Shown piece by piece: positions 1 to 64,000 of a stretch of DNA of 64,000 bases. Source of the stretch: Sordaria brevicollis (Eukaryota > Ascomycota > Sordariomycetes > Sordariales > Sordariaceae); NCBI GenBank assembly GCA_033439795.1, contig JAUTDP010000005.1, positions 2,943,001 to 3,007,000 on the forward strand. Direction: 5' to 3'. Within the stretch, counting starts at the first letter, position 1. Each line of letters begins with the position of its first letter. Under the pieces are notes generated by a model. That model searched no databases, was not told where the DNA came from, and saw nothing but the letters and a program-made list of their open reading frames with translations. The translations under genes were made by a program, and so were the position numbers.

Positions 1-96
1 CCGTGGTACTCGCCCTCGTCGCCTTCAGTCAATCATACCTTCCCTTAGCGGAGGTCATGGACATTGCTACCTCTACGGACACTGCGATCACCAAAG

Positions 97-472
97 CAGC
101 GCTAGAAATAACTCAACTTAAGTTGCCAAATACAACTTAACTTAAATATAACTCAACTCAACTCGAGGTATTGGAAATATTTATAATTCAACTTGGGTTT
201 CGAAGTTGAGTTACCGAGTTGCCAAGACCAATTTTCAATGAAAACCCTAGATTTTTTTTGATCTTAAATAGTATAACGATCTTTTAGGGGTTAAAAGTAG
301 TTATTTTTCCTTATATAACCTTAATTAGAAATTCTGCCGGTACGCCAAGAAGGCGGGCAAATCGGTAACTCAACTTAACTCAATTTAACTCAACGCAACT
401 TAGACCTTGAGTTGAGTGGGTCAATTTAATTTAGACCTCAAGTTAAGTTAAGTTGAGTTATTTCTAGCGCTG
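97..472. mobile_element. hAT-type MITE, 376 bp
   Basis: The element begins CAGCGCTAGAAA and ends with the exact inverse TTTCTAGCGCTG. It is flanked by a perfect 8-bp target duplication CACCAAAG (89-96 and 473-480). Eight-bp duplications with CAG..CTG ends are typical of the hAT superfamily. It has no coding capacity. Subterminal DNA is made of degenerate AACTCAACTTAA units, probably transposase-binding repeats. A central stretch near 345-365 (AAGAAGGCGGGCAAATCGG) matches, in inverse orientation, the MITE at 49084-49489, so the two are relatives with different subterminal repeats. Confidence 0.9.
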
Positions 473-532
473 CACCAAAGAGCTTCCTCTTGAGTGTCTG
501 GACAGTTCAAGGTCACGGGCAGGGTTGGGATT

Positions 533-900
533 AGTACTACTCTAGTCTAGTATTTGACCAGTACTAGTACTAGAGGTCTAGTACTAGTACTAGACCCAGT
601 ATTAATATTAATTAGTACTCTAGTATTTTAGTAGTACTAAAGTATTTTTAGTATTTTCGAAAAAAAGTTATTATATATTATATATACTATAAAGGAAGCC
701 GGTTTTAATGGTATTATTATTTTTAGAAAAGACCTATTTTTCGTAAAGTTATAAAGGAAATAAAAATACTAATTAGTACTAATTAGTACTATTTTAGTAC
801 TCTAGTACTACTAGAGTAGTACTAATTAGTACTAATTAGTACTACTAAAATACTAATTAGTACTAGAAATACTAGTCTAGTACTAGAAATACTAGTCTAG
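533..900. repeat. palindromic AGTACT/CTAG subterminal array
   Basis: Dozens of overlapping TAGTACTA and CTAGTACTAG palindromes in an AT-rich context. Sister arrays lie at about 2277-2520 and 2780-2911, inside the same hAT-like element. Subterminal positions suggest transposase-binding repeats amplified within the element. Confidence 0.75.
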
Positions 901-1289
901 TATTTTTAAAATAATAAAAAATATTTTATTATTTTATATAATAAAATTAATTTAAATAATTAATAAATATATATAAAATATAGAATTTAATAATATATAG
1001 GATTATTTTTATATTTATATTATAAATATTTTATAATTTATAAATATATTTTATATTACTAAAGTCGTTATAAAAAGAATTCATTATAATATATATAATA
1101 TATTTATGTATATATAAACGTTTTATTATAATTTCAATATCAAATGATCTATTCTATTTATTTAATAATTAATAAACCTCCTCCTTACATATATTTATAT
1201 TTTATCCTTTTTAATTCGTATATATAAAACCAATTTATTATAATTAATGAAAAAGAAATAAAACCCTTGCTTCTAGATATATAAATATA

Positions 1290-2075
1290 TATATTAAATT
1301 TCTTCAAAGCAAGCCTTATAAGGCTTACTTTGTTTCTTTAGCCTTTTTTGTTGATTCCAATGGTGTTCTAAAGCCTGTTTATTCAAAAACCGTTTATTAA
1401 AATCCGAATTATTATACACCCAACGGGCTTTACCGTTATTAACCTAATATTTTATTAGTAATAATATAAATAAAAATTATTTATTAATATTTTATAATAA
1501 TATTATAAAATATTATTAAAAAATATATAATAATATGATATGTTTTTACGTTTTTTTTATTTCTCTAAGCTCGAACGTTCTTTATACGACGTACTACTTC
1601 AACTATAATAATATTAATAAAATATTCTTATATATAATAAAATAAATATTATATAAATTAAATTATCTATATTAAATATAGATGAAATGAAATAAATATT
1701 AATAAAATAAATATTAATAAATTTTTAAAACTTATTATTTTTCGAAGGTTCTTCTTCTTGTTTTTTAACCGTTAAAGAATATATTTGTTATTTAAGATTT
1801 TCGATTTCTTTATCCTTTTCTTCCGTTATTTTATTCGTAATTTCGGTTAAATTCGTAAAGTTATTATTCTAAGCCGTAATAAAATTAGTAAATCGATTTT
1901 TAATAAGTTGAACCTCCTTAAAAAGATTAATAAGAATTAAATCCGGGCTTTCGGAAATTAATTCTTTAATATCGTTTAATTCCAGGTTAGGTTTTTTTGT
2001 TTTATAATTATAATTCTTTTCGAAATAATCGTTAGGGTAAACCTCTGGTACGAGAATCGATGGGTGAAAATTATT
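1290..2075 (-). pseudogene. coding remnant inside the hAT-like element
   Basis: On the minus strand about 2070-1740 reads as protein-like sequence with only two in-frame stops (TAG near 1876-1878, TAA near 1774-1776). It includes a heptad-like charged stretch (EKDKEIENLK) and ends K-rich. A second open stretch follows at about 1430-1290 (e.g. RWVYNNSDFNKRF). This region keeps CA and TG dinucleotides better than the rest of the element, so it was less hit by RIP or is younger. Function not recognised; an accessory transposon protein or a captured gene are both possible. The intervening 1740-1440 may hold intron or lost coding sequence. Confidence 0.4.
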
Positions 2076-2999
2076 CTAAATTAAATATTAATAAATATTT
2101 TTTATAATAAAATAATATAAATATATATTATATTATTATATATATTTTAATATAAATTAATATATTGATAATATTCATAATATTATTATTTTTAATTCGA
2201 AATAATTAAATTTTTTAAACGTACCGTTTTATAAGAATAGGTAATTATAGGAGCTTAGGAAGGAAGGCCCATATAGTATTTTTAGTAATATTAGAGTATT
2301 AAAAATACTAAAAGTATTAATTAGTATTATTTTAGTACTATTCTAGTACTACTTTAGTATTCTAGTACTATTAAAAATATTAATTAGTACTAATTTAGTA
2401 CTACTCTAGTACTACTCTAGTACTCTAGTACTACTAAAAGTACTAATTAGTACTAATTTAGTACTACTCTAGTACTATTCTAGTACTCTAGTACTACTAA
2501 AAATACTAATTAGTATTTTCGGTTTTTAAAATATTAATATTTTATATAATATAAATATATATTATTATAAAGTAAAAATCGTATATTCTAAATCTTTAAT
2601 TAAATTTTCGATAATATTTTTCTTAAATTATTTATACCTATATTTATATAACCGTTTTCAAAACCTTAATTATAAATTAACTAAAAATATTTTAGTATAA
2701 AGAAAAGTAGTTTTATGAATAAATATTTATAAAGAATATATACAAATCGAAAAATATTATAAAATATTAATTATCAAAAATTAGTATTTCTAGTATACTA
2801 AAGTCTAGTACTAGTCTAGTACTAGTACTGGACTAGTCTAGTATTGGGGCAGTACTAGTACTAGTACTAAAGTCTAGTACTCTAGTACTACTAATTAGTA
2901 CAGTACTAATTCCCAACCCTGGTCACGGGGATGGTCTAGCAATGAAGCCTGCCGAGCACCAGAAAAGCGGGTACAGTATTGAAGCAGTTGGCCATACTC

Positions 3000-3684
3000 A
3001 GGCTAGTCAAGAAAGAAACGAAACGGCTGGGAGAATTGAAGATGAAACAATAAGTTGAGCAGACGACTGAATAGGATTTTGGGTTCGAGTTCAAACGCTG
3101 AGCTGAACCTGGGAACCGCAGTGCCCTGCGTTTGTCCCGACTCGTGCCTTCCACCGCGGACCGTGTCTTGGCGCTGGCCCTTCCGCGCACCTTCCAGCGA
3201 TTCCATCCTACCTGCTGGAGGAAAGAAAGCGCCGTGAAGTGCCTTCCTGGATACGCCTTTTATTTCTTTTTAAGAGGCACACACAGGCACCTGCAAAAGT
3301 TTTCTCCATTTCTCCTGCCAACGTCATCGCCGAAAAACCCAAAGATATCACATTGCAACCAGCAAAATTCGAGAAAACCCACCATCAACCAATATCGCAT
3401 TCCGGTCATCTCCCAAACTGCGCAAAGAGAGTCTCCACATCGTCGACGCTGCTTGCGGACGGTTATCGCCCTGCGCCGTTCAGGAGTTTGTTGACAGCAC
3501 TTTGATTCGCTATCTGCCACGCTCTTTTCTCTCCCAGGACACGTTGGTCATCCCAGGTAAGAACCGGCCATCGTTCCAATAAGAAGAAAGTGAGCTCAAG
3601 CTAATGCGCCGATCGCAGCCGCAGTTTTGTGGTTTGAGAAATATTTGAGAAGAATCGGCAATCCGTATCCAAGAAGAACCCACC
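3000..3684 (+). other. intergenic, upstream region of the gene at 3685
   Basis: Host-composition DNA without a convincing gene. Several overlapping short frames on both strands show no family resemblance. It ends in a good fungal start context (CACCATGG) and presumably holds promoter and 5' UTR. Confidence 0.5.
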
Positions 3685-5598
3685 ATGGCCGACCAGGGCC
3701 ACCAAAGCTTCTCCGACGAAGCTTTCCTTACTAGAGGTACAGCCGCTGGCCACTTTTCTGGCATTCAACAGAATGAATACCACCGTTCAACAATCATAAA
3801 CCTCAACTCGTCCACTGAGGCTGGTGAAGATGAGGCCCGCCTTCACGCCTCCACCAATCAACTGAGCCAATTTTCTACTAGCAACACTATGACATACAGC
3901 ACCTATAGACCTGATAACTCGACCACTCTTTCGAATATCCGCACATCTTCGAACACCGGCGCTCATCTCGACCTCGCTGCCTCTACCTCGCACATCACGA
4001 TACAGTCTCAACCTACCAACCTTCCCCATATCCACCACGAGGGCGACAACAACCTCATTACCAATGACAACACCTCTTACCCGTACGATCATTCCCAAAT
4101 GAACCTAGACAACCTGTCTGACGTCCAGAGGAATCACATCGGTTACGTTCAATACAACCCATCATATAACGGCCCATCGGCGCCCCTCGACAATCCGACC
4201 TACTTATCTCACTATATCGGTTACAATGGACAGCATGAAGGTTAGTCCGCTGGCGCTTATATCGACGGAAACGTTCAATATAATCCATCACATAACGGCT
4301 CCTCGGCGCCCCTCAATAATTCGAATTACTTATCCCACTATATGGGTGACGATGGACAGCGTGGAGGTCAGTCCGCTGGCCCTTCTATCGACGGAAACGT
4401 TCAATACAACCCATCACTTAACGGCTCTTCGGCGCCCCTTGACAATCTGAATCACTTATCCTTCCGTGCCCACGGCCAGCATGAAGGTCAGTCCGCTGGC
4501 CCTTATAACGACGGAAACGTTCAATACAACCCATCACTTAACGCCTCTTTGGCACCCCTCGACAATCCGAATCACTTATCCTTCCGTGCCCAAAGCCAGC
4601 GTGGAGGTCAGTCCGCCAGACACTCCAACGGCAGCGACATTGCCTTTACCAGCGCTAATGAGGACGGTGCCTCAGGCAACGCGGGTTTGGGCCAAAGCCG
4701 TGACGACCACGAAGCTCCTGCTCCCCATATGGACGGCCACACCCCAAACATCGACCAAGGCGAGGAGAGTGGTGGCGAGGCCGGAGAACCGGATACCATG
4801 GACCTCGATCAGCCCCCGGCCGCTATCGACAACCTGAGTCATGCTGCCAACGAGGGTGTAGAGGCTGGCATTGGTAACGCGGATTTCGAAGGCCACCACC
4901 CGGACGAAGAGGCTCCTGTTGAGAAACAGAACCCTGGAGGCGAAGAGGCTCCTGTTGAGGAACAGAACCCCGGAGGAGAGGAGGCACAGGCCCCTGCCGT
5001 AAGGCCCATCGAGGCCACGGCCAGATGCGTCAAGAAGCATAAAGTTAACGGCGTGGAGGAGCGTTGCAACAACACAGTCTGGCAGCCAGGCGCATCCAAG
5101 TGTCTGGAGTGTCTTCTCAATAAAGTCAGCGAGCGGCTGGAGGAGCTGATCGCCCATCGCCATGCCCGTGGCATCTGGTGCTGCACCGGGTGCTACTGGG
5201 CCGCGGTGCCCAGCAGAAGACTGTGCGACAACTGCCGGGAGAAGGGAGCCCGGATGCGGGAAAACCGCCGTCTGAGGCAGATTGCCGAGGCGGAGGCAGC
5301 GGCTGCAGCTGTACAGGCTGCCGCGGAGGCAGAGGCTGCAGCCGTTGCCGCTCAAGCTGCGTATAACGAATTCGTGAATCACGACTACAACCCTTATGAA
5401 GCCCAAGTCTTTGGAGGACCGCAGTTTCCCCAGAACCCCTTCCAAGTCCAACAGGGTGCCGGATACTACCTCGACCAGAACGGTTTCCAAGCTCACCACA
5501 TCTTTGGAAACCAGGTCGGACACTACCAACATGAACATCCAAATGACTATAACGGTGGAGGCCCCATCGGCGATCAGAATCAATATTTCAATTACTAG
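3685..5598 (+). CDS. Cys-module protein A, internal TAG, repeat-rich
   Basis: Unrecognised protein of the Cys-module family. The frame runs from an ATG in ideal context through one in-frame TAG (4243-4245, codon 187) to TAG at 5596-5598. After that it stays open for 13 more codons to a TAA at 5638-5640 with similar composition (NYYGEPGG). The N-terminal half is Ser/Asn/His-rich and contains four units of 40-42 residues (core NVQYNPSLNGSSAPLDN). An acidic stretch follows, then the Cys module at residues 448-540: C448-x12-C-x3-V-W466-Q-P-G-A-x2-C-x2-C, then C-x2-C-x10-C-x2-C within HARGIW..LCDNCREKG. A basic/Ala-rich helix and a Gln/Asn/Tyr-rich tail end the protein. The TAG replaces CAG found in sister repeat units (GQHEG-Q-SAG). 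The likely role is zinc binding, possibly with nucleic acid; that is inference. It could be a pseudogene if the TAG is not recoded. Confidence 0.7.
4132..4620 (+). repeat. four in-frame repeats of 40-42 codons
   Basis: Units of about 120-126 bp share the codons for VQYNPSxNGSSAPLDN and GQSAG. The marker GGAAACGTTCAAT starts near 4267, 4393 and 4513, with a diverged first unit near 4140. Minisatellite-like expansion inside gene A. Confidence 0.85.
4243..4245 (+). other. in-frame TAG within gene A repeat
   Basis: GGT-TAG-TCC stands where the other repeat units have GGT-CAG-TCC. The frame is open on both sides. A single C-to-T change in a CpA context, as RIP makes, explains its origin; A-to-I editing would read it as Trp. 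Confidence 0.8.
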
Positions 5599-5640
5599 CC
5601 CAATTATTACGGTGAACCGGGCGGCGCGGTGCCGAACTAA

Positions 5641-6914
5641 TTTGAAGCCAACGATATCCCTCATTAATAGGCTCCTCTTGGCTTTGGTGGGGAGGATATA
5701 TACTTGTAGCTAAATTCAGCCAAGTACATCATCACGAACAGGACGAGACATCACGTCCGGGAGTCTGCAAATTCTACCGGAAACCCAACATGGTCTCTAT
5801 GTAGAAGGTTGAACAGGCGTACGAAGAGACAAGAGGAGTAGCCTGAACGTGGACGAGGACTATTGCAGGCTACCTAGAGGTAGAAGACAGGGACTATCGT
5901 CGTCTTTATTGCGTTGAATGGTAGCCGACGGACGAAGCAAGACCAAACGATATATCTGAAGAGGAAAGGCATTAAGGATTGGCAAACAGCGCCGGCAGAA
6001 CAGTGGCTTCATCAGCGAGTCCAGTCACTAGCCGGATGTTTGTCTTTTTCGCCCATCTCTAGGGCGTTTGGCGCATCCACACAGGGCCGCTTCCATAGAG
6101 GTATGCAAGTCAAAAAGACATTGTGCATTGAGAGGAAGAATAGCTCGACGGGTATAGTCCAGGTCGGCATAACCATCGGCGACCTTTCCTAGGGGTTTGC
6201 TAGAGACGAATAGAACCAGAACAAAGAAATTGGCCATCATATGAAAAGTCTGGTTCCAGTAGGCGTCAGGGAGGAATTTGAATGGGTAAAGCAGCGAGGG
6301 TATTTCGACGGGTCCGCACCAACAATTGCCGGCTTCGAGTTGGCATTGTGTGGTCGGGCCCTGTCGCAGATAGAAAATAAGTTTGTTCGCAACGTGTATG
6401 AGGATATAGCGACGTGATGATGCTTCTGTTTGTCAATCATGACAGAGTATGGATATCTGATGTTTCCTGAGGTGTTTGGTCAGGCTGAGACGGTGACTAT
6501 TTCGGTGTCCCTGACATGACATGCTTGCAATTACCTATAAAGGGTTGTGGTGATGACCCTTCATAACTTGTAGTATCACACTAGTCATATTGGGCGATGG
6601 ACGTGCAAGAAACATGAGATCTAATTGTGTTCATAGAGTTTAGAGAACTCAGGATTTTATATAGTCGGATCTTCGCGAATTATATTAAATTCCCCTTGAC
6701 CCCTTGATGTCTACATAGAGGTGAATGTCTCCCACTTGCCATTATATACCTCTAGGGGTACGCACGTTTTGATAATATGACACAACAAGAACTTGGGGTG
6801 AACAATTCCTCCACATCGACTTCAGTTACCTACATTTTCCGCAGTTTCAACATCCTTGATAGAGATGATAAAGCCGGCGACCAACGTTAGCATCAAGAGG
6901 TTGCCTAAGTTGGC
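5641..6914. other. intergenic, duplicated 3' flank of family A
   Basis: No convincing gene. The sequence around 5815-5885 (GTACGAAGAGACAAGAGGAG) resembles 9002-9050. The stretch around 6367-6420 (GTCGCAGATAGAAAATAAG) resembles 24090-24150. So the 3' flanks of the family-A loci were duplicated together with the genes. Confidence 0.5.
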
Positions 6915-7541
6915 TCAAACTACCTCTACTGGGCCGCAGTTCCCCTTCGGAGGCTCTGTGATAATTGCCGCGAAAAGGGCGCGCATATGAGAGAGAACCG
7001 CCGCCTTCGGAAGATCGCAAAGGCGGAGGCAGCGGCGGCAGCTGTCCAAGCTGCTGAGGTCGCCGCGGCTCAAGCCACTCCCGCCCATCAAGCTCCGCAG
7101 TATCAACAACCTGGCCAGGATCAACAACCTGGCCAGTATCAACAACCTGGCCAGGATCAACAACCTGGCCAGTATGATCAAGCCGCCGAGTAGGATCAAG
7201 CTGTCATATGCTTTCCTGAACAGGCAGATGAGGGCCAGATTCAAGGTCAGACTATAGCTGGAAATCCGTTGCCCCAGTACCAGTATGACGTTCAAAACTT
7301 TGGAGGTCAGAATCGGATGCAGCCGTACGGCTTCCAGGCCCAAGGAAACCACCCCCCTTACTACATTTTTGAAGCTCAGAACGCACCCGGCAACCAGGCG
7401 GAACACCAGCAACTTTACGATCAACAGATGATGGGATGGGATATCATGCCTAAAATCACTACCCGCAGGAGCAATTTGATGGTGGAAACCATCATCAGAA
7501 ACAGAACGTTGCCTTTCAGCAACAGAACTAGTGTACTTTAA
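6915..7541 (+). pseudogene. 5'-truncated copy of Cys-module protein A
   Basis: The sequence starts abruptly inside the second Cys cluster (YWAAVP..RRLCDNCREKGA) and follows gene A through the basic/Ala-rich helix (MRENRRLRKIAKAEAAAAA). A short repeat QQPGQ(D/Y) occurs four to five times at about 7098-7170. The same frame then passes a TAG (7191-7193) and continues through a Gln/Asn/Tyr-rich tail (QNFGGQN, YYIFEAQ) to about 7541. The first half of the module and the whole N-terminus are missing, so this is a truncated tandem duplicate. It lies directly downstream of gene A in the same orientation. Confidence 0.75.
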
Positions 7542-8705
7542 CGCTGAGTCGGGCGGCCCACAGCCTGACGCATCCCAACGTTTAGTCCGTCTAGCCATCT
7601 TTGAGCGAGACTTCTCCGCCGCTGATCTCAGTCGTTCTCATGGACCAGAAGTTGGAGACGGGAGGTGTCCGTCGCTGTTATAGGCTATAGCGCTTGTAGT
7701 ATTAGCCTTCAAACAAAGACTTGAGGTCTGTTCGTGGCCAGGGAGCGGTCGCGGATGTGGTACATACTTTCAGTCTTCTTTTGTTTGGTTTTGGAGGAAT
7801 ACAGCCACGAATTGCATGGCTGTCCCTATGCCTTCCTCCACGAAGTAGCTATATCCGGAATTTCTGACAAGTCTGAACCACAAGAACCTCAGCTTCAACA
7901 AATGCCAGGGCTAAGAGGACGACTCGGAGGACTCGGAGCTCGAGCACATGAATAGAAATGTTGAAGAAGAGGAACACTCTATGGACGGCCCCGTTGCTGC
8001 CAACATGGGTGAAGAGGTGGACATTGGAGCGGAGGACCATGAGAACGAGAAGGGAAATTGACATTCTAACAGCGACATGGACCATGACTGGACCTCAGAT
8101 GCCTGAGGTGCCTTCGAAAGAATTGCGGCCAGGCAAGAGAGAGAAGCCCCTAGAGTGAGGAGTTGCTAAGTGCTAACACCTTGCTTCGCTGGACTTGGGT
8201 CAATAATGCTGCACAACAGGGCGTGCGGATTGATATATACGGCAAGATTTTCTCACCTGGTGGCGTTCATCCCAAGTCCCACTCCGGCGACTCGTTCCTT
8301 CCACAGCGGGCATCTATTAGCGCTACTCTATGAGCGGGCATACACTTCCTGTGGTGCTGCTTCTCCTTTACTCCTCCCCCAAGCTGCACTTTCCTCGGTC
8401 GTCAACACGGTCGGGCCTTCCAAAACAAAAATCTTTGTTGTACCACGTCCACAGTAAGCCGACGCACAATAAAGACAACCAAAACGAGCTGCAGTGGGCA
8501 CCGCCCTTACCGCGCTCCCTGGGAAATTAAACAAGACACCACAACAACCCCTCCTTCCCGCCACTTACTGTCCATGTCGACCAAAAGGTAAAGACACTCG
8601 ACCGCACCAGCTGAACTCGGAGCCCAAACTGACACTCAACGAAGTCAAGAGAAGGTCAACAGGGGCAAGACACCTTCCTGGGAATCCCGGAGTCTAAGCG
8701 CAAAG
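7542..8705. other. intergenic with duplicated promoter block
   Basis: No recognisable complete gene. From about 8170 to 8705 the sequence aligns in the same direction with about 21050-21892 upstream of gene B: shared blocks around ATGCTGCA, GGCGACTCGTTCC, CCACAGCGGG, CACGGTCG and CCAAAAGGTAA. The block at 8587 onward matches the 5' UTR intron of gene B, but its acceptor CAG has become AAG. Confidence 0.6.
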
Positions 8706-8999
8706 ATGGCTGATGAGGCCGACGGAAAAGGAAACTGGGGCTGGGATCCAGAATACTTCCCAGACCACATTTGGCAAATTGACTTCCACCCTATGCGCGA
8801 CCTCCGCGCTTACCTGGCCCAGCTAGAAGCGGAGATCATCGCTATTGTCTCCTGGTCTTGGCTCTGGCGGCGAGTATGCCTACTTCTAGCTCAGGACATC
8901 ATCAACGAAGAAGACGGGACTTCAACGGCGGGTTACTACCTACCTATCGGCAACCTGATGGGGTCTCTTTCCGGGAAGTTTGTAATAGAACGGGCTTAG
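8706..8999 (+). pseudogene. truncated copy of Cys-module protein B
   Basis: The N-terminus (GNWGWDPEYFPDHIW, RDL..YL.QLEAEI) is clearly paralogous to gene B at 21893 (GNWGWNQELFPDAIW, RDL..YL.QLEAEI). Similarity stops after about 48 residues and the frame ends at 8999 without any Cys module. The MULE inserted 175 bp further on, but that insertion is outside this frame, so the truncation is a separate event. The start ATG is aligned with that of gene B (GCAAAGATGGCTG). Confidence 0.75.
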
Positions 9000-9182
9000 A
9001 GGTACGAAAGAGAGGAAAAGAGGAGTAGGCTGATTGTGGACAAGGAGTGTCTTCTTGACACGGCGCTTAAGCCTGGATAGGAGCAAGGTTTGGAAAGCAT
9101 GGCCGGAAAACAATGTCTGGTTTCATGACCGAGTCTAGATACTGGCCGAAAGTGTGTTTTTGACCCCAGACCTTCTCTTGTG

Positions 9183-9293
9183 GGGACGGACTCGGCGGGC
9201 AGTGTCAAATCTCTCTACGGGCAGTGTACACTACCCGTATAGTCGACTAAAGAGGGCTTAACTCCACGGGCAGTGCTATACAAATCCCTAACC
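9183..9293 (+). repeat. left TIR of the MULE
   Basis: It contains three copies of a CGGGCAGTG core and aligns over its whole length with the reverse complement of 20508-20618, including the block TAGTCGACTA..GAGGGCTTAACTCCACGGGCA. Confidence 0.9.
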
Positions 9294-9969
9294 TTGAAAA
9301 ACCTATGACCAATATAGTTAATTACAGTTAGTATAGCCAACGTAAGGACTTTACAATTAGCGAGTCTAAAGTACGCCACTTTAAGGGCGTTATTAGAGGG
9401 CGCGATTTTTGCAACGTATTTAAACTAATATAAGCTATAATACTAAATTAATACAATACTATAATTAATATAATTCTACAAAAATATATCGTATTAATAC
9501 TATTCTAACGTTAATAGAATCTTTATAATACAATAAATTATTTATTAATTATTTTTTAATATTATAATAGCCGTTATCGAAATTAGTAGCGATTTTAATA
9601 TTCGGTATATTACCTTTAATAATAAAGAGTTTTATACTTCTAATTAATAAATTCGTAATAACGAGCCTTATAGAAGTACCCCTAATCCTATTTCCGGCCA
9701 ACGAATTCCCCGCGATAATCCCTCTAATACCGATAACGATAATATAAAGGAAGAATTAAGTAAATAAATCCTTAACCTAACGATAGAGGATATTATATTA
9801 AGGCTTTTAAAATTTACGAAGGCGGTGTAAGAGGCTTTAAATAATTGGGGTAAACGGTATAGTATAGCTTTTAACCGTATAAATATAATAAATTACTATA
9901 AAAGCGAACCTACGTATTACCGGTTTAAATATAACCGATTTGGTTAATTTCGCCTATTTATAATTAAAT

Positions 9970-10255
9970 TGTCACAGGATTATACCTGTGCCATACCCGG
10001 TATACGCACTGACCACCTATATAGGTGCCCAAATCCCTAGCGACTATTCCCGATTATAGTACGTATACTATAGTTCGATATAGTCTAGATTTGGTTACTT
10101 GTGGTTACGTATAATATTACGTGGGTGCGTACGGACTAGGGTATAGGCTCGCGCCTATATATCCAATCCTCCGTATATATTTTTCCCTTCCCTTCCTTTA
10201 TATAATAATATATATTTTATTATATACTTAATAATATTAACGCTATCCTTTAATA
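9970..10255 (+). repeat. 5' LTR of chromovirus
   Basis: 286 bp, begins TGTCACAGGAT, ends TTTAATA. It aligns end to end without length change with 17363-17648. Its outer part keeps CA/TG dinucleotides, its inner part is more mutated. Confidence 0.93.
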
Positions 10256-11999
10256 GTTTATTATACCTATTTTAACGCTACGCGCGTAATTTTCGAGGAA
10301 AATTAATTATTAAATATATTAATTAGTATTAAGATTCGTTTTCCCAACGGCTAATGTTCTAACGACGGCCTTGCGGTTAATTCGAATTAAATAATTATTA
10401 AAATAAATATTATTATTACGGTCGTTCGTATTCTCTTTTCCCTTATATTTATTAAAATATATTAATTTAAATAATTAATATCCGATTTAATCCTTGCTAT
10501 AATTATTAATACCTTCGTCGCGGTTATTGCATTTTCCGAAATTGGAAACGTCGACCTTCGTAATATTAAATTTTAAGATTAATTTACTAACGCTATTTAT
10601 ACGCTTAATAACGATTTTATTATTATTTTAGTCTTTATTATTTAAATTTTTAATTTAAGTAATTACTTTATATTCCCGGCCGCTATTTATATATTTGCCC
10701 GCTTTATATAATTTAACGTTATTTCTATTACCGCCGAGTTTTAAAATATTAAAGAGGATTTTTAATAATCCGAAGACGAGAATAATTAATTACGTTAGGA
10801 TTTCGATTAGTTTTATATTTTAATTTAAAATAAAGATTAGATTAATATAATTTTTAATATTAATTTCGCGATTTTTAAGGCTAATTATACTTTTTAATTT
10901 TCGGACGCCGCCGTTAAATAATAAATTTAATACGACGTTTATAAATAGGCCTTCGTTAATATTATTTCTTAATATAATAATATCGTTAACGACCTTTAAA
11001 TTTATTTAATTACCCTTTAATAAAATTTATTTAACGTTTAAAAGCGCTACTCCGATTTTAAAATTAATTTTTAAAATATAATTAAATGCGAAATAATTAA
11101 ATATTAGAAGATAATTAACGATTTTCGCTAACGTTTATTTAAACTTACCGATTTTATATTTATACCCCTATTTAACGATAATAACGATAATAATTCCAAT
11201 TTTAATAATTCCGAATCCGAATTTAATAATATAATTATTAATAACCCGATTAGAGGTAATAGTGGTAACGGTTATAAATCGGTATCGCGTATTATTGTTT
11301 CCCCCGTTTTTAATAATATTAGTAAAGTTTTTAAGAAAATTGCCAAATTTTATTAGTAGTATATTAATATCCTATTCGTTTTTAAAGATAAACCCTCCGC
11401 CTTTAAAACCGAGGATGCTAAATTTTCTTTAATTTCCCGCTCCCTTTATAATAAATTTTAGGAGGTAATCGAATTTGAATTTATTAAGATTCTATTTAAT
11501 AAACCGGTTAAATAGTTTATTATTTTCGATTTATTTAAATAAATAGCTAATAAATATAATAACGTCGATATTATAATTTAAATTCGTTGTAAGTTCGAAG
11601 ATTTAAAAATAGGTAAAATAAAATAATTTAATTTCGAGGATAAATTTATTACTATTATCGAATATTATTAATTTAACGATAATATAAAAATTTATTATTT
11701 CCGTTAACGTTTAACCGAGCGTTTCCGTAATATTATCGCTTTATAACGCCCTTAGTTTAAAGATAATAAATTTAACGAATAGTTCGAGATAATTTACGAT
11801 TTCGCTAAATAATTCGAATAGAAGGATTAATATAATAAAATCGTTAACCCCTATTATAAATTTAATATTAATAACCCCGTTACCGGTTTTAATTCCGCTT
11901 TTAATAATACGAACGGTTTTATTCCCAAATTTATTATTAATAAGGGCGGTATTATTATAAATTTCGATTCTATATCCGCCTCCGATATTTAAATCTTTC

Positions 12000-12130
12000 G
12001 TATAATCGATAATAATATATTTTAATACCGTATAAAGACCGGTATTTATACTTATTATAATTATAAAGGCTACTTCTCTACCGAATATAAAGGTTATATT
12101 TAATTTAAGAAGGAGGTACCCGAGTATAAA
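12000..12130 (+). pseudogene. gag zinc-knuckle remnant
   Basis: The frame reads like C-x2-C-x4-H-x4-C with RIP replacements (Cys to Tyr, His to Tyr): TGI.TYYNYKGYFSTEYKGY. It follows a gag-like region (about 10.7-12.0 kb) and precedes the protease/RT region. Confidence 0.6.
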
Positions 12131-13979
12131 TTATATAAAGAGAAAGAAAAGGAAAAGAAAGAGAAGAAGGATAAAAAGGAAAAGGAGAAAAATAATAATA
12201 ATAATAGTAATTAATAATAATACCCCGCCTAGGGCTAATATAGATATAATTAATATAATTATTATAATATTAACGTTATAGGTATTTCTATTCCTAATAC
12301 CCCGGTTCTTAATTATTTTATATTATAATAATAATTTATTTACTACCTTACCCCTATATACCTTTATAACTTCGTAAATTCGGTTATAAATAACGAAAAC
12401 GGCTTTATTAACGGTTAAGGAAATATATAGCCTCCTACTTAAATTATAATTAGAGGTTAATATTTATTAAATATAAATAAGGAAGAGGATAATTAAAGAA
12501 TATCCTTATAATTAAATTTAAAATTATTAAAATTAATAAATCTTTTGTAAATAACCGTTATAAATACTTTAATTTATTAAATTTTTCTATCTATTTATTT
12601 TATAAACCGCGTAAAATATATTATATTATATTTATTAATAACGGTTATACTACTTTAGGGTTTATTAACCGTTATTTCGTTTTACGTAATAACTTCTTAA
12701 TTTTTAAATTTTAATTCCCTAAATTCTTATATTTTATTAATAATTAAATAAAAAAGAATATTACGTATTTTAATCGCTTAATTATAAATACCGGCGTATA
12801 TTACGAATTTATCGATCTTTTTATTTACAATTTCGTAGAAGATAACTTTATTATTTTCGGATATTTATAGCTAATTTATTACGCCCTTAGTATCGATTAA
12901 CTTAACGATCGCCTTATTTTTAACTCCGCCTACGAATAATATAATTATTTTCCTTTAAGAATACCCCGCTACTTATATTATATACCGTTATTACGTAAAT
13001 ATAACGTTAATACGCTTTTAATTATTATTCTTAACGATATACCTTCCGTTATTATTTTTAAAAATTCCTTTAAAACGTAATTAATATATTAGAAACCCTT
13101 TATTTTAAATATCCCTAATAAAGGAGAATTTAATACCCCCGCCCTACCGTCGGAAGTTATTCGCTAGATTTCTATTTCCGCGATCGTAAAATACGCCGTT
13201 TATTAACGTTTTAATAAATTTAAATAGAAGGTCGCTAATAGAATAAACGTAGTCTTTATTAATAAGGTTATTAGCGGTTAAATTTTTATACTAATAATTA
13301 TATTATATTATTACCCCCTTCCCCTATTATATATAATCCCCGTACTATATTATTTAATTGGAGGAGTACGTACCTTTTTCTCCGATTATTAAATGCCGGT
13401 TTATTTTTATTATATTTTTAAAGAACCCTTCGATTTAACCAATATTAAGGAATTCCTAATAATTATATTTAATTAATTCGCCGAAAAATATAAATTTTAA
13501 ATTATTTATATAACGAAGGTAAATATAATAAAAGATATTTAATATATAATAGACGAGGATAAAATAATAGAAGAAAAAAGCGCCCTAACCCCGAACGTAA
13601 TTAACGATAATTTTACGGTTAATATAATTAGAGATATTATAAATAGTAAAGTAATTTATTATAAAAAGTTCTTCGGTAATAATTACTATATTTAAATTAA
13701 TATATTCTATAATATTAGAAGTAAAGAAATTATTAAAGCAATTAAAATCTCCGTTTTAATTATATTTATAAACAATACCTCCGATTTTTAAATTTATAAA
13801 GAAATTATTAACCGTTATTTTATTACTAATAGTATTAATATTAATAAAATTACGTCTAAAAATATTATTAAATTCTACGAAAAAGTAAATAAATTTTTAA
13901 AGACCGATATATAAATTTAATAAAAATTACTTTAGTAATATTAATAATAAACGAATAATTTCCATTAGGAAAGTATTAA

Positions 13980-14600
13980 TATATTACCCTTTAATTAATT
14001 TTATAATTTTAAATTCGAATTTAAATTTAGCGCTATATTACCCGCTTTTTATAATTATATTTTTAATTTAGAAGAATTTAACGTTATTAAAAAATAAATC
14101 GACGATAATTTAAAGAAGAAATTTATCCGCCTATTATAATTAGAAATTTCCGCTTTTATATTTTTAATTAAAAAGCCGGGAAGAGGAGTTTACGTTTATA
14201 TTAATTACCGAAGTATTAATAACGTTATTTTTAAATCCCGTTACCCATTCCCGTTTATTAAAAAAATATTCAACGTTATTTATTACATTAAAATTTTTAT
14301 TAAATTAAATATTATTATTACTTTTAATTAAGTCCGTATTAAAGAAGGTTACGAATAATTAATTACGTTTATAATAAAGTTTAGACTATTCGAATTTTTA
14401 ATTATATTTTTTAGCCTTTAAAGCGCTTTCGGCGCTTTTTAAAATTATATTAACGATATTTTATATAATATTTTCGACGTTTATACGATTGTTTATTTCG
14501 ATAATATTTTTATATATTCCGATAATAAAAAAGATTACGAACGGTATATTAATAATATTTTCGAACGCTTAATTAAAATTAATTTGAGCGTAAATATCGA
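13980..14600 (+). pseudogene. reverse transcriptase remnant (Ty3)
   Basis: Recognisable RT blocks: FIRLL..S..F.F.IKKPGRG, YRS.N..I..SRYPFPF, then SAFGAF..YIND and the catalytic block VYFDNIFIYS (near 14489-14520) where Ty3 elements have a Y-x-DD. The second Asp has become Asn, a RIP-type change. Several stop codons interrupt the frame. Confidence 0.9.
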
Positions 14601-14899
14601 TAAATATAAATTCTATACGAAATATATAAAATATTTCGGCCCAATTATTATATTAAGTAGTATCGAAATAGATTTAAATAAAGTTAAAATTATATTCGAT
14701 TAAGCGCCCCTTTAATTTAAAAAATCGTTTTAATAATTCTTCGGCTTCGCGAATTTCTATTAGCGTTTTATTGAAGTATTTTCGATAATAATATTTTTAT
14801 TATACGAATTAACGAAAAAAGATATATTATAATTATAGTCCAACTATTATTAATCCGCTTTTAATATATTAAAAAAGGCCTTTATAACCGGACCCGTTT

Positions 14900-15300
14900 T
14901 AAAAATTTACAATTAAATTAAGAAAATTATAATCGAAATAAATATATTTAATTAGGTAATAAAGGGTATATTTTTATAATATAGTAACGATAGAATTTTA
15001 TACCTAATTACGTACTTTTTAATAAAATATATAATTTAAGAATATAATTATAACGTTTATAATAAAGAATTTTTAATTATTATTAAAATATTAGAAGAGT
15101 AATAACCTAAATTTGAAGGAATATAATAATTATTCAATATTTTAACGGATTATAAAAATTTAAAGACTTTTATAATTAATAAGTAATTTATATAACGGTA
15201 TATACGCTAATTATAATTCTTATTACATTTTAACTTTTAAATTTAATATACCCCGGGATTGAAGAATTTGCGCCCCGATACCTTTAATAGGAAGCTTAAT
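14900..15300 (+). pseudogene. RNase H remnant (Ty3)
   Basis: Frame with NKEFLIIIKILEE.., LTDYKNLKTF and GLKNLRPDTFNRK, equivalent to the RNase H end of gypsy Pol (TDHKNL; GKxNxxPDALSR). Confidence 0.8.
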
Positions 15301-15599
15301 AATATCCCCGCGGGTATAAAAGACGAACGTTTCGCCGCTTATTAGCGTACCCTTTTTTAATTTTTATAATTCGTAGACGGTTACTTCGACGAAAAAGATT
15401 TAACTTTTTATTATTCCTTTTCCTTAATAAGTAATTACGAGGATAAATTAATCGATAATATTATTTTAAATAGTTACGAAAATTCTATATTCCTTTAAAA
15501 AGCGGTCTCCGCTTTAAATAACTTAAATAACCGTAATTAATTAATTTCAATTCGTAAAATCCTTTATAAAATTTTTAACGAATATTAAATTACTTTTAA

Positions 15600-16420
15600 C
15601 GGTATTATTAAATAGCGCGACCGTATAATTATCGACCTTTATAATAAAGAATTCTAATTTTAATTAATTAATTATTAATATAATTCATTTAGCGCGGGCT
15701 ATTCTAATCGTAACGTTACGTACGAGCTTTTATCCCGAGAATTTTATTAAAAGGGTATAATTAACGACGGACGTATATTTTATAAAATTTACTTACTTTA
15801 TATAAAGATTAAATTCTTTAAATGTAATTTTACCGATTTCTTTAAAACCTTACCCGTTACGCCAATTCCTTAGATTTATATTTCCGTCGATTATATTACT
15901 CCGTTCTCCAGTAATTTCCACTTTAATTAAGAATTTAAATATATTTACGTTATTATTAACTAGTTAATAAAAATACGGTACTTTATACTAATAATTATAT
16001 TATTAGTAGAAGAATTAATCGAATATTTTATCGATTACGTTTATTACCTTTATAACTTTTTAAATTCTATCTTTTCGGATAGAAATATTTAATTCGTATT
16101 ACGATTTTAATCCTCCTTATATTAATATTTAAATATTACGCGCATTTTAACCTCCGCTTTTTATTTTTAAACGAATATTTAAATTAAATATATTAACGTA
16201 AAGATAGAATAATACCTCCGATTATATATTAATTAAATATAAACCGATTAGGTTAAATAATTTCCCTTTGTAAAATTCGTTAGTAATAACGTAATATCCT
16301 CGTTAATAGGCTTATTACTTTTTTTCGTTAATTACGGTTATTACTCTTATATAGGCACCGAATTTCGTAATCCTTTACCGCTAATATTATTACCCGTATA
16401 ATTAAAGGAATATTATAAAA
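15600..16420 (+). pseudogene. integrase remnant (Ty3)
   Basis: Contains LPVTPIP.IYISVDYI (PW..ISVDF block), FSDRNI.FV (SDRG block with Gly lost), ITR.LTSAF, INVKIE.YLR.YIN and FPFVKFVSNN..SS..GLLLFF.NYGY, the standard order of a gypsy integrase core. Confidence 0.88.
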
Positions 16421-16829
16421 TTAACGAATTCGCCGACCGCTTCTACAAAATTTAGGACTTTATAATTTAATAAATTAAATATAATTAAAATTAGTATAAG
16501 GAAAACGTTAATAAAAAACGGATTAATTTAATAAAATATAAGGAAGGGGATACCGTCTTATTTAATACGTCCAATTTAATTAACGGTCGTTTATATATTA
16601 AATTTTCTCCCCGTTAAAAAGGATTATTTAAAATTTTAAAAACGGATTTATATACCGTTAAACTACGGCTACTTAATAATATAAAATATTCGTTAATTTT
16701 CTATATTTCGATAATTTAACATTAAACCGGTTAAAGTCTCCCTAATTAAATTATTAATTCTAATATTTATATTAACGAAGGTAGAATTATAATCCGTACC
16801 GACGATTATAAAGAATATATTAAATAGGG

Positions 16830-17010
16830 ATTTAATAAATTACTAAATATTAAATAAAAAGGAAAAAACCGTTATTAATATTATTTAATTAAATAGAAGG
16901 GCGATTACGACTTTATTTAGGAAAAGGTTGATAACGTTATTAATTATAAAGTACGCCTTTAAGAGTTTTATTATAATTACCCCGATAAATTAATACCGCC
17001 CTGCGTTAAA
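16830..17010 (+). pseudogene. integrase C-terminal chromodomain remnant
   Basis: Frame reads RYYLIKWKGDYDF..EKVDNV..YK.RL.EFYYNYPDKLIPP, matching the YLVKWKGY...WEP..NL...EFH..P.KP pattern of chromovirus integrase tails. Confidence 0.85.
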
Positions 17011-17350
17011 GAACTTCTCGACCGTTTCGAATAAAAAGGAGAAATCCCGACAATAGACCCCGCTATTCGCAACGAATAGCTTAATATTAATATTAAACCC
17101 CGCGCTTTATGCCGCCGCTCCGCCCGTTTAGTATAACGATTCGTTATTTCTAAAACGGAATTATTATTAACCGAGAAAGAGGTAGAGGAAAGATTTATAG
17201 AAGTAATAACGAAGATTATACGATTTTTAATAAATAAATAATTTAAGATACGGTTAACGTTACGGTTGGAAATATTTAATAAATTAATAAAGGATTCTAA
17301 ATTATAATTATATATATATATAAATTTTTTCAACTTTACGAATTTCTTTT

Positions 17351-17362
17351 GAGGGGGGATAG
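17351..17362 (+). other. polypurine tract
   Basis: GAGGGGGGATAG immediately upstream of the 3' LTR, the plus-strand priming site of an LTR retrotransposon. Confidence 0.85.
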
Positions 17363-17648
17363 TATTATAGGATTATACCTATATTATACCCGGTATACGT
17401 ACTAACTATTTATATAGGTATTTAAATCCCTAACGATTATTCTCGACTATAGTACGTATATTATAGCTCGATATAATCTAAATCTAATCACCTATAATTA
17501 TATACAATATTACGTAGGTGCATACGGACTAGGGTATAGGCTCGCGCCCATATATCTAGTCCTCCGCATACACTTCTCCCTTCCCTTCCTTCGTATAATA
17601 ATATATATCTCATTATATACCTAACGGTGCTAACGCTGTCCCTTAATA
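17363..17648 (+). repeat. 3' LTR of chromovirus
   Basis: 286 bp, begins TATTATAGGAT (from TGTCACAGGAT by C-to-T/G-to-A changes). More mutated in its inner than its outer part, the mirror image of the 5' LTR. Confidence 0.93.
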
Positions 17649-17699
17649 TAAATTTAGAAAAATAAGGAATTATAAATATAATTGTAAATAGATAGGGGT

Positions 17700-19420
17700 A
17701 GTTATTATATTAGAGGAATTTAATTGGCGGTAAATTTATAGATTAAATATAAATTTTTAGTACTAGATATATAACCACACTATTTCATTATATAATTCCG
17801 CCTACCTATGATATTGTAAGGGTACTAAAGAAGTGTTTAATATAGTAGCTAATTTATTTTACTAGCCGGGTATTAAATTATAGGATATTCTAATTATTAT
17901 TTATTATAAATTTAGGATAACGGTATATACGTGGAAGGACGTTAATAATTAGTACTATATTATTAAAAAACGGTAGTAGCGTTAATAATACGAAGCCGCC
18001 GCTACTTTAATTAAAATACTTAATAGTATTGAATATCCCTATATTATTAAATAGTATAAGGATAACCCGTATTATCTTTTTAATATTATATAAATTTAGG
18101 AATATAATATATAATAATAGCGGAAATAGTTAAAGTATATAGGTGTAGATAATACGTATAAAATTAATTAGTATAATTTATTTCTTCCCTTCCCTATATA
18201 ATAAAATATATTAATATTATTTAAATATAATTACCCGTTTACTATCTTTATAAGTATAATAAATATTAATTCTATTTATTCTATTACGTTTGGTTTAATT
18301 AATAACGAGCGAATTAAAGGTTTTATATAATTAGTAAGCGCGTTCGAGAAGTTATGCCTCCGTATAAAAGTTATTAAATTAAAGGTTATCCTTATGGACT
18401 TTAATAAATAATTGAAGTAAATTTGAATAAATAAATACTTTAATATTTAATAATAGATTTGCGTATTTTATATTAACCGTAACGTTCTTCTTTAAATAAA
18501 GAAGAAATAAAAGCGGGACGAAGGTAATAGCTCTAATTTTAATAAAGAGGATAATTAACCGGTTACTTTTAATAAATTTAATAAGGAAATTATACAAAAT
18601 GCGGACTTAATAAATATAATAAATTAAAAAGTTATTTATTATACGTATAAAGGTATTTTTAAACTTTAGAAATTTATAATTTTTATTCTTAATAAGCCAA
18701 TTTTCGTTAAACGTTAGAGTAGAATAATTAGCGAATTTTTTAATTAACCTAAAATCTTAATATATTTTAATAATACTTATATACTATACCGGTATTAATA
18801 AATATATTACTATACTTCGTAATATTATAATTTTGGTATATCGGTTACCTTATCGAACGAATTGACTAATTACCGCGTTAAAGGGTATTTAATCAATAGG
18901 TAAAGCAATATATTTAATTTATATAATACTATTTATATTATAGTTAAAAGGGAATAATAATAATAATTTAAGGCTATTATTAATTAGGATATTAAAATCC
19001 GCGGTGAATTTACCGGGCTAGGGATGGAGGCGTTAAAGGATTTACTTTAATATATTATATATTATAATTTCGAATTCGTTCGTAAATAATTACGTATTAT
19101 ATAATTTAGCCTACTTTCTAATATAGGTATACGATTAATTCGAAACTTAGGGGAATATAATTATACTATATAAAAGTAGTATAATATCCCCTATTATTAT
19201 ACAATTTTAAAGAAATTCTAAAATAAGTAATAATTTAATCGTTAGGATATTTATTACCGCTATTACACTAAAGTACTATTAAGCGATTATAATCCTTATT
19301 CCCGTATTAAAGACCTTAAAATTATTAAAAAGATTAAAGGGCGGCCGAAGAATAATAAGGTCCAATTACTTAAAGATTAATAACTTTCTAAATTAATCGT
19401 TAAAGCGGGGGTAAATAAGA
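17700..19420 (+). pseudogene. MULE transposase remnant
   Basis: Stop-riddled plus-strand frame. Near 18140-18180 it reads like VDNTYKIN.YNLF (first Asp of the DDE triad in an xDxTYxTN context). Near 18360-18500 it reads KVI.LKVILMDFNK.LK..., equivalent to the second-Asp block (..TDxDxALxxA) followed by Q.ICVFHIN.N. Near 18990-19200 it reads GLGMEALKDLL and NLGEYNYTI...NIPYYYTI, which is the decayed SWIM-type zinc finger, followed by a KGRPKN AT-hook-like motif and a Lys-rich stretch. This is the standard layout of fungal MULE transposases. Confidence 0.82.
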
Positions 19421-20507
19421 AGGGTAATAAAAAGAAGGGGGGTAAATAAAAAGGGGGTAAAAAGAAAGGAAGGAAGAAAAAAGGGGGGAAGAATAATTAA
19501 ATATTAAAATTATTATTACGGCGGTAATTATTATAATTTAAAAAGGTTAATAAAATTAATATTAAGGATGAGGTTAGTACGGATTTTACCGACGATAATA
19601 AAATAATAGCTTTTAAAATCGAAATTAATATATAATTAGAGGATAATTCTTTCGAATTAAATTTAAAATTCGTCGAATTTACTATAAAAATAATAGAGAA
19701 AGATAGAATTAAATAAATTATTTAATTAATCGCTAAATAGGCTACAATACTCCCTTCGAATAACCCTTTTACTCTTTTAAATTATAATAAATAATAATAA
19801 TTTATTTATGAAAAACGGGCTATTAAGGTTAATTCGTCTATATTAATTCTAATAATAATAAGGAGCGGGAAGGTTGTAAAATTAACGAAAAAAGTAATAG
19901 GGAATTAAATACGTAGGGTATATAATAATATTATATTAAGGATTACAATTTTTTATTTTAATAAAAATTAATAAAAAAAAGAGGTTCCTCTATTTTAATT
20001 ATATACCCCGCCTAAATCCTTTATACTTTAAACCTTTTAGCGAAACGTTAATAGGAAATAAAGGATAACGCGTTATTTATTACGGTATATATCCCCTTTT
20101 ACCCTCGCCTATTACTTATTACTTTTAAGCCTATTATTTATAATATATTTTAAATTTATAATTAATAAAAATAATAAAAAATAGTTATATTTAATATAGA
20201 TAGGATTCGAATAAAAGGTCTTTATAAATCTATAATATTAATAGCGGCTATTATTCGTTAATAACAAACCGCTATACTATAAGCGTCTTTATAATACCCT
20301 TTTCGAGGTTGGTAATAATTGAGGTGAGATTTAGTATTTATAAGAGCGTTTAAAGCGTTTAGGGGAAATTGGGCGTATTTTGGCGTTATTTTTAATAATA
20401 ATAAAATAATATAGTTGTAATATAGTTTACGTTCGATGTGGTTGTGATACGGTTTGCGTTTTTAATACTAAGAAATTATTACTATTTATTTGGACTATGG
20501 GTATTTA

Positions 20508-20618
20508 GGGTTAGGGATTTGTGTGGTATTGCCCGTGGAGTTAAGCCCTCTCTGGTCGACTATACGGGTAGTGATACTGCCCGCGGAGAAAAACGACACT
20601 GCCCGCCGAGTCCGTCCC
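20508..20618 (-). repeat. right TIR of the MULE
   Basis: Inverse of 9183-9293, ending TCCGTCCC; followed by the target duplication CTCTTGTG. Confidence 0.9.
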
Positions 20619-20626
20619 CTCTTGTG

Positions 20627-21774
20627 CAGGGAGTGTATCCAGACAGATAGGTCGAAACTTTAGACAGTTAGCAGCGTCTGCGACCCCCCGGCCGGCGGTC
20701 AACAGAATCAGTATATAGGATTTCCGTATGGAAACGGCCAAGTCCTCGACGACGGTTACGCACACCAGTAGTCCGTCACAGTGACTTCGAATCAAGACTT
20801 CTCCTATGTAGCTCTTCAACTAACAACGGTGAGCGGCGGTGCGTCTGTGTGATAGGCCTTCGTATCAAAGGCTCTTCCACAGAGGGGAAAAAGTGGTCTT
20901 GTCGTCGAAAAGAATTGACAGAGGTTGGTAACTCGGATCGTGAAGTGTAGGTAACAACAAATGTAGGTGTACCGGACGATTTACAGAGAAATGAAAGGCA
21001 TGGCTGCGTGGAAAGAGGGAGAAACTCCTTGGCCTGGATTAGGTTAAACGCCTAGCTTCCACGGACTCGGGGGCCGATGATGCTGCATCTCACCTAGTTC
21101 TTTCCATCCCAAATCGCGACGGCCGACTCGTTCCTGCCACAGCGGGAATGTCTTAGCACTACTCCGTGACCAGGCATTCACATCGAGGTAAGGTACGTAT
21201 TTTGATTCTGTTCCCTACTGGAAAAAAGTGTCGTCGGTTCCTGCCCTCGAGTGCACTCCTTCCAGTACCTCCACGCAACACGGTCGCCCTTTCCAGGAAT
21301 AAGTCCTTTTTTGCAGCAGATCTCGCGCAAGGTTATCGTGGAAAGAACTGACAGAAAGGAGCGACATTCTGTACCTTCTTCATCGCAGCGCGATAACTTC
21401 TCTCTTCTCAGAATATCATCGTCTCGCTACACCGACGGATAATCTCCTTCCCTTCGCAGGAGCAAAGGTCACGCACATTACCGGCAAACTGACCCTACCC
21501 TCGCTAAAGCCGAAGTGAGAGTACAGTCTTTACGTCGTCATCAGCGTCAAGCACGCCTTTGAGAATCCGGCTGCTCGTCTGCTGCTCCTTTTTGAGGAGA
21601 AGGTCGAGAAGCTGCAAAAGCCCACGCCGTTGGAGGACACCCAACCCCTGCCGACTCACCTGAGCGACTCATTACCCTACTGGATGCTGGTTAGCAACTT
21701 CCGCTTCCAAGGAAATTGCCAAAGTAACAACGACAAGTGCTTCCCGCCAGTTGCGTGCAACATTGAACCAAAAG
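20627..21774 (+). other. intergenic, upstream region of gene B
   Basis: No gene recognised. The part from about 21050 aligns with 8170-8590 upstream of the truncated paralogue, so it is likely the promoter and 5' UTR, duplicated along with the gene. Confidence 0.55.
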
Positions 21775-21831
21775 GTAAGGACACTCCATCACACCTGCTG
21801 GACTTTGAGCACTCATTGACTAAAAACGCAG
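21775..21831 (+). other. 5' UTR intron of gene B
   Basis: GTAAGG donor, TTGACTAA branch region and CGCAG acceptor give a 57-nt intron ending 61 nt before the ATG. The donor half is conserved in the truncated paralogue upstream of 8706. Removing it does not put any upstream ATG in frame with the CDS. Confidence 0.6.
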
Positions 21832-21892
21832 CCAAGAGTACCGCAACAACGGCAAGAACGTTTCCTGGTCGTACCAGGATCACCACGCAAAG

Positions 21893-23518
21893 ATGGCTGG
21901 AGGAAGCAGCTACCGGGGCAACTGGGGCTGGAACCAGGAGTTATTTCCCGATGCCATTTGGAACAACTTCCAGCGACCCGTGCGCGATCTACCGACGTAT
22001 CTGAAGCAGCTCGAAGCGGAGATTGCTGCTCTCATTGCCCCCAGAGACGACGCCGCCGCTGAGGTGGACAACGGCGCTGTTATTCATGACCACCAGAGGA
22101 ATCCGGTTTCCGGGTACCCTCGTACTATCAATCCCAGTTTGCTCACTGCAGCCCCTGACAACGGCACCAATCTTCACGACAACTATCCAATCCCCAAGGA
22201 CGACGCTGCCTCCGCCGACGACGGCAGTAACGAGGCGTTGGACAACAACCATCAGGCTCAGACTCCTGGTGCGGGCGACGGCTTTGTTGCGTATGCTCCC
22301 GTCAACACGCCTAGCGTGGTTGCGCACAACACCAGGAATGGTAACAGCAACATGACCAACCTCGCCTATAGTCACAGCCCATTTACTGCCGGAGCGTCCG
22401 CTTCGGCTCCACGTTCCCACCAGGCCATGGCTCCTCAGGAGTTGCCCAAAAAGAGCCATGTCAACGACCAAGTGCCGCTCAACCTTTCATCTGAGATTCA
22501 GGATCACCCCAGTGTCATGGATGAGCTGATGGCCGATATCCCTGACGGAGAGCCCAGCCATGGCGTGAGCACTATCGCCTCACACAATGCCATTGAGGCT
22601 GTCGGCGTGGATTCATCTGGTCACAGCGAGCCTTATGCCCACTCCGGCACGGAGTCGAACAGCCCAGTCGGCGAAGGCCATGACCAGAACATCGACAATC
22701 AGAACAGTAGTACTTTTGCTCCGGTTAGCGCACCCACTGGCGAGCATGACCCCAAAATTGGTGACAACTATCCAACTCACAACGCGGCTCTTGACCCCGA
22801 CGTCGGCGTCTCCGTCGAGATCCCCAACGGGCATCACGCCGCTCATGATGCCAACCAAGAGATGCACAACGACGACCTGACGGCCGCCTTCGACGAGATC
22901 TGCGCCAAACTAGACGCCTTCCATATCGGAGGTCGGCGCGTGCACCACGCTGAGTGGGATCGCAAGCCGCTTGCGTTCTTCCGATGGCCCATTGTGCCAG
23001 TTGACCAGTGTAGCAAGAAGACAAAATTCCTTGGCTTCGAGTTGCATTGCATGTCCCGGGTCTGGCAGCCCGGCGCAACCAAGTGCTTCTGGCACATTAA
23101 CAATAAGATGAGACCGCGAATCATCGAAATTGTTCAGTGGCGCCAGGCGCGCGGCATCTGGTCATGTACCGGATGCTACACTGCCGCAGTGCCAACACAG
23201 GGGTTGTGTGACGACTGTCGTCACAAAGGCGCGGTGATGAGAGAGCGCCGTAGACGCCGCTTAGAGGAAGAGAGAGAGGCGGCGGCTGCCGCTGCGGTTG
23301 CCCAGGCCATCGCTGATCACGAAGCCCAGATGCAGGGTGTGGATGGCCATCCTCTGTTGCAGGCTCAAGACTTCCAATATGACAACATTCCGGTTGACCC
23401 TGCTCAGCAACTTGCCCACTACGGGTACCTCGGCAACCCGCAGCAGAACCAAATGCCTGCCCCTGGTAGCCTCGATGGAGAGGCCCCGGTGTTCCAGGGC
23501 GGTTATGCCTTCCACTAG
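21893..23518 (+). CDS. Cys-module protein B (541 aa)
   Basis: Unrecognised, uninterrupted member of the Cys-module family. Residues 8-50 form a conserved N-terminal block (GNWGW..E.FPD.IW, RDLP.YL.QLEAEI) shared with the truncated copy at 8706. A long Asn/Asp/His/Ser-rich, probably disordered region follows. The Cys module is at residues 373-442: C373-x12-C386-x3-V-W391-Q-P-G-A-x2-C-x2-H, then C425-x2-C-x10-C439-x2-C442 in the context ARGIWSCTGC..LCDDCRHKG. A basic segment (MRERRRRRLEEERE) with Ala-rich helix and a Gln/Pro-rich tail end the protein. Here the Trp codon is TGG, so this copy needs no recoding. The architecture (acidic/disordered arm, zinc-like module, basic helix) suggests a nuclear nucleic-acid or protein-binding role; that is inference only. 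Confidence 0.82.
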   Translation: MAGGSSYRGNWGWNQELFPDAIWNNFQRPVRDLPTYLKQLEAEIAALIAPRDDAAAEVDNGAVIHDHQRNPVSGYPRTINPSLLTAAPDNGTNLHDNYPIPKDDAASADDGSNEALDNNHQAQTPGAGDGFVAYAPVNTPSVVAHNTRNGNSNMTNLAYSHSPFTAGASASAPRSHQAMAPQELPKKSHVNDQVPLNLSSEIQDHPSVMDELMADIPDGEPSHGVSTIASHNAIEAVGVDSSGHSEPYAHSGTESNSPVGEGHDQNIDNQNSSTFAPVSAPTGEHDPKIGDNYPTHNAALDPDVGVSVEIPNGHHAAHDANQEMHNDDLTAAFDEICAKLDAFHIGGRRVHHAEWDRKPLAFFRWPIVPVDQCSKKTKFLGFELHCMSRVWQPGATKCFWHINNKMRPRIIEIVQWRQARGIWSCTGCYTAAVPTQGLCDDCRHKGAVMRERRRRRLEEEREAAAAAAVAQAIADHEAQMQGVDGHPLLQAQDFQYDNIPVDPAQQLAHYGYLGNPQQNQMPAPGSLDGEAPVFQGGYAFH

Positions 23519-25038
23519 GCAACAAGAACTCTGTTCAGCACTTCTGTCCCGCGGATCACCAGAACCGACTGGCTACCTGAGAGTTAGCCCTCTAGAAGGC
23601 CTGGATAGACCTTCCGCGTGGAAGATAAGCGGCTAACCGTATAGGTAGCCAAAGGTCTCTGTGGTCTTGGGGACGGATGGCAAAGTTGTGGACGACGACA
23701 CCCCAACGAAGAAAACGAGAGACAGCATCAGCAACGAGTGCCATAGACAGAAAGGGACGTCGAGAGGGAAAGAGCTTGGCAGGCATATGTCAGATGAGCT
23801 CGACCATCCCGGTCCTATCTGAGCCAACGGCCAAAGACGTGGAAGAAGGAGGAGATCGAGAGGCTATGCCCGATGAGCTCCACGTTCGACGGTTTTGACG
23901 GTCCGGTGTGTCAGAGTATAAGCAAGAGGAAAGGAAAAAAAAGGGTCTGGTTCGATCAGGAACCAGGAAGGAATTCTAATGCGGAAATGGAGCGAGGGTC
24001 CTTCGAGGCCCCTTCCAGCAGCAGAGATACGCCGGCGGGTTCGCAATGGCTGAGGTAGACTTCTGGTGTATCTTGCGGAGTGGGACTGGTCGCAGATAGA
24101 AATCATGGGTGTTTCCAACTTGTGTGCAGTTGTGACGAGTCACGAGGTGCTGGTAATCTTGCTTCGTTTGTATTGGTGTCTGAACTTCAAATCTGCAATC
24201 CACTAGGGCTGATATCGCTGTTCGGTAGCTGATGTATCTATTAGCTGGGTAACTTTGTCTGTGTGTCTGGGCAGGATGGAAGACTCACTTCGACGGACTA
24301 TCAACAGGTCCTCTCTCAAATCGAAACCTCAAAGACTCCTGCCCCCAGACCGAATAAGCCACCATTAGCGAAAGCTTCGTCACGAGATATTATCGATACG
24401 ATCGATAACCGAAGGATTCTCCGCTAAATACAAGGACTTCGAGCTCAAAGCACATCAGCCCACTGCGTCAAAGCTTACCTCGAGGTATCGACGAGACGGC
24501 TCGATGTGTAAAGTCGGAAGAGAAACGATAGCTCCAAAGTGATGAGTTCGGAGGGACAAGAAACGACGGAGGTGGTCACATTGGCAAAGAGCCATGACAC
24601 GTGCCGTGAGGGTTCAGGAGAAGAACGAGGGAAAGAAAGGGCTCAGAATCTTCTTCAATAAAGCTCGAGGTTAGTGGTGATGTCTACCGGCGGTCTTGAA
24701 TCTGTGGCACCATAGGTGCAGCGGCCCGTGTGCAAGCAGCCTGCGTCTTTCCCCTCCTGAAGAAGGTGGTGCACCTCTTTTTGGTACTTTCCAACTTCAA
24801 CATCATGGGTGGCTGTTGCCATGTTTGCATTAGCTGTACATGCATTGGATGTGCGGATGGGCTTTGTGGGAAGGAGCTATTGCGCCCTTGCATATCATCC
24901 TGTGGGACTGTATGCACTCTAAATCGTCACTGCCCTTTGTGGGGATTTGGACATCGGGAAGAATCACGGAAGGAGTCACTCGCATGGGCTGCCAATCTAT
25001 GTCAATTTGGTTGCATTTTACCCCACTTCCTGTGTGAT
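23519..25038. other. intergenic
   Basis: No convincing gene. The stretch 24080-24160 resembles 6360-6425, the 3' flank of family A. The CT-rich plus-strand frames beginning near 24730 are the reverse of the Glu-rich tail of the gene at 25039-25803. Confidence 0.5.
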
Positions 25039-25803
25039 TCATCCACTCTTCGCTCCGTCTCTTGCTCCTCTCCTTCTCAGTCTCCTCCTCCTCCATGTGC
25101 CCTCCTCATCATTCTCCCTCTGATTCTCCTCCCCATTCTCCTCCACTTCCTTGCCCTCACGCTCCTCTTCCCTTTCCTCTTCCTCGTCCTCCTCTACCAC
25201 AACCTCCTCCTCCTCCTCCTCCTCCTCGCCCTCGTTCTCCTTCTCCTCCTCCTCCTCCATCTCATCCATAAACTCCCACAACTCCTTGATACTCTCCAAC
25301 CACGCCCTCTTCTCCTCCTTCGTCATCGGCTTATCATCATCCTCATGCTCATCAAACCCGTCCTCGTCGTCGTGCTCAAACGCCTTATCCCAAACTGGCA
25401 GCCTCTTTGGCGGCGGCGCCTTCCCCTCCTGTCGGTTTATCGTGTGGTACTCGATCAGCAGATGCGGACTCCGCTTCAAGTCGCTGGCGGCGTACCAGGC
25501 CTCGTCGGGGCCATAGTCCTTCCATGAGACTTGGTAGTAGAGCTTTCCGCACCATGCCCAGGCGGCGGTGATGGATTTTACCTCCCAGAGTTTGACGTCG
25601 TTTTTGGTTGTGACTGGGGAGGGGGATTTGGGTTTGGCGGGGGCTTGATTAGCGGTGTTCTTTGTGGGTGTCTTCTTTTTGGTCGGCGTCTTCTTCTTGG
25701 CTGCAGTCGCCTTTTCCTGTCAGGATGGGTTTGGTTAGTTTGGATACTCGGAGATGGGGAAGTCGTTGCTTACCTTCGCGCCTTCCTTCGGCTTGGGCGG
25801 CAT
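25039..25803 (-). CDS. chromodomain protein with acidic tail (235 aa)
   Basis: Two exons: 25803-25774 and 25716-25039, with a 57-nt intron (25717-25773; GTAAGC donor, CTGACAG acceptor). The start lies in ATCATGCC. The N-terminus is basic with K-K-K-T-P-T repeats (residues 10-48). A chromodomain-like fold follows at 54-105: WEV at 54-56, then KLYYQVSWKDYGPDEAWY and AASDLKRSPHLLIEYH, in the places of LVKWKGY..WEP..NL...IEEFH. The C-terminal half is Glu/Asp-rich, with over 40 acidic residues in a 70-residue stretch, and ends in an Arg-rich tip. Chromodomains bind methylated histone tails, which suggests a chromatin role. The RHP motif after the last helix is missing, so ligand binding is uncertain. 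Confidence 0.78.
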
Positions 25804-26676
25804 GATGCTTGGGGGATGGAGCTTGCTGGCTAGCAGGTCAGATACGGTCTTGCTTTGCCTGCAAGAGTGGGCTCCAGGTGTGAGGAAGAGGGAGGTCAAG
25901 AGGTGCGTATTTGTACTCGCAAAGAGAGAACCAAACTAACATGTTTGTCACACAATAGTCTTCCGATCTGCTTGAGTTTGCGATTCACGTCAAGCTCATG
26001 TTTGTCATTACAGCAAATAGCTTGATCCCGCGGCTTACCTCTGAGACCACTGAATTTTGCAGCTGCCTGGCACCTCGTTTGAGAATTTTCCGTTCTAGTT
26101 CCTCGATCTTCCTTGGAGGTGAACACCGGTCAGATGGGCGAGGGAACCGAAAAAGGGCTGTGATGGAGAGGAGACATGAAATGGCTCCGGGAGCAGCAGG
26201 AGGACGGAGACCAGGATGACCATGGTGGCAGGAGGCGCACGAGTTCCGCAGAGAGAATGAGGACCACGGGGAGCATGAGGACCACGGTGGGGGGCAGGAG
26301 AAACGGCCGGTAGAGAAGGCTACAGCGCTGCCACCGCCGCCGAAGCGGGAGGGAGTTTGAACTCGAAGGTGGGAGTTTCGAGTCTACGCCGATTACTGTT
26401 GACGTTCACGCACTAACACTTCCGAGACTTCTCTCGACAACTTTATATCACCCAACATCAGTCACGTCACTTTCAACGAGATGTTTCACGAATGGTCCTT
26501 AGGCCTTAGTCAAGCTCTGAGTTTCTTCTCTCCCAGTTTCAACCCCTTGAACCATAAATCCCTTCCTTATTTCGTCCCAGCCAGCCCCTTCTGTGTATTC
26601 CTTCTTTTCAACTTCCATGTTCCGTCGATGTTATCTTCCCACGTCCCAAGTGGCCTTTCTCCTCGTCTCTGCAGCT
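25804..26676. other. intergenic between two chromodomain genes
   Basis: No gene supported. It contains a GAGGACCACGG-type purine-rich duplication near 26247-26290 and should hold the promoter of the minus-strand gene at 25803. Confidence 0.45.
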
Positions 26677-28084
26677 TCATTTTTCAACCGGGACATCGTC
26701 ATCCTCATGATCTTCTGCCACACCTCCGTTGTCCCAAGCCTCCTTCCAAATCATCAACCGCTTTGACGGGCCCGGCTGACTTGGATGCCTCTTGTGGAAG
26801 GATATCACGCGGTCCGGGCACGTCTTGAAGTTCCGGGCGGCGTAGAAGCTATAGTCCGGAGCACCCCACCCCTTCCAAGCTGCCCTGTAGTACAACAGGT
26901 CTTCGATGATGGCCGAGGCGAGGATGCGGTACACCTCCCACTTTGGTAACGACGCGGTGGACTCGGGCTTGGTCTCGCTTTCAGTGTCGTTGTCCTCTGA
27001 CTCCTCCGGGGCAGGAGAGTCCTGTGCGAGTGCCCTGGTCTTGCTCCGTGTGACACGAGGCTCAAGCTCGGGCGGGCTGGTTGGCGGAGTTACGGGACCA
27101 GCGTCGTCCATATCCTCCTCTTCTGACGAGCTCTCGTCAGACTTCTCCGTTTTGCCTCCAAGCTCCAGCTCTTGATCTTCCTCAGAGTCGAATTCAGAGC
27201 AGCGAGAAGAGAAGTCGAAAGACATCTTCATCTCTGGCTCTATGGTCAGGTTGTCGAGTCGGGGTGGTTTCGAAATGGATGCCTCTGGTACTCCTTCGTG
27301 CTCAGCGCCCTCTAGCCCATGAAGTCCCGTTTCGTTCATGGGCATCGACGAGGCAACGTCGTGGGGTGAACTGATCTCTATATCGTCGAGATCCTCCATC
27401 TGTCTGTTCTGTTCCATGTCGATGGCCTGTCCCATTCCGACATCGAGCTCCATCTCTTCACCTCCTCCGCTCGAAATCATCGGGTTGGGAGGGACGTCCC
27501 ACTCGTGGCCATTGAATAGGAACTCGTCACCTTCGGGTTGAGCCTGATCCGGCTCAAACTCCACAAAGCCCGTGAGCTCGCTCAAGGCTTCGTCGATTAA
27601 GGGTACTCCCAGGTCAAGATTAGGAGGTGCCACGATGTGGCTTGCCGAAGGGAACCCTGGCGTAGAGGGGATGTTGAAGGTGAAGGGGAAGACAGGAGGA
27701 TTGGGGAGATCCTCCATTATGCCCGCCATGGGCGGGGAAGGAGGTATGGAAATTTGGTTCGCAGTTTGGTCGACGTGAGCGGAAGAGGGACCAGCTTCTG
27801 CTTCTGGGATATCGTTCAGGTCACTTCAAAGTCCAAATTGTCAGCTTGTTTCCCTCAGATTTGACAGAGATGGAGGTTGTTAGCATCTCGTACCTTTGGT
27901 TGTTATGGTTGACCTGGATATCGCGCTCGTACGCCTCCCAGTCCAGCATGTCCATCCAGTTATCCTGGAGGAGTCCGTCCTGGGGGTCGTCAAGCATGGG
28001 TGGTTCCGCTTGGCCGTAGCCAATGTCAAACTCTAGTTCCTCCTGAAGGGGGAGGAAAGCTTGGTCGTCACCGTTGGGATCCAT
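26677..28084 (-). CDS. C-terminal chromodomain protein (445 aa)
   Basis: Two exons: 28084-27894 and 27823-26677. The 70-nt intron (27824-27893) has donor GTACGA, branch GCTGAC and acceptor GAAG; splicing joins a split Ser codon and keeps the frame. The first 350 residues are acidic and Pro/Ser-rich and look disordered, with SDESSSEEEDMDD in the middle. Residues 359-412 form a divergent chromodomain: WEVYRIL, YYRAAWKGWGAPDYSFY, ARNFKTCPDRVISFHKRHP. The closing FHKRHPSQPGP is the form usual in chromovirus integrase tails, hinting at domestication, though cellular chromodomains can look alike. It is in the same orientation as the chromodomain gene at 25039-25803. Confidence 0.78.
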
Positions 28085-30065
28085 ATTTGCCAGGTAGGTC
28101 TTCGCAGATCCTCGATGTAGGATTGGAGAAGAGTCTTGGAGCTGGAAGAAGGGGGGAGATTTGAGAATTTATATACAGTTCTAGAACGCAATTTCTGGTG
28201 GGATATCTTGTGATCCCATCGGCGCTTCACTTACCCAAAGATGACAAGATCTCATCCTCGTCGAGGTTCGTGAGTTTCTGAATAGGATGGCAACGGATAT
28301 CTAGGTTAAGATGACTACAAACGGAGATTCGTCTCGACGCTCTACTTAAGGTTCCTCGTCGTCGTGTTTCATCGGGGTTGGGAACGTCGTCCGATGCCGG
28401 TAATGGAGGGGAACGTTTAGTGCTGTGTGTCATCAGCTTTTGTTCCGTCTGGATATATCTTGCTGTGTTCCAGGAAACTTCACCGCGCTTCCATCGCTTC
28501 AGGCAGATCATCTCGAAAATTGAGGGGCAGAACCTCAAGAGATCTCCTGGATGAGATCGAAAGTCGAGGGCCTCTTCATTGTGCTCCGGTGTGGTTGATA
28601 GAACTCATGTCCGACACTCGTCCGTTTGTCGTGGATGAACCCTCCTCAGTTGTTCGTTTCCATCTAGAAATGGGAGTCTTCGGTGTTTCCTGAGCTGGAC
28701 ATACTCTCCGTACAATAGTTTGTCTGAGCGAAGAATCGGTGAAGACGATGATCGCGCTTGAAAGCCTGAAATCTCAGGTCAACGATTGAATAGGGGGGTA
28801 AGGGGGATTTTAAGTTGTGCCGTGGGTGTTTGTTGGCTGCCAGTAAACTTCACGGCATACAGTCATGGGGAAGCTTCCTCCCAAGTCTGGTTGCGTCGGG
28901 TTCCATGTCATCTTCTGCCACGGAGTCCCGGTTAACGCTATCAGTGAGTATTAGCGGTATCTGATCCTGATTGTTCCGTTCAGAGTCATCCATGATTGAG
29001 AATTCATATAACAGATGAGGAGCTCAAGACGGAAAGGACATTTAAGGCTTCTACCTAAGAGACTATGAGAGACTCAAGAGGGTGACTGTGTCCCCATATC
29101 TGACACTACCTAGCTTTCTATGCATTGGAGAATGAGGACATAATTGCTGTGGCTTCTGATACATGTAAGAGTCTAAGTGCGTCTTCACTTTAAATTTGCA
29201 GTCAATGCGTTCGGTACAGGCTGCAGATGCTTTCCTTGATCTCTGCAACCTTGCAATGCACACCGGCTATCGAAGTTGCATCACAAAATTGCCTTCTGGG
29301 CATGAAACCCTCAAACGTCCACTCTACTGTCGCCAGCGAGCCTCAAGGTAATAGGGGACAAAAGGAACGGACATAGAGTCAATGTTGAAGGTTGAATCGT
29401 ATCTTTTATGTAGAGTATCTTCATTCCTGAGTTGCGTTTCGTAATATTCTCCCCGTGTGAGCTTGGGAAATTAAACACGTTGAAATATGACTCATGAGCT
29501 TCGATTTCCGCGGGGAGACCAAGGGAATAAGTATCAAGACGGCTCTCCTTCTCCTAAGACGATATATATTTCCAACCAGTTCTGCTTCAGGAACTCCTAC
29601 AGATAAGCAAAACGCCCGGGTACCCAAGATGACTCCCCGGATTACGAGGGGTATGCTGTGGCATGAACTCATCAACGGTTCAGCCAAGATCCCACATTCA
29701 CCAGCCAGGGTGACTCAAAATCTGCCAGTTCGTCGTTTGAAGAGAACCTGAATAAAGTGGGGGGAAATCATTGGGTGTGCTGCCTGAGGTGTTCAGCGAG
29801 AGCTATTGTTCATGTGAGAAGTGGCTGTTCAGTGAAGAGACTGAGTGGACACTCTGCGACATTCGACGGACACTTCCCATTTCACGCTCAGAGCGGGGCT
29901 GTATAAATCCTCCTCTCACTGAAGTTCTTTGGTCCTGCAACCCTTTTTCTTTGTCTTCCCTTTTAAACCGCACCAATACTACGGCATCCCCAAAGCACCG
30001 TGTAAGCACCAGCTTGAAGACAACCAACACGGACGAGCAATCCAAAGCCCTTTGGCACAATCATC
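28085..30065. other. intergenic, about 2 kb
   Basis: No gene with family support. A minus-strand frame at 28227-28538 (103 codons) is possible but unsupported. The last 170 bp look like the promoter of gene D. Confidence 0.45.
29902..29908 (+). promoter_or_regulatory. TATA box of gene D
   Basis: TATAAAT 158 bp before the ATG at 30066, followed by CT-rich DNA, as in the promoters of genes E and C. Confidence 0.5.
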
Positions 30066-30899
30066 ATGGCACCTTCCGGCAAATCCAACGGTGCCCATGA
30101 GGACATCCCAACGCTAAAGCTTCGTAATCGTACCGTCTATCGCCGCATCGACCGTCATCACGCCTCTCGGGCCAGAAAGAAGGCCATCGACGCCAAGGCT
30201 AAGAAAGAGGCCACACTCGACCATCATATCGGCGAGAACACCTCCATTACTCCCGTCAAGGTGCACGACTCCATCCAAGCCGCTTCGAAACATGAAGAGG
30301 CCACCGCATCTGCCAATGCGCCTCAGAGGTTGACCACCGACGCCCTGAAGAAGCTGGACCCGTCTAACCCTCCCACCGCCAACGCTCCATCCTCCACCGA
30401 GAAGTCGTCGAAACGCTCTTCCACCTCGTTGTCAACCCTCATTGTGTACGTGTACGACCACTCTCACAAATCAGTCACTGTCGGCGACAACCCGACCGGC
30501 GTCGACATCAACCCAGGCGACCCCCTCGTCTGGGAGGACGACGATGAGTGCAATGTCAAGAACTGCGGGGACCTGGTCTAGCAACCCAAGGCCCGTGTGT
30601 GTTATAGGCATCTGCCTCCGGCAACTATCAAGCGACTGCCCATCGTCAAGAAGATGTGGATCGACGCTATGCAAGACCGCGGGCTTTACGTGTGTGTTCG
30701 TCGTTACGACGCCGTGGTCGCAACTCCCAACACCATCTGTGACAAGTGTTTTGCTATCCGCAACAAGCCCTTTGAGGACTGGAAGGAGGAGTTTTCCTCG
30801 GTCATCTCCTGGGTTGACGAGGTCAAGAACGCTGGAGAGCTCGAGGAGCATCCCCAGTGGGAGGGAAACCTCCACCCCTTTGCCAGATTGGCCTGTTAA
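30066..30899 (+). CDS. Cys-module protein D, TAG at the conserved Trp
   Basis: The ATG (ATCATGGCACC) opens a frame of 277 codons to TAA at 30897-30899, broken only by TAG at 30579-30581 (codon 172). N-terminus: RNRTVYRRIDRHHASRARKK, basic, with an R-x-IDR motif shared with gene E and the gene at 49032. The middle is Ser/Thr/Pro-rich. The module is C162-x4-C167-x3-V-TAG172-Q-P-x4-C179-x2-H182, then RGLYVCVRRYD and ICDKC, where the second cluster has lost a Cys. The 3' half after TAG (WIDAMQDRGLYVC, VISWVDE) is closely paralogous to gene E, which argues that it is still translated or only recently lost. Past the TAA another frame continues as PLPDWPVKALNGDDEGM, matching the tail next to the BTB fragment at 45060. 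I do not know the function. Confidence 0.68.
30579..30581 (+). other. in-frame TAG at the conserved Trp codon, gene D
   Basis: GTC-TAG-CAA-CCC replaces V-W-Q-P of the family. UAG to UGG editing would restore Trp. The UAG-CAA context is also a known leaky-stop context. Confidence 0.88.
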
Positions 30900-30962
30900 G
30901 GCCCTTAACGGGGACGATGAAGGTATGAGTGTCCCCAAGGATACCTAGGTTAGCATCCGGAC

Positions 30963-31117
30963 ATTGCTGGGAATCTAGGCCTCCATGTAATGGTTCCTGT
31001 CTAGAACCGTTAGTTGTAAGTAAATACGTTGATTTAAAATAACCGTATACTTCAAAATAACCGTTCACCTTAGAAAAACCGTTTTAAATAGATTGCCAGG
31101 TTCTAATTGGTTAGGCT
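30963..31117 (+). repeat. left inverted repeat of the 13 kb element
   Basis: Aligns with the reverse complement of about 44140-44290; the strongest part is about 31030-31117 (AAATAACCG..TCTAATTGGTTAG). An inner TGTAA (31015-31019) is mirrored by TTACA at 44216-44220. Confidence 0.7.
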
Positions 31118-34100
31118 AAAAGTAGGTCCTTAATCTATTAGGCTGTGGCTTGTGGTCCGTAAGTTCGGGAGCGGGAGTATATATAGGTAAAGGTTTTTAT
31201 TACGCGGACGGGCCAGCGCGCCGTTCGATTTATCTATATATATACGTATACGGCGTACGTATATACTAATTGTAACGTACTTGCCGCTAATTTTTATACC
31301 TTTTACTATTACTAATTTGTAATTACGTTAAGTGCCTACCGCGGTGCCGCCCGTTAATTACGTTAATTATAAAGGTTATTAAAACCCGATATTATATACC
31401 GTTTACCGATTACGCGGTTTATATTATAATATAAATTCTTTTATCCTATTAATTAATTATATATTATATTGCGAAAAAATCCAGGATCGGATTAAATATT
31501 ATAATACCTATATATATATAAAGTTGGAAATCGATTTTAAAAATATAATTAATTCGTTTAATACTTTTAATAATTAAAAATATACGTTTAGGATTTAATT
31601 GTATATTTTATATAATATTATATTAAATTGGAATTTTTTAAAACTATATAGTAGAAATATTAAATTAAATATTAATATCGGTATAAATTATATACGTAAT
31701 AGATAAAATAATAATATAAATAATAAAAAACGTTATAAATTAATATTAGATAATTATAAATTATTTTCCGGGATTATTAAAGGTCTAGGAGGTTTAGGCG
31801 AAAACGTTATATATATTTATATATTAATTGGGAATTAAATTTTACTATTATATTTATAGTTTAATATAATTTAGGAGGTCTATATATACCCGGGGTATAA
31901 GAAGGCGGAGTATTAATCCGTAATTCCGAGGGTTCTATTATTATATTCCAATATTATTAGAGTATTTTATATACGCTATCTATTAGGATTTATATATTAA
32001 TATTCGCGTTAATTTAATAATTATTAATATTTCCGTAATATATTGGAAATGGGTATATTAGGATACCGAATAATAAAATTTAAATTTCGCGGAATAATTC
32101 GGAACGTTAAATATAAATTAGGAGGATTCGGGAATTAATCGTATATAAATATTATTTAATTTATTTATATAAACGGTTAATATCCTTATTTAAGCGCTTA
32201 CGGGTATAATAATCGATAAATACTCTCGAAATAAAAGAGGATTCGTAATAAATTAAACGTTATTATTTATTAGCGTATATACCGATATTAGTAATAAACG
32301 TTTAGTATTATATATTTCATTTAATATTATTTTAAATATTTATAGTAATTAAAATAGACGGAATATTAATATAGCGATAATAATAAGCGTAAATTAGTTT
32401 TAAATATATATTAAATACGAGAAACGTTTTAAATATATCCTAATTTATATATATATTTCGGAACCTCGGCTTATAATTATTTTATTTACTAATTAACGAA
32501 TATAGATTTAATATCCTCTTCTTTTTATTTACTATACGGGTCTTTTAATTTAACGATATATAGCTTTTTTAATCGGATTGTAATTATTTTAACGATAATT
32601 ATATCGCTTTCCTCGATATATAATAGGTTGAGGATATAGTCCGTTTATCCCGTTAATTTTATATAAGTTAATATTATAAATAGAAAGCGGTAACCGATTG
32701 CCAATTCTTATATAAAAATATAATTAATTTTATTAATACATTTATATTTTATAATTAAAATTATTTTATTATTTAAATTAGCGTATTTAGTGCGTTTTGT
32801 ATATCGGTATTTAATATAGTAATTTTACAATAAGATATAATAGCGTTTATATTTATAAAATATTTCGTTAATAATATCCTAATAGTAATTTATATACGTT
32901 CCGGGTATTTTAAATATATTAATAGTAATATTTGTTCGGTAACCGTTTCGAATTTATATTATCCTATAAATAGTCGAAATATCAATATAGGGAAATACGA
33001 AGCTATAATTAATTAAAGTATATATTTTTACGATTATTCGACGCGTTTATTAAATATTATTAATTTAAATTTATAATTCGATTGCGTAAATTGAATTATA
33101 TATATAGATTAAGTTGTATTTTCCCGTTTTTATACGTTATCGATATATATATTATTAATTAAATATTAGGAAGTTAAAATATTAAATTTTATTTAATACG
33201 AAGTTTAAATACCCGTCCGACCGTAATATAATTACGCGTATAATTTTTCGAAAGAAAAATTATTATAAATTGCGGAAATTTATAACGCAATTATTTATTT
33301 AAATTCGAAATATTAAATTAAATAATTCAATTATTATCGATAGGATAAGTATTTATATTAATAATATATTATCGTTATTCGTACGAAATTCGCGATTTAA
33401 TTACTATTTATATTATATATATTTTTATCGTCGTTAATAAGTATAATATATTATATAATACGGTAGGTATATATAGGGTTTAATTAACATTTAATTAAGT
33501 TCTAATAAATTATAAACGGTTATAAATAACGGTTAAATAAGTATTAGGTTTGAACGTACGCCGTACGAAATATTAAATATATTTATCAATTATATAAAAT
33601 AAGGTATATAGGTAAAGAGGGGAAATTCGAGTATATATTTATTAAAAAAGGTAAATTTATTATACTATTATAATACTTTCGTATTAAATCCGAACGGTTA
33701 AATACTATAATTATATAAATATATATATTTTAAAAGTTATTAAAATAGAAGTTTTATATTCTATTCTATTAATAGAATTAGCCTATTTTAATTCGCGCGA
33801 TAGGCAATTTTACGTATATCCTTATATCGGATTTAATTTATAATTATCGGTTATATATAATTTTTATTTAGGTCGAATATAACGTTAAATTTTAATTCGT
33901 TATTAATTTCGATAATTTCTTCGATATTTCCCTTCGATAAAAATAAATTATATACGGTTAAAATACTATTTTTAAATCGGGTAATTTATACCGTTAATTT
34001 TAAGCTATCGTTATTAGTATATATATTCTACATAGCGAATTGTATAAATATTTAGAATGCCGCTATTTCGAGGATTATTTTCTCTAAGTTAATTATATTA

Positions 34101-35499
34101 GTCTTCGTCGTTCGATTTTTATTTACTTTATTTATATATCGTCAATATTTTATATATATATTGAATCGGATTTTATTTTTATTTGTACGAAGAAATAGGG
34201 TTTTATAGCCTATTAATTAAGTATAAATATATTAATTATCTTTTAATAATTTTTAATAAAGAATATTTTAATAAATAGAATTATTATAAAATTATAATAA
34301 AATAATTTATAATTTATTTATTATTTTTATATTTATATATTTATTACCCTATTCGTATAGTAGAACGTTAATATTAATTAGCGGTCTATATTCTTTTAAT
34401 ATTACTAGGTAGTATATAATAATATAAATATTCGGACGGGATTAGGTTACGAATAGTTTATTAATACGATGATTTTGTATTTTTTTTACGACTTTTAGTT
34501 AATCGGGCCTAGTTTTTAATATTTCTAGATTTAGATTTAAATTTAAATTAGGGTTTAGAATTATATTTATATTTTCGGCGGCGGTATTTAGATCCGGCCG
34601 TTTTTTATTAAGTCGCTTAGGAATTTAGTATAATTTTAGGTTTAGGGTAATAATATTAAATATTATACGGGCTAATTTTTAGAAAAATTGGCGAATAGAT
34701 TTAATATATTCTAATAATTTTATTCGGTTATTTTATATTAATTTAATATTTATTAGTAAGTTATTAATTTTCGTTAATAAAATAAATAAATAGATTACCT
34801 ATTCGATTATTATAATCCCTACTTCTTCGTCTTTATTAGGCGTATTAATATTTATATTTATTAATTCCTTTTAAATAATTTTAAATATATAGCCTTCGAT
34901 ATATTCCTTTTTTAATTATAATTATAGTAGCGTAGGTGCGATAACGGATTAGCGCGTATAGTATAATAAAGTCCAATTATTAATATATTATATTAAGGAT
35001 AATAAAGTACTTTAATTAGGAGGAAACGGTTAATATTGTAAAACGTATATATATTTTTTAGCGGTAATATTAGTAATAATTGCGTTTAATAGGGTATAAT
35101 ATAGAAAATATATTATATTATTAAATTCGGAGTATATTAAATTAGATGGCCGATTGTAGATAATATTTAGTGCCGGAGTAAATATTAGTAGTACCGGGCG
35201 ATTTAATAAAATACCTTATTAAGTAAAATATACTTTTTTATTATTTACGAATTTAAAATTATTATTTATTTTATTTCGTATAATCAATATTTAATAGTAA
35301 TAACGATTATATATAATCACGTCGAATTTTAGAATATTATTTAGTAGGTTAGGATTCGCGGGGTTTTATAAATTTAATTTTATAATTTAATCGCCGATTA
35401 TATAGTATCGAGAAAATTTATCCCCGTTAGGATTTAAAATATTAGAGTTTTTTATTTATTATACTATATTTCCGAAGTATATTAGCGTCGGTATATAAA

Positions 35500-37500
35500 G
35501 GATAATATTATCCGAATTTTTTTAATTATTTGTAACCGCTTTTATAAGTATTTTCTTATTTAATTAGCCTAATAGGTATAACGCGCGGATAACGTCGTTG
35601 AAATTCGAATTATATAGGCCGAATATTATTAGGAAAATATTAGACGGTAATTAGCGTATTTTAAAATTTATACCCGCTAAGGTAAAATAAACGTTTATTA
35701 GTAAGTATATAATATTTTTATATAATTTAAAATTATTTATAAATATTATAATAGGATAGTTGAATATTAGTTTATTATATAGTAATAATTTGTCCTAGTA
35801 TTTATCGAACTCCTTTCGACTATATATATCGATTTCGAATTAATTACGAATAGGGTTAATATAATATAATAATATTATTTTAATAATATAAAGACTATTA
35901 ATAAACGTAGGTTTTTATATTATAATAATACGTTATAGGAATAATTTATAATACGGTTCTATTATTAATTAAAGGTTAAAGTAGGAATATTTCGGGAAGG
36001 TTTTAATATAAATTTTATTACGTTTTATATTAGTAGTATTTTTACTTTCCGGATATATTTAATTGAATACTTTTTTGCGGGGATTAGGGTCGCTATAGGT
36101 TTCGTTCTAATATTAATTATAATAAATATTATAATTATAGATTATAAGGATTTCGGTCTTTTTAATATATATATTTGCTTTAAATAAAATAATTTTATTT
36201 TTATTTTATTCAATATTATTTAAAGCCTTTATTTCGTATAGGTTAATATTAAAGTCGTTAATCAGTAAAAATATATCGAATTTATAATATTTCTCTTTAA
36301 ATAATTTGTATATAATTATAATAATATTACCCTACTAGATAGTATAATAATCTTTTTTAAAATCCTTTACGATTGCGATAATTTATTTAATATATATAAA
36401 GTTTAACTTTATAGAATCCGTATTTTAATAAATATATTCTTTTAATTAATAATAGAAGAAAACGAAATTGGAAGAAAATATTAGGTTATTAAAGACGTTA
36501 AGACCTCTTACTTTTAACGGGTAATAAATATATATAAATTCGCCGGATATAGTACGGATAAATAAAATTTATAATAATATTTCGTATAATTTTATCGGTT
36601 CGTTTATAAAATATCCTATATTACGGTATATAAATTTAATAATATTAGACTAGTATAAAAATATAAAAAGGTTAATAGGATTAATTATATATAATTTCCC
36701 TATAGAAATTTTTAAAATAACGTTACTTTCGCTCTTTATATCTTTTTTAATTATTTTTTTAGATATTAGTATAATCGCAATATATTCGATTAATAGAGGA
36801 ATATCGGTATATCGTATATATATTATTAGGATATACAATTTAGTTCAATTTTTGAGAGTAATAAATTAATTTAAAAACTATTAGATTTCGTATAATAGAT
36901 TATTATAATAATAATATTAATAGCGAAAAATTAATATAATTTTTCGGATAGTATTATATTACGTCCTTTTAAAGCCGTATATATATATATATAACGATAG
37001 TAATATTTTAAAGTCCGAGACGGTTAGGTTTTTATTAAAATTGTAGAAAATTAGTATTAATAAATTTTGTAATTTAATAATATAAAGTAATTAAATAATT
37101 CGATTTTTTTCATTAATAACAATAATATCCTTAACCGCTTTTAAATCTACTTCGGTTGCGATTAATTTCTTTATTTTACGGTTAATATTAATTACCAATA
37201 GGAATTATTCGTCGAATAATATAAATATTTATTTAGGTTCCTCTTCGGTTTTTTCGTTATATTTAATAATCCGAATTAATTCTTCGCAATCGAAGCCCGA
37301 TAATAAAAATATAATATTAAAATTATTAACGTCAATATCGGTTTTAATATTAATAAACGCTAATTAAATATAAATTAATATTAATAATAATATATATAAG
37401 GTTTCGTCGCGTATATAAAACGTACGTTGATTATTTTCTTTTATTTTTAATTATACGTCGTTAGTATTTAAATTATTATTATTATTATTAATATTCCGGC
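35500..37500 (-). pseudogene. Tnp2-like transposase remnant
   Basis: The minus strand, read through stops, gives a ladder of protein-like segments. A Cys-rich-looking entry near 36.8-36.6 kb is followed by YKRTDKIIRNII. Then come FDIFLLINDFNINLYEIKA, INPIRN.FEIDIY and IIIFINNF.LYKN...VYFTLAGI. These resemble Tnp2 of CACTA/Plavaka-type elements (PL..FIDDFG.YR....GVY.TPAG). The IFINNF segment has Asn where an Asp pair would be expected, a RIP-type change. Confidence 0.55.
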
Positions 37501-38299
37501 TACTTATTAAAGTAGAAAACCGTAAATTAGGGCTATATATAGCGGGGTATTAATTAAAATTAATAATAAATAAGGGTCGATTTACGTTTATAATATTAGG
37601 GATATTATTAATAACGATAATAAATATAAGTAAATTATACCCTATATTATTAAGCTTATTTATTACCGCTTTTTTAGCGAATTATTTAATGAACTTTCGT
37701 ATAGCCTCTTTTTATACCCTTTCGTATTATATTTGGTTTTACGCTTATTTCTTTACTAATATCCGCGCTTCTACGCGCTATTTAATTTCGAATTTAGCGG
37801 CCTTTAATTATCGTTTATTAAGTAGGGTAAATAATAACCCGCTTATAAGGGTTCGAATACTATTTATATTTCGAAATAATTTATATTTATATTCTAGAGT
37901 AATTTTTAATTATTAATCGGTTAGGATGGGATTAAATAGATATAATAAAACCGATATTATAAATTTTAATCCGATATAAAAAATTAAAATAAAGTAGTTG
38001 AATAAAGTTTCGGGACGCGGGTTACGTATAGGATTAAGCGATATAAAAGAATAATAAAATTCGAATAAATATTATTTATTTAAATACTATTTAATAATAT
38101 AGATATTCATTAAAATAGTAGATTTCTAGTAAACTCCTTTATTAATTATTTAATAATATATAAATTTATAATTATTTTTTGTCCGTTTTTTTTCTCTTTT
38201 TAAATTATTTTATTATTAAATTTATAGTAATTAAGATAAATATTGAAATAATCTATTAAATATTTATTATATTTAGTACGATCGCTTTAAATTAACCGT

Positions 38300-41200
38300 A
38301 TGTATAATTTACGCGTTAATTTATTTATAAATTTATATTTGGGAATTTATTTTATTACGACCTTATTAATTATATACAATTAAAGGAATTTATTAAGTAA
38401 ATAGTAATTATACTACTTAAAAAACCTAAGGGTAAGCTTTAAGTAGCGTAAACGGATTTAATTGCAACCTTTAGCCCGGTTATTAATTAAATATAGGGTC
38501 TAATATTTATTAAATTATTATTATTATTTAATATTTATACTTTAACCCGCGCTATATTTTATATATTACGGGCGTTTTAATTTGCTATAAATTTTAAAGG
38601 TATTATACCTATTAAGTCGGCGATATTTATATTAAGAAGAATTTTATATACGACGAATTCGGTTATAAATTTATTAAATCCAATTAACCCAAACCTATTA
38701 ATTTTAACCGGTTATAATATCTTTATTAATCGGTATTCCCTCCGAAATAGCGTAAGATTATATAATAAAAAAAACCTTATTTTAAAAGATATATAAATTC
38801 CCGATATATAATAATATAAATTAAACGATATATAGCCGTTTAATTACAATAATCCTACCTTATTCCGCCCTACTCTTATTATTACGGATATATAATAAAA
38901 TATTAATAATAATAACGAAATATCGGAATTTAGCATTATATTATCGGCGCGCTTTAAGGGCTTCGAAAGATATTCGGGACTTTTTATAACGTTATTTAAT
39001 ATCAATTAATTATTAGCGTTTATATAAATTTTAATAATACGGCTATTAGAATTAATATTTCTATTAACCCGTCGTAATTAGTACGCATTTTAATATAATT
39101 AAGTAAATTACATTATTATTAATATATATATATATTATTAAATTTAATAATTAATAGGTCGTTATTAATAAATATAAAAACTGCTATTTATAATATTATT
39201 ATCTATTGTAATTACTCTTAGGGTTACCCGTATGCCCGAATTTAAATATAATAAACAATTAGCTTAACCTTCTTAATCCCGTCCTATACGTATAATAGAT
39301 TCGTTAATTAAGTTACGGATCGATTTGCCTATTTTTTAACTACTATTTCCTATTATATTTTTTATTAAAATTCCGCTTCCGGGCCTTCGCGATACCGTAA
39401 CCCCTCTTTCTATATAAGTAAAAAATTAATATAAAGAAATAAATATTAAATATCCCTAACCTTAATAATAAAAGTATTATTTAATATAGAGATTATAATA
39501 ATTATCGGAGCGTATTTAAACTTTTTTTAACGAATTAACCTATATAATATATTAGAAAGTTATTTTAATATAATTTACCCTAATATAAGGATAAGAATAT
39601 ATTTTCGTCGAAGAATATCGTTTATTTATAATTATATTTACCGGATGGTAAAATTACCCTATATTAGTCTTTAGGATTCGTTAATTTTTTAAATAATACC
39701 GCCCCCCTTTTATTTATTTATTTATTCCGGACTTTATATATTCCGGTTTAATTCGCTTAGGTTTTTATAAAAGTATTAATAATTTATATTAATACGGTTA
39801 ATATTAAATCGCTAATAGTTTATTAGTAAATAAATAATTCCGACTTCTTTTTAAACCCTCTTAGTAAGTACCGCGGTCTATTTAATAAATATAATATATT
39901 AACGTTAAATAATTATAGCCTATAACCGTAAAACCGCTAATATAATTTATTCGAAAGGATAAGAAAAAATATAAACGATTCTTAGAATATTATAGAGATT
40001 TATTTATAATATAAATAAGAGAGTAAATTATATAATTATATAAATAATTCGATAAATATTCGAAGAGTAAATTGTAATAGAAATTTAATTACTAAAATTA
40101 AATCCGGGTAATATTTAAATATATTAATTCTAAATTCGGTAAAGGATAATTATTAAATAAGATTTTGAATATAAAATTAGAATTATATATCGATATAATT
40201 ATTTTAAATATTTAATCTTCGGATTTAGAGTTAGAAAAAGGCCCGGATAATATACTTCTTCCGTATACAAATATAGAACCGAAGGTTTATAAATTTATTT
40301 TCCAAAGTATTTTTCTAATACCCGTTATTGCCGCTTAAATTATACTTTCGTTTATTCGGCTTATTAATATATTTAATTTAAATATAATACTTCTATCCGC
40401 TTAAATTATATTTATATTTATTAAACGGATTAATATATTTAATATTAATAATATTATTTATATTAATACTAGTAAAAAAGGATTTACCGGAGGAATTCGC
40501 CTTATTATACTTTTAAATACTATTATATTAAAATTCGCTATCGCCGTTAGGGCTACCTTTACTTATATACTTATACCCTCGGCCGCCGCCGTATTAATAA
40601 CTTCTATAATAAAACCCGCTACCACTTTATTTATACCCATTAAATTTATTATACCCCCTACCTTTAATACTTCTATTAATATTAATAAAAGAGGATTATA
40701 TTAGTCCGATAAATATCCTTAAAATAAAATATTATAATAATTTAACGACTAATTTCTATTTCCTATTAATAATAAACCGATTTTCGAATATAACGATTAT
40801 ATTAATAATAACGATTTAACCGCTATAGAAGAAGTAATTACAACGTTATATTAATCCGTAATTATAAATACGATACGACGCGAATAATTAATAGTCGGCC
40901 CGTCGTACCCTATAGGTATTATTTAAATTACTTACTATAAAGGAAATAATTTAGAAAACGATAACGTAATTTTCGATCTCTAATTATAAATAATACCTTT
41001 AATTAATACGTCCAAAATTAAAGGTAAAGGGAAGTAATAGAAGAATTCCTAAATAATATTTATATAACGGATATAATTAATATAGCCGCTCGTTAATCTT
41101 ATTAATCCCGCCGATTTCGTTAATTTAATCGATAGTAATAACGATATTAAAATCGACGCCGCTAAGCTCGAAATAATTATTATTATCGAGGCCGCCGAAG

Positions 41201-43300
41201 CGCCGTACGATGTAAATTTATTACCGATTTATATTCGAATAATTACGTTATTACGAGAAAGAAATTTATACCTCTAATTATTACCGAGTAAATAGAATTT
41301 ATAATAATATAATTTAAAGAATAAATTACTAAGGTTATAATTTATTTCCAATTCCTAATTATAAAATAAGGTTAATCCTATTATCGCTCTAATAGGCGTT
41401 AATTAAAATATTTAATTAAACGTATTATTTATTATCGATTTAGAATTTCGTTTTAATTATTTTACATATATATAGAATATATTTATTAATTACAAAATCG
41501 ATTATAGTTTAGAAGTATTATAAGTACCTAAGGATATAATCCTAAATTAATTATAATAAATATTATAAAATAAATTTATAGCCGCCTACCGTAATTTTAA
41601 ATATAAAATTATTAAAGGTTTTATTAAATTCGTAATAAAGTTAATTAATTAGAACGCTTAAAAGATAGTTAATATATATAATACCCGCGAATAAATAATA
41701 GCGGAAATTATATAAAGCGTAACCGGCAATAAGGTATTAATTTCCTAAAAGGAATTTAATAAATTAAACGAATAATATATTTCTAAATTCGATATTTATT
41801 TAATTCTTATACTTTTTCTATATATTATTAGTTATTTAGATATAAATATATTCTTCGATTATAATAGTCTTACTTTTTATTAAGTCTAAAAAATTTTTAA
41901 TTATTTAATATATAATATAATAGATATTATATATACCGAAGATATTATAAGAATATATTAACGCGAATTTATACGTCGCGGAAAGAAAATTAGTATAATA
42001 TAGAAGAACGAACGTATATATTAATCTATTTTAAATATTTACAATTCAATCCCGTACGACCTAATTACTCGTATTATCGATTATAATTTATTCCCTTTTA
42101 TATAATAAAAAGGCGTTATTAAATTATTAAAAGTATATAAATATCGAATATATATAAAGATTATCCGGAATTACGTACTATATTATAGATTACCCCCACT
42201 TCCCGAAGGATACGTCTTTATTATTAAATTAAAAAGTAATATTATTAATTTAATCGAGCGTATTAATTAAAATAAATACTCTAATAGCGAAATTTCCAAT
42301 TATAAAAACGAATTAACGCTTATAAAACCCTAAATTTAGCGACTTAATTTAAAGGATATAAGTATACGGGCTAAAACCTTTTATATTTCGACGAAACGGT
42401 TAATTATAAACGTATTAAATAACTTATAAAATCGATTATTAATTAAATTTCGCGTTCTATTTAATTTACAATACGTATAAATTATATTTAAGGACGTTAT
42501 AATAAACGGTATTATTATAACTAACGATAATCTAAAATAACCAGCGATATAAATTAAAAGAGAAATAGCAGAAAAAATATAATAGTAATAACCCTTTATT
42601 ATAGCGATAGAATTATAATTTATAAATATTATACTTATTAATAATATTCTTAATAATAAATAATTAATATATATATTTATAGTAAATTTTTTTTAATAAC
42701 CCTCTTTCCGAATATTTTAATTTAAGCGGAAACGATAAGTAATAGTAAAATATATACTACGAAGCGACCGAATAAAATATATTAATATTCGAAATAAATA
42801 TATATTAAAATATCGACGAAATATTCGTATTATAACGTTAATAATAATAATAAGAAATATCGCCATTTATCCGTATATCCGAATTACGTTAAATATTTCG
42901 TATATTATCCGCCGTTTAATTCTAACAATTTATATCGTAATAATACTAATATAATAAATATAAAAGGCGCTACCGGAGAGGCGATAACGAATTAACTATA
43001 TATAATATAATAACCAACGATAGAATACCCAATAAAATCACTTTTAGCCATTCTAATACCCTAATATAATTATAAACGCGTACGAAACGTAAATTTTAAA
43101 CGACCGTTAATAAAATTGCTACTCCTAATACCGGAATTATACCTATTAATTTTAATATATTCGCTATATTAAATAATATAAGCGTTAATAACTATTATAA
43201 CTTTTAATACAATAATTAAAACGTATTTTAAAAGGTAGTATAAATATAGTTAATATAATTTTAATATATATATAAATAAATTATACGATCGAACGTTCCC
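38300..43300 (+). pseudogene. unassigned plus-strand coding remnants
   Basis: Protein-like runs between stops, e.g. RFKGFERYSGLFITLFN near 38.95 kb and RPPFIYLFI near 39.7 kb. They indicate a second large gene transcribed away from the Tnp2 remnant. Family not recognised. Confidence 0.35.
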
Positions 43301-44139
43301 CTTTTGCGTAATAAGGACCGATTTTCCTAATTTTATAGCGAATAGTATTTTATAAATACGCCGCCTAATATATAATTATATAATTAATTAAAATAAGAAA
43401 TCTCTACGGTAAATAAGACCCGTCGTAGAAAATTAACATCGACGACCTTATAAAATACGACTATAATACGTACCGATTCTCGCGAATAATTTTAACGTTA
43501 TATTATACACCACTATAATATAAATTAAGAAATAGTATAAACGATTTTACTACTATAATATTATTATATATTAATAATATTTAAAGTAAATAAAGCGCTA
43601 TAAAATTATTTTCACCCTAAGACTATTAATAATATATTATATATATTATATATATATATACAATTCTTTAAAATCGATATAAACCGGCTTATATATATTA
43701 AAAGATTAAAAGGCTTTATTAATATAATATTTATAACTAATATATAGCTCGAAGTATTAAATATCCCCCCGTTATCGATATTAATTATACAAAGTACGGC
43801 AACGGTATACTCTAACTATTCTTATAATTAATTTAAAGGTATTATAAAATTTCCTTTCTTTATAAACGTATATTTAGCCGTAATTTTAATACAAAATTGT
43901 TTAAAATTGTAATTATTGCGTATATATTTATATTTTGATTCATCTTTCCAATTTCGATATAGAAATTTATATATATTAAATATATATCCGGTTTATTGGG
44001 TTGGGTAACTTTTGCTATTGAATTAATAATTTGCCTCGTATAGTCCTAATTGGCTAGATACTGGGATATGTACCGGTTATCGTACTTATTTTACCGTAAG
44101 AATTTTACGGCATATGGCGCCCCACTCTAATTCTAACCA

Positions 44140-44290
44140 ATTAGAGCCGGGCAATTTAATTAAAACGGTTTTTTGAAGTGAACGGTTATTCTGAGGTGAA
44201 CGGTTATTTCAAATGTTACAGATAACACCGTCATGCGACGGTTTTCTCAGAATAACTATTGTCTGGGTCCTTAGATTCCCACTAATGGAG
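44140..44290 (-). repeat. right inverted repeat of the 13 kb element
   Basis: Mirror of about 30963-31117. Immediately outside it lies the host sequence CTAACCAAAGATTTCACCAG, comparable to CTAACCAAGTATCTCAG at about 45139. Confidence 0.7.
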
Positions 44291-44294
44291 GCAG

Positions 44295-44570
44295 GTCATG
44301 TAACTAACCAAAGATTTCACCAGGACAAAGGCTCCTTTGGCGAATATCGAATTCTCCCAAAGCGCGATCAGCAATGAGCACCATTCGGGGGGGGGGGGCT
44401 CCAGTTCAGAAGGGTAGATGTTTTTGGGCGATAAGGATGACAGGGTGGTGGAGAGAGTTCGTTGAGACGTGGTTTCAGGGAGGTAGATATCAGACCTAGA
44501 AGCAAGTAGTTGCTCAGTCCGTGCATCATTGTAGAGTCCAATACATCATGGCTCGTTAACTCCCAATAGG
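44295..44570 (+). repeat. direct duplicate of 45135-45400
   Basis: Aligned landmarks in both copies include CTAACCAA, GGCGA(A/G)TA, AAGCGCGAT, GGTTT, and TGTAGAGT..AATACATC near the end. It is the downstream flank shared by gene D (before the 13 kb insertion) and by the BTB fragment. A run of 12 G (44387-44398) sits inside this copy only. Confidence 0.65.
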
Positions 44571-44778
44571 ATTTGCCCCTTAATACAATCTTCTACCTAG
44601 TTATAGTGCACTCCTTTGTACAAAAGTTTAATACTCACCCCCGTACATGGTCAACTTGACGATCAGTAAGTCATGTCTTAGGACACAAAATAGTTCCACA
44701 ACAAGTTCTGAAAACGATTGAGGCTCACTCGCTGGGCTTCAATTAGACTAATGAAGAGAGAACTATTACGGTATCTGG

Positions 44779-45110
44779 ATGCTACCTACCTACTACCTTA
44801 ATTACGAGGGTATCCCTCCCTTTCCTTCGGTTATCATCATCTACGATTTGATGACAGTGGCTCACAAGTACGACGTGTTCCACCTCACCAGGCCATGGTC
44901 TTCTCAGTGGTCAAGTTTTGCTAGCAACTCCATCCTTCCAGCAGCAGATGTGGTCAGGTCCCTCTTCATCGCATGGGAACTCGGTGACGAGCATCTCTTC
45001 GCTTTGAGGTTGGAAGAGATCTATGGATATCACCATTCCCTCTCAACCTCTACAACCCTTTGCCAGACTTGCCTGCTAAAGGCGACGAGGAAGGTATGAC
45101 TGTCCTATTC
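44779..45110 (+). pseudogene. BTB/POZ-protein fragment
   Basis: The frame from 44779 reads VIIIYDLMTVAHKYDVFHL, then TRPW and SLFIAWELGDEHLFALRLEEI. This is the helical part after the BTB fold in many fungal BTB proteins (ADKY...LRPW ... WIAWELGDE.LF). The BTB fold itself is missing upstream. After LEEI the frame switches: the true continuation (NLYNPLPDLPAKGDEEG) is in another frame and runs into a putative intron (GTATGA donor near 45095, CTAAC branch, CAG acceptor near 45155). It is a decayed, truncated copy. Confidence 0.65.
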
Positions 45111-46020
45111 CCGAGAAGCAGTATCCTAGGGTCTTAAACTAACCAAGTATCTCAGCAGGACACGAGCTGTTGGCGAGTACCATATCCCCCGGAAGCGCGA
45201 TGACAGAAGCGCACCAGCTTTTCCGAATGCCAGTTCATGTGAGAGGAGTAGAAGTTGTCAAACGACAAGGATGAGAACCTGGAAGCTGATGGAACGGTTT
45301 GAGACGCGGATAGCTAAAGCCAAGCTCAGACGTGCAGGGAAGAAGGACGAGGTTTTTAGCTCAATCTGTACAATAGTGTAGAGTTGAATACATCGTAGCT
45401 CTTTGCCCCCCAGCATTCATCTTTCTTAACTGTAGTCATTGCCTGCGTTCAACTCTCTGGTCTTTGAAACAGTGTGACCAATTATATGCGTGACACCTGT
45501 CACTTGTTCCCATCTGTTGTTCATAATGAAGTTCCTACCTATGCACAGAAGTTTTTTGCTCCGCTAGTACACCGTCAACTTCACAACTCGTAATACGTGG
45601 ATCATCACTTGAATTAGCTCTATAGTCAATTCCAAACCCGAAGAAGCCTAGCTTCGTTGCGCTACCGACTATGTAATGAATGGAGAACTTTTTCATGGAC
45701 CAGGATGCCACGGATCTTACCACTCCTTTCCAAACTCTTCTCACCACCGTTCTCCAAGAGCTGGACATGCTTCCCGTAATCCCGTCTTCAGCCTCATCCA
45801 TCCCAGATCCATTGCTGTTTCATCCACTTGCCCCTCCTGTCATTCCCGCTCTTCCCTTCTTCTTTCTTTGTCTGTTCAATTTAAAGTCCCGTCTGTGGCG
45901 CTGACCACGCATCGGACTCGTCATCCACTGGTGCCTTCAGGTGTAGCATCTTCAAGTGCCTCCTGAAATCAGAGAACGATAACACATTCTTCCCTGTTGT
46001 CCATCGGCTATGTTCGCTCG
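45111..46020. other. intergenic
   Basis: 45135-45400 duplicates 44295-44570. The rest has no supported gene. Confidence 0.5.
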
Positions 46021-46080
46021 TCAGAACGAAGGTGTCGATGGTGCACCAGGGAAATCCCAATCGTCAAATATGGAATCCTT

Positions 46081-46083
46081 CTA
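46081..46083 (-). other. TAG before a coding-like C-terminal extension, gene C
   Basis: The 19 codons after this TAG (46080-46024) continue the acidic/aromatic composition of the tail and end at TGA. The UAG may be edited or read through. Confidence 0.5.
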
Positions 46084-47985
46084 GTTTTCACCAAACCCAA
46101 AGTCGTCATCGTACTTCTGGATTGCGTTCCACTGATCAAGCTCGTCTAAGAAGTTGTCGAAACTGTAGAGGTATTCGTCGTCCTGATCAGGATCGGCAAC
46201 CGGACTAGTCGATTGATCGGCCTGATCTTCGTCCTGGTCTCCATCTTCAGCCGTACCCGGCGAGTTGGCTGTGCCATCAGTGGAAGAGGACGACGAAGGG
46301 CGACGTTCCATAACGCTCAGAGGTCTGGGGCTATGGGTTCCAGAGTTGGTGTTTCCGTGTGGAAACTGCTCGGATTGGAAGTTCTGGGTTACCGAGCTTT
46401 GAGGATTGGAGCTCTGCGGGCCAACACCGCCTTGGGGCAACGCTTGTTGTGGATAGGAGCTCTGTGTGTAGTCGTTCTTCGAGTGGCTGTTCCGAGCAAA
46501 ACTGTTGGAGTGGCGTTGTTCAGAAGTATGATCACTCGGAGCAAAACTGGCGGGAGCTGAACTGTTCGTGGCAAGGCTGTCCGGGTGGAGGCTCTGCGCG
46601 TGAGAGACCTGAGGAATAGCTCTGTTTCGAATAGCGCTGGCCGCCTGGGTGATTCCTTGAAGCATAATGCTCTGAACCACGTTGCCCAGGGCCGTTGTGC
46701 CGCCCAAACCGCCCTTACCCTCGTCCACACTGCTTCTGGTCTCGGTGCCAGTCTCTTTCCAATCCGCGGCAGTCATCGTAGCAGCACCGGCACTCCCCTT
46801 CTTCTTCCTTCCGACTCCGTTGCCGGCCTTGCGGAGTTTTCTGTTCCGCTCTCCCTTGGTACGACATCCATCACAGAGAGCCGTTACTTTCTTCTTGTCG
46901 AGCTTTGCCTCTTTCTTGAAGCAATCGGAGCACGAGTATATACCTCGGGCATGACGGTCGAGGATCAGCTTCATCGTTGCCTTGCCGGGTTTGTTTCTGA
47001 GATGCCGAAAGCACTTGTGCCCTCCCGTCTGCTAAACGGGAGAAGCACAACCGCCCCGGTTGTTCTCACCCAGGCAAATGTCCTTCGGCACAATTGGTTT
47101 CGGTTTGACCACCGGCGAGCTTGGTTCGGAGCCGATGGCGCTACTCTCGGATGGTGAGGTGCCATGATGGTGGCCTTTGGCGGCTGGGTTGTGGACCTTG
47201 ATTAAGCTGTGACCGTTGTGGTCGTGGTGGTTCGCAAGCGGGACCTCCTGGGTCACAAACGCAATATCTTGATGGCGATGACTCGCGTTGACACCGTAGC
47301 CGGGCAACGGATTGGTGTAGTTGCTGGTCTGAAGGTTGATTGTTTGGGAGTGAAAGTCTGTCATGTGGCTTGACCTGGGATTCCTGTTGAAAGCGGTGCC
47401 CGGTCCACGGATGCTGAAGGAGACTGTAGAGTCTGTCGGCATCTTTCCGACCAACTGGCTGCCCTTACCTTGGGAGCTAGCCACTGGGCCAGTGGCCCTG
47501 ATGCTACCAGTCTGACTCGAGGAGGGAAATCCTGTAGTCATGCCATTCATGACACCAGAACCCAATCCACGGGGCAGCGTAGTGCCCGGAGAGACAGCGG
47601 CAAGTGTTCCAGGCAAATAGGATCGACTGGAACCTGGAAAGTGGTGGCGAGTAGGAGCTGCTGGGCGAGAGTATGGTGTAGCTGAGTGGTGGAGAGAAGC
47701 GCGAGAGGTACGAGACACGACCGAAGCCATGGCACCGCCCATAGGAGGGCGTCTTGAAGTAGGCCTGGCTGATGAGCCCGTGAGCCCAGTGCCACCATTG
47801 TCATTGTGGTTGTACGTCAGGACGACGCGACGCTCCTGGACAAGTTGAGAATCTGTTAGACAACGTCGTAGGCGAAGGACTGACGAGATTCGGAGATGCT
47901 GGTTGCGCCTTACCTGGTTGGAGCTCATGGGCTGCTCGTCCGTCCTGTTGAGGAGGCGATGTTCGTTCGGCTCATTTGACGCCAT
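46081..47985 (-). CDS. Cys-module protein C, TAG at the conserved Trp
   Basis: Exon 1 is 47985-47914; a 78-nt in-frame intron (47836-47913; GTAAGG, CTAAC, CAG) follows a Gln codon; exon 2 runs 47835-46081. The N-terminal 270 residues are Ser/His/Pro-rich. The module is C278-x8-C287-x3-V-TAG292-Q-x5-C299-x2-H, then C-x2-C-x15-C-x2-C in HARGIYSCSDCF..ALCDGCRTKG, followed by a Lys-rich stretch (RKAGNGVGRKKKG). The tail is Ser/Gln-rich, then acidic (FDNFLDELDQW). The TAG lies at 47032-47034. The stop at 46081-46083 is also TAG; after it 19 more codons look like the same acidic/aromatic tail (IFDDWDF) before TGA at 46021-46023. Apart from these TAGs the 600-codon frame is intact, which argues against a simple pseudogene. 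Probable zinc-binding protein; function unknown. Confidence 0.75.
47032..47034 (-). other. in-frame TAG at the conserved Trp codon, gene C
   Basis: GTT-TAG-CAG stands at the V-W-Q position of the family module, with Q-x5-C-x2-H following in frame. Confidence 0.9.
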
Positions 47986-48138
47986 CGTGTAATCGAAGAC
48001 GGGGAAAAAGACCTGATGGTTGACTGTGAGAGGATACGCACTTGTTGCTTCAGAAAAATCGCAGTGTCTGAGGTGGGTGTGATTTGCGTTTAGTCAGGAA
48101 GGAGTGATGAACCCCCGTCACTTTCCAAGAATAAGCCA

Positions 48139-48149
48139 ATATATATAGT
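48139..48149 (-). promoter_or_regulatory. TATA box of gene C
   Basis: An alternating TA run (TATATATA on the minus strand) about 155 bp upstream of the ATG at 47985. Confidence 0.45.
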
Positions 48150-49031
48150 AGGAGCAGTCGCAACGAAACGGGGAAGGAAGCAATAAGCCCCCACAGCTGC
48201 CAGCTCCACAATTTAGGGCTTTCGAGTTCTGCTCATGGTAAACGAGCTGGCCGCCTTGCCATCCGGCCACATGAGCAACCTGGATCTTGCGGCTCAGATG
48301 TTCCAAATTGAAGAGAACCTGGATGAGTTAAACTCATTCTGCCTTCAGATCACAATACCCACGAATGCCTTGATCATACCGGACTACACCACCTACGTCC
48401 AAACGGGATTGCACTCGTTTATATATGACCACATTCGTCATCTCATCCTATTATCCTGCGTAAGAGGCTGTCTATGACTCAGCGTAATGGGATATAGAAG
48501 TTGTCAAACCTTATCGCGGTTCGGATCAACAAATGAAGAACCGGATGAGTGCAGTCGATACAGAATCATCATCTTGGCAAGCTTCGAAAACAAACGCTCG
48601 CCGTAACGTTTGTATAGGAAATCCCGTCCCCTTCAAAGCTCAGATCCAACTGATACACCCTCATTTCTTCATGGAAAGTCCTAGTCTCCAACCGCTTCCC
48701 AGAGGCCTTGTGCTCACGTGGTCACTGAGGTGGACCCGACAACACCATTCACCAGGCCACCCCATATCTCCCAATGTTGGCCAGCCGTGTCTCTTGGCAA
48801 CCATTCACTGTCCTTGCCTTCCCAGGCCCTCTGTCTTGCTGGGTTTCAGGGCTCCCAGTGCTGTGTTTTTTTTCCCTTCCTTCCACTTGGTGCCATCACC
48901 AAGCTCGCTGACGGGAACCCGTCACCTTTTGTCGTCCTAGTCTAACACAACCCACGGCTCCTCGCAAGAACATCAAGAGGCCTCAGCATCAAAGAGCCCC
49001 CCCAACGTCTTCAAGAACAGCGCGATCGAAC
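48150..49031. other. divergent intergenic region
   Basis: It lies between gene C (leftward) and the gene at 49032 (rightward). A plus-strand frame at 48235-48477 (80 codons, starting MVNELAALPSGHMSNLD) is open but without support. The rest looks like promoter and 5' UTR, with CT-rich DNA before 49032. Confidence 0.45.
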
Positions 49032-50390
49032 ATGGCACCCTACCAAAAGCCCGCGGACGCTCACTCTCAACCCTCGAACCTTGCAGCGCCAGAAACAAAT
49101 CAAATCCACTTGTCAAATATGAACAAATTCAAACAAATAAACAAATAAATCGAAGTCTAGATTTGATTTGAGCAAATCAAGGAAATTGACCTCTCTATTT
49201 GATTTGATTTGATTTGCCGATTTATCCGCCCTCTTAATCGGTTGGTAAAGGCCTTTTAGGTAAGAAAAAGTCGTGATATTTCCTCCTCTAAAAATTCCGG
49301 GAGGCCGATTTGGTTGAGGGTTAGGGTTATAGGTGAAGAAAAATCCGTTTGGTAAGTAGTCAAATATTTTCAAATCAATTCAAATCAAATCAAATCAAAT
49401 CAAATCTAAATAAATCAAACTTCAGATTTGAGTGGGTCAAATCAAATTGAGGTCCCGATTTGATTTGATTTGATTTATTTCTGGCGCTGGAACCTTGCCT
49501 CGCGCCCTCGTCCTGGCGTATCGCATCGCACAATTGACCGCCAGCATGCTCCTCCGACCTTCACCCTGGCAATCCGCACCAAACGCCAGGCTGTCATCGA
49601 AGAGCACATCGCCAACGAGCTAAAGGCCACCAGAGCTCAGAAACATGTCCCTGAAGACAGCGACCACGAAATGGGCCAATCACCTACCACCCCCGTCACC
49701 TCTTCCCAAGACATCCCGCCCACCACAGCTCAACCGCCCACCCCTCGCGACACCCTATTCAACGAAGACCCCAAACTCCGCCAACAATTCAACTGGGACG
49801 CCGCCGTCCCCGTCCCCGACGACGGCATCTCCCCCTCCGACTCCGTCAGCGAACAAGCCCGTCTGCGTCTGCGTCATCCGAAGCCTCAACGCAGAGAGCC
49901 CACCCCTCCTTCTCCCAAACCGCAGCCGTCTTTCAACAAAAACCACTGGGCTGCACGACATGCTTTGTGGGGTGGCCGCGGCGACAACTCGCTGACGCAC
50001 CACAACCTGTTCATGCAGCAGAGGGAATGCAAGAAGAACGCGTCGACCGTTTACACCTGCTCGGACGAGTGCTTCTTGCCGGGCGTTTTGGGGTTTCGTC
50101 ATAGCAGCGATTGTGATTGCCCTGATCTCTGGCATGAATGGTCGAGGGATGAATTGTATATCTTTGTTATGAGGTGGATGGATGGGATGGAGAGCGAGGT
50201 GGAGGAGGATGAGGGAGATGAGGGCGGAGAGGATATGGAGGAGGAGGACGAGGGTGAGGAAGATGACATTAAGGAGGACATGGAAGAAGACGAGAAGGAG
50301 GATTTCGAGGAGGAGGAGAAGGAGTGTGAGGCATCATCCTTTGACGATATGGAGCTGTCCGATCGAAAGTCAGCGCCGGACGTCATGTAA
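49032..50390 (+). pseudogene. acidic-tail protein gene split by a MITE
   Basis: The ATG at 49032 opens MAPYQKPADAHSQP, similar to the start of gene E (MPPYQRATGAHAR). After 17 codons a 406-bp MITE interrupts it. Removing the MITE and one duplication (414 bp, divisible by three) restores a 314-codon frame: 49032-49083 plus 49498-50390. The restored frame has the R-x-IDR motif of genes D and E (HRTIDRQHA), a Pro/Thr-rich middle, a Cys-rich patch (YTCSDECFLPG, CDCPDLW) and a very Glu/Asp-rich tail (residues about 230-300). With the MITE the frame stops at a TAA inside the element. Expression would need splicing of the MITE or a downstream start. It is related to genes D and E at the N-terminus but lacks the V-W-Q module. 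Confidence 0.75.
49084..49489. mobile_element. hAT-type MITE, 406 bp, inside a CDS
   Basis: Termini CAGCGCCAGAAA and TTTCTGGCGCTG; 8-bp target duplication GAACCTTG (49076-49083, 49490-49497). Subterminal arrays of AAATCAAATC/GATTTGATTT. The central part resembles the MITE at 97-472 in inverse orientation. Confidence 0.93.
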
Positions 50391-50864
50391 AGTAGTCTCA
50401 ATGTATCTTCTCATCCTATACACCCATCATGGTCAACAGTTTATAAACCATCCCCTCCATCGAAGGCCGTATAGTCCCACCTACTATCTCCTACCCCGTG
50501 ACAATCCAGTCGAGTAGTCCAAGTCACGGAACCTGAGTCTGGAGAAATAAAAGTGGAGCTGAAGTCAGAATGAGTAAGTGTATTACTGAGAGGTGAAGTG
50601 AGTAAGAGAGTTCGTTCAACGACGGAGTAGAACCTTAGAGTGGCTTAGAGATGATGAGTGAAGTGGACGGTTGTTCACCAGAGACTCAGAGAGCAACCTA
50701 CGAGCAAGGATTCCTTCAGTTTGAAAAGGTTTCGTGCTCGTAGACCTCGTATATAAGTTGATTTCCCTCCCAAGCTTGAGAAACCAAACTCTTTCCTCGC
50801 TCGTGCTCTGTGCATCTGTTCGAGATCTCTTAACCCTCCCTTTGCAACCACATTGCATCTCACC
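50391..50864 (+). promoter_or_regulatory. promoter region of gene E with TATA box
   Basis: TATATAAG at 50750-50757, about 108 bp before the ATG, followed by CT-rich DNA up to CACCATGCC. Confidence 0.5.
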
Positions 50865-52009
50865 ATGCCCCCGTACCAAAGGGCCACAGGCGCTCACGCC
50901 CGCTCTCAGACCATGAGTACACCTATTCGCGCAATTCGTCACCGCATCGACCGCCCCCTGGGAAATTCGCCCGTCGGCAGGGCCGTTACAGCCAGACGTA
51001 ACGCCATCTTGCGTCGTGGGCTTTGCGAACAGCTGCTTGCCTCGAGAGTCCAGGGAAACAGAAACCAGCCGGTGAGTCTCCCATAACCGAAGTTGAACAA
51101 CCAGACACCGACTGACAGTTTGGTTAGACTCTCTTTTCCAGAACTTACGACGACAAGCCCGATGATGACTTCATGCTCGATGGAGTCAACGGCCTGAAGA
51201 ACGACGTCCTGGTCGCCTTCATCGCTACCCTTCACCAAGAGAATTCGACCAAGGATCAGTCCGCGCTTCTCAAGGACGCTCCGTCGGCGTCATCCCCTTG
51301 GGGCTCTTCTCTCTTGTCGGAAAAACATGGCGTCAACCTCGACAGCAGTGTTGTGACGTCGACCTCGGCTTCCAGTTCCGCCAGCTCTACCAGGTCCATC
51401 GACCATCACTCTTTGACGGAGAAGGCCCTCTTATTCCTGGACTCGACCACCTCCACCACGGGCCCGAGCTTGAACAACAAGATATCGCCCGATGAGACCT
51501 CTGTTCTCTCTCAGGATACGTCCAAACCCATCGATTCTCACCAGTCCTCATCAATCCAGTCCTCCTCCCGAGGAAGCGACTCGGAAGACGACGAGCAATG
51601 GGCCACTCCCCTCGTCTACGGCCCACCCATTACCTGGTCCTCGAACGACATCTGTGAGCAGAAGGGCTGCCACACCTTCGTTTAGCAGCCGAAGGGTGGC
51701 ATGTGCTATGCTCACATGCCGAAGAAGTTTAGTCGCAATAAGAGGGAGTGGATCGCGATGTCCGTCCATCGCAAGGGCCTGTACCTCTGCGTTGGCCGCT
51801 ACGACGCGGCTGTCCAACATGCTGATTCGCTTTGCCCGAAGTGCGAATATTATCAGAGCGTGGAAGAAAGTGAGGAGCGCCGGGCCCGCCGGTTTTCGGA
51901 GGTGATCGCTTGGTTGGATGGGATCGACGACGGAGCTGAAGAGAAGGATGCGTCTCGTTGGTGCAAGGACGTGTTGGGCGCTGCCGATTGCCAAATAGGC
52001 GTCGTCTAG
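50865..52009 (+). CDS. Cys-module protein E, TAG at the conserved Trp
   Basis: Exon 1 is 50865-51071. A 56-nt intron (51072-51127; GTGAGT, CTGAC branch, GTTAG) follows. Exon 2 is 51128-52009. The intron follows an N-Q-P context, close to the intron position in genes C and F. N-terminus MPPYQRATGAHAR and RHRIDR motif as in gene D and the 49032 gene. The middle is Ser/Thr/Asp-rich (residues 90-235). Module: C245-x4-C250-x3-V-TAG255-Q-P-x4-C262-x2-H265, then KGLYLCVGRYDAAV and LCPKC. After this come EERRARRFSEVIAWLDG and a short tail. The only in-frame stop in 362 codons is TAG at 51683-51685. The region after TAG is as well conserved with gene D as the region before it, arguing for translation across the codon. 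Function unknown. Confidence 0.75.
51683..51685 (+). other. in-frame TAG at the conserved Trp codon, gene E
   Basis: GTT-TAG-CAG-CCG at the V-W-Q-P position; downstream Cys/His spacing is unchanged. Confidence 0.9.
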
Positions 52010-52187
52010 AAGGCACGGCGGTTGAATATACCGATTATGAGTGAAAGTGGAGCTAAGCTGAAGCCAGCTTAAGGAGAAGATCAAACAGGGGCATACAAGC
52101 AATCTGTTCTTGTATGGGTTGATGGTAAAGACCGCGTGTGTTGACGAGGATGATGGCGATAGGGGAATAGAGGATGTTCTGTTTTGA

Positions 52188-52616
52188 CTTTCGAAGAGCT
52201 TGACTTGCCGCACCGGGGTCAATGTCCTCATGCACCCTTTTTGACTTCGCGCACCGTTTTTTACATGTAATGAAACTATCGTCGTCTTGAAGTGTAAGAA
52301 ACCGTTCGCCAAGCGAAATGGAAATTATCCCTCCAATCTCTTTATAAACGTCGCATTATAAAAACCTTCTTTCAAAGTTTGAAAATGGTAACTGTACAAG
52401 AGGGTAGCCGTCTGTCAGAATAAGAGCTTTCAGCCAATAATAATCAGTAGTAAGGAGTAGCCGCTACGTTATAAACTTTTGGCGGTGAAACTTTGGAACG
52501 TTTTACCAAGGAAATTTACCTTCGAAAACGAGCGGTCCGTGCGCAGGGTGCATAAAGTCAAAAAAGGGTGCATGAGGACATTGACCCCGGTGCGGCAAGT
52601 TAAGCTCCTTTCGAAG
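52188..52616. mobile_element. foldback/MITE-like element with about 70-80 bp inverted repeats
   Basis: The arm 52188-52256 (CTTTCGAAGAGCTTGACTTG at its outer end) is repeated in inverse at about 52534-52616. The block GCACCGGGGTCAATGTCCTC is identical between arms. The right arm has an extra AGGGTGCAT unit. The central 280 bp is AT-rich and non-coding. No clear target duplication seen, so the class is open. Confidence 0.7.
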
Positions 52617-53263
52617 GACCAGGGCCAACCATATTATTGTATGGAAGGGGCGACCGATGTCAAGCGATTGAGAAGGAGGAAAGAGCCAAGGCCTGATGGA
52701 ATAGGAAAGCGCTACCTACTGTATCTTTCCTCACAGGCCATCGTGATTGAAATGGAAAGAACACTTGATAAGCTCCACATGCCGCGAGTGATCCCTCTCA
52801 CATCCGCCCATCGCACTCACATCGTGACTTCTGTACTGACTGTCTCTACATGCCCAGTGATGAAATATGTGAGATCCGATCCGATTCCGAGTTTCCGCAA
52901 TTGATTTTCGCGCAGCCCAGCACTCCTCATGCAAAGCTGTACGTCTTACTTCTTCTACCATCGCCGGCCGATTTCTTGGTAACGTCTTCTAGACTACAGG
53001 GTGGCGCTGCTCCTCGTAGCCCTCCCCAACGTTGAATCATGTATGCATACAGCTTTGTAAGCACGGTTACCAGTACAAGCCATGTAGAGATAGCGTGTAT
53101 ATCGCATAAGTTAGAACAGAAAGAGAACGGATACGGTTATTCCTACTTTTGAAGCAAGATCACCTCTGTCCGTTGCCCCTTTTAAGGAACTCCTTCCCCA
53201 GCCCAACTGGAGGAAGCATTTCCTCTTCTTTCACTTTCCTTCTCTTCACTCGCGACCCAAAAA
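52617..53263. other. intergenic
   Basis: No supported gene; likely upstream region of the gene at 53264. Confidence 0.45.
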
Positions 53264-54847
53264 ATGAAGGTAACGGCATCCAACACGACGACACCAGCCA
53301 TGGAACTCACCAACAACCCTCGCGCGGCTAACCGCCCGCTTCTACCTCGACTCCCAACGGCTACTTCAACCTCGACCAGTTCCAACATACAAGAGCACAA
53401 CCAGAACCGGCCTTCGACACAGCTTCCACCCACTCCGAACACTCCAACAAACTATCAACAACTTCAAATCATACTATCTCTTCATCCTCAAGAGCATACC
53501 TCTACCTCAACCATATCCAACCAGAACCAAGAAGACCGTCCCCAAGGGCAACGTCCGATGCTCCCGGTCACCCCAAGCAATAACAGCCAAGTTCAGCCAC
53601 CGCCCACACAACAACAACAACAACAACAACAACAAACCCCAAACACCGCGGCTACTAGCTCCAACTCCAGCTCCAACTCCAACTCCAACTCCAACTCCAA
53701 CGAAGAAGCCCACCACCACCCTCCCCAGCATCAACCTCCTATCCCAACCACCACCAGCCCATTTCCCCCAGCCCCAATCCCAAACCTCACCCACCCACCC
53801 GCCTTCCCCCCACGCTACACCCAACCAGAACTACACTTCCTCCAAGCCATCTCCGCCAAATACGCCTCGAAAGACCCGGAAACCTACCACCAGACCATGC
53901 TAAACGCCCGCCGCTACATCCAACGTCAGCGCCAGCGAGCTTTCCACTTCGCCGTGCGAGAGGCGGACAAGAGGATGGACGAGTACTTTGACTTTGATCG
54001 TTACGAGGCTGACAGGCAGGAGGGGATGAGGAGGGCGGGGGTGGAGGATCCTTGGGCTTGTGGGGATGGGGAGGAAGTAGGAGGGGGAGGGGGAGAGGGG
54101 AAGGGGAAGGGGAAGGGGAAGGAGAGGGAAGAGAAGGGGAAAGGCAAGGCGGAGGGGGAGGGTCGTAACCAAGGGGAGGAAGTCATCGGAGACAACCGAG
54201 GGGGGGAAGCCAGCAGAGTCAACCGAGGGGAGGAAGCCAGCAGAGTCAACCGAGGGGAGGAAGCCAGCAGAGTCAACGTGAACTCTTTGAGTCAAGGAGG
54301 TACGAAGAGGAGCTACTCGAGGATGACGGGGGACGAGCCGACGCTTGCTCAGGTCAACAATAATGGCCTGGGACAACGAGCCAACAATAATGGCCAGGGA
54401 CAAAAACGAGTGAACAAGCAGCCCGGTACTCGGCAAGTCTACAACCAGTCCGCTGTTCAACAAGTCAACTACCCCCAACAGAACAACAACGCCAGAAACT
54501 CAGCACGAGACTTTGGCTCCCAGTCCCAGTCCGCTGTTCAACAAGTCAACTACCCCCAACAGAACAACAACACCATGAACCCAGCACGAAACTATGGCTC
54601 CCAGTCCCAATCCCAGCCAGTTCAAGCTCCTCCCTCATCAGCTCCCTCATCAGCTCCGCCAGCAACAACCTCCAACAGGATCCAACAACAGCAAATGCTA
54701 ATGCACTTGCAAGCGACACAACTAGCGTTAGCGATTGCAAGCCAAACCCGAGCTCAAGCTGCTCAACCACCCCAGCAACCAACCCAGCAACCACCCCAGC
54801 AACCACAGCAAGACAGAAACAATCAACCAACCCAGCCATTCAAATAG
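53264..54847 (+). CDS. low-complexity Gln/Asn-rich protein (527 aa)
   Basis: Single frame; ATG at 53264 or, with better context (GCCATGG), at 53300. The N-terminal 180 residues are Thr/Pro/Asn/Gln-rich with a poly-Gln run (CAA repeats near 53609-53635) and an alternating Ser-Asn run. Residues about 183-262 form the only ordered-looking part (YTQPELHFLQAISAKYASKD, NARRYIQRQRQRAFHFAVRE), which is charged and probably helical. A Gly/Glu/Lys stretch, three copies of a 9-residue unit (GEEASRVNR), two copies of a 27-residue unit (core SAVQQVNYPQQNNN) and a Gln/Pro tail follow. The composition is prion-like. Not recognised; the tract-rich design is common in fungal regulators, but no domain shows this. 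Confidence 0.65.
   Translation: MKVTASNTTTPAMELTNNPRAANRPLLPRLPTATSTSTSSNIQEHNQNRPSTQLPPTPNTPTNYQQLQIILSLHPQEHTSTSTISNQNQEDRPQGQRPMLPVTPSNNSQVQPPPTQQQQQQQQQTPNTAATSSNSSSNSNSNSNSNEEAHHHPPQHQPPIPTTTSPFPPAPIPNLTHPPAFPPRYTQPELHFLQAISAKYASKDPETYHQTMLNARRYIQRQRQRAFHFAVREADKRMDEYFDFDRYEADRQEGMRRAGVEDPWACGDGEEVGGGGGEGKGKGKGKEREEKGKGKAEGEGRNQGEEVIGDNRGGEASRVNRGEEASRVNRGEEASRVNVNSLSQGGTKRSYSRMTGDEPTLAQVNNNGLGQRANNNGQGQKRVNKQPGTRQVYNQSAVQQVNYPQQNNNARNSARDFGSQSQSAVQQVNYPQQNNNTMNPARNYGSQSQSQPVQAPPSSAPSSAPPATTSNRIQQQQMLMHLQATQLALAIASQTRAQAAQPPQQPTQQPPQQPQQDRNNQPTQPFK
54180..54275 (+). repeat. 27-bp tandem repeat in CDS
   Basis: Three units coding GEEASRVNR (first unit GGEASRVNR), nearly identical in sequence. 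Confidence 0.85.
54445..54610 (+). repeat. 81-bp tandem duplication in CDS
   Basis: CAGTCCGCTGTTCAACAAGT starts at about 54446 and again 81 bp later, giving two 27-residue units. Confidence 0.85.
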
Positions 54848-55817
54848 AGGTAACCAAAGGCAACTTGGCCTCAAGTGCAAAAGGTCGCTGTTATCTACAA
54901 GCGACATTTCATGTCCTTCATGTTAGCGGTGGTGGTTCCTGACGTAAAGGGGAGAGTGCGAGCGAAGAAAAGCAAAAGTGGCACCATTTTCAACAGGCCC
55001 AAGGAAACGGTTCCGGGTCAGCGGTGCACAAAATGGTTCGGATCCAATGCAGACTCTGGTTGCATTACCAAACTGCCGGGAAATGGTACAATACGTACAT
55101 GTACATGGACAATGGTTCGGATCCAATGCAGGCAGGCGTTGCATGAACCGGGCGAAGCTCCGCGAGCGACCCAGAGACGCGGTATTGGTACGTGTTCTGC
55201 ATCACCTGTATGCAAGAGCTGCATGGTTTGGAAACTCGGGACAAAAAGTTGCAGCGGTTGAGAGTGGAGTATGGGACGGGGTGGAAGCGAAGGTGCTTTA
55301 ACTCTGGCATTGGGATGGCAGTGTAGAAGTGTGTATCACAGCAGCGGATAAGTGGCTTTCCTAGTGGAAGGAGTGTCGTTGGAATAGCCAGAGAGACTTT
55401 GTAGGAGTTGAACATTCAGCGACTTTTGGAAACTTAACCATGGGGTTCTTGGTGGAAAGTGTACTGTTAGATGAGAAGTACCTCTAGAATTGAAGTAGTA
55501 GCGAGAATGCTAGAGAAGCCAAGTTACATACACAAACTACGTATAACATGATCGCTTGTACCCTTTATTCCCTTTCCCCCGCGCTCTGCTTCTGGTAATA
55601 ACATGTCCGAAAGAGGGTGACTGGAGGTAGAGAAAGAGTAGTCAAAGCTTGGGAATGCCTTGCTCGAAGAGTTGGGGAGGTACCGTGACAGCTGCTAGCT
55701 TCCCAACTTATGTTTGTTTTTCAACATCTGAAGATAGTCGTCATCGCCGGACATCATGAAGCTAGTGACATGGCCATTTTGGAGCTCGCCATGCTCACTC
55801 AATGGAGTAGCTTCAAG
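54848..55817. other. intergenic with a 21-bp direct repeat
   Basis: AATGGTTCGGATCCAATGCA occurs at 55032 and 55111, each followed by G. No gene supported; the region lies between two convergent genes. Confidence 0.5.
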
Positions 55818-57020
55818 TCAAAGAACCACAGACCAGAATGACGAGGGCTTCGGCAGTTGAACTTGCGTGTTTTCTGACCTTGGAGCCGGAGTGCTTGAAC
55901 AGGCGGGGTTTGACGGGCCATGACCATCCGAGGTACCGCTATCCTGGGGCTTTGCTTGTCCAGTCTCAGAGGGTATCGAGCATGACGGCCACTGCTTCGG
56001 TTCGATGGACAGAAAATGACAATCAATGAATGCCGTTCCTCTGTTACGAAGCCTTTTGCGCCGTTCCTTTGACTTGCTCCGCCATGCGAGACATTTCTGA
56101 CAAAGCTTGCTATCAGAGAGAATTGCAGGCCTTAATAAGCATCTGGTGCAGGTCCGAATTCCCAAGGCGTGACACGCTTTGATGGTCTGGATCATACTGT
56201 CACGCAATTTACCTGAACCGCATCCAAGGTGAGAAAAACAGCGTATCGCACCCGGCTGCCACACAAAAGACTCGCATCTTGAGACCGTACAGGTCGTAGT
56301 GGAAACAACAGGAGGACCAACGGGAACACCACGGGCGAGTTGATCAGTATCCAGATAATCACGGCGATTCCCGTTCCTGGGCGTGGCCTTCTTTGGGTTT
56401 TTGGCGCGGCATTGTGGACAATAGGTGTCCATGGGTTGAGCCTCCGCCCTAAAACAACGGGTACAGATCCATTTTCCCAACGCATGGCATGACTGGATGT
56501 GGTCGAGTATTTGTTGTATGTTCTTTCTGGGAAATTTGCTAGTGTGGGCATGACAGCGGCGCTCACCCCGTTGCTACACGAGCGAGTCGCAGCAATCACA
56601 AGTAGCCATGGAGACAATGGGAGGGGGTACGGGATCGTTCGAGGGCAATGGTCTGCTTCCGTTGAGAGGTTGTGTATGTGCGGCCACACTGGTATAAATC
56701 GGACGAGAAGGCGGACTTGGATCGACTGGTGTGAATCCGATGGTGCTTGTAGGGTATTGTCGGGCATTATCGACGCCAGAAGGAACGGGCTTGTTTAGTC
56801 CCTCTCTTGTCGGTGTGTCTTCAGAACTCGGCGAAGCATTGTGTCCAGCTTCCGGGCTTGTACTTGTCTTCTGCTGACAAAGTTGCATTGTCAGCCTGAG
56901 CTCGTAGCTCTGCGGATCAAGGAAGTGATGGCAGGGAGCCGTTACCTGATGAACTGCTGGAGGGCTCTTGTCTGCATTTTCGGCAGATTGCTGACTTGCT
57001 AAGAAGTCTTTGAAAAGCAT
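55818..57020 (-). CDS. two-module Cys protein F, TAG in module 1, TGG in module 2
   Basis: Exon 1 is 57020-56946; a 72-nt in-frame intron (56874-56945; GTAACG, GCTGAC branch, CAG) follows H-Q; exon 2 is 56873-55818. About 90 Pro/Ser-rich residues precede two tandem modules. Module 1 starts CDCCDSLV, then TAG (codon 125, 56574-56576), then Q-x5-C-x2-H and ALGKWICTRCF..YCPQCRAKN. Module 2 starts C-x4-C-x3-V-W230 (TGG at 56259-56261), then QPGAIRC-x2-H and ALGIRTCTRCL..KLCQKC, followed by a basic stretch (KSKERRKRLRNR). The two modules share the H/C spacing and the ALG-I/W-CTRC motif, so module 1 had Trp at the TAG codon. The frame is otherwise open for 376 codons. If translation stopped at the TAG, both clusters would be lost. 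Function unknown; probably zinc binding. Confidence 0.78.
56574..56576 (-). other. in-frame TAG at the conserved Trp codon, gene F module 1
   Basis: GTG-TAG-CAA; the sister module in the same protein has GTG-TGG or equivalent at this column. Confidence 0.9.
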
Positions 57021-57841
57021 GGCGCCGGTATGGTATGCTGTCTAAGCAGTAGTGTACGTAATCGTTGATGAAGAGATGAATGTGTCGTCGGGAATTATTT
57101 GTCCAAAAACGGTTGCTTGAAGATGAAATGTGTGAGCAGAAGTGCAACTGGGAGAATTTCTTTCTTGCTTTTGAGTCGCTTGGAAATGTGGTGTCCGTCC
57201 AAGTTCGGGGTACAGTGGGCAAGTGTGCAGATGGAGCTGCTCTTGCTGTTTTGAATCCAAAGTGCAAGACGCGACTTCCCCAGAGCACCAGACGGGAAGT
57301 TCCCGTTGACAATGAAGTGGAAGGAGTGAGGAGGGAACAAAAGGTACCATAAGTCGTCATGAACTACCTAATCTGCTCCCCATTTCGGTTCCTTCGTTTC
57401 AAGGCCAAAAGGTGGATGTTCATATCAAGGAAGGAATATATTGAAGGGTGTACAAATTGGCCAAAATTGCTCTCAAGTGCTAGCTAGCGGGTTCACCGAC
57501 TGGTTTGATTCCTGCTTTGGACGTACATCTGCTTTGGACGTACATGCATGTTTATGTTCCTGACAATGGAAAACGGAGCAAATTTTCCATATGTGGCTGA
57601 CTGCGTCTGAAATGCATCAATGGCTCCATTGGTTGCACAACAACTTTTCTCGAGGCTAAACTAACCATCATAGACTTTTTTCCCCTTTAGAGAGTGGGTG
57701 TTGCGTGCTCTCCAACTCTCTCAAAACCACACACCCACGGTTGGTTCCAGTTCACTCAACAAACAGTTTGTATCTTCCAGAGGCATCCGTACCAAATTTG
57801 CACCGATAGATTATCACGACTACGAGAAAACAATCTTCAGC
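57021..57841. other. divergent intergenic region
   Basis: Shared upstream region of gene F (leftward) and the gene at 57842 (rightward). It holds a perfect 16-bp tandem repeat TGCTTTGGACGTACAT at 57513 and 57530, a possible activator site. No gene supported. Confidence 0.5.
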
Positions 57842-58861
57842 ATGGGGCTTTCACACAAGAGAAAGAACGAAGGTTGGTCGGACCCCTTCCACCGGACCCT
57901 CCGCCAAAGGGTGAAGCTCGGCGAAAAATACTTTGACAAACTTGCGCTTCCTCATCGCGTGAGCAAGGAAGATGCCCTGACGCCTGTCAAAGTCGGCCTC
58001 CGGGGGCCAAACTCAGAGGGCTTCGAAGACGCTACAACTCGCCCCTTCAACGACCTCCTCGCTCCCCCGAGCACGATACTCGATCCGAGCCTTAGCTTCT
58101 CGCAGTTTGGCAGCATGCTGGGGAACGACAACCTCGACAACTTCGGCTCCGACGAACAAACTATCCCAGCCACGTCTTCCGATGCCGTTGCATTCGAGAC
58201 GGCGGACTGGGCTCAAGAGAACATGCAGGAAGACTTCGGCACCTGGACCCCTTGGACCCATGGGCAGGGGTTGGCCTATGACGAAGGTCTGGAAGAGCTT
58301 GAATCATTCCACAAGAGTGATTCCACGCATGGCTCAGACGATCCGTTCTTTGAGCGCCAGTCTTCCACGGATGGCGCTGAACCAATGGCTCCCGTGGCAC
58401 CCAAAAACGGCTTGCCGTCTTTCTCGCCCAACGCCAACGACGCTGCCGTCAAGGGTGGTGGCGGCATCGTTGACGCTACCACCAACGATACCATCAACAA
58501 TGGAGTCGACCTCGTCAACAACGACGTTATCCACCCTTCGGTTGAGCCACAACATCCGACCACTTCGATCCAGGTCGGCGTCGCTGCAACCCCGCCTCCC
58601 ACTCCTACCGTATCGCATGCCGCCCTCCAGGACCAGGTCGTCGACATCAACGTTGCCGCTGATGCTCTTCCTGTGGCTGCTACGGTCACTTTCACCCTCG
58701 CTCTTCGCCCTGGCAATGGCAGTAACACCATGTCGGGAGGAGGCCGAACTTCGACGACGACGACCACCCCGACCACAACCACGACGGCTTCCAACGGAGA
58801 GAGGGAGTACCTATCACCGGTCTCGGACGACGAAACTGGTCCTGAGCGGTCTTCTCGCTAG
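57842..58861 (+). CDS. unrecognised acidic protein (339 aa)
   Basis: The start is the ATG of MGLSHKRKNEGWSD (57842). The same frame is open upstream to about 57698 but without an ATG. Residues 1-45 are basic and helical-looking (RTLRQRVKLGEKYFDKLAL). The rest is acidic, Asp/Ser/Pro-rich and disordered, with a Thr run near the end and SPVSDDETGPERSSR before TAG at 58859. No Cys module and no domain recognised. It is divergent from gene F across an 800-bp region. After the TAG the frame stays open for 36 codons, basic, to a TAA; whether this matters is unclear. Confidence 0.6.
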   Translation: MGLSHKRKNEGWSDPFHRTLRQRVKLGEKYFDKLALPHRVSKEDALTPVKVGLRGPNSEGFEDATTRPFNDLLAPPSTILDPSLSFSQFGSMLGNDNLDNFGSDEQTIPATSSDAVAFETADWAQENMQEDFGTWTPWTHGQGLAYDEGLEELESFHKSDSTHGSDDPFFERQSSTDGAEPMAPVAPKNGLPSFSPNANDAAVKGGGGIVDATTNDTINNGVDLVNNDVIHPSVEPQHPTTSIQVGVAATPPPTPTVSHAALQDQVVDINVAADALPVAATVTFTLALRPGNGSNTMSGGGRTSTTTTTPTTTTTASNGEREYLSPVSDDETGPERSSR

Positions 58862-59396
58862 GGGACGAAATCACCTCCCCTACGAGGACGTCAAGTTTTG
58901 GAAAACAAGCAAAGGCATTTGGGGAAAAGAAAAAAACGACCAGGGGGGTCGGCCGTCGGCTTCAAGATGGTCTAAAACAGGACCAAAAGCTCTAATGTCG
59001 GAGAGTACAAGAAAATTGGACAGGTACTAACAAAGTAGAGGTAGACAGCTTCAGGGCTGGACTTGGCGACAAGTACATGAAGAAAATAACGAGTTTTTAC
59101 CCTCATTACCAATAACAACTGCGACCATTCGTGATCATTTGCGATCTTTTGTTGTTCGATGTCCGTCAATGCGAGAAAGTGGAAGGTGCAGCAAAATCTT
59201 TTGGCGACGGGATCCCCAAGGGCAGCCGAAGATGGTATAGTAGCGGATTGCTGGCTGTTATTGAGCTATCGCTACATGCGGGGAGTTATGCAGCTCATGC
59301 GATAGTGTATGATCTAAGCCGTGCGTCTGAATTTGACCCCGCTTTCACTTTCCCGATTTGTTTTTGTGGCAGGGGCAGGCCACAATAGTGGGCAGT
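58862..59396. other. intergenic up to the copia element
   Basis: Host composition, no supported gene. The stretch 59131-59388 is open on the plus strand but not family-like. Confidence 0.45.
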
Positions 59397-61409
59397 TGTC
59401 ACAATACTGGGTGGCTGGCCTGTAGGGATAATAGGAGTGTACGTAACCTAAATAACCGAGGTCTGGAGTTTGAGGGATTTTTATATAATAATTAGAGATC
59501 TACACGTCTATAGAGTCTTATATAGTTATATATAATTAAGCCTTTTTTATTCCCCTAATATTATTATTATTATAATAATTAAGAATTTTATCGATTCGCC
59601 TGAATTACGGTATTAATAATGTTAATAACAACGAAATTAATAATAATAATAATATCTTCGAAGATTAATAATATTCGTCTCAATTCCCCTAAGGATTAAT
59701 TTATTTGGGAAAATGCCTTTATTTCCTAAGTTTAGAACCTAGGTTTATAGGAATATATTAATCCTATAGATCGCTAACTTTGGCCAACGAGACCTTTTAA
59801 ACTTAATATTTTCGATTATATCGGTTAAGAATTTGAAGGAGAGACCGCCGTTGAAAAGAAAATTCGTCTTAAAGAGCTATTTAGTATTGTAATTAAGTAC
59901 GGCTTTTATTATAAACGCAATTATCGCGATTATATAATTGAGAAAAACGATTAGCGTATAAATTTGAAGGTAATTTTTGATTTAGGGATTAAGAAAATTT
60001 AATTGAATTTATAGATAACCGAAACCGTTAAAGATCTATACCGCGAGATTAATTTTATTAAACGTTTTAGCATTTACGAATAGTACGATAATTTTATTAA
60101 AGTTATATATTTTAATAATTAAGAAGTTAAGAAATAAATTAAAGCCTAATTAATTTTTATTTTACGTTTAGGCTATATTATTAAAGATTGGATTATTTAA
60201 TCGTTTTATTAGGAATAGGTTATAGCTTTATACGAAGCCCGCGGGGTCCTTAGATTTAATGACTTAGATATTTGGTTTATAGAATTTAATTATATAATTA
60301 AGGGAAGTCTTTTCTCCTTATAGGTAGATACGTATTAATTTTAATATAATAAGGAATTAGAAAAGGATAATTATATAGAAATAGGATTTTATACCGTTAT
60401 TAAAGATTTTTGTAAAATAGTAACGGTAAATCCTATTTAAAGTAAAGGCCGGTTAGCCCTCCCGTTAAAAGGTATAATATTTGCGGTTACGTTAAGCGGA
60501 GAGCCCGTTGAGGAGGACGTTCTTAATAATAAGGAAAACTTTAATACGGATATTAGAGAGGGGCGGGGAGAGGTTATAATATTAGTAAAGAAGAAGAGAG
60601 GTAAGAAAAATATATTTTTTAAATTTATTAATAAGAGACGCGTTTCTTCCCCTCCTTAATAAGTTTATAAAACGAAATATCCTACTTATAAATTTTGTAA
60701 TTAATTTAATTACGAAATTGAATTATATTATTATATACGTTTATAAATTGCCTTCGAGGGTTAGGTAGTAAATAAGGATATTAAAAAATGTACCGCCGTT
60801 AATATAAAAAAGGATAAGAAATTTAAGGAAACCGTTTTCTAATTACGTAAATAGAAGGAAAATAAATTTAATTAAGAGTAATTTTATAATCGTTTAATAG
60901 GTAAGAATAATTTTTTAATATTTACGGATTATTACGTTGTATATTTATTAAGAGATTTTATAATTTTCGATTTAAGTACGATAATTTATATTTTTAATAA
61001 AATTAATCGATTTAAAGACCTTTCCCCTATAAATATAAGCGATTATATATAAGTTAATAATAGCCGTATTCCTATCGAAGGGTATAATACTATAATAATT
61101 AGGGTTTAAAATAACGTAAGGTTAAGGGAATTAATCCTCCTTAGCGTCGCTTTAGTACCGAGTATAGTTTATAACTTTATTTCCTTAAAATAATTCGAGG
61201 ATAATTATATTTTCTAGGATTATAAGAACGGGTATTTACGTTTTAATTTTACGAATTCTTTAATCTATTACGTATATTTTATTAATAAATAATTTATATT
61301 AAAATACGTCCCTTTATTAAAAAATAGTGCTAACGAATCTTCTTTTATAGTATGTACTATTTTTAATTATTTTTAACGGAAATTATAAGAGGGCGTAACT
61401 TTCCGTTAA

Positions 61410-62400
61410 TATTTTCGATTTAGTTATTTAAAATTAAATATATTCGCTAAATTAATTAAATAGGTTTATAAGGTTCGATTTAAGGGTTTAAATTTAATAT
61501 ACTACGAATTATATATTATAGCTAAATTAAAGCGCTAAGTACGTAAAAAATTTTACAATTACTTAAAAGGTTTAGAATTGCGCTTCGCTATCGATTTTTT
61601 TTTTTATAATAAGATTAAAATACGAAGTAGGGAGTATTTAAGCCTAATAGTAATTATAGATCGATAATTTAAATATATTTGGATGTATTATTTAGGTAAT
61701 TGAAAAGCCGATTCTATATTAGTATATTTTTAGAGCCTTTTTGCGGGCTTATAGACTTAATATAAAATCCTCCTTTGTATTGTAAAATATAATAACGAAA
61801 TGAATAATAATCGAAAAATTACAATGTAATTAATTAAATATAATATTATAATCGAACTTTCTATATTTTATATATAGGTGTAAAATAGCGGTATAAAGCG
61901 CTTAGGGGGTGTAATTAAAATTAAAACGGCGTTAATATATATAAGTGCGAATTTACCCGAAGTATTTTAATTAGAAATTATACGCGTAGTTACGTATTTC
62001 TACAATTTAACGCTTAAGGTAAATTATTATTAGAAGGCTTTTAAGGAAAGATTCGAATCGTATTATAGCTTTAAAAACGGTAATATATTATTAGTAAATC
62101 CCTTTTCTATAATTACGTACTTAAAAGTTTACGGTTATAAGGCTTTTACTTTTATTATTACTATTATAAATAATAAAGAAAGGATTAGAAAATTTAAAAA
62201 ACGTACGTAAATTGGATATTTAATCGGCTATTAATTAACGAATTAGTATAAAGTTTAGAACCTTTATATTAATTAAATTATAATAATACGAAACGTTATA
62301 TTTAATAAAAACGAAGTATTTCCGGGTAAAATTGAAGAAATTTATAAATCCTTATAGATTTCCCTTAAAAAATTAGCTATATAATTAAAAACCTTTTATA
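61410..62400 (+). pseudogene. copia GAG-pre-integrase and integrase remnant
   Basis: Frame segments: YKVRFKGLNLIYYELYIIAK, then FAIDFFF, SGIKRLGGVIKIK, LPEVF.LEIIRV..YFYN, VYGYKAFTF, IGYLIGY and VIFNKNEVF. These correspond to the copia integrase sequence D-F..., R..GVI..KAR, LP..FW.E, VYGCKAF, IGYLVGY, DV.FNE. Cys and Trp positions have been lost by RIP. Confidence 0.85.
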
Positions 62401-63199
62401 ATATAAATACCGCCGAAGTAAATTAATTAAAGTTGCCGCAAGCTCTCCCGACGCTTAGTTTTATAGTTATAAACTTCCCGACCGATACGAATAAAACGAT
62501 TAATATAATTAATATTTTAGAAGAGGGGAGATAAAAGGAGGAAGCGATCGTAAAATTATTAGGGGATTAATACTAAGTATAAATAGGCCAAATCCTATTA
62601 AATTAGTACTACGAATTAATAGGTTAATTCCTATTATAAATATAAGGGTTAGAGATTTTAATCGAATTTCTAAAGAAATTAACTCTAATACTTTTATAAT
62701 TAATTATTAATTTTTAGAATACGGTTATAAATTTAAAGGATAAGGGGTATTACTCTATATTCTTAGCCCTAAATAAAATACCGGTATTATTTTTAATTAA
62801 TAGACTTTTAAAGTCTAACGAGGATTTATAATTAATTATAAATTAGTATTTTAATTAGGCTATATCTTTTTTAACCGGACGGGGTAGCCGTCCTATAGGT
62901 CTTTAGGGAGATTAAATCGTCGATTAGGGTTTCTTGGAAGAAATGCGAGAGAGGGGTATCGAAATCGATTTTAACTATAACCCTAAATTAAAATTAATAA
63001 GGGAGAAAGTCGACCGGCTATAGAGGTAAGGATTTTTAAAAACCCTTTATCGATTTAATTTCCTATTATTTCTAAAATATTATTAAACGTTTAACTTTTA
63101 TCCTATAGGGGAATTATTTAAGGCTATAGAGAAGGAGTATTTAATTAAATATAATAAAATAAAATTTTAAGAATAAATAAATATTAAGGATATAGATAA

Positions 63200-64000
63200 G
63201 AAGGAAATTTTAAGGTTATAATAGGTTTATATTTATAAATTTAATTAAGATGGTAAATTCTAAAAATATAAAGCTCGTTTAATAGTACGAGGAAATTAAT
63301 AAACTAAGGATAGAATTCGCGAAATTTATACAATTACGTTAGCAATTAGGTCCTTCCATATTTTTATAATAATTATAACCTACTTTAACTTAAATTTAAC
63401 CTAATACGACGTTAAAAATACCTTTATTAATACCTTACTAAATAAATTAGTTTATATACGAACTCTTCCTAAATATTAGAAGAAGGGCTAAGTAGTCCGA
63501 TTATTTTAAACGTTATACGGGTTACGTAAATTATTACTCTTATAGTAATAAAAATTTATTAAAACCCTTATAATTATAAATATATCCCCTATCCCTTTTA
63601 AATTTAATATTTTAATTAAAGATAACGTATTCCTTTTCTTTTATATTAATAATATTATAATCGCTTACTTAAATAGGGATAAAGAGGTAGCTATAATTAA
63701 AGGGGTAATTATTACCCTTAAAAAGAAATATTAATTAATTAGCAGAAAGGAATTAAAATAATTCTTAAGAATTAAAATTATTTATAACCGTAAAAAATAG
63801 TTAATCTAATTATTATAGCGCGATTATATTAATAAAATTGCAAATAAAGTTAAAGGGATAAAGAGATTCTTTTAAACCCCTATAACTAAAAAGGAATTAA
63901 TCCCTTACAAGGATAAGGTATTACTATACGAAATTACCGTTTATTAAATTAAAATTAGCTTTATCCTCTATATTATTATTACTATACGCCTAAACGTTAC
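63200..64000 (+). pseudogene. copia reverse transcriptase remnant
   Basis: Segments KARLIVRGN.QTKDRIREIY, LAIRSFHIF, YDVKNTFINTLL, LYGLRKLLLL and FLFFYINNIIIAY, the last being the Y-V-DD block with both Asp changed to Asn. Confidence 0.88.

Follow-up and report, generated by a model that had tools for sequence, protein, structure and literature searches.

Candidate hairpin-directed A-to-I editing of an in-frame UAG in a clustered gene family of Sordaria brevicollis

In a cluster of paralogous genes of Sordaria brevicollis, at least 21 copies carry an in-frame TAG at a codon that is TGG in the remaining copies, and we consider it probable that hairpin-directed A-to-I editing turns UAG into UGG in these copies, thereby gating the production of a full-length, predicted metal-binding protein. 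The genomic sequence itself displays a column occupied by TAG or TGG only, a conserved open frame, six Cys/His columns, and a predicted hairpin that keeps its register; deamination of the A at the UAG is the likely interpretation of these features. Most descriptions of stop-codon editing in fungi concern scattered single genes, and whether such editing is adaptive is debated. Here, a single genome contains at least 21 TAG copies beside 13 plain TGG copies, a naturally occurring series in which presence of the hairpin, the predicted editing signal, tends to vary with the stop. The TAG sites of the cluster are a ready set for testing editing at the RNA level, and, if the interpretation is correct, entire families of such genes are overlooked or fragmented by genome annotation.

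The cluster occupies about 2.77–3.00 Mb of contig C23 and takes in the 64-kb window (the whole stretch of DNA that was analysed). The invariant Trp column contains 21 TAG and 13 TGG codons and no other codon across the cluster. This count is made up of 31 modules (19 TAG and 12 TGG) plus two TAG members and one TGG member found outside them, the last with altered spacing. In the 31 modules, TAG accounts for each of the 19 stops at column 0, and over columns -12 to +45 only eight further stops occur, no two of them in the same column. The frames are open both 5' and 3' of the TAG in most family copies. Five copies are plainly decayed (2828899, 2923885, 2940456, 2941671, and L077). The Trp column is unreadable in the fragments 2829673, 2919295, 2919480, 2923695, and 2949927, and four more places (2832279, 2778053, 2755827 and 2814882, the latter two on the minus strand) lie outside the count. 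Across the whole genome, a pattern for the core motif matched 77 places versus 92 in the reversed control, and the cluster places alone were used; an A-*-K-A-G variant matched 28 places versus 27 in the control, and its four matches within the cluster are known members.

Within the window, the pattern matches seven modules, four of which have the TAG. The initial annotation of the window had described a stop shared by four genes at the Trp codon; this stop is real, and the set of genes is larger than it supposed. All four TAGs, at 30579(+), 47032(-), 51683(+), and 56574(-), are read within C-x3-V-*-Q-x5-C-x2-H, and TGG is read at the equivalent place at 5080(+), 23063(+), and 56259(-).

Gene A (30066..30899, plus strand; module 30549-30758) encodes 171 amino acids from its ATG to the TAG at 30579-30581, in a frame that is open for 187 codons upstream and 105 codons downstream of the TAG and ends in TAA (30897-30899). 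Its predicted hairpin (30569..30593, plus strand), one of the 19 sites used for covariation, has A 30580 in the loop with a probability (P) of 1.00. Gene B (46081..47985, minus strand; module 46828-47076) encodes 317 amino acids before the TAG at 47032-47034, with 353 open codons upstream and 316 downstream, and its final stop is TAG (46081-46083). The hairpin (47020..47044, minus strand; A at 47033, P 1.00) has a stem of 9 bp in the minimum-energy fold. Gene C (51173..52009, plus strand; module 51656-51868) starts at the in-frame ATG at 51173, and not at 50865 as first annotated. It encodes 170 amino acids before the TAG at 51683-51685, has 185 open codons upstream and 107 downstream, and terminates in TAG (52007-52009); its hairpin lies at 51673..51697 on the plus strand (A at 51684, P 1.00). 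Gene D (55818..57020, minus strand) has two modules. Module 1 (56388-56594) contains the TAG (56574-56576), which is preceded by 148 amino acids and flanked by 155 open codons upstream and 251 downstream, and a hairpin (56562..56586, minus strand; A at 56575, P 1.00). Module 2 (56055-56288) has TGG at 56259-56261 and no hairpin (loop P 0.00).

Two other paralogues in the window have TGG. One is an open reading frame of 541 amino acids at 21893..23518 (plus strand; module 23003-23254, W codon 23063-23065), for which the NCBI protein B0T20DRAFT_392440 (P0004) reaches farther 5'; it is a TGG site with a hairpin (P 1.00). The other had been placed at 3685. Its TGG (5080-5082) was read as described, and its module (5020-5271) sits in an open reading frame at 4342..5598 (plus strand), which is joined to an exon at 3685 in the NCBI model B0T20DRAFT_478789 (P0005). 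The hairpin is absent from this paralogue (P 0.00). An Rfam scan of the window gave no match.

The sequence following the TAG appears to be under constraint. Six of the eight putative Cys/His ligand columns fall after the TAG, and these are conserved in 27, 27, 27, 24, 26, and 26 of 27 modules, respectively (four fragments excluded). Among the 17 TAG members whose module is complete, the 80 TAG-TAG pairs passing the length and score limits have post-TAG pN/pS values of 0.34-1.08, and for 67 of these pairs the upper bootstrap limit stays under 1; these values should be read with dS near saturation and with local alignment depressing the ratio. The closest pair has a w of 0.154.

These observations bear on the possibility that the TAGs were produced from TGG by RIP or by ordinary decay in duplicates that are now pseudogenes. 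TGG to TAG is indeed a RIP-type change, the gene clusters are interleaved with blocks of 20-26% GC such as RIP leaves, and several copies are decayed, as listed above. Sequences affected by RIP usually have TpA/ApT above 0.89 and (CpA+TpG)/(ApC+GpT) below 1.03. In the TAG frames, however, TpA/ApT is 0.26-0.76 in 18 of the 19, the exception (1.0) being a 41-codon fragment, and (CpA+TpG)/(ApC+GpT) is at least 1.03 in all 19, so that 18 frames lie outside both ranges. Moreover, the stop is confined to a single column, and the frames retain 29 other TGG and 225 CAA/CAG codons intact (partly by construction, since the frames end at stops); neither downstream constraint nor covariation in the hairpin (see below) is expected of pseudogenes. 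RIP, which the initial annotation had listed as an alternative, is thus contradicted by the dinucleotide indices, the downstream constraint, and the covariation, and it is very improbable, as is ordinary decay.

Automated gene models are disrupted at the TAG. The NCBI protein P0007 terminates at the TAG of 2817814, and P0006 (B0T20DRAFT_478782) skips 24 codons together with the TAG of 2921299. Truncating at the stop and skipping it are the two ways known for genes with premature-stop correction, as far as the available accounts describe them, and the predicted restoration of a conserved residue and an open frame by UAG to UGG is likewise as in such genes. The P0006 model could also be taken at face value, with the TAG as the 3' splice site of an intron, and in FgBUD14 an edited site is reported to be spliced out (PMC11156358, in the text available). 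However, none of the 19 sites is preceded at a distance of 40-160 bases by a GTRNGT donor in phase (two have one out of phase), only one of the 19 has a CTRAY branch point no more than 45 bases away, and the supposed intron would contain two invariant Cys columns that are kept in all 27 modules. The scarcity of splice signals and the kept Cys columns contradict an intron, which we regard as scarcely credible.

In the available text of earlier reports, fungal A-to-I editing favours sites with U at -1 in hairpin loops, and it corrects UAG to UGG (PMC11156358, PMC4817773, PMC9600606). The U and the loop are both found here, the U at -1 being fixed by the UAG codon itself and the A mostly lying in the loop of a stable predicted hairpin. 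The A is in a hairpin loop with P ≥ 0.9 at 16 of 19 TAG sites (0.93 or higher at all 16) versus two of 12 TGG sites (2769752 and 2966003), and the same threshold is reached by one of 11 terminal TAGs and eight of 91 other TAGs in family genes. The mean loop P values for these four classes are 0.90, 0.22, 0.23, and 0.26, respectively. With synonymous shuffling the mean falls to 0.49, and the observed value was attained in none of 300 shuffles. The encoded protein itself favours a loop (0.49-0.52 in the synonymous control versus 0.39 at 100 other UA sites), and with 15-base flanks the contrast narrows, the TGG sites having 0.54, or 0.77 when TAG is substituted in. Three of the 19 TAG sites fold poorly, namely 2828899 (P 0.43, a decayed copy), 2893929 (0.30), and 2923011 (0.58).

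The stem is in a single register across the TAG sites (pairing z 5.6; none of 3000 synonymous shuffles as high), while in the same register the TGG paralogues have a z of 0.17, with a weaker excess of pairing one register off (register 1; z 3.0). Covariation of the stem over the 19 TAG sites is 0.448 versus at most 0.217 when the stem is slid, and it was reached in none of 500 shuffles; at the TGG sites it is 0.150, which 182 of 500 shuffles reach. A count restricted to nine of the 19 sites gives 0.712. Two further measures are less decisive in the full set, pairs with changes on both sides being matched in 41 of 500 shuffles and further pair types in 24 of 500. The stem covariation points to selection on an mRNA structure that has the UAG at its centre, which is the expectation if a tRNA deaminase edits mRNA. 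In the minimum-energy folds, the A lies in a loop of 3 to 9 bases at 18 of the 19 sites, with 10 triloops. A strict 7-base loop requires a pair between -3 and +5, which is present at eight sites, the other 11 having T and C. The stem can therefore be read as carrying an anticodon-like loop, among other readings.

Open frames on both sides of the UAG would also be seen if programmed readthrough or a suppressor tRNA decoded it without editing, and readthrough might in principle be favoured by a hairpin at the stop. However, the hairpin encloses the UAG and is not located 3' of it. The base following the UAG may be C, A, G, or T, which shows no fixed readthrough context; the UAG-CAR context noted in the initial annotation holds for the four window genes and fails in the family as a whole, where AAR, AGG, GCN, and TCG also come next. 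Eleven family frames terminate in TAG, which means that UAG is used as a normal stop as well, and a column of TAG or TGG that never contains TGA or TAA is a better fit to UAG-to-UGG correction to Trp. Plain readthrough is therefore disfavoured, and we consider decoding without editing quite unlikely. A genome pattern search for a tRNA found seven places versus nine in the reversed control.

The best tree contains about four switches between TAG and TGG. A single clade of TAG members is rejected (p-AU 0.0016); of the shared ancestry suggested earlier, one old gain of TAG with several later losses may still apply. The predicted hairpin tends to accompany the stop, an association for which the starred branches offer no more than two independent pairs.

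The sequence tests and, independently, the covarying hairpin at the UAG thus support the candidate editing proposed in the initial annotation, and S. brevicollis is a Sordariomycete, in line with that annotation. Under this proposal, the middle A of UAG would be deaminated under the direction of the hairpin; Tad2-Tad3-Ame1, acting in sexual tissue, is the most likely enzyme, and an OTT_1508-type (OLD) deaminase is a possible one. The unedited mRNA would yield a protein that looks low in complexity on inspection, with only two of the eight putative ligands, and the edited mRNA would yield the full protein wherever the deaminase is active. A-to-I editing is present in Sordaria macrospora (PMC5381528, as given in the available text). 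Our best guess is that the full protein is a nucleic-acid-binding regulator, by analogy with CHE1 and ZAO, whose zinc fingers likewise lie 3' of an edited stop.

In Neurospora crassa, OLD and ZAO form an antiviral system. A comparable editing of the UAG by an OLD-type (OTT_1508) deaminase, independent of the sexual cycle, seems unlikely here, although less so than the alternatives above. The genome has two OTT_1508-domain genes. OLD has the same preference for a U at -1 and for hairpin loops, and the UAGs that it corrects lie in zinc-finger genes (PMC12754623); CHE1 has a matching layout (PMC11169179), both according to the available text. However, the two OTT_1508 genes are on contigs C21 and C12 and none is on C23, whereas old and zao adjoin, and a scan of five TGG members gave no C2H2 Pfam match. 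In the accounts available, ZAO-1 and ZAO-2 (Neurospora) and CHE1 (Fusarium) resemble the present family in the zinc-type module 3' of the stop and the predicted loop at the UAG, but their modules are C2H2 fingers, unlike the Cys/His module found here.

PUK1 of Fusarium graminearum, some 70 further genes of that species, and NCU03242 in Neurospora crassa share UAG to UGG, U at -1, the hairpin loop, and automated misannotation. These are described as single genes in the available text, whereas the present family has at least 21 clustered paralogues with one homologous site, a covarying hairpin, and predicted editing. A homologue search of 5.8 billion proteins, which needs shared 5-residue words and scored the best 7,993 candidates in one run, returned five proteins, all from S. 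brevicollis, and fold matching gave no usable match.

A broader reading, which we consider rather unlikely, is that the dozens of genes form a lineage-specific selfish (spore-killing) or antiviral arsenal. Each would keep its metal module behind an editable stop in a tRNA-anticodon-like hairpin, with the short form made in ordinary cells and the complete form restricted to asci or to cells under infection, and hairpin and stop would be gained or lost jointly whenever a gene passes from gated to constitutive expression or back. An rfk-1-like spore killer, in which a stop is reportedly edited in the transcript, is likewise from the Sordariaceae, and its edited transcript parallels the editing predicted here. 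The wtf family of Schizosaccharomyces pombe is also large and lineage-restricted and can make two protein forms per gene, but from alternative transcription starts according to the available text (PMC5478263, PMC9762604), whereas editing is predicted here.

When the sequence was read directly, the four TAG codons that the initial annotation had placed at 30579, 47032, 51683 and 56574 of the window were recovered there, each in frame with C-x3-V-*-Q-x5-C-x2-H; the description given of the three TGG modules likewise holds. Gene D (55818..57020, minus strand) carries TAG in one of its modules and TGG in the other. The window spans positions 2,943,001-3,007,000 of C23, a contig of the 53-Mb genome of Sordaria brevicollis (a Sordariomycete of the family Sordariaceae), and its TGG genes (21893..23518 and 4342..5598, both plus strand) were identified by protein searches as B0T20DRAFT_392440 and B0T20DRAFT_478789 of this species.

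The family reaches beyond the window and is clustered. When the genome was queried with the 21893 gene's module, 29 matches were found, of which 28 are on C23, and queries from two further subfamilies gave 25 and 19, all on C23. A profile scan of 218 kb of C23 yielded 31 modules with a readable Trp column at the usual spacing, and in this column 19 have TAG and 12 have TGG, with no third codon. Together with two TAG copies found by pattern matching and then read in sequence (L078, a whole module, and L077, decayed) and one TGG copy of altered spacing at 2799648 of C23, the copies with a readable Trp column sum to 21 TAG and 13 TGG.

The stop at the Trp column is not random decay. Between columns -12 and +45 of the 31 modules, column 0 (the Trp column) holds 19 stops, every one TAG, while the eight other stops are spread over eight different columns. 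The frame 3' of the 19 TAGs is open for 20 to 316 codons, the two shortest belonging to decayed copies. The module consists of eight Cys/His columns, two upstream and six downstream of the TAG, and the latter six are kept in 27, 27, 27, 24, 26 and 26 of the 27 modules counted (four fragments omitted). Well past the site, near the C-terminus, three genes (two with TAG, one with TGG) have the motif VI[AS]GRV in common. For the post-TAG stretches of 80 TAG-TAG pairs pN/pS is 0.34 to 1.08, with the upper bootstrap limit below 1 in 67, and the closest pair has w = 0.154 (limits 0.08-0.35, 400 of 500 replicates scorable); these estimates are rough, because dS approaches saturation and local alignments are biased towards conserved stretches. 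For an intron ending at the TAG, no consensus in-phase donor was found at any of the 19 sites, and a branch-point match lies near the TAG at one.

With 30-base flanks, the A of UAG is predicted to lie in a hairpin loop with a mean probability of 0.90 (at least 0.93 at 16 of the 19 TAG sites), in contrast to a mean of 0.22 at the TGG sites, where it is high at 2 of 12. Flanks anywhere from 21 to 60 bases long preserve the contrast; 15-base flanks weaken it, the TGG sites then reaching 0.54. When TAG is inserted into the TGG sites before folding, they score 0.27-0.38 with 30-60 bases on each side, but 0.77 with 15. Loop scores of at least 0.9 occur at 1 of 11 terminal TAGs of family frames and at 8 of 91 other TAG triplets, some of which may have been counted twice via overlapping genes. 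None of 300 protein-keeping shuffles (mean 0.49, s.d. 0.09) attains the observed loop probability. The mean for 100 other UA sites, 0.39, is lower than that of the shuffles, and therefore the loop tendency comes partly from the protein sequence. Judging from these predictions, the RNA is structured around the stop.

The predicted hairpin also keeps one register, in which, numbering the A as 0, base i pairs with base 2-i. At i = -4 to -9, 0.75 of the cells are paired at the TAG sites, compared with 0.18-0.52 in 18 other registers and 0.51 at the TGG sites in the same register. Relative to synonymous shuffles at i = -3 to -11, pairing at the TAG sites has z = 5.6 (0/3000), or 7.0 for Watson-Crick pairs alone (0/3000); the corresponding values for TGG members are 0.17 and 1.26, with a smaller excess (z = 3.0) one register off. 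An eight-pair stem over all 19 TAG sites has 72% of its cells paired and 28 cells changed on both sides. Its covariation score, 0.448, is matched by none of 500 shuffles and exceeds that of slid stems (≤ 0.217), while two coarser measures are attained by 41/500 and 24/500 shuffles; on the 12 TGG sites the same stem scores 0.150, as shuffled. In this stem the A would be the third base of a 7-base loop at 8 of the 19 sites; without the -3:+5 pair the loop has 9 bases and the A would be the fourth. Minimum-energy folds often close the loop further. In tRNA, A34 is the third base of the 7-base anticodon loop, the same position as that predicted for the A at those eight sites.

A tree of 27 modules, with good support for 4 of its 24 inner branches and no readable direction of change, requires four switches between TAG and TGG (4-6 across bootstrap trees); the well-supported branches alone force two. 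Forcing the TAG copies into a single clade lowers the log-likelihood by 50 units (p-AU 0.0016), and this arrangement was rejected. Hairpin and TAG are associated over the 27 modules (15/2/2/8, Fisher p 0.0007), uncorrected for relatedness and with too few independent pairs for a test. The TGG gene at 21893 still has a predicted hairpin with its codon (window 23063) in the loop (P 1.00), and it may be a TAG-to-TGG reversion.

That the A is deaminated, by A-to-I editing of the mRNA (UAG to UGG), is an inference here, as are the enzyme and the timing. Fungal A-to-I editing is reported to take place in fruiting bodies, to favour U at -1 and hairpin loops, to restore UGG from an in-frame UAG in some 70 genes of Fusarium graminearum, and to employ Tad2-Tad3 with Ame1 (PMC11156358, PMC4817773, PMC9600606, PMC11087585). 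Editing is reported in protoperithecia of Sordaria macrospora: of 410 sites, 244 are coding, and at 47 of these editing would remove a stop (PMC5381528). In Neurospora crassa, the OTT_1508-type deaminase OLD is described as correcting UAG in the zinc-finger genes zao, in antiviral defence (PMC12754623), and CHE1 of Fusarium as similar to zao (PMC11169179). The S. brevicollis genome has two OTT_1508 places, C21:196785-197000 (minus) and C12:629837-630046 (plus), and none on C23; their number equals that of old-1 and old-2 of N. crassa, and an OLD-ZAO system may be present. A dCMP/cytidine-deaminase-type domain occurs at six places, a count that does not separate Tad2 and Tad3 from the rest. Automated gene prediction is known to cut stop-edited genes short or to give them spurious introns, and similar breakage is seen here in the NCBI models of two TAG members: P0007 (C23 2817814) stops at the TAG and P0006 (C23 2921299) skips over it.

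Among the TGG members, no Pfam match exceeds the cut-off and no solved structure is a convincing relative; a shallow structure model gave no fold match. Protein-database searches found no homologues outside S. brevicollis, and no description of the family was found among the papers listed in literature searches (up to 20 each) of a collection that covers a minority of subscription papers.

Seven further long ORFs of the cluster are candidate genes (window 24730-25527, 26677-27729 on the minus strand, 49470-50390, 53264-54847, 57698-58861, 58107-59030, and 6915-7598 on the minus strand). None has a Pfam match above cut-off, 49470-50390 giving a weak DUF7169 match only (E 0.034). Within 53264-54847 lies a tandem pair of 81-base units, 93% alike (54445-54606). 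At 6926-7087 (plus strand) lies an isolated family fragment, 73% alike to 5193-5354 in the C-terminal half of the TGG module of the 4342..5598 gene. Along the window, GC content switches between about 41-57% in gene-bearing blocks and about 20-26% in others (10000-20000, 32000-44000, 60000-64000), and the latter resemble RIP-made AT-rich isochores.
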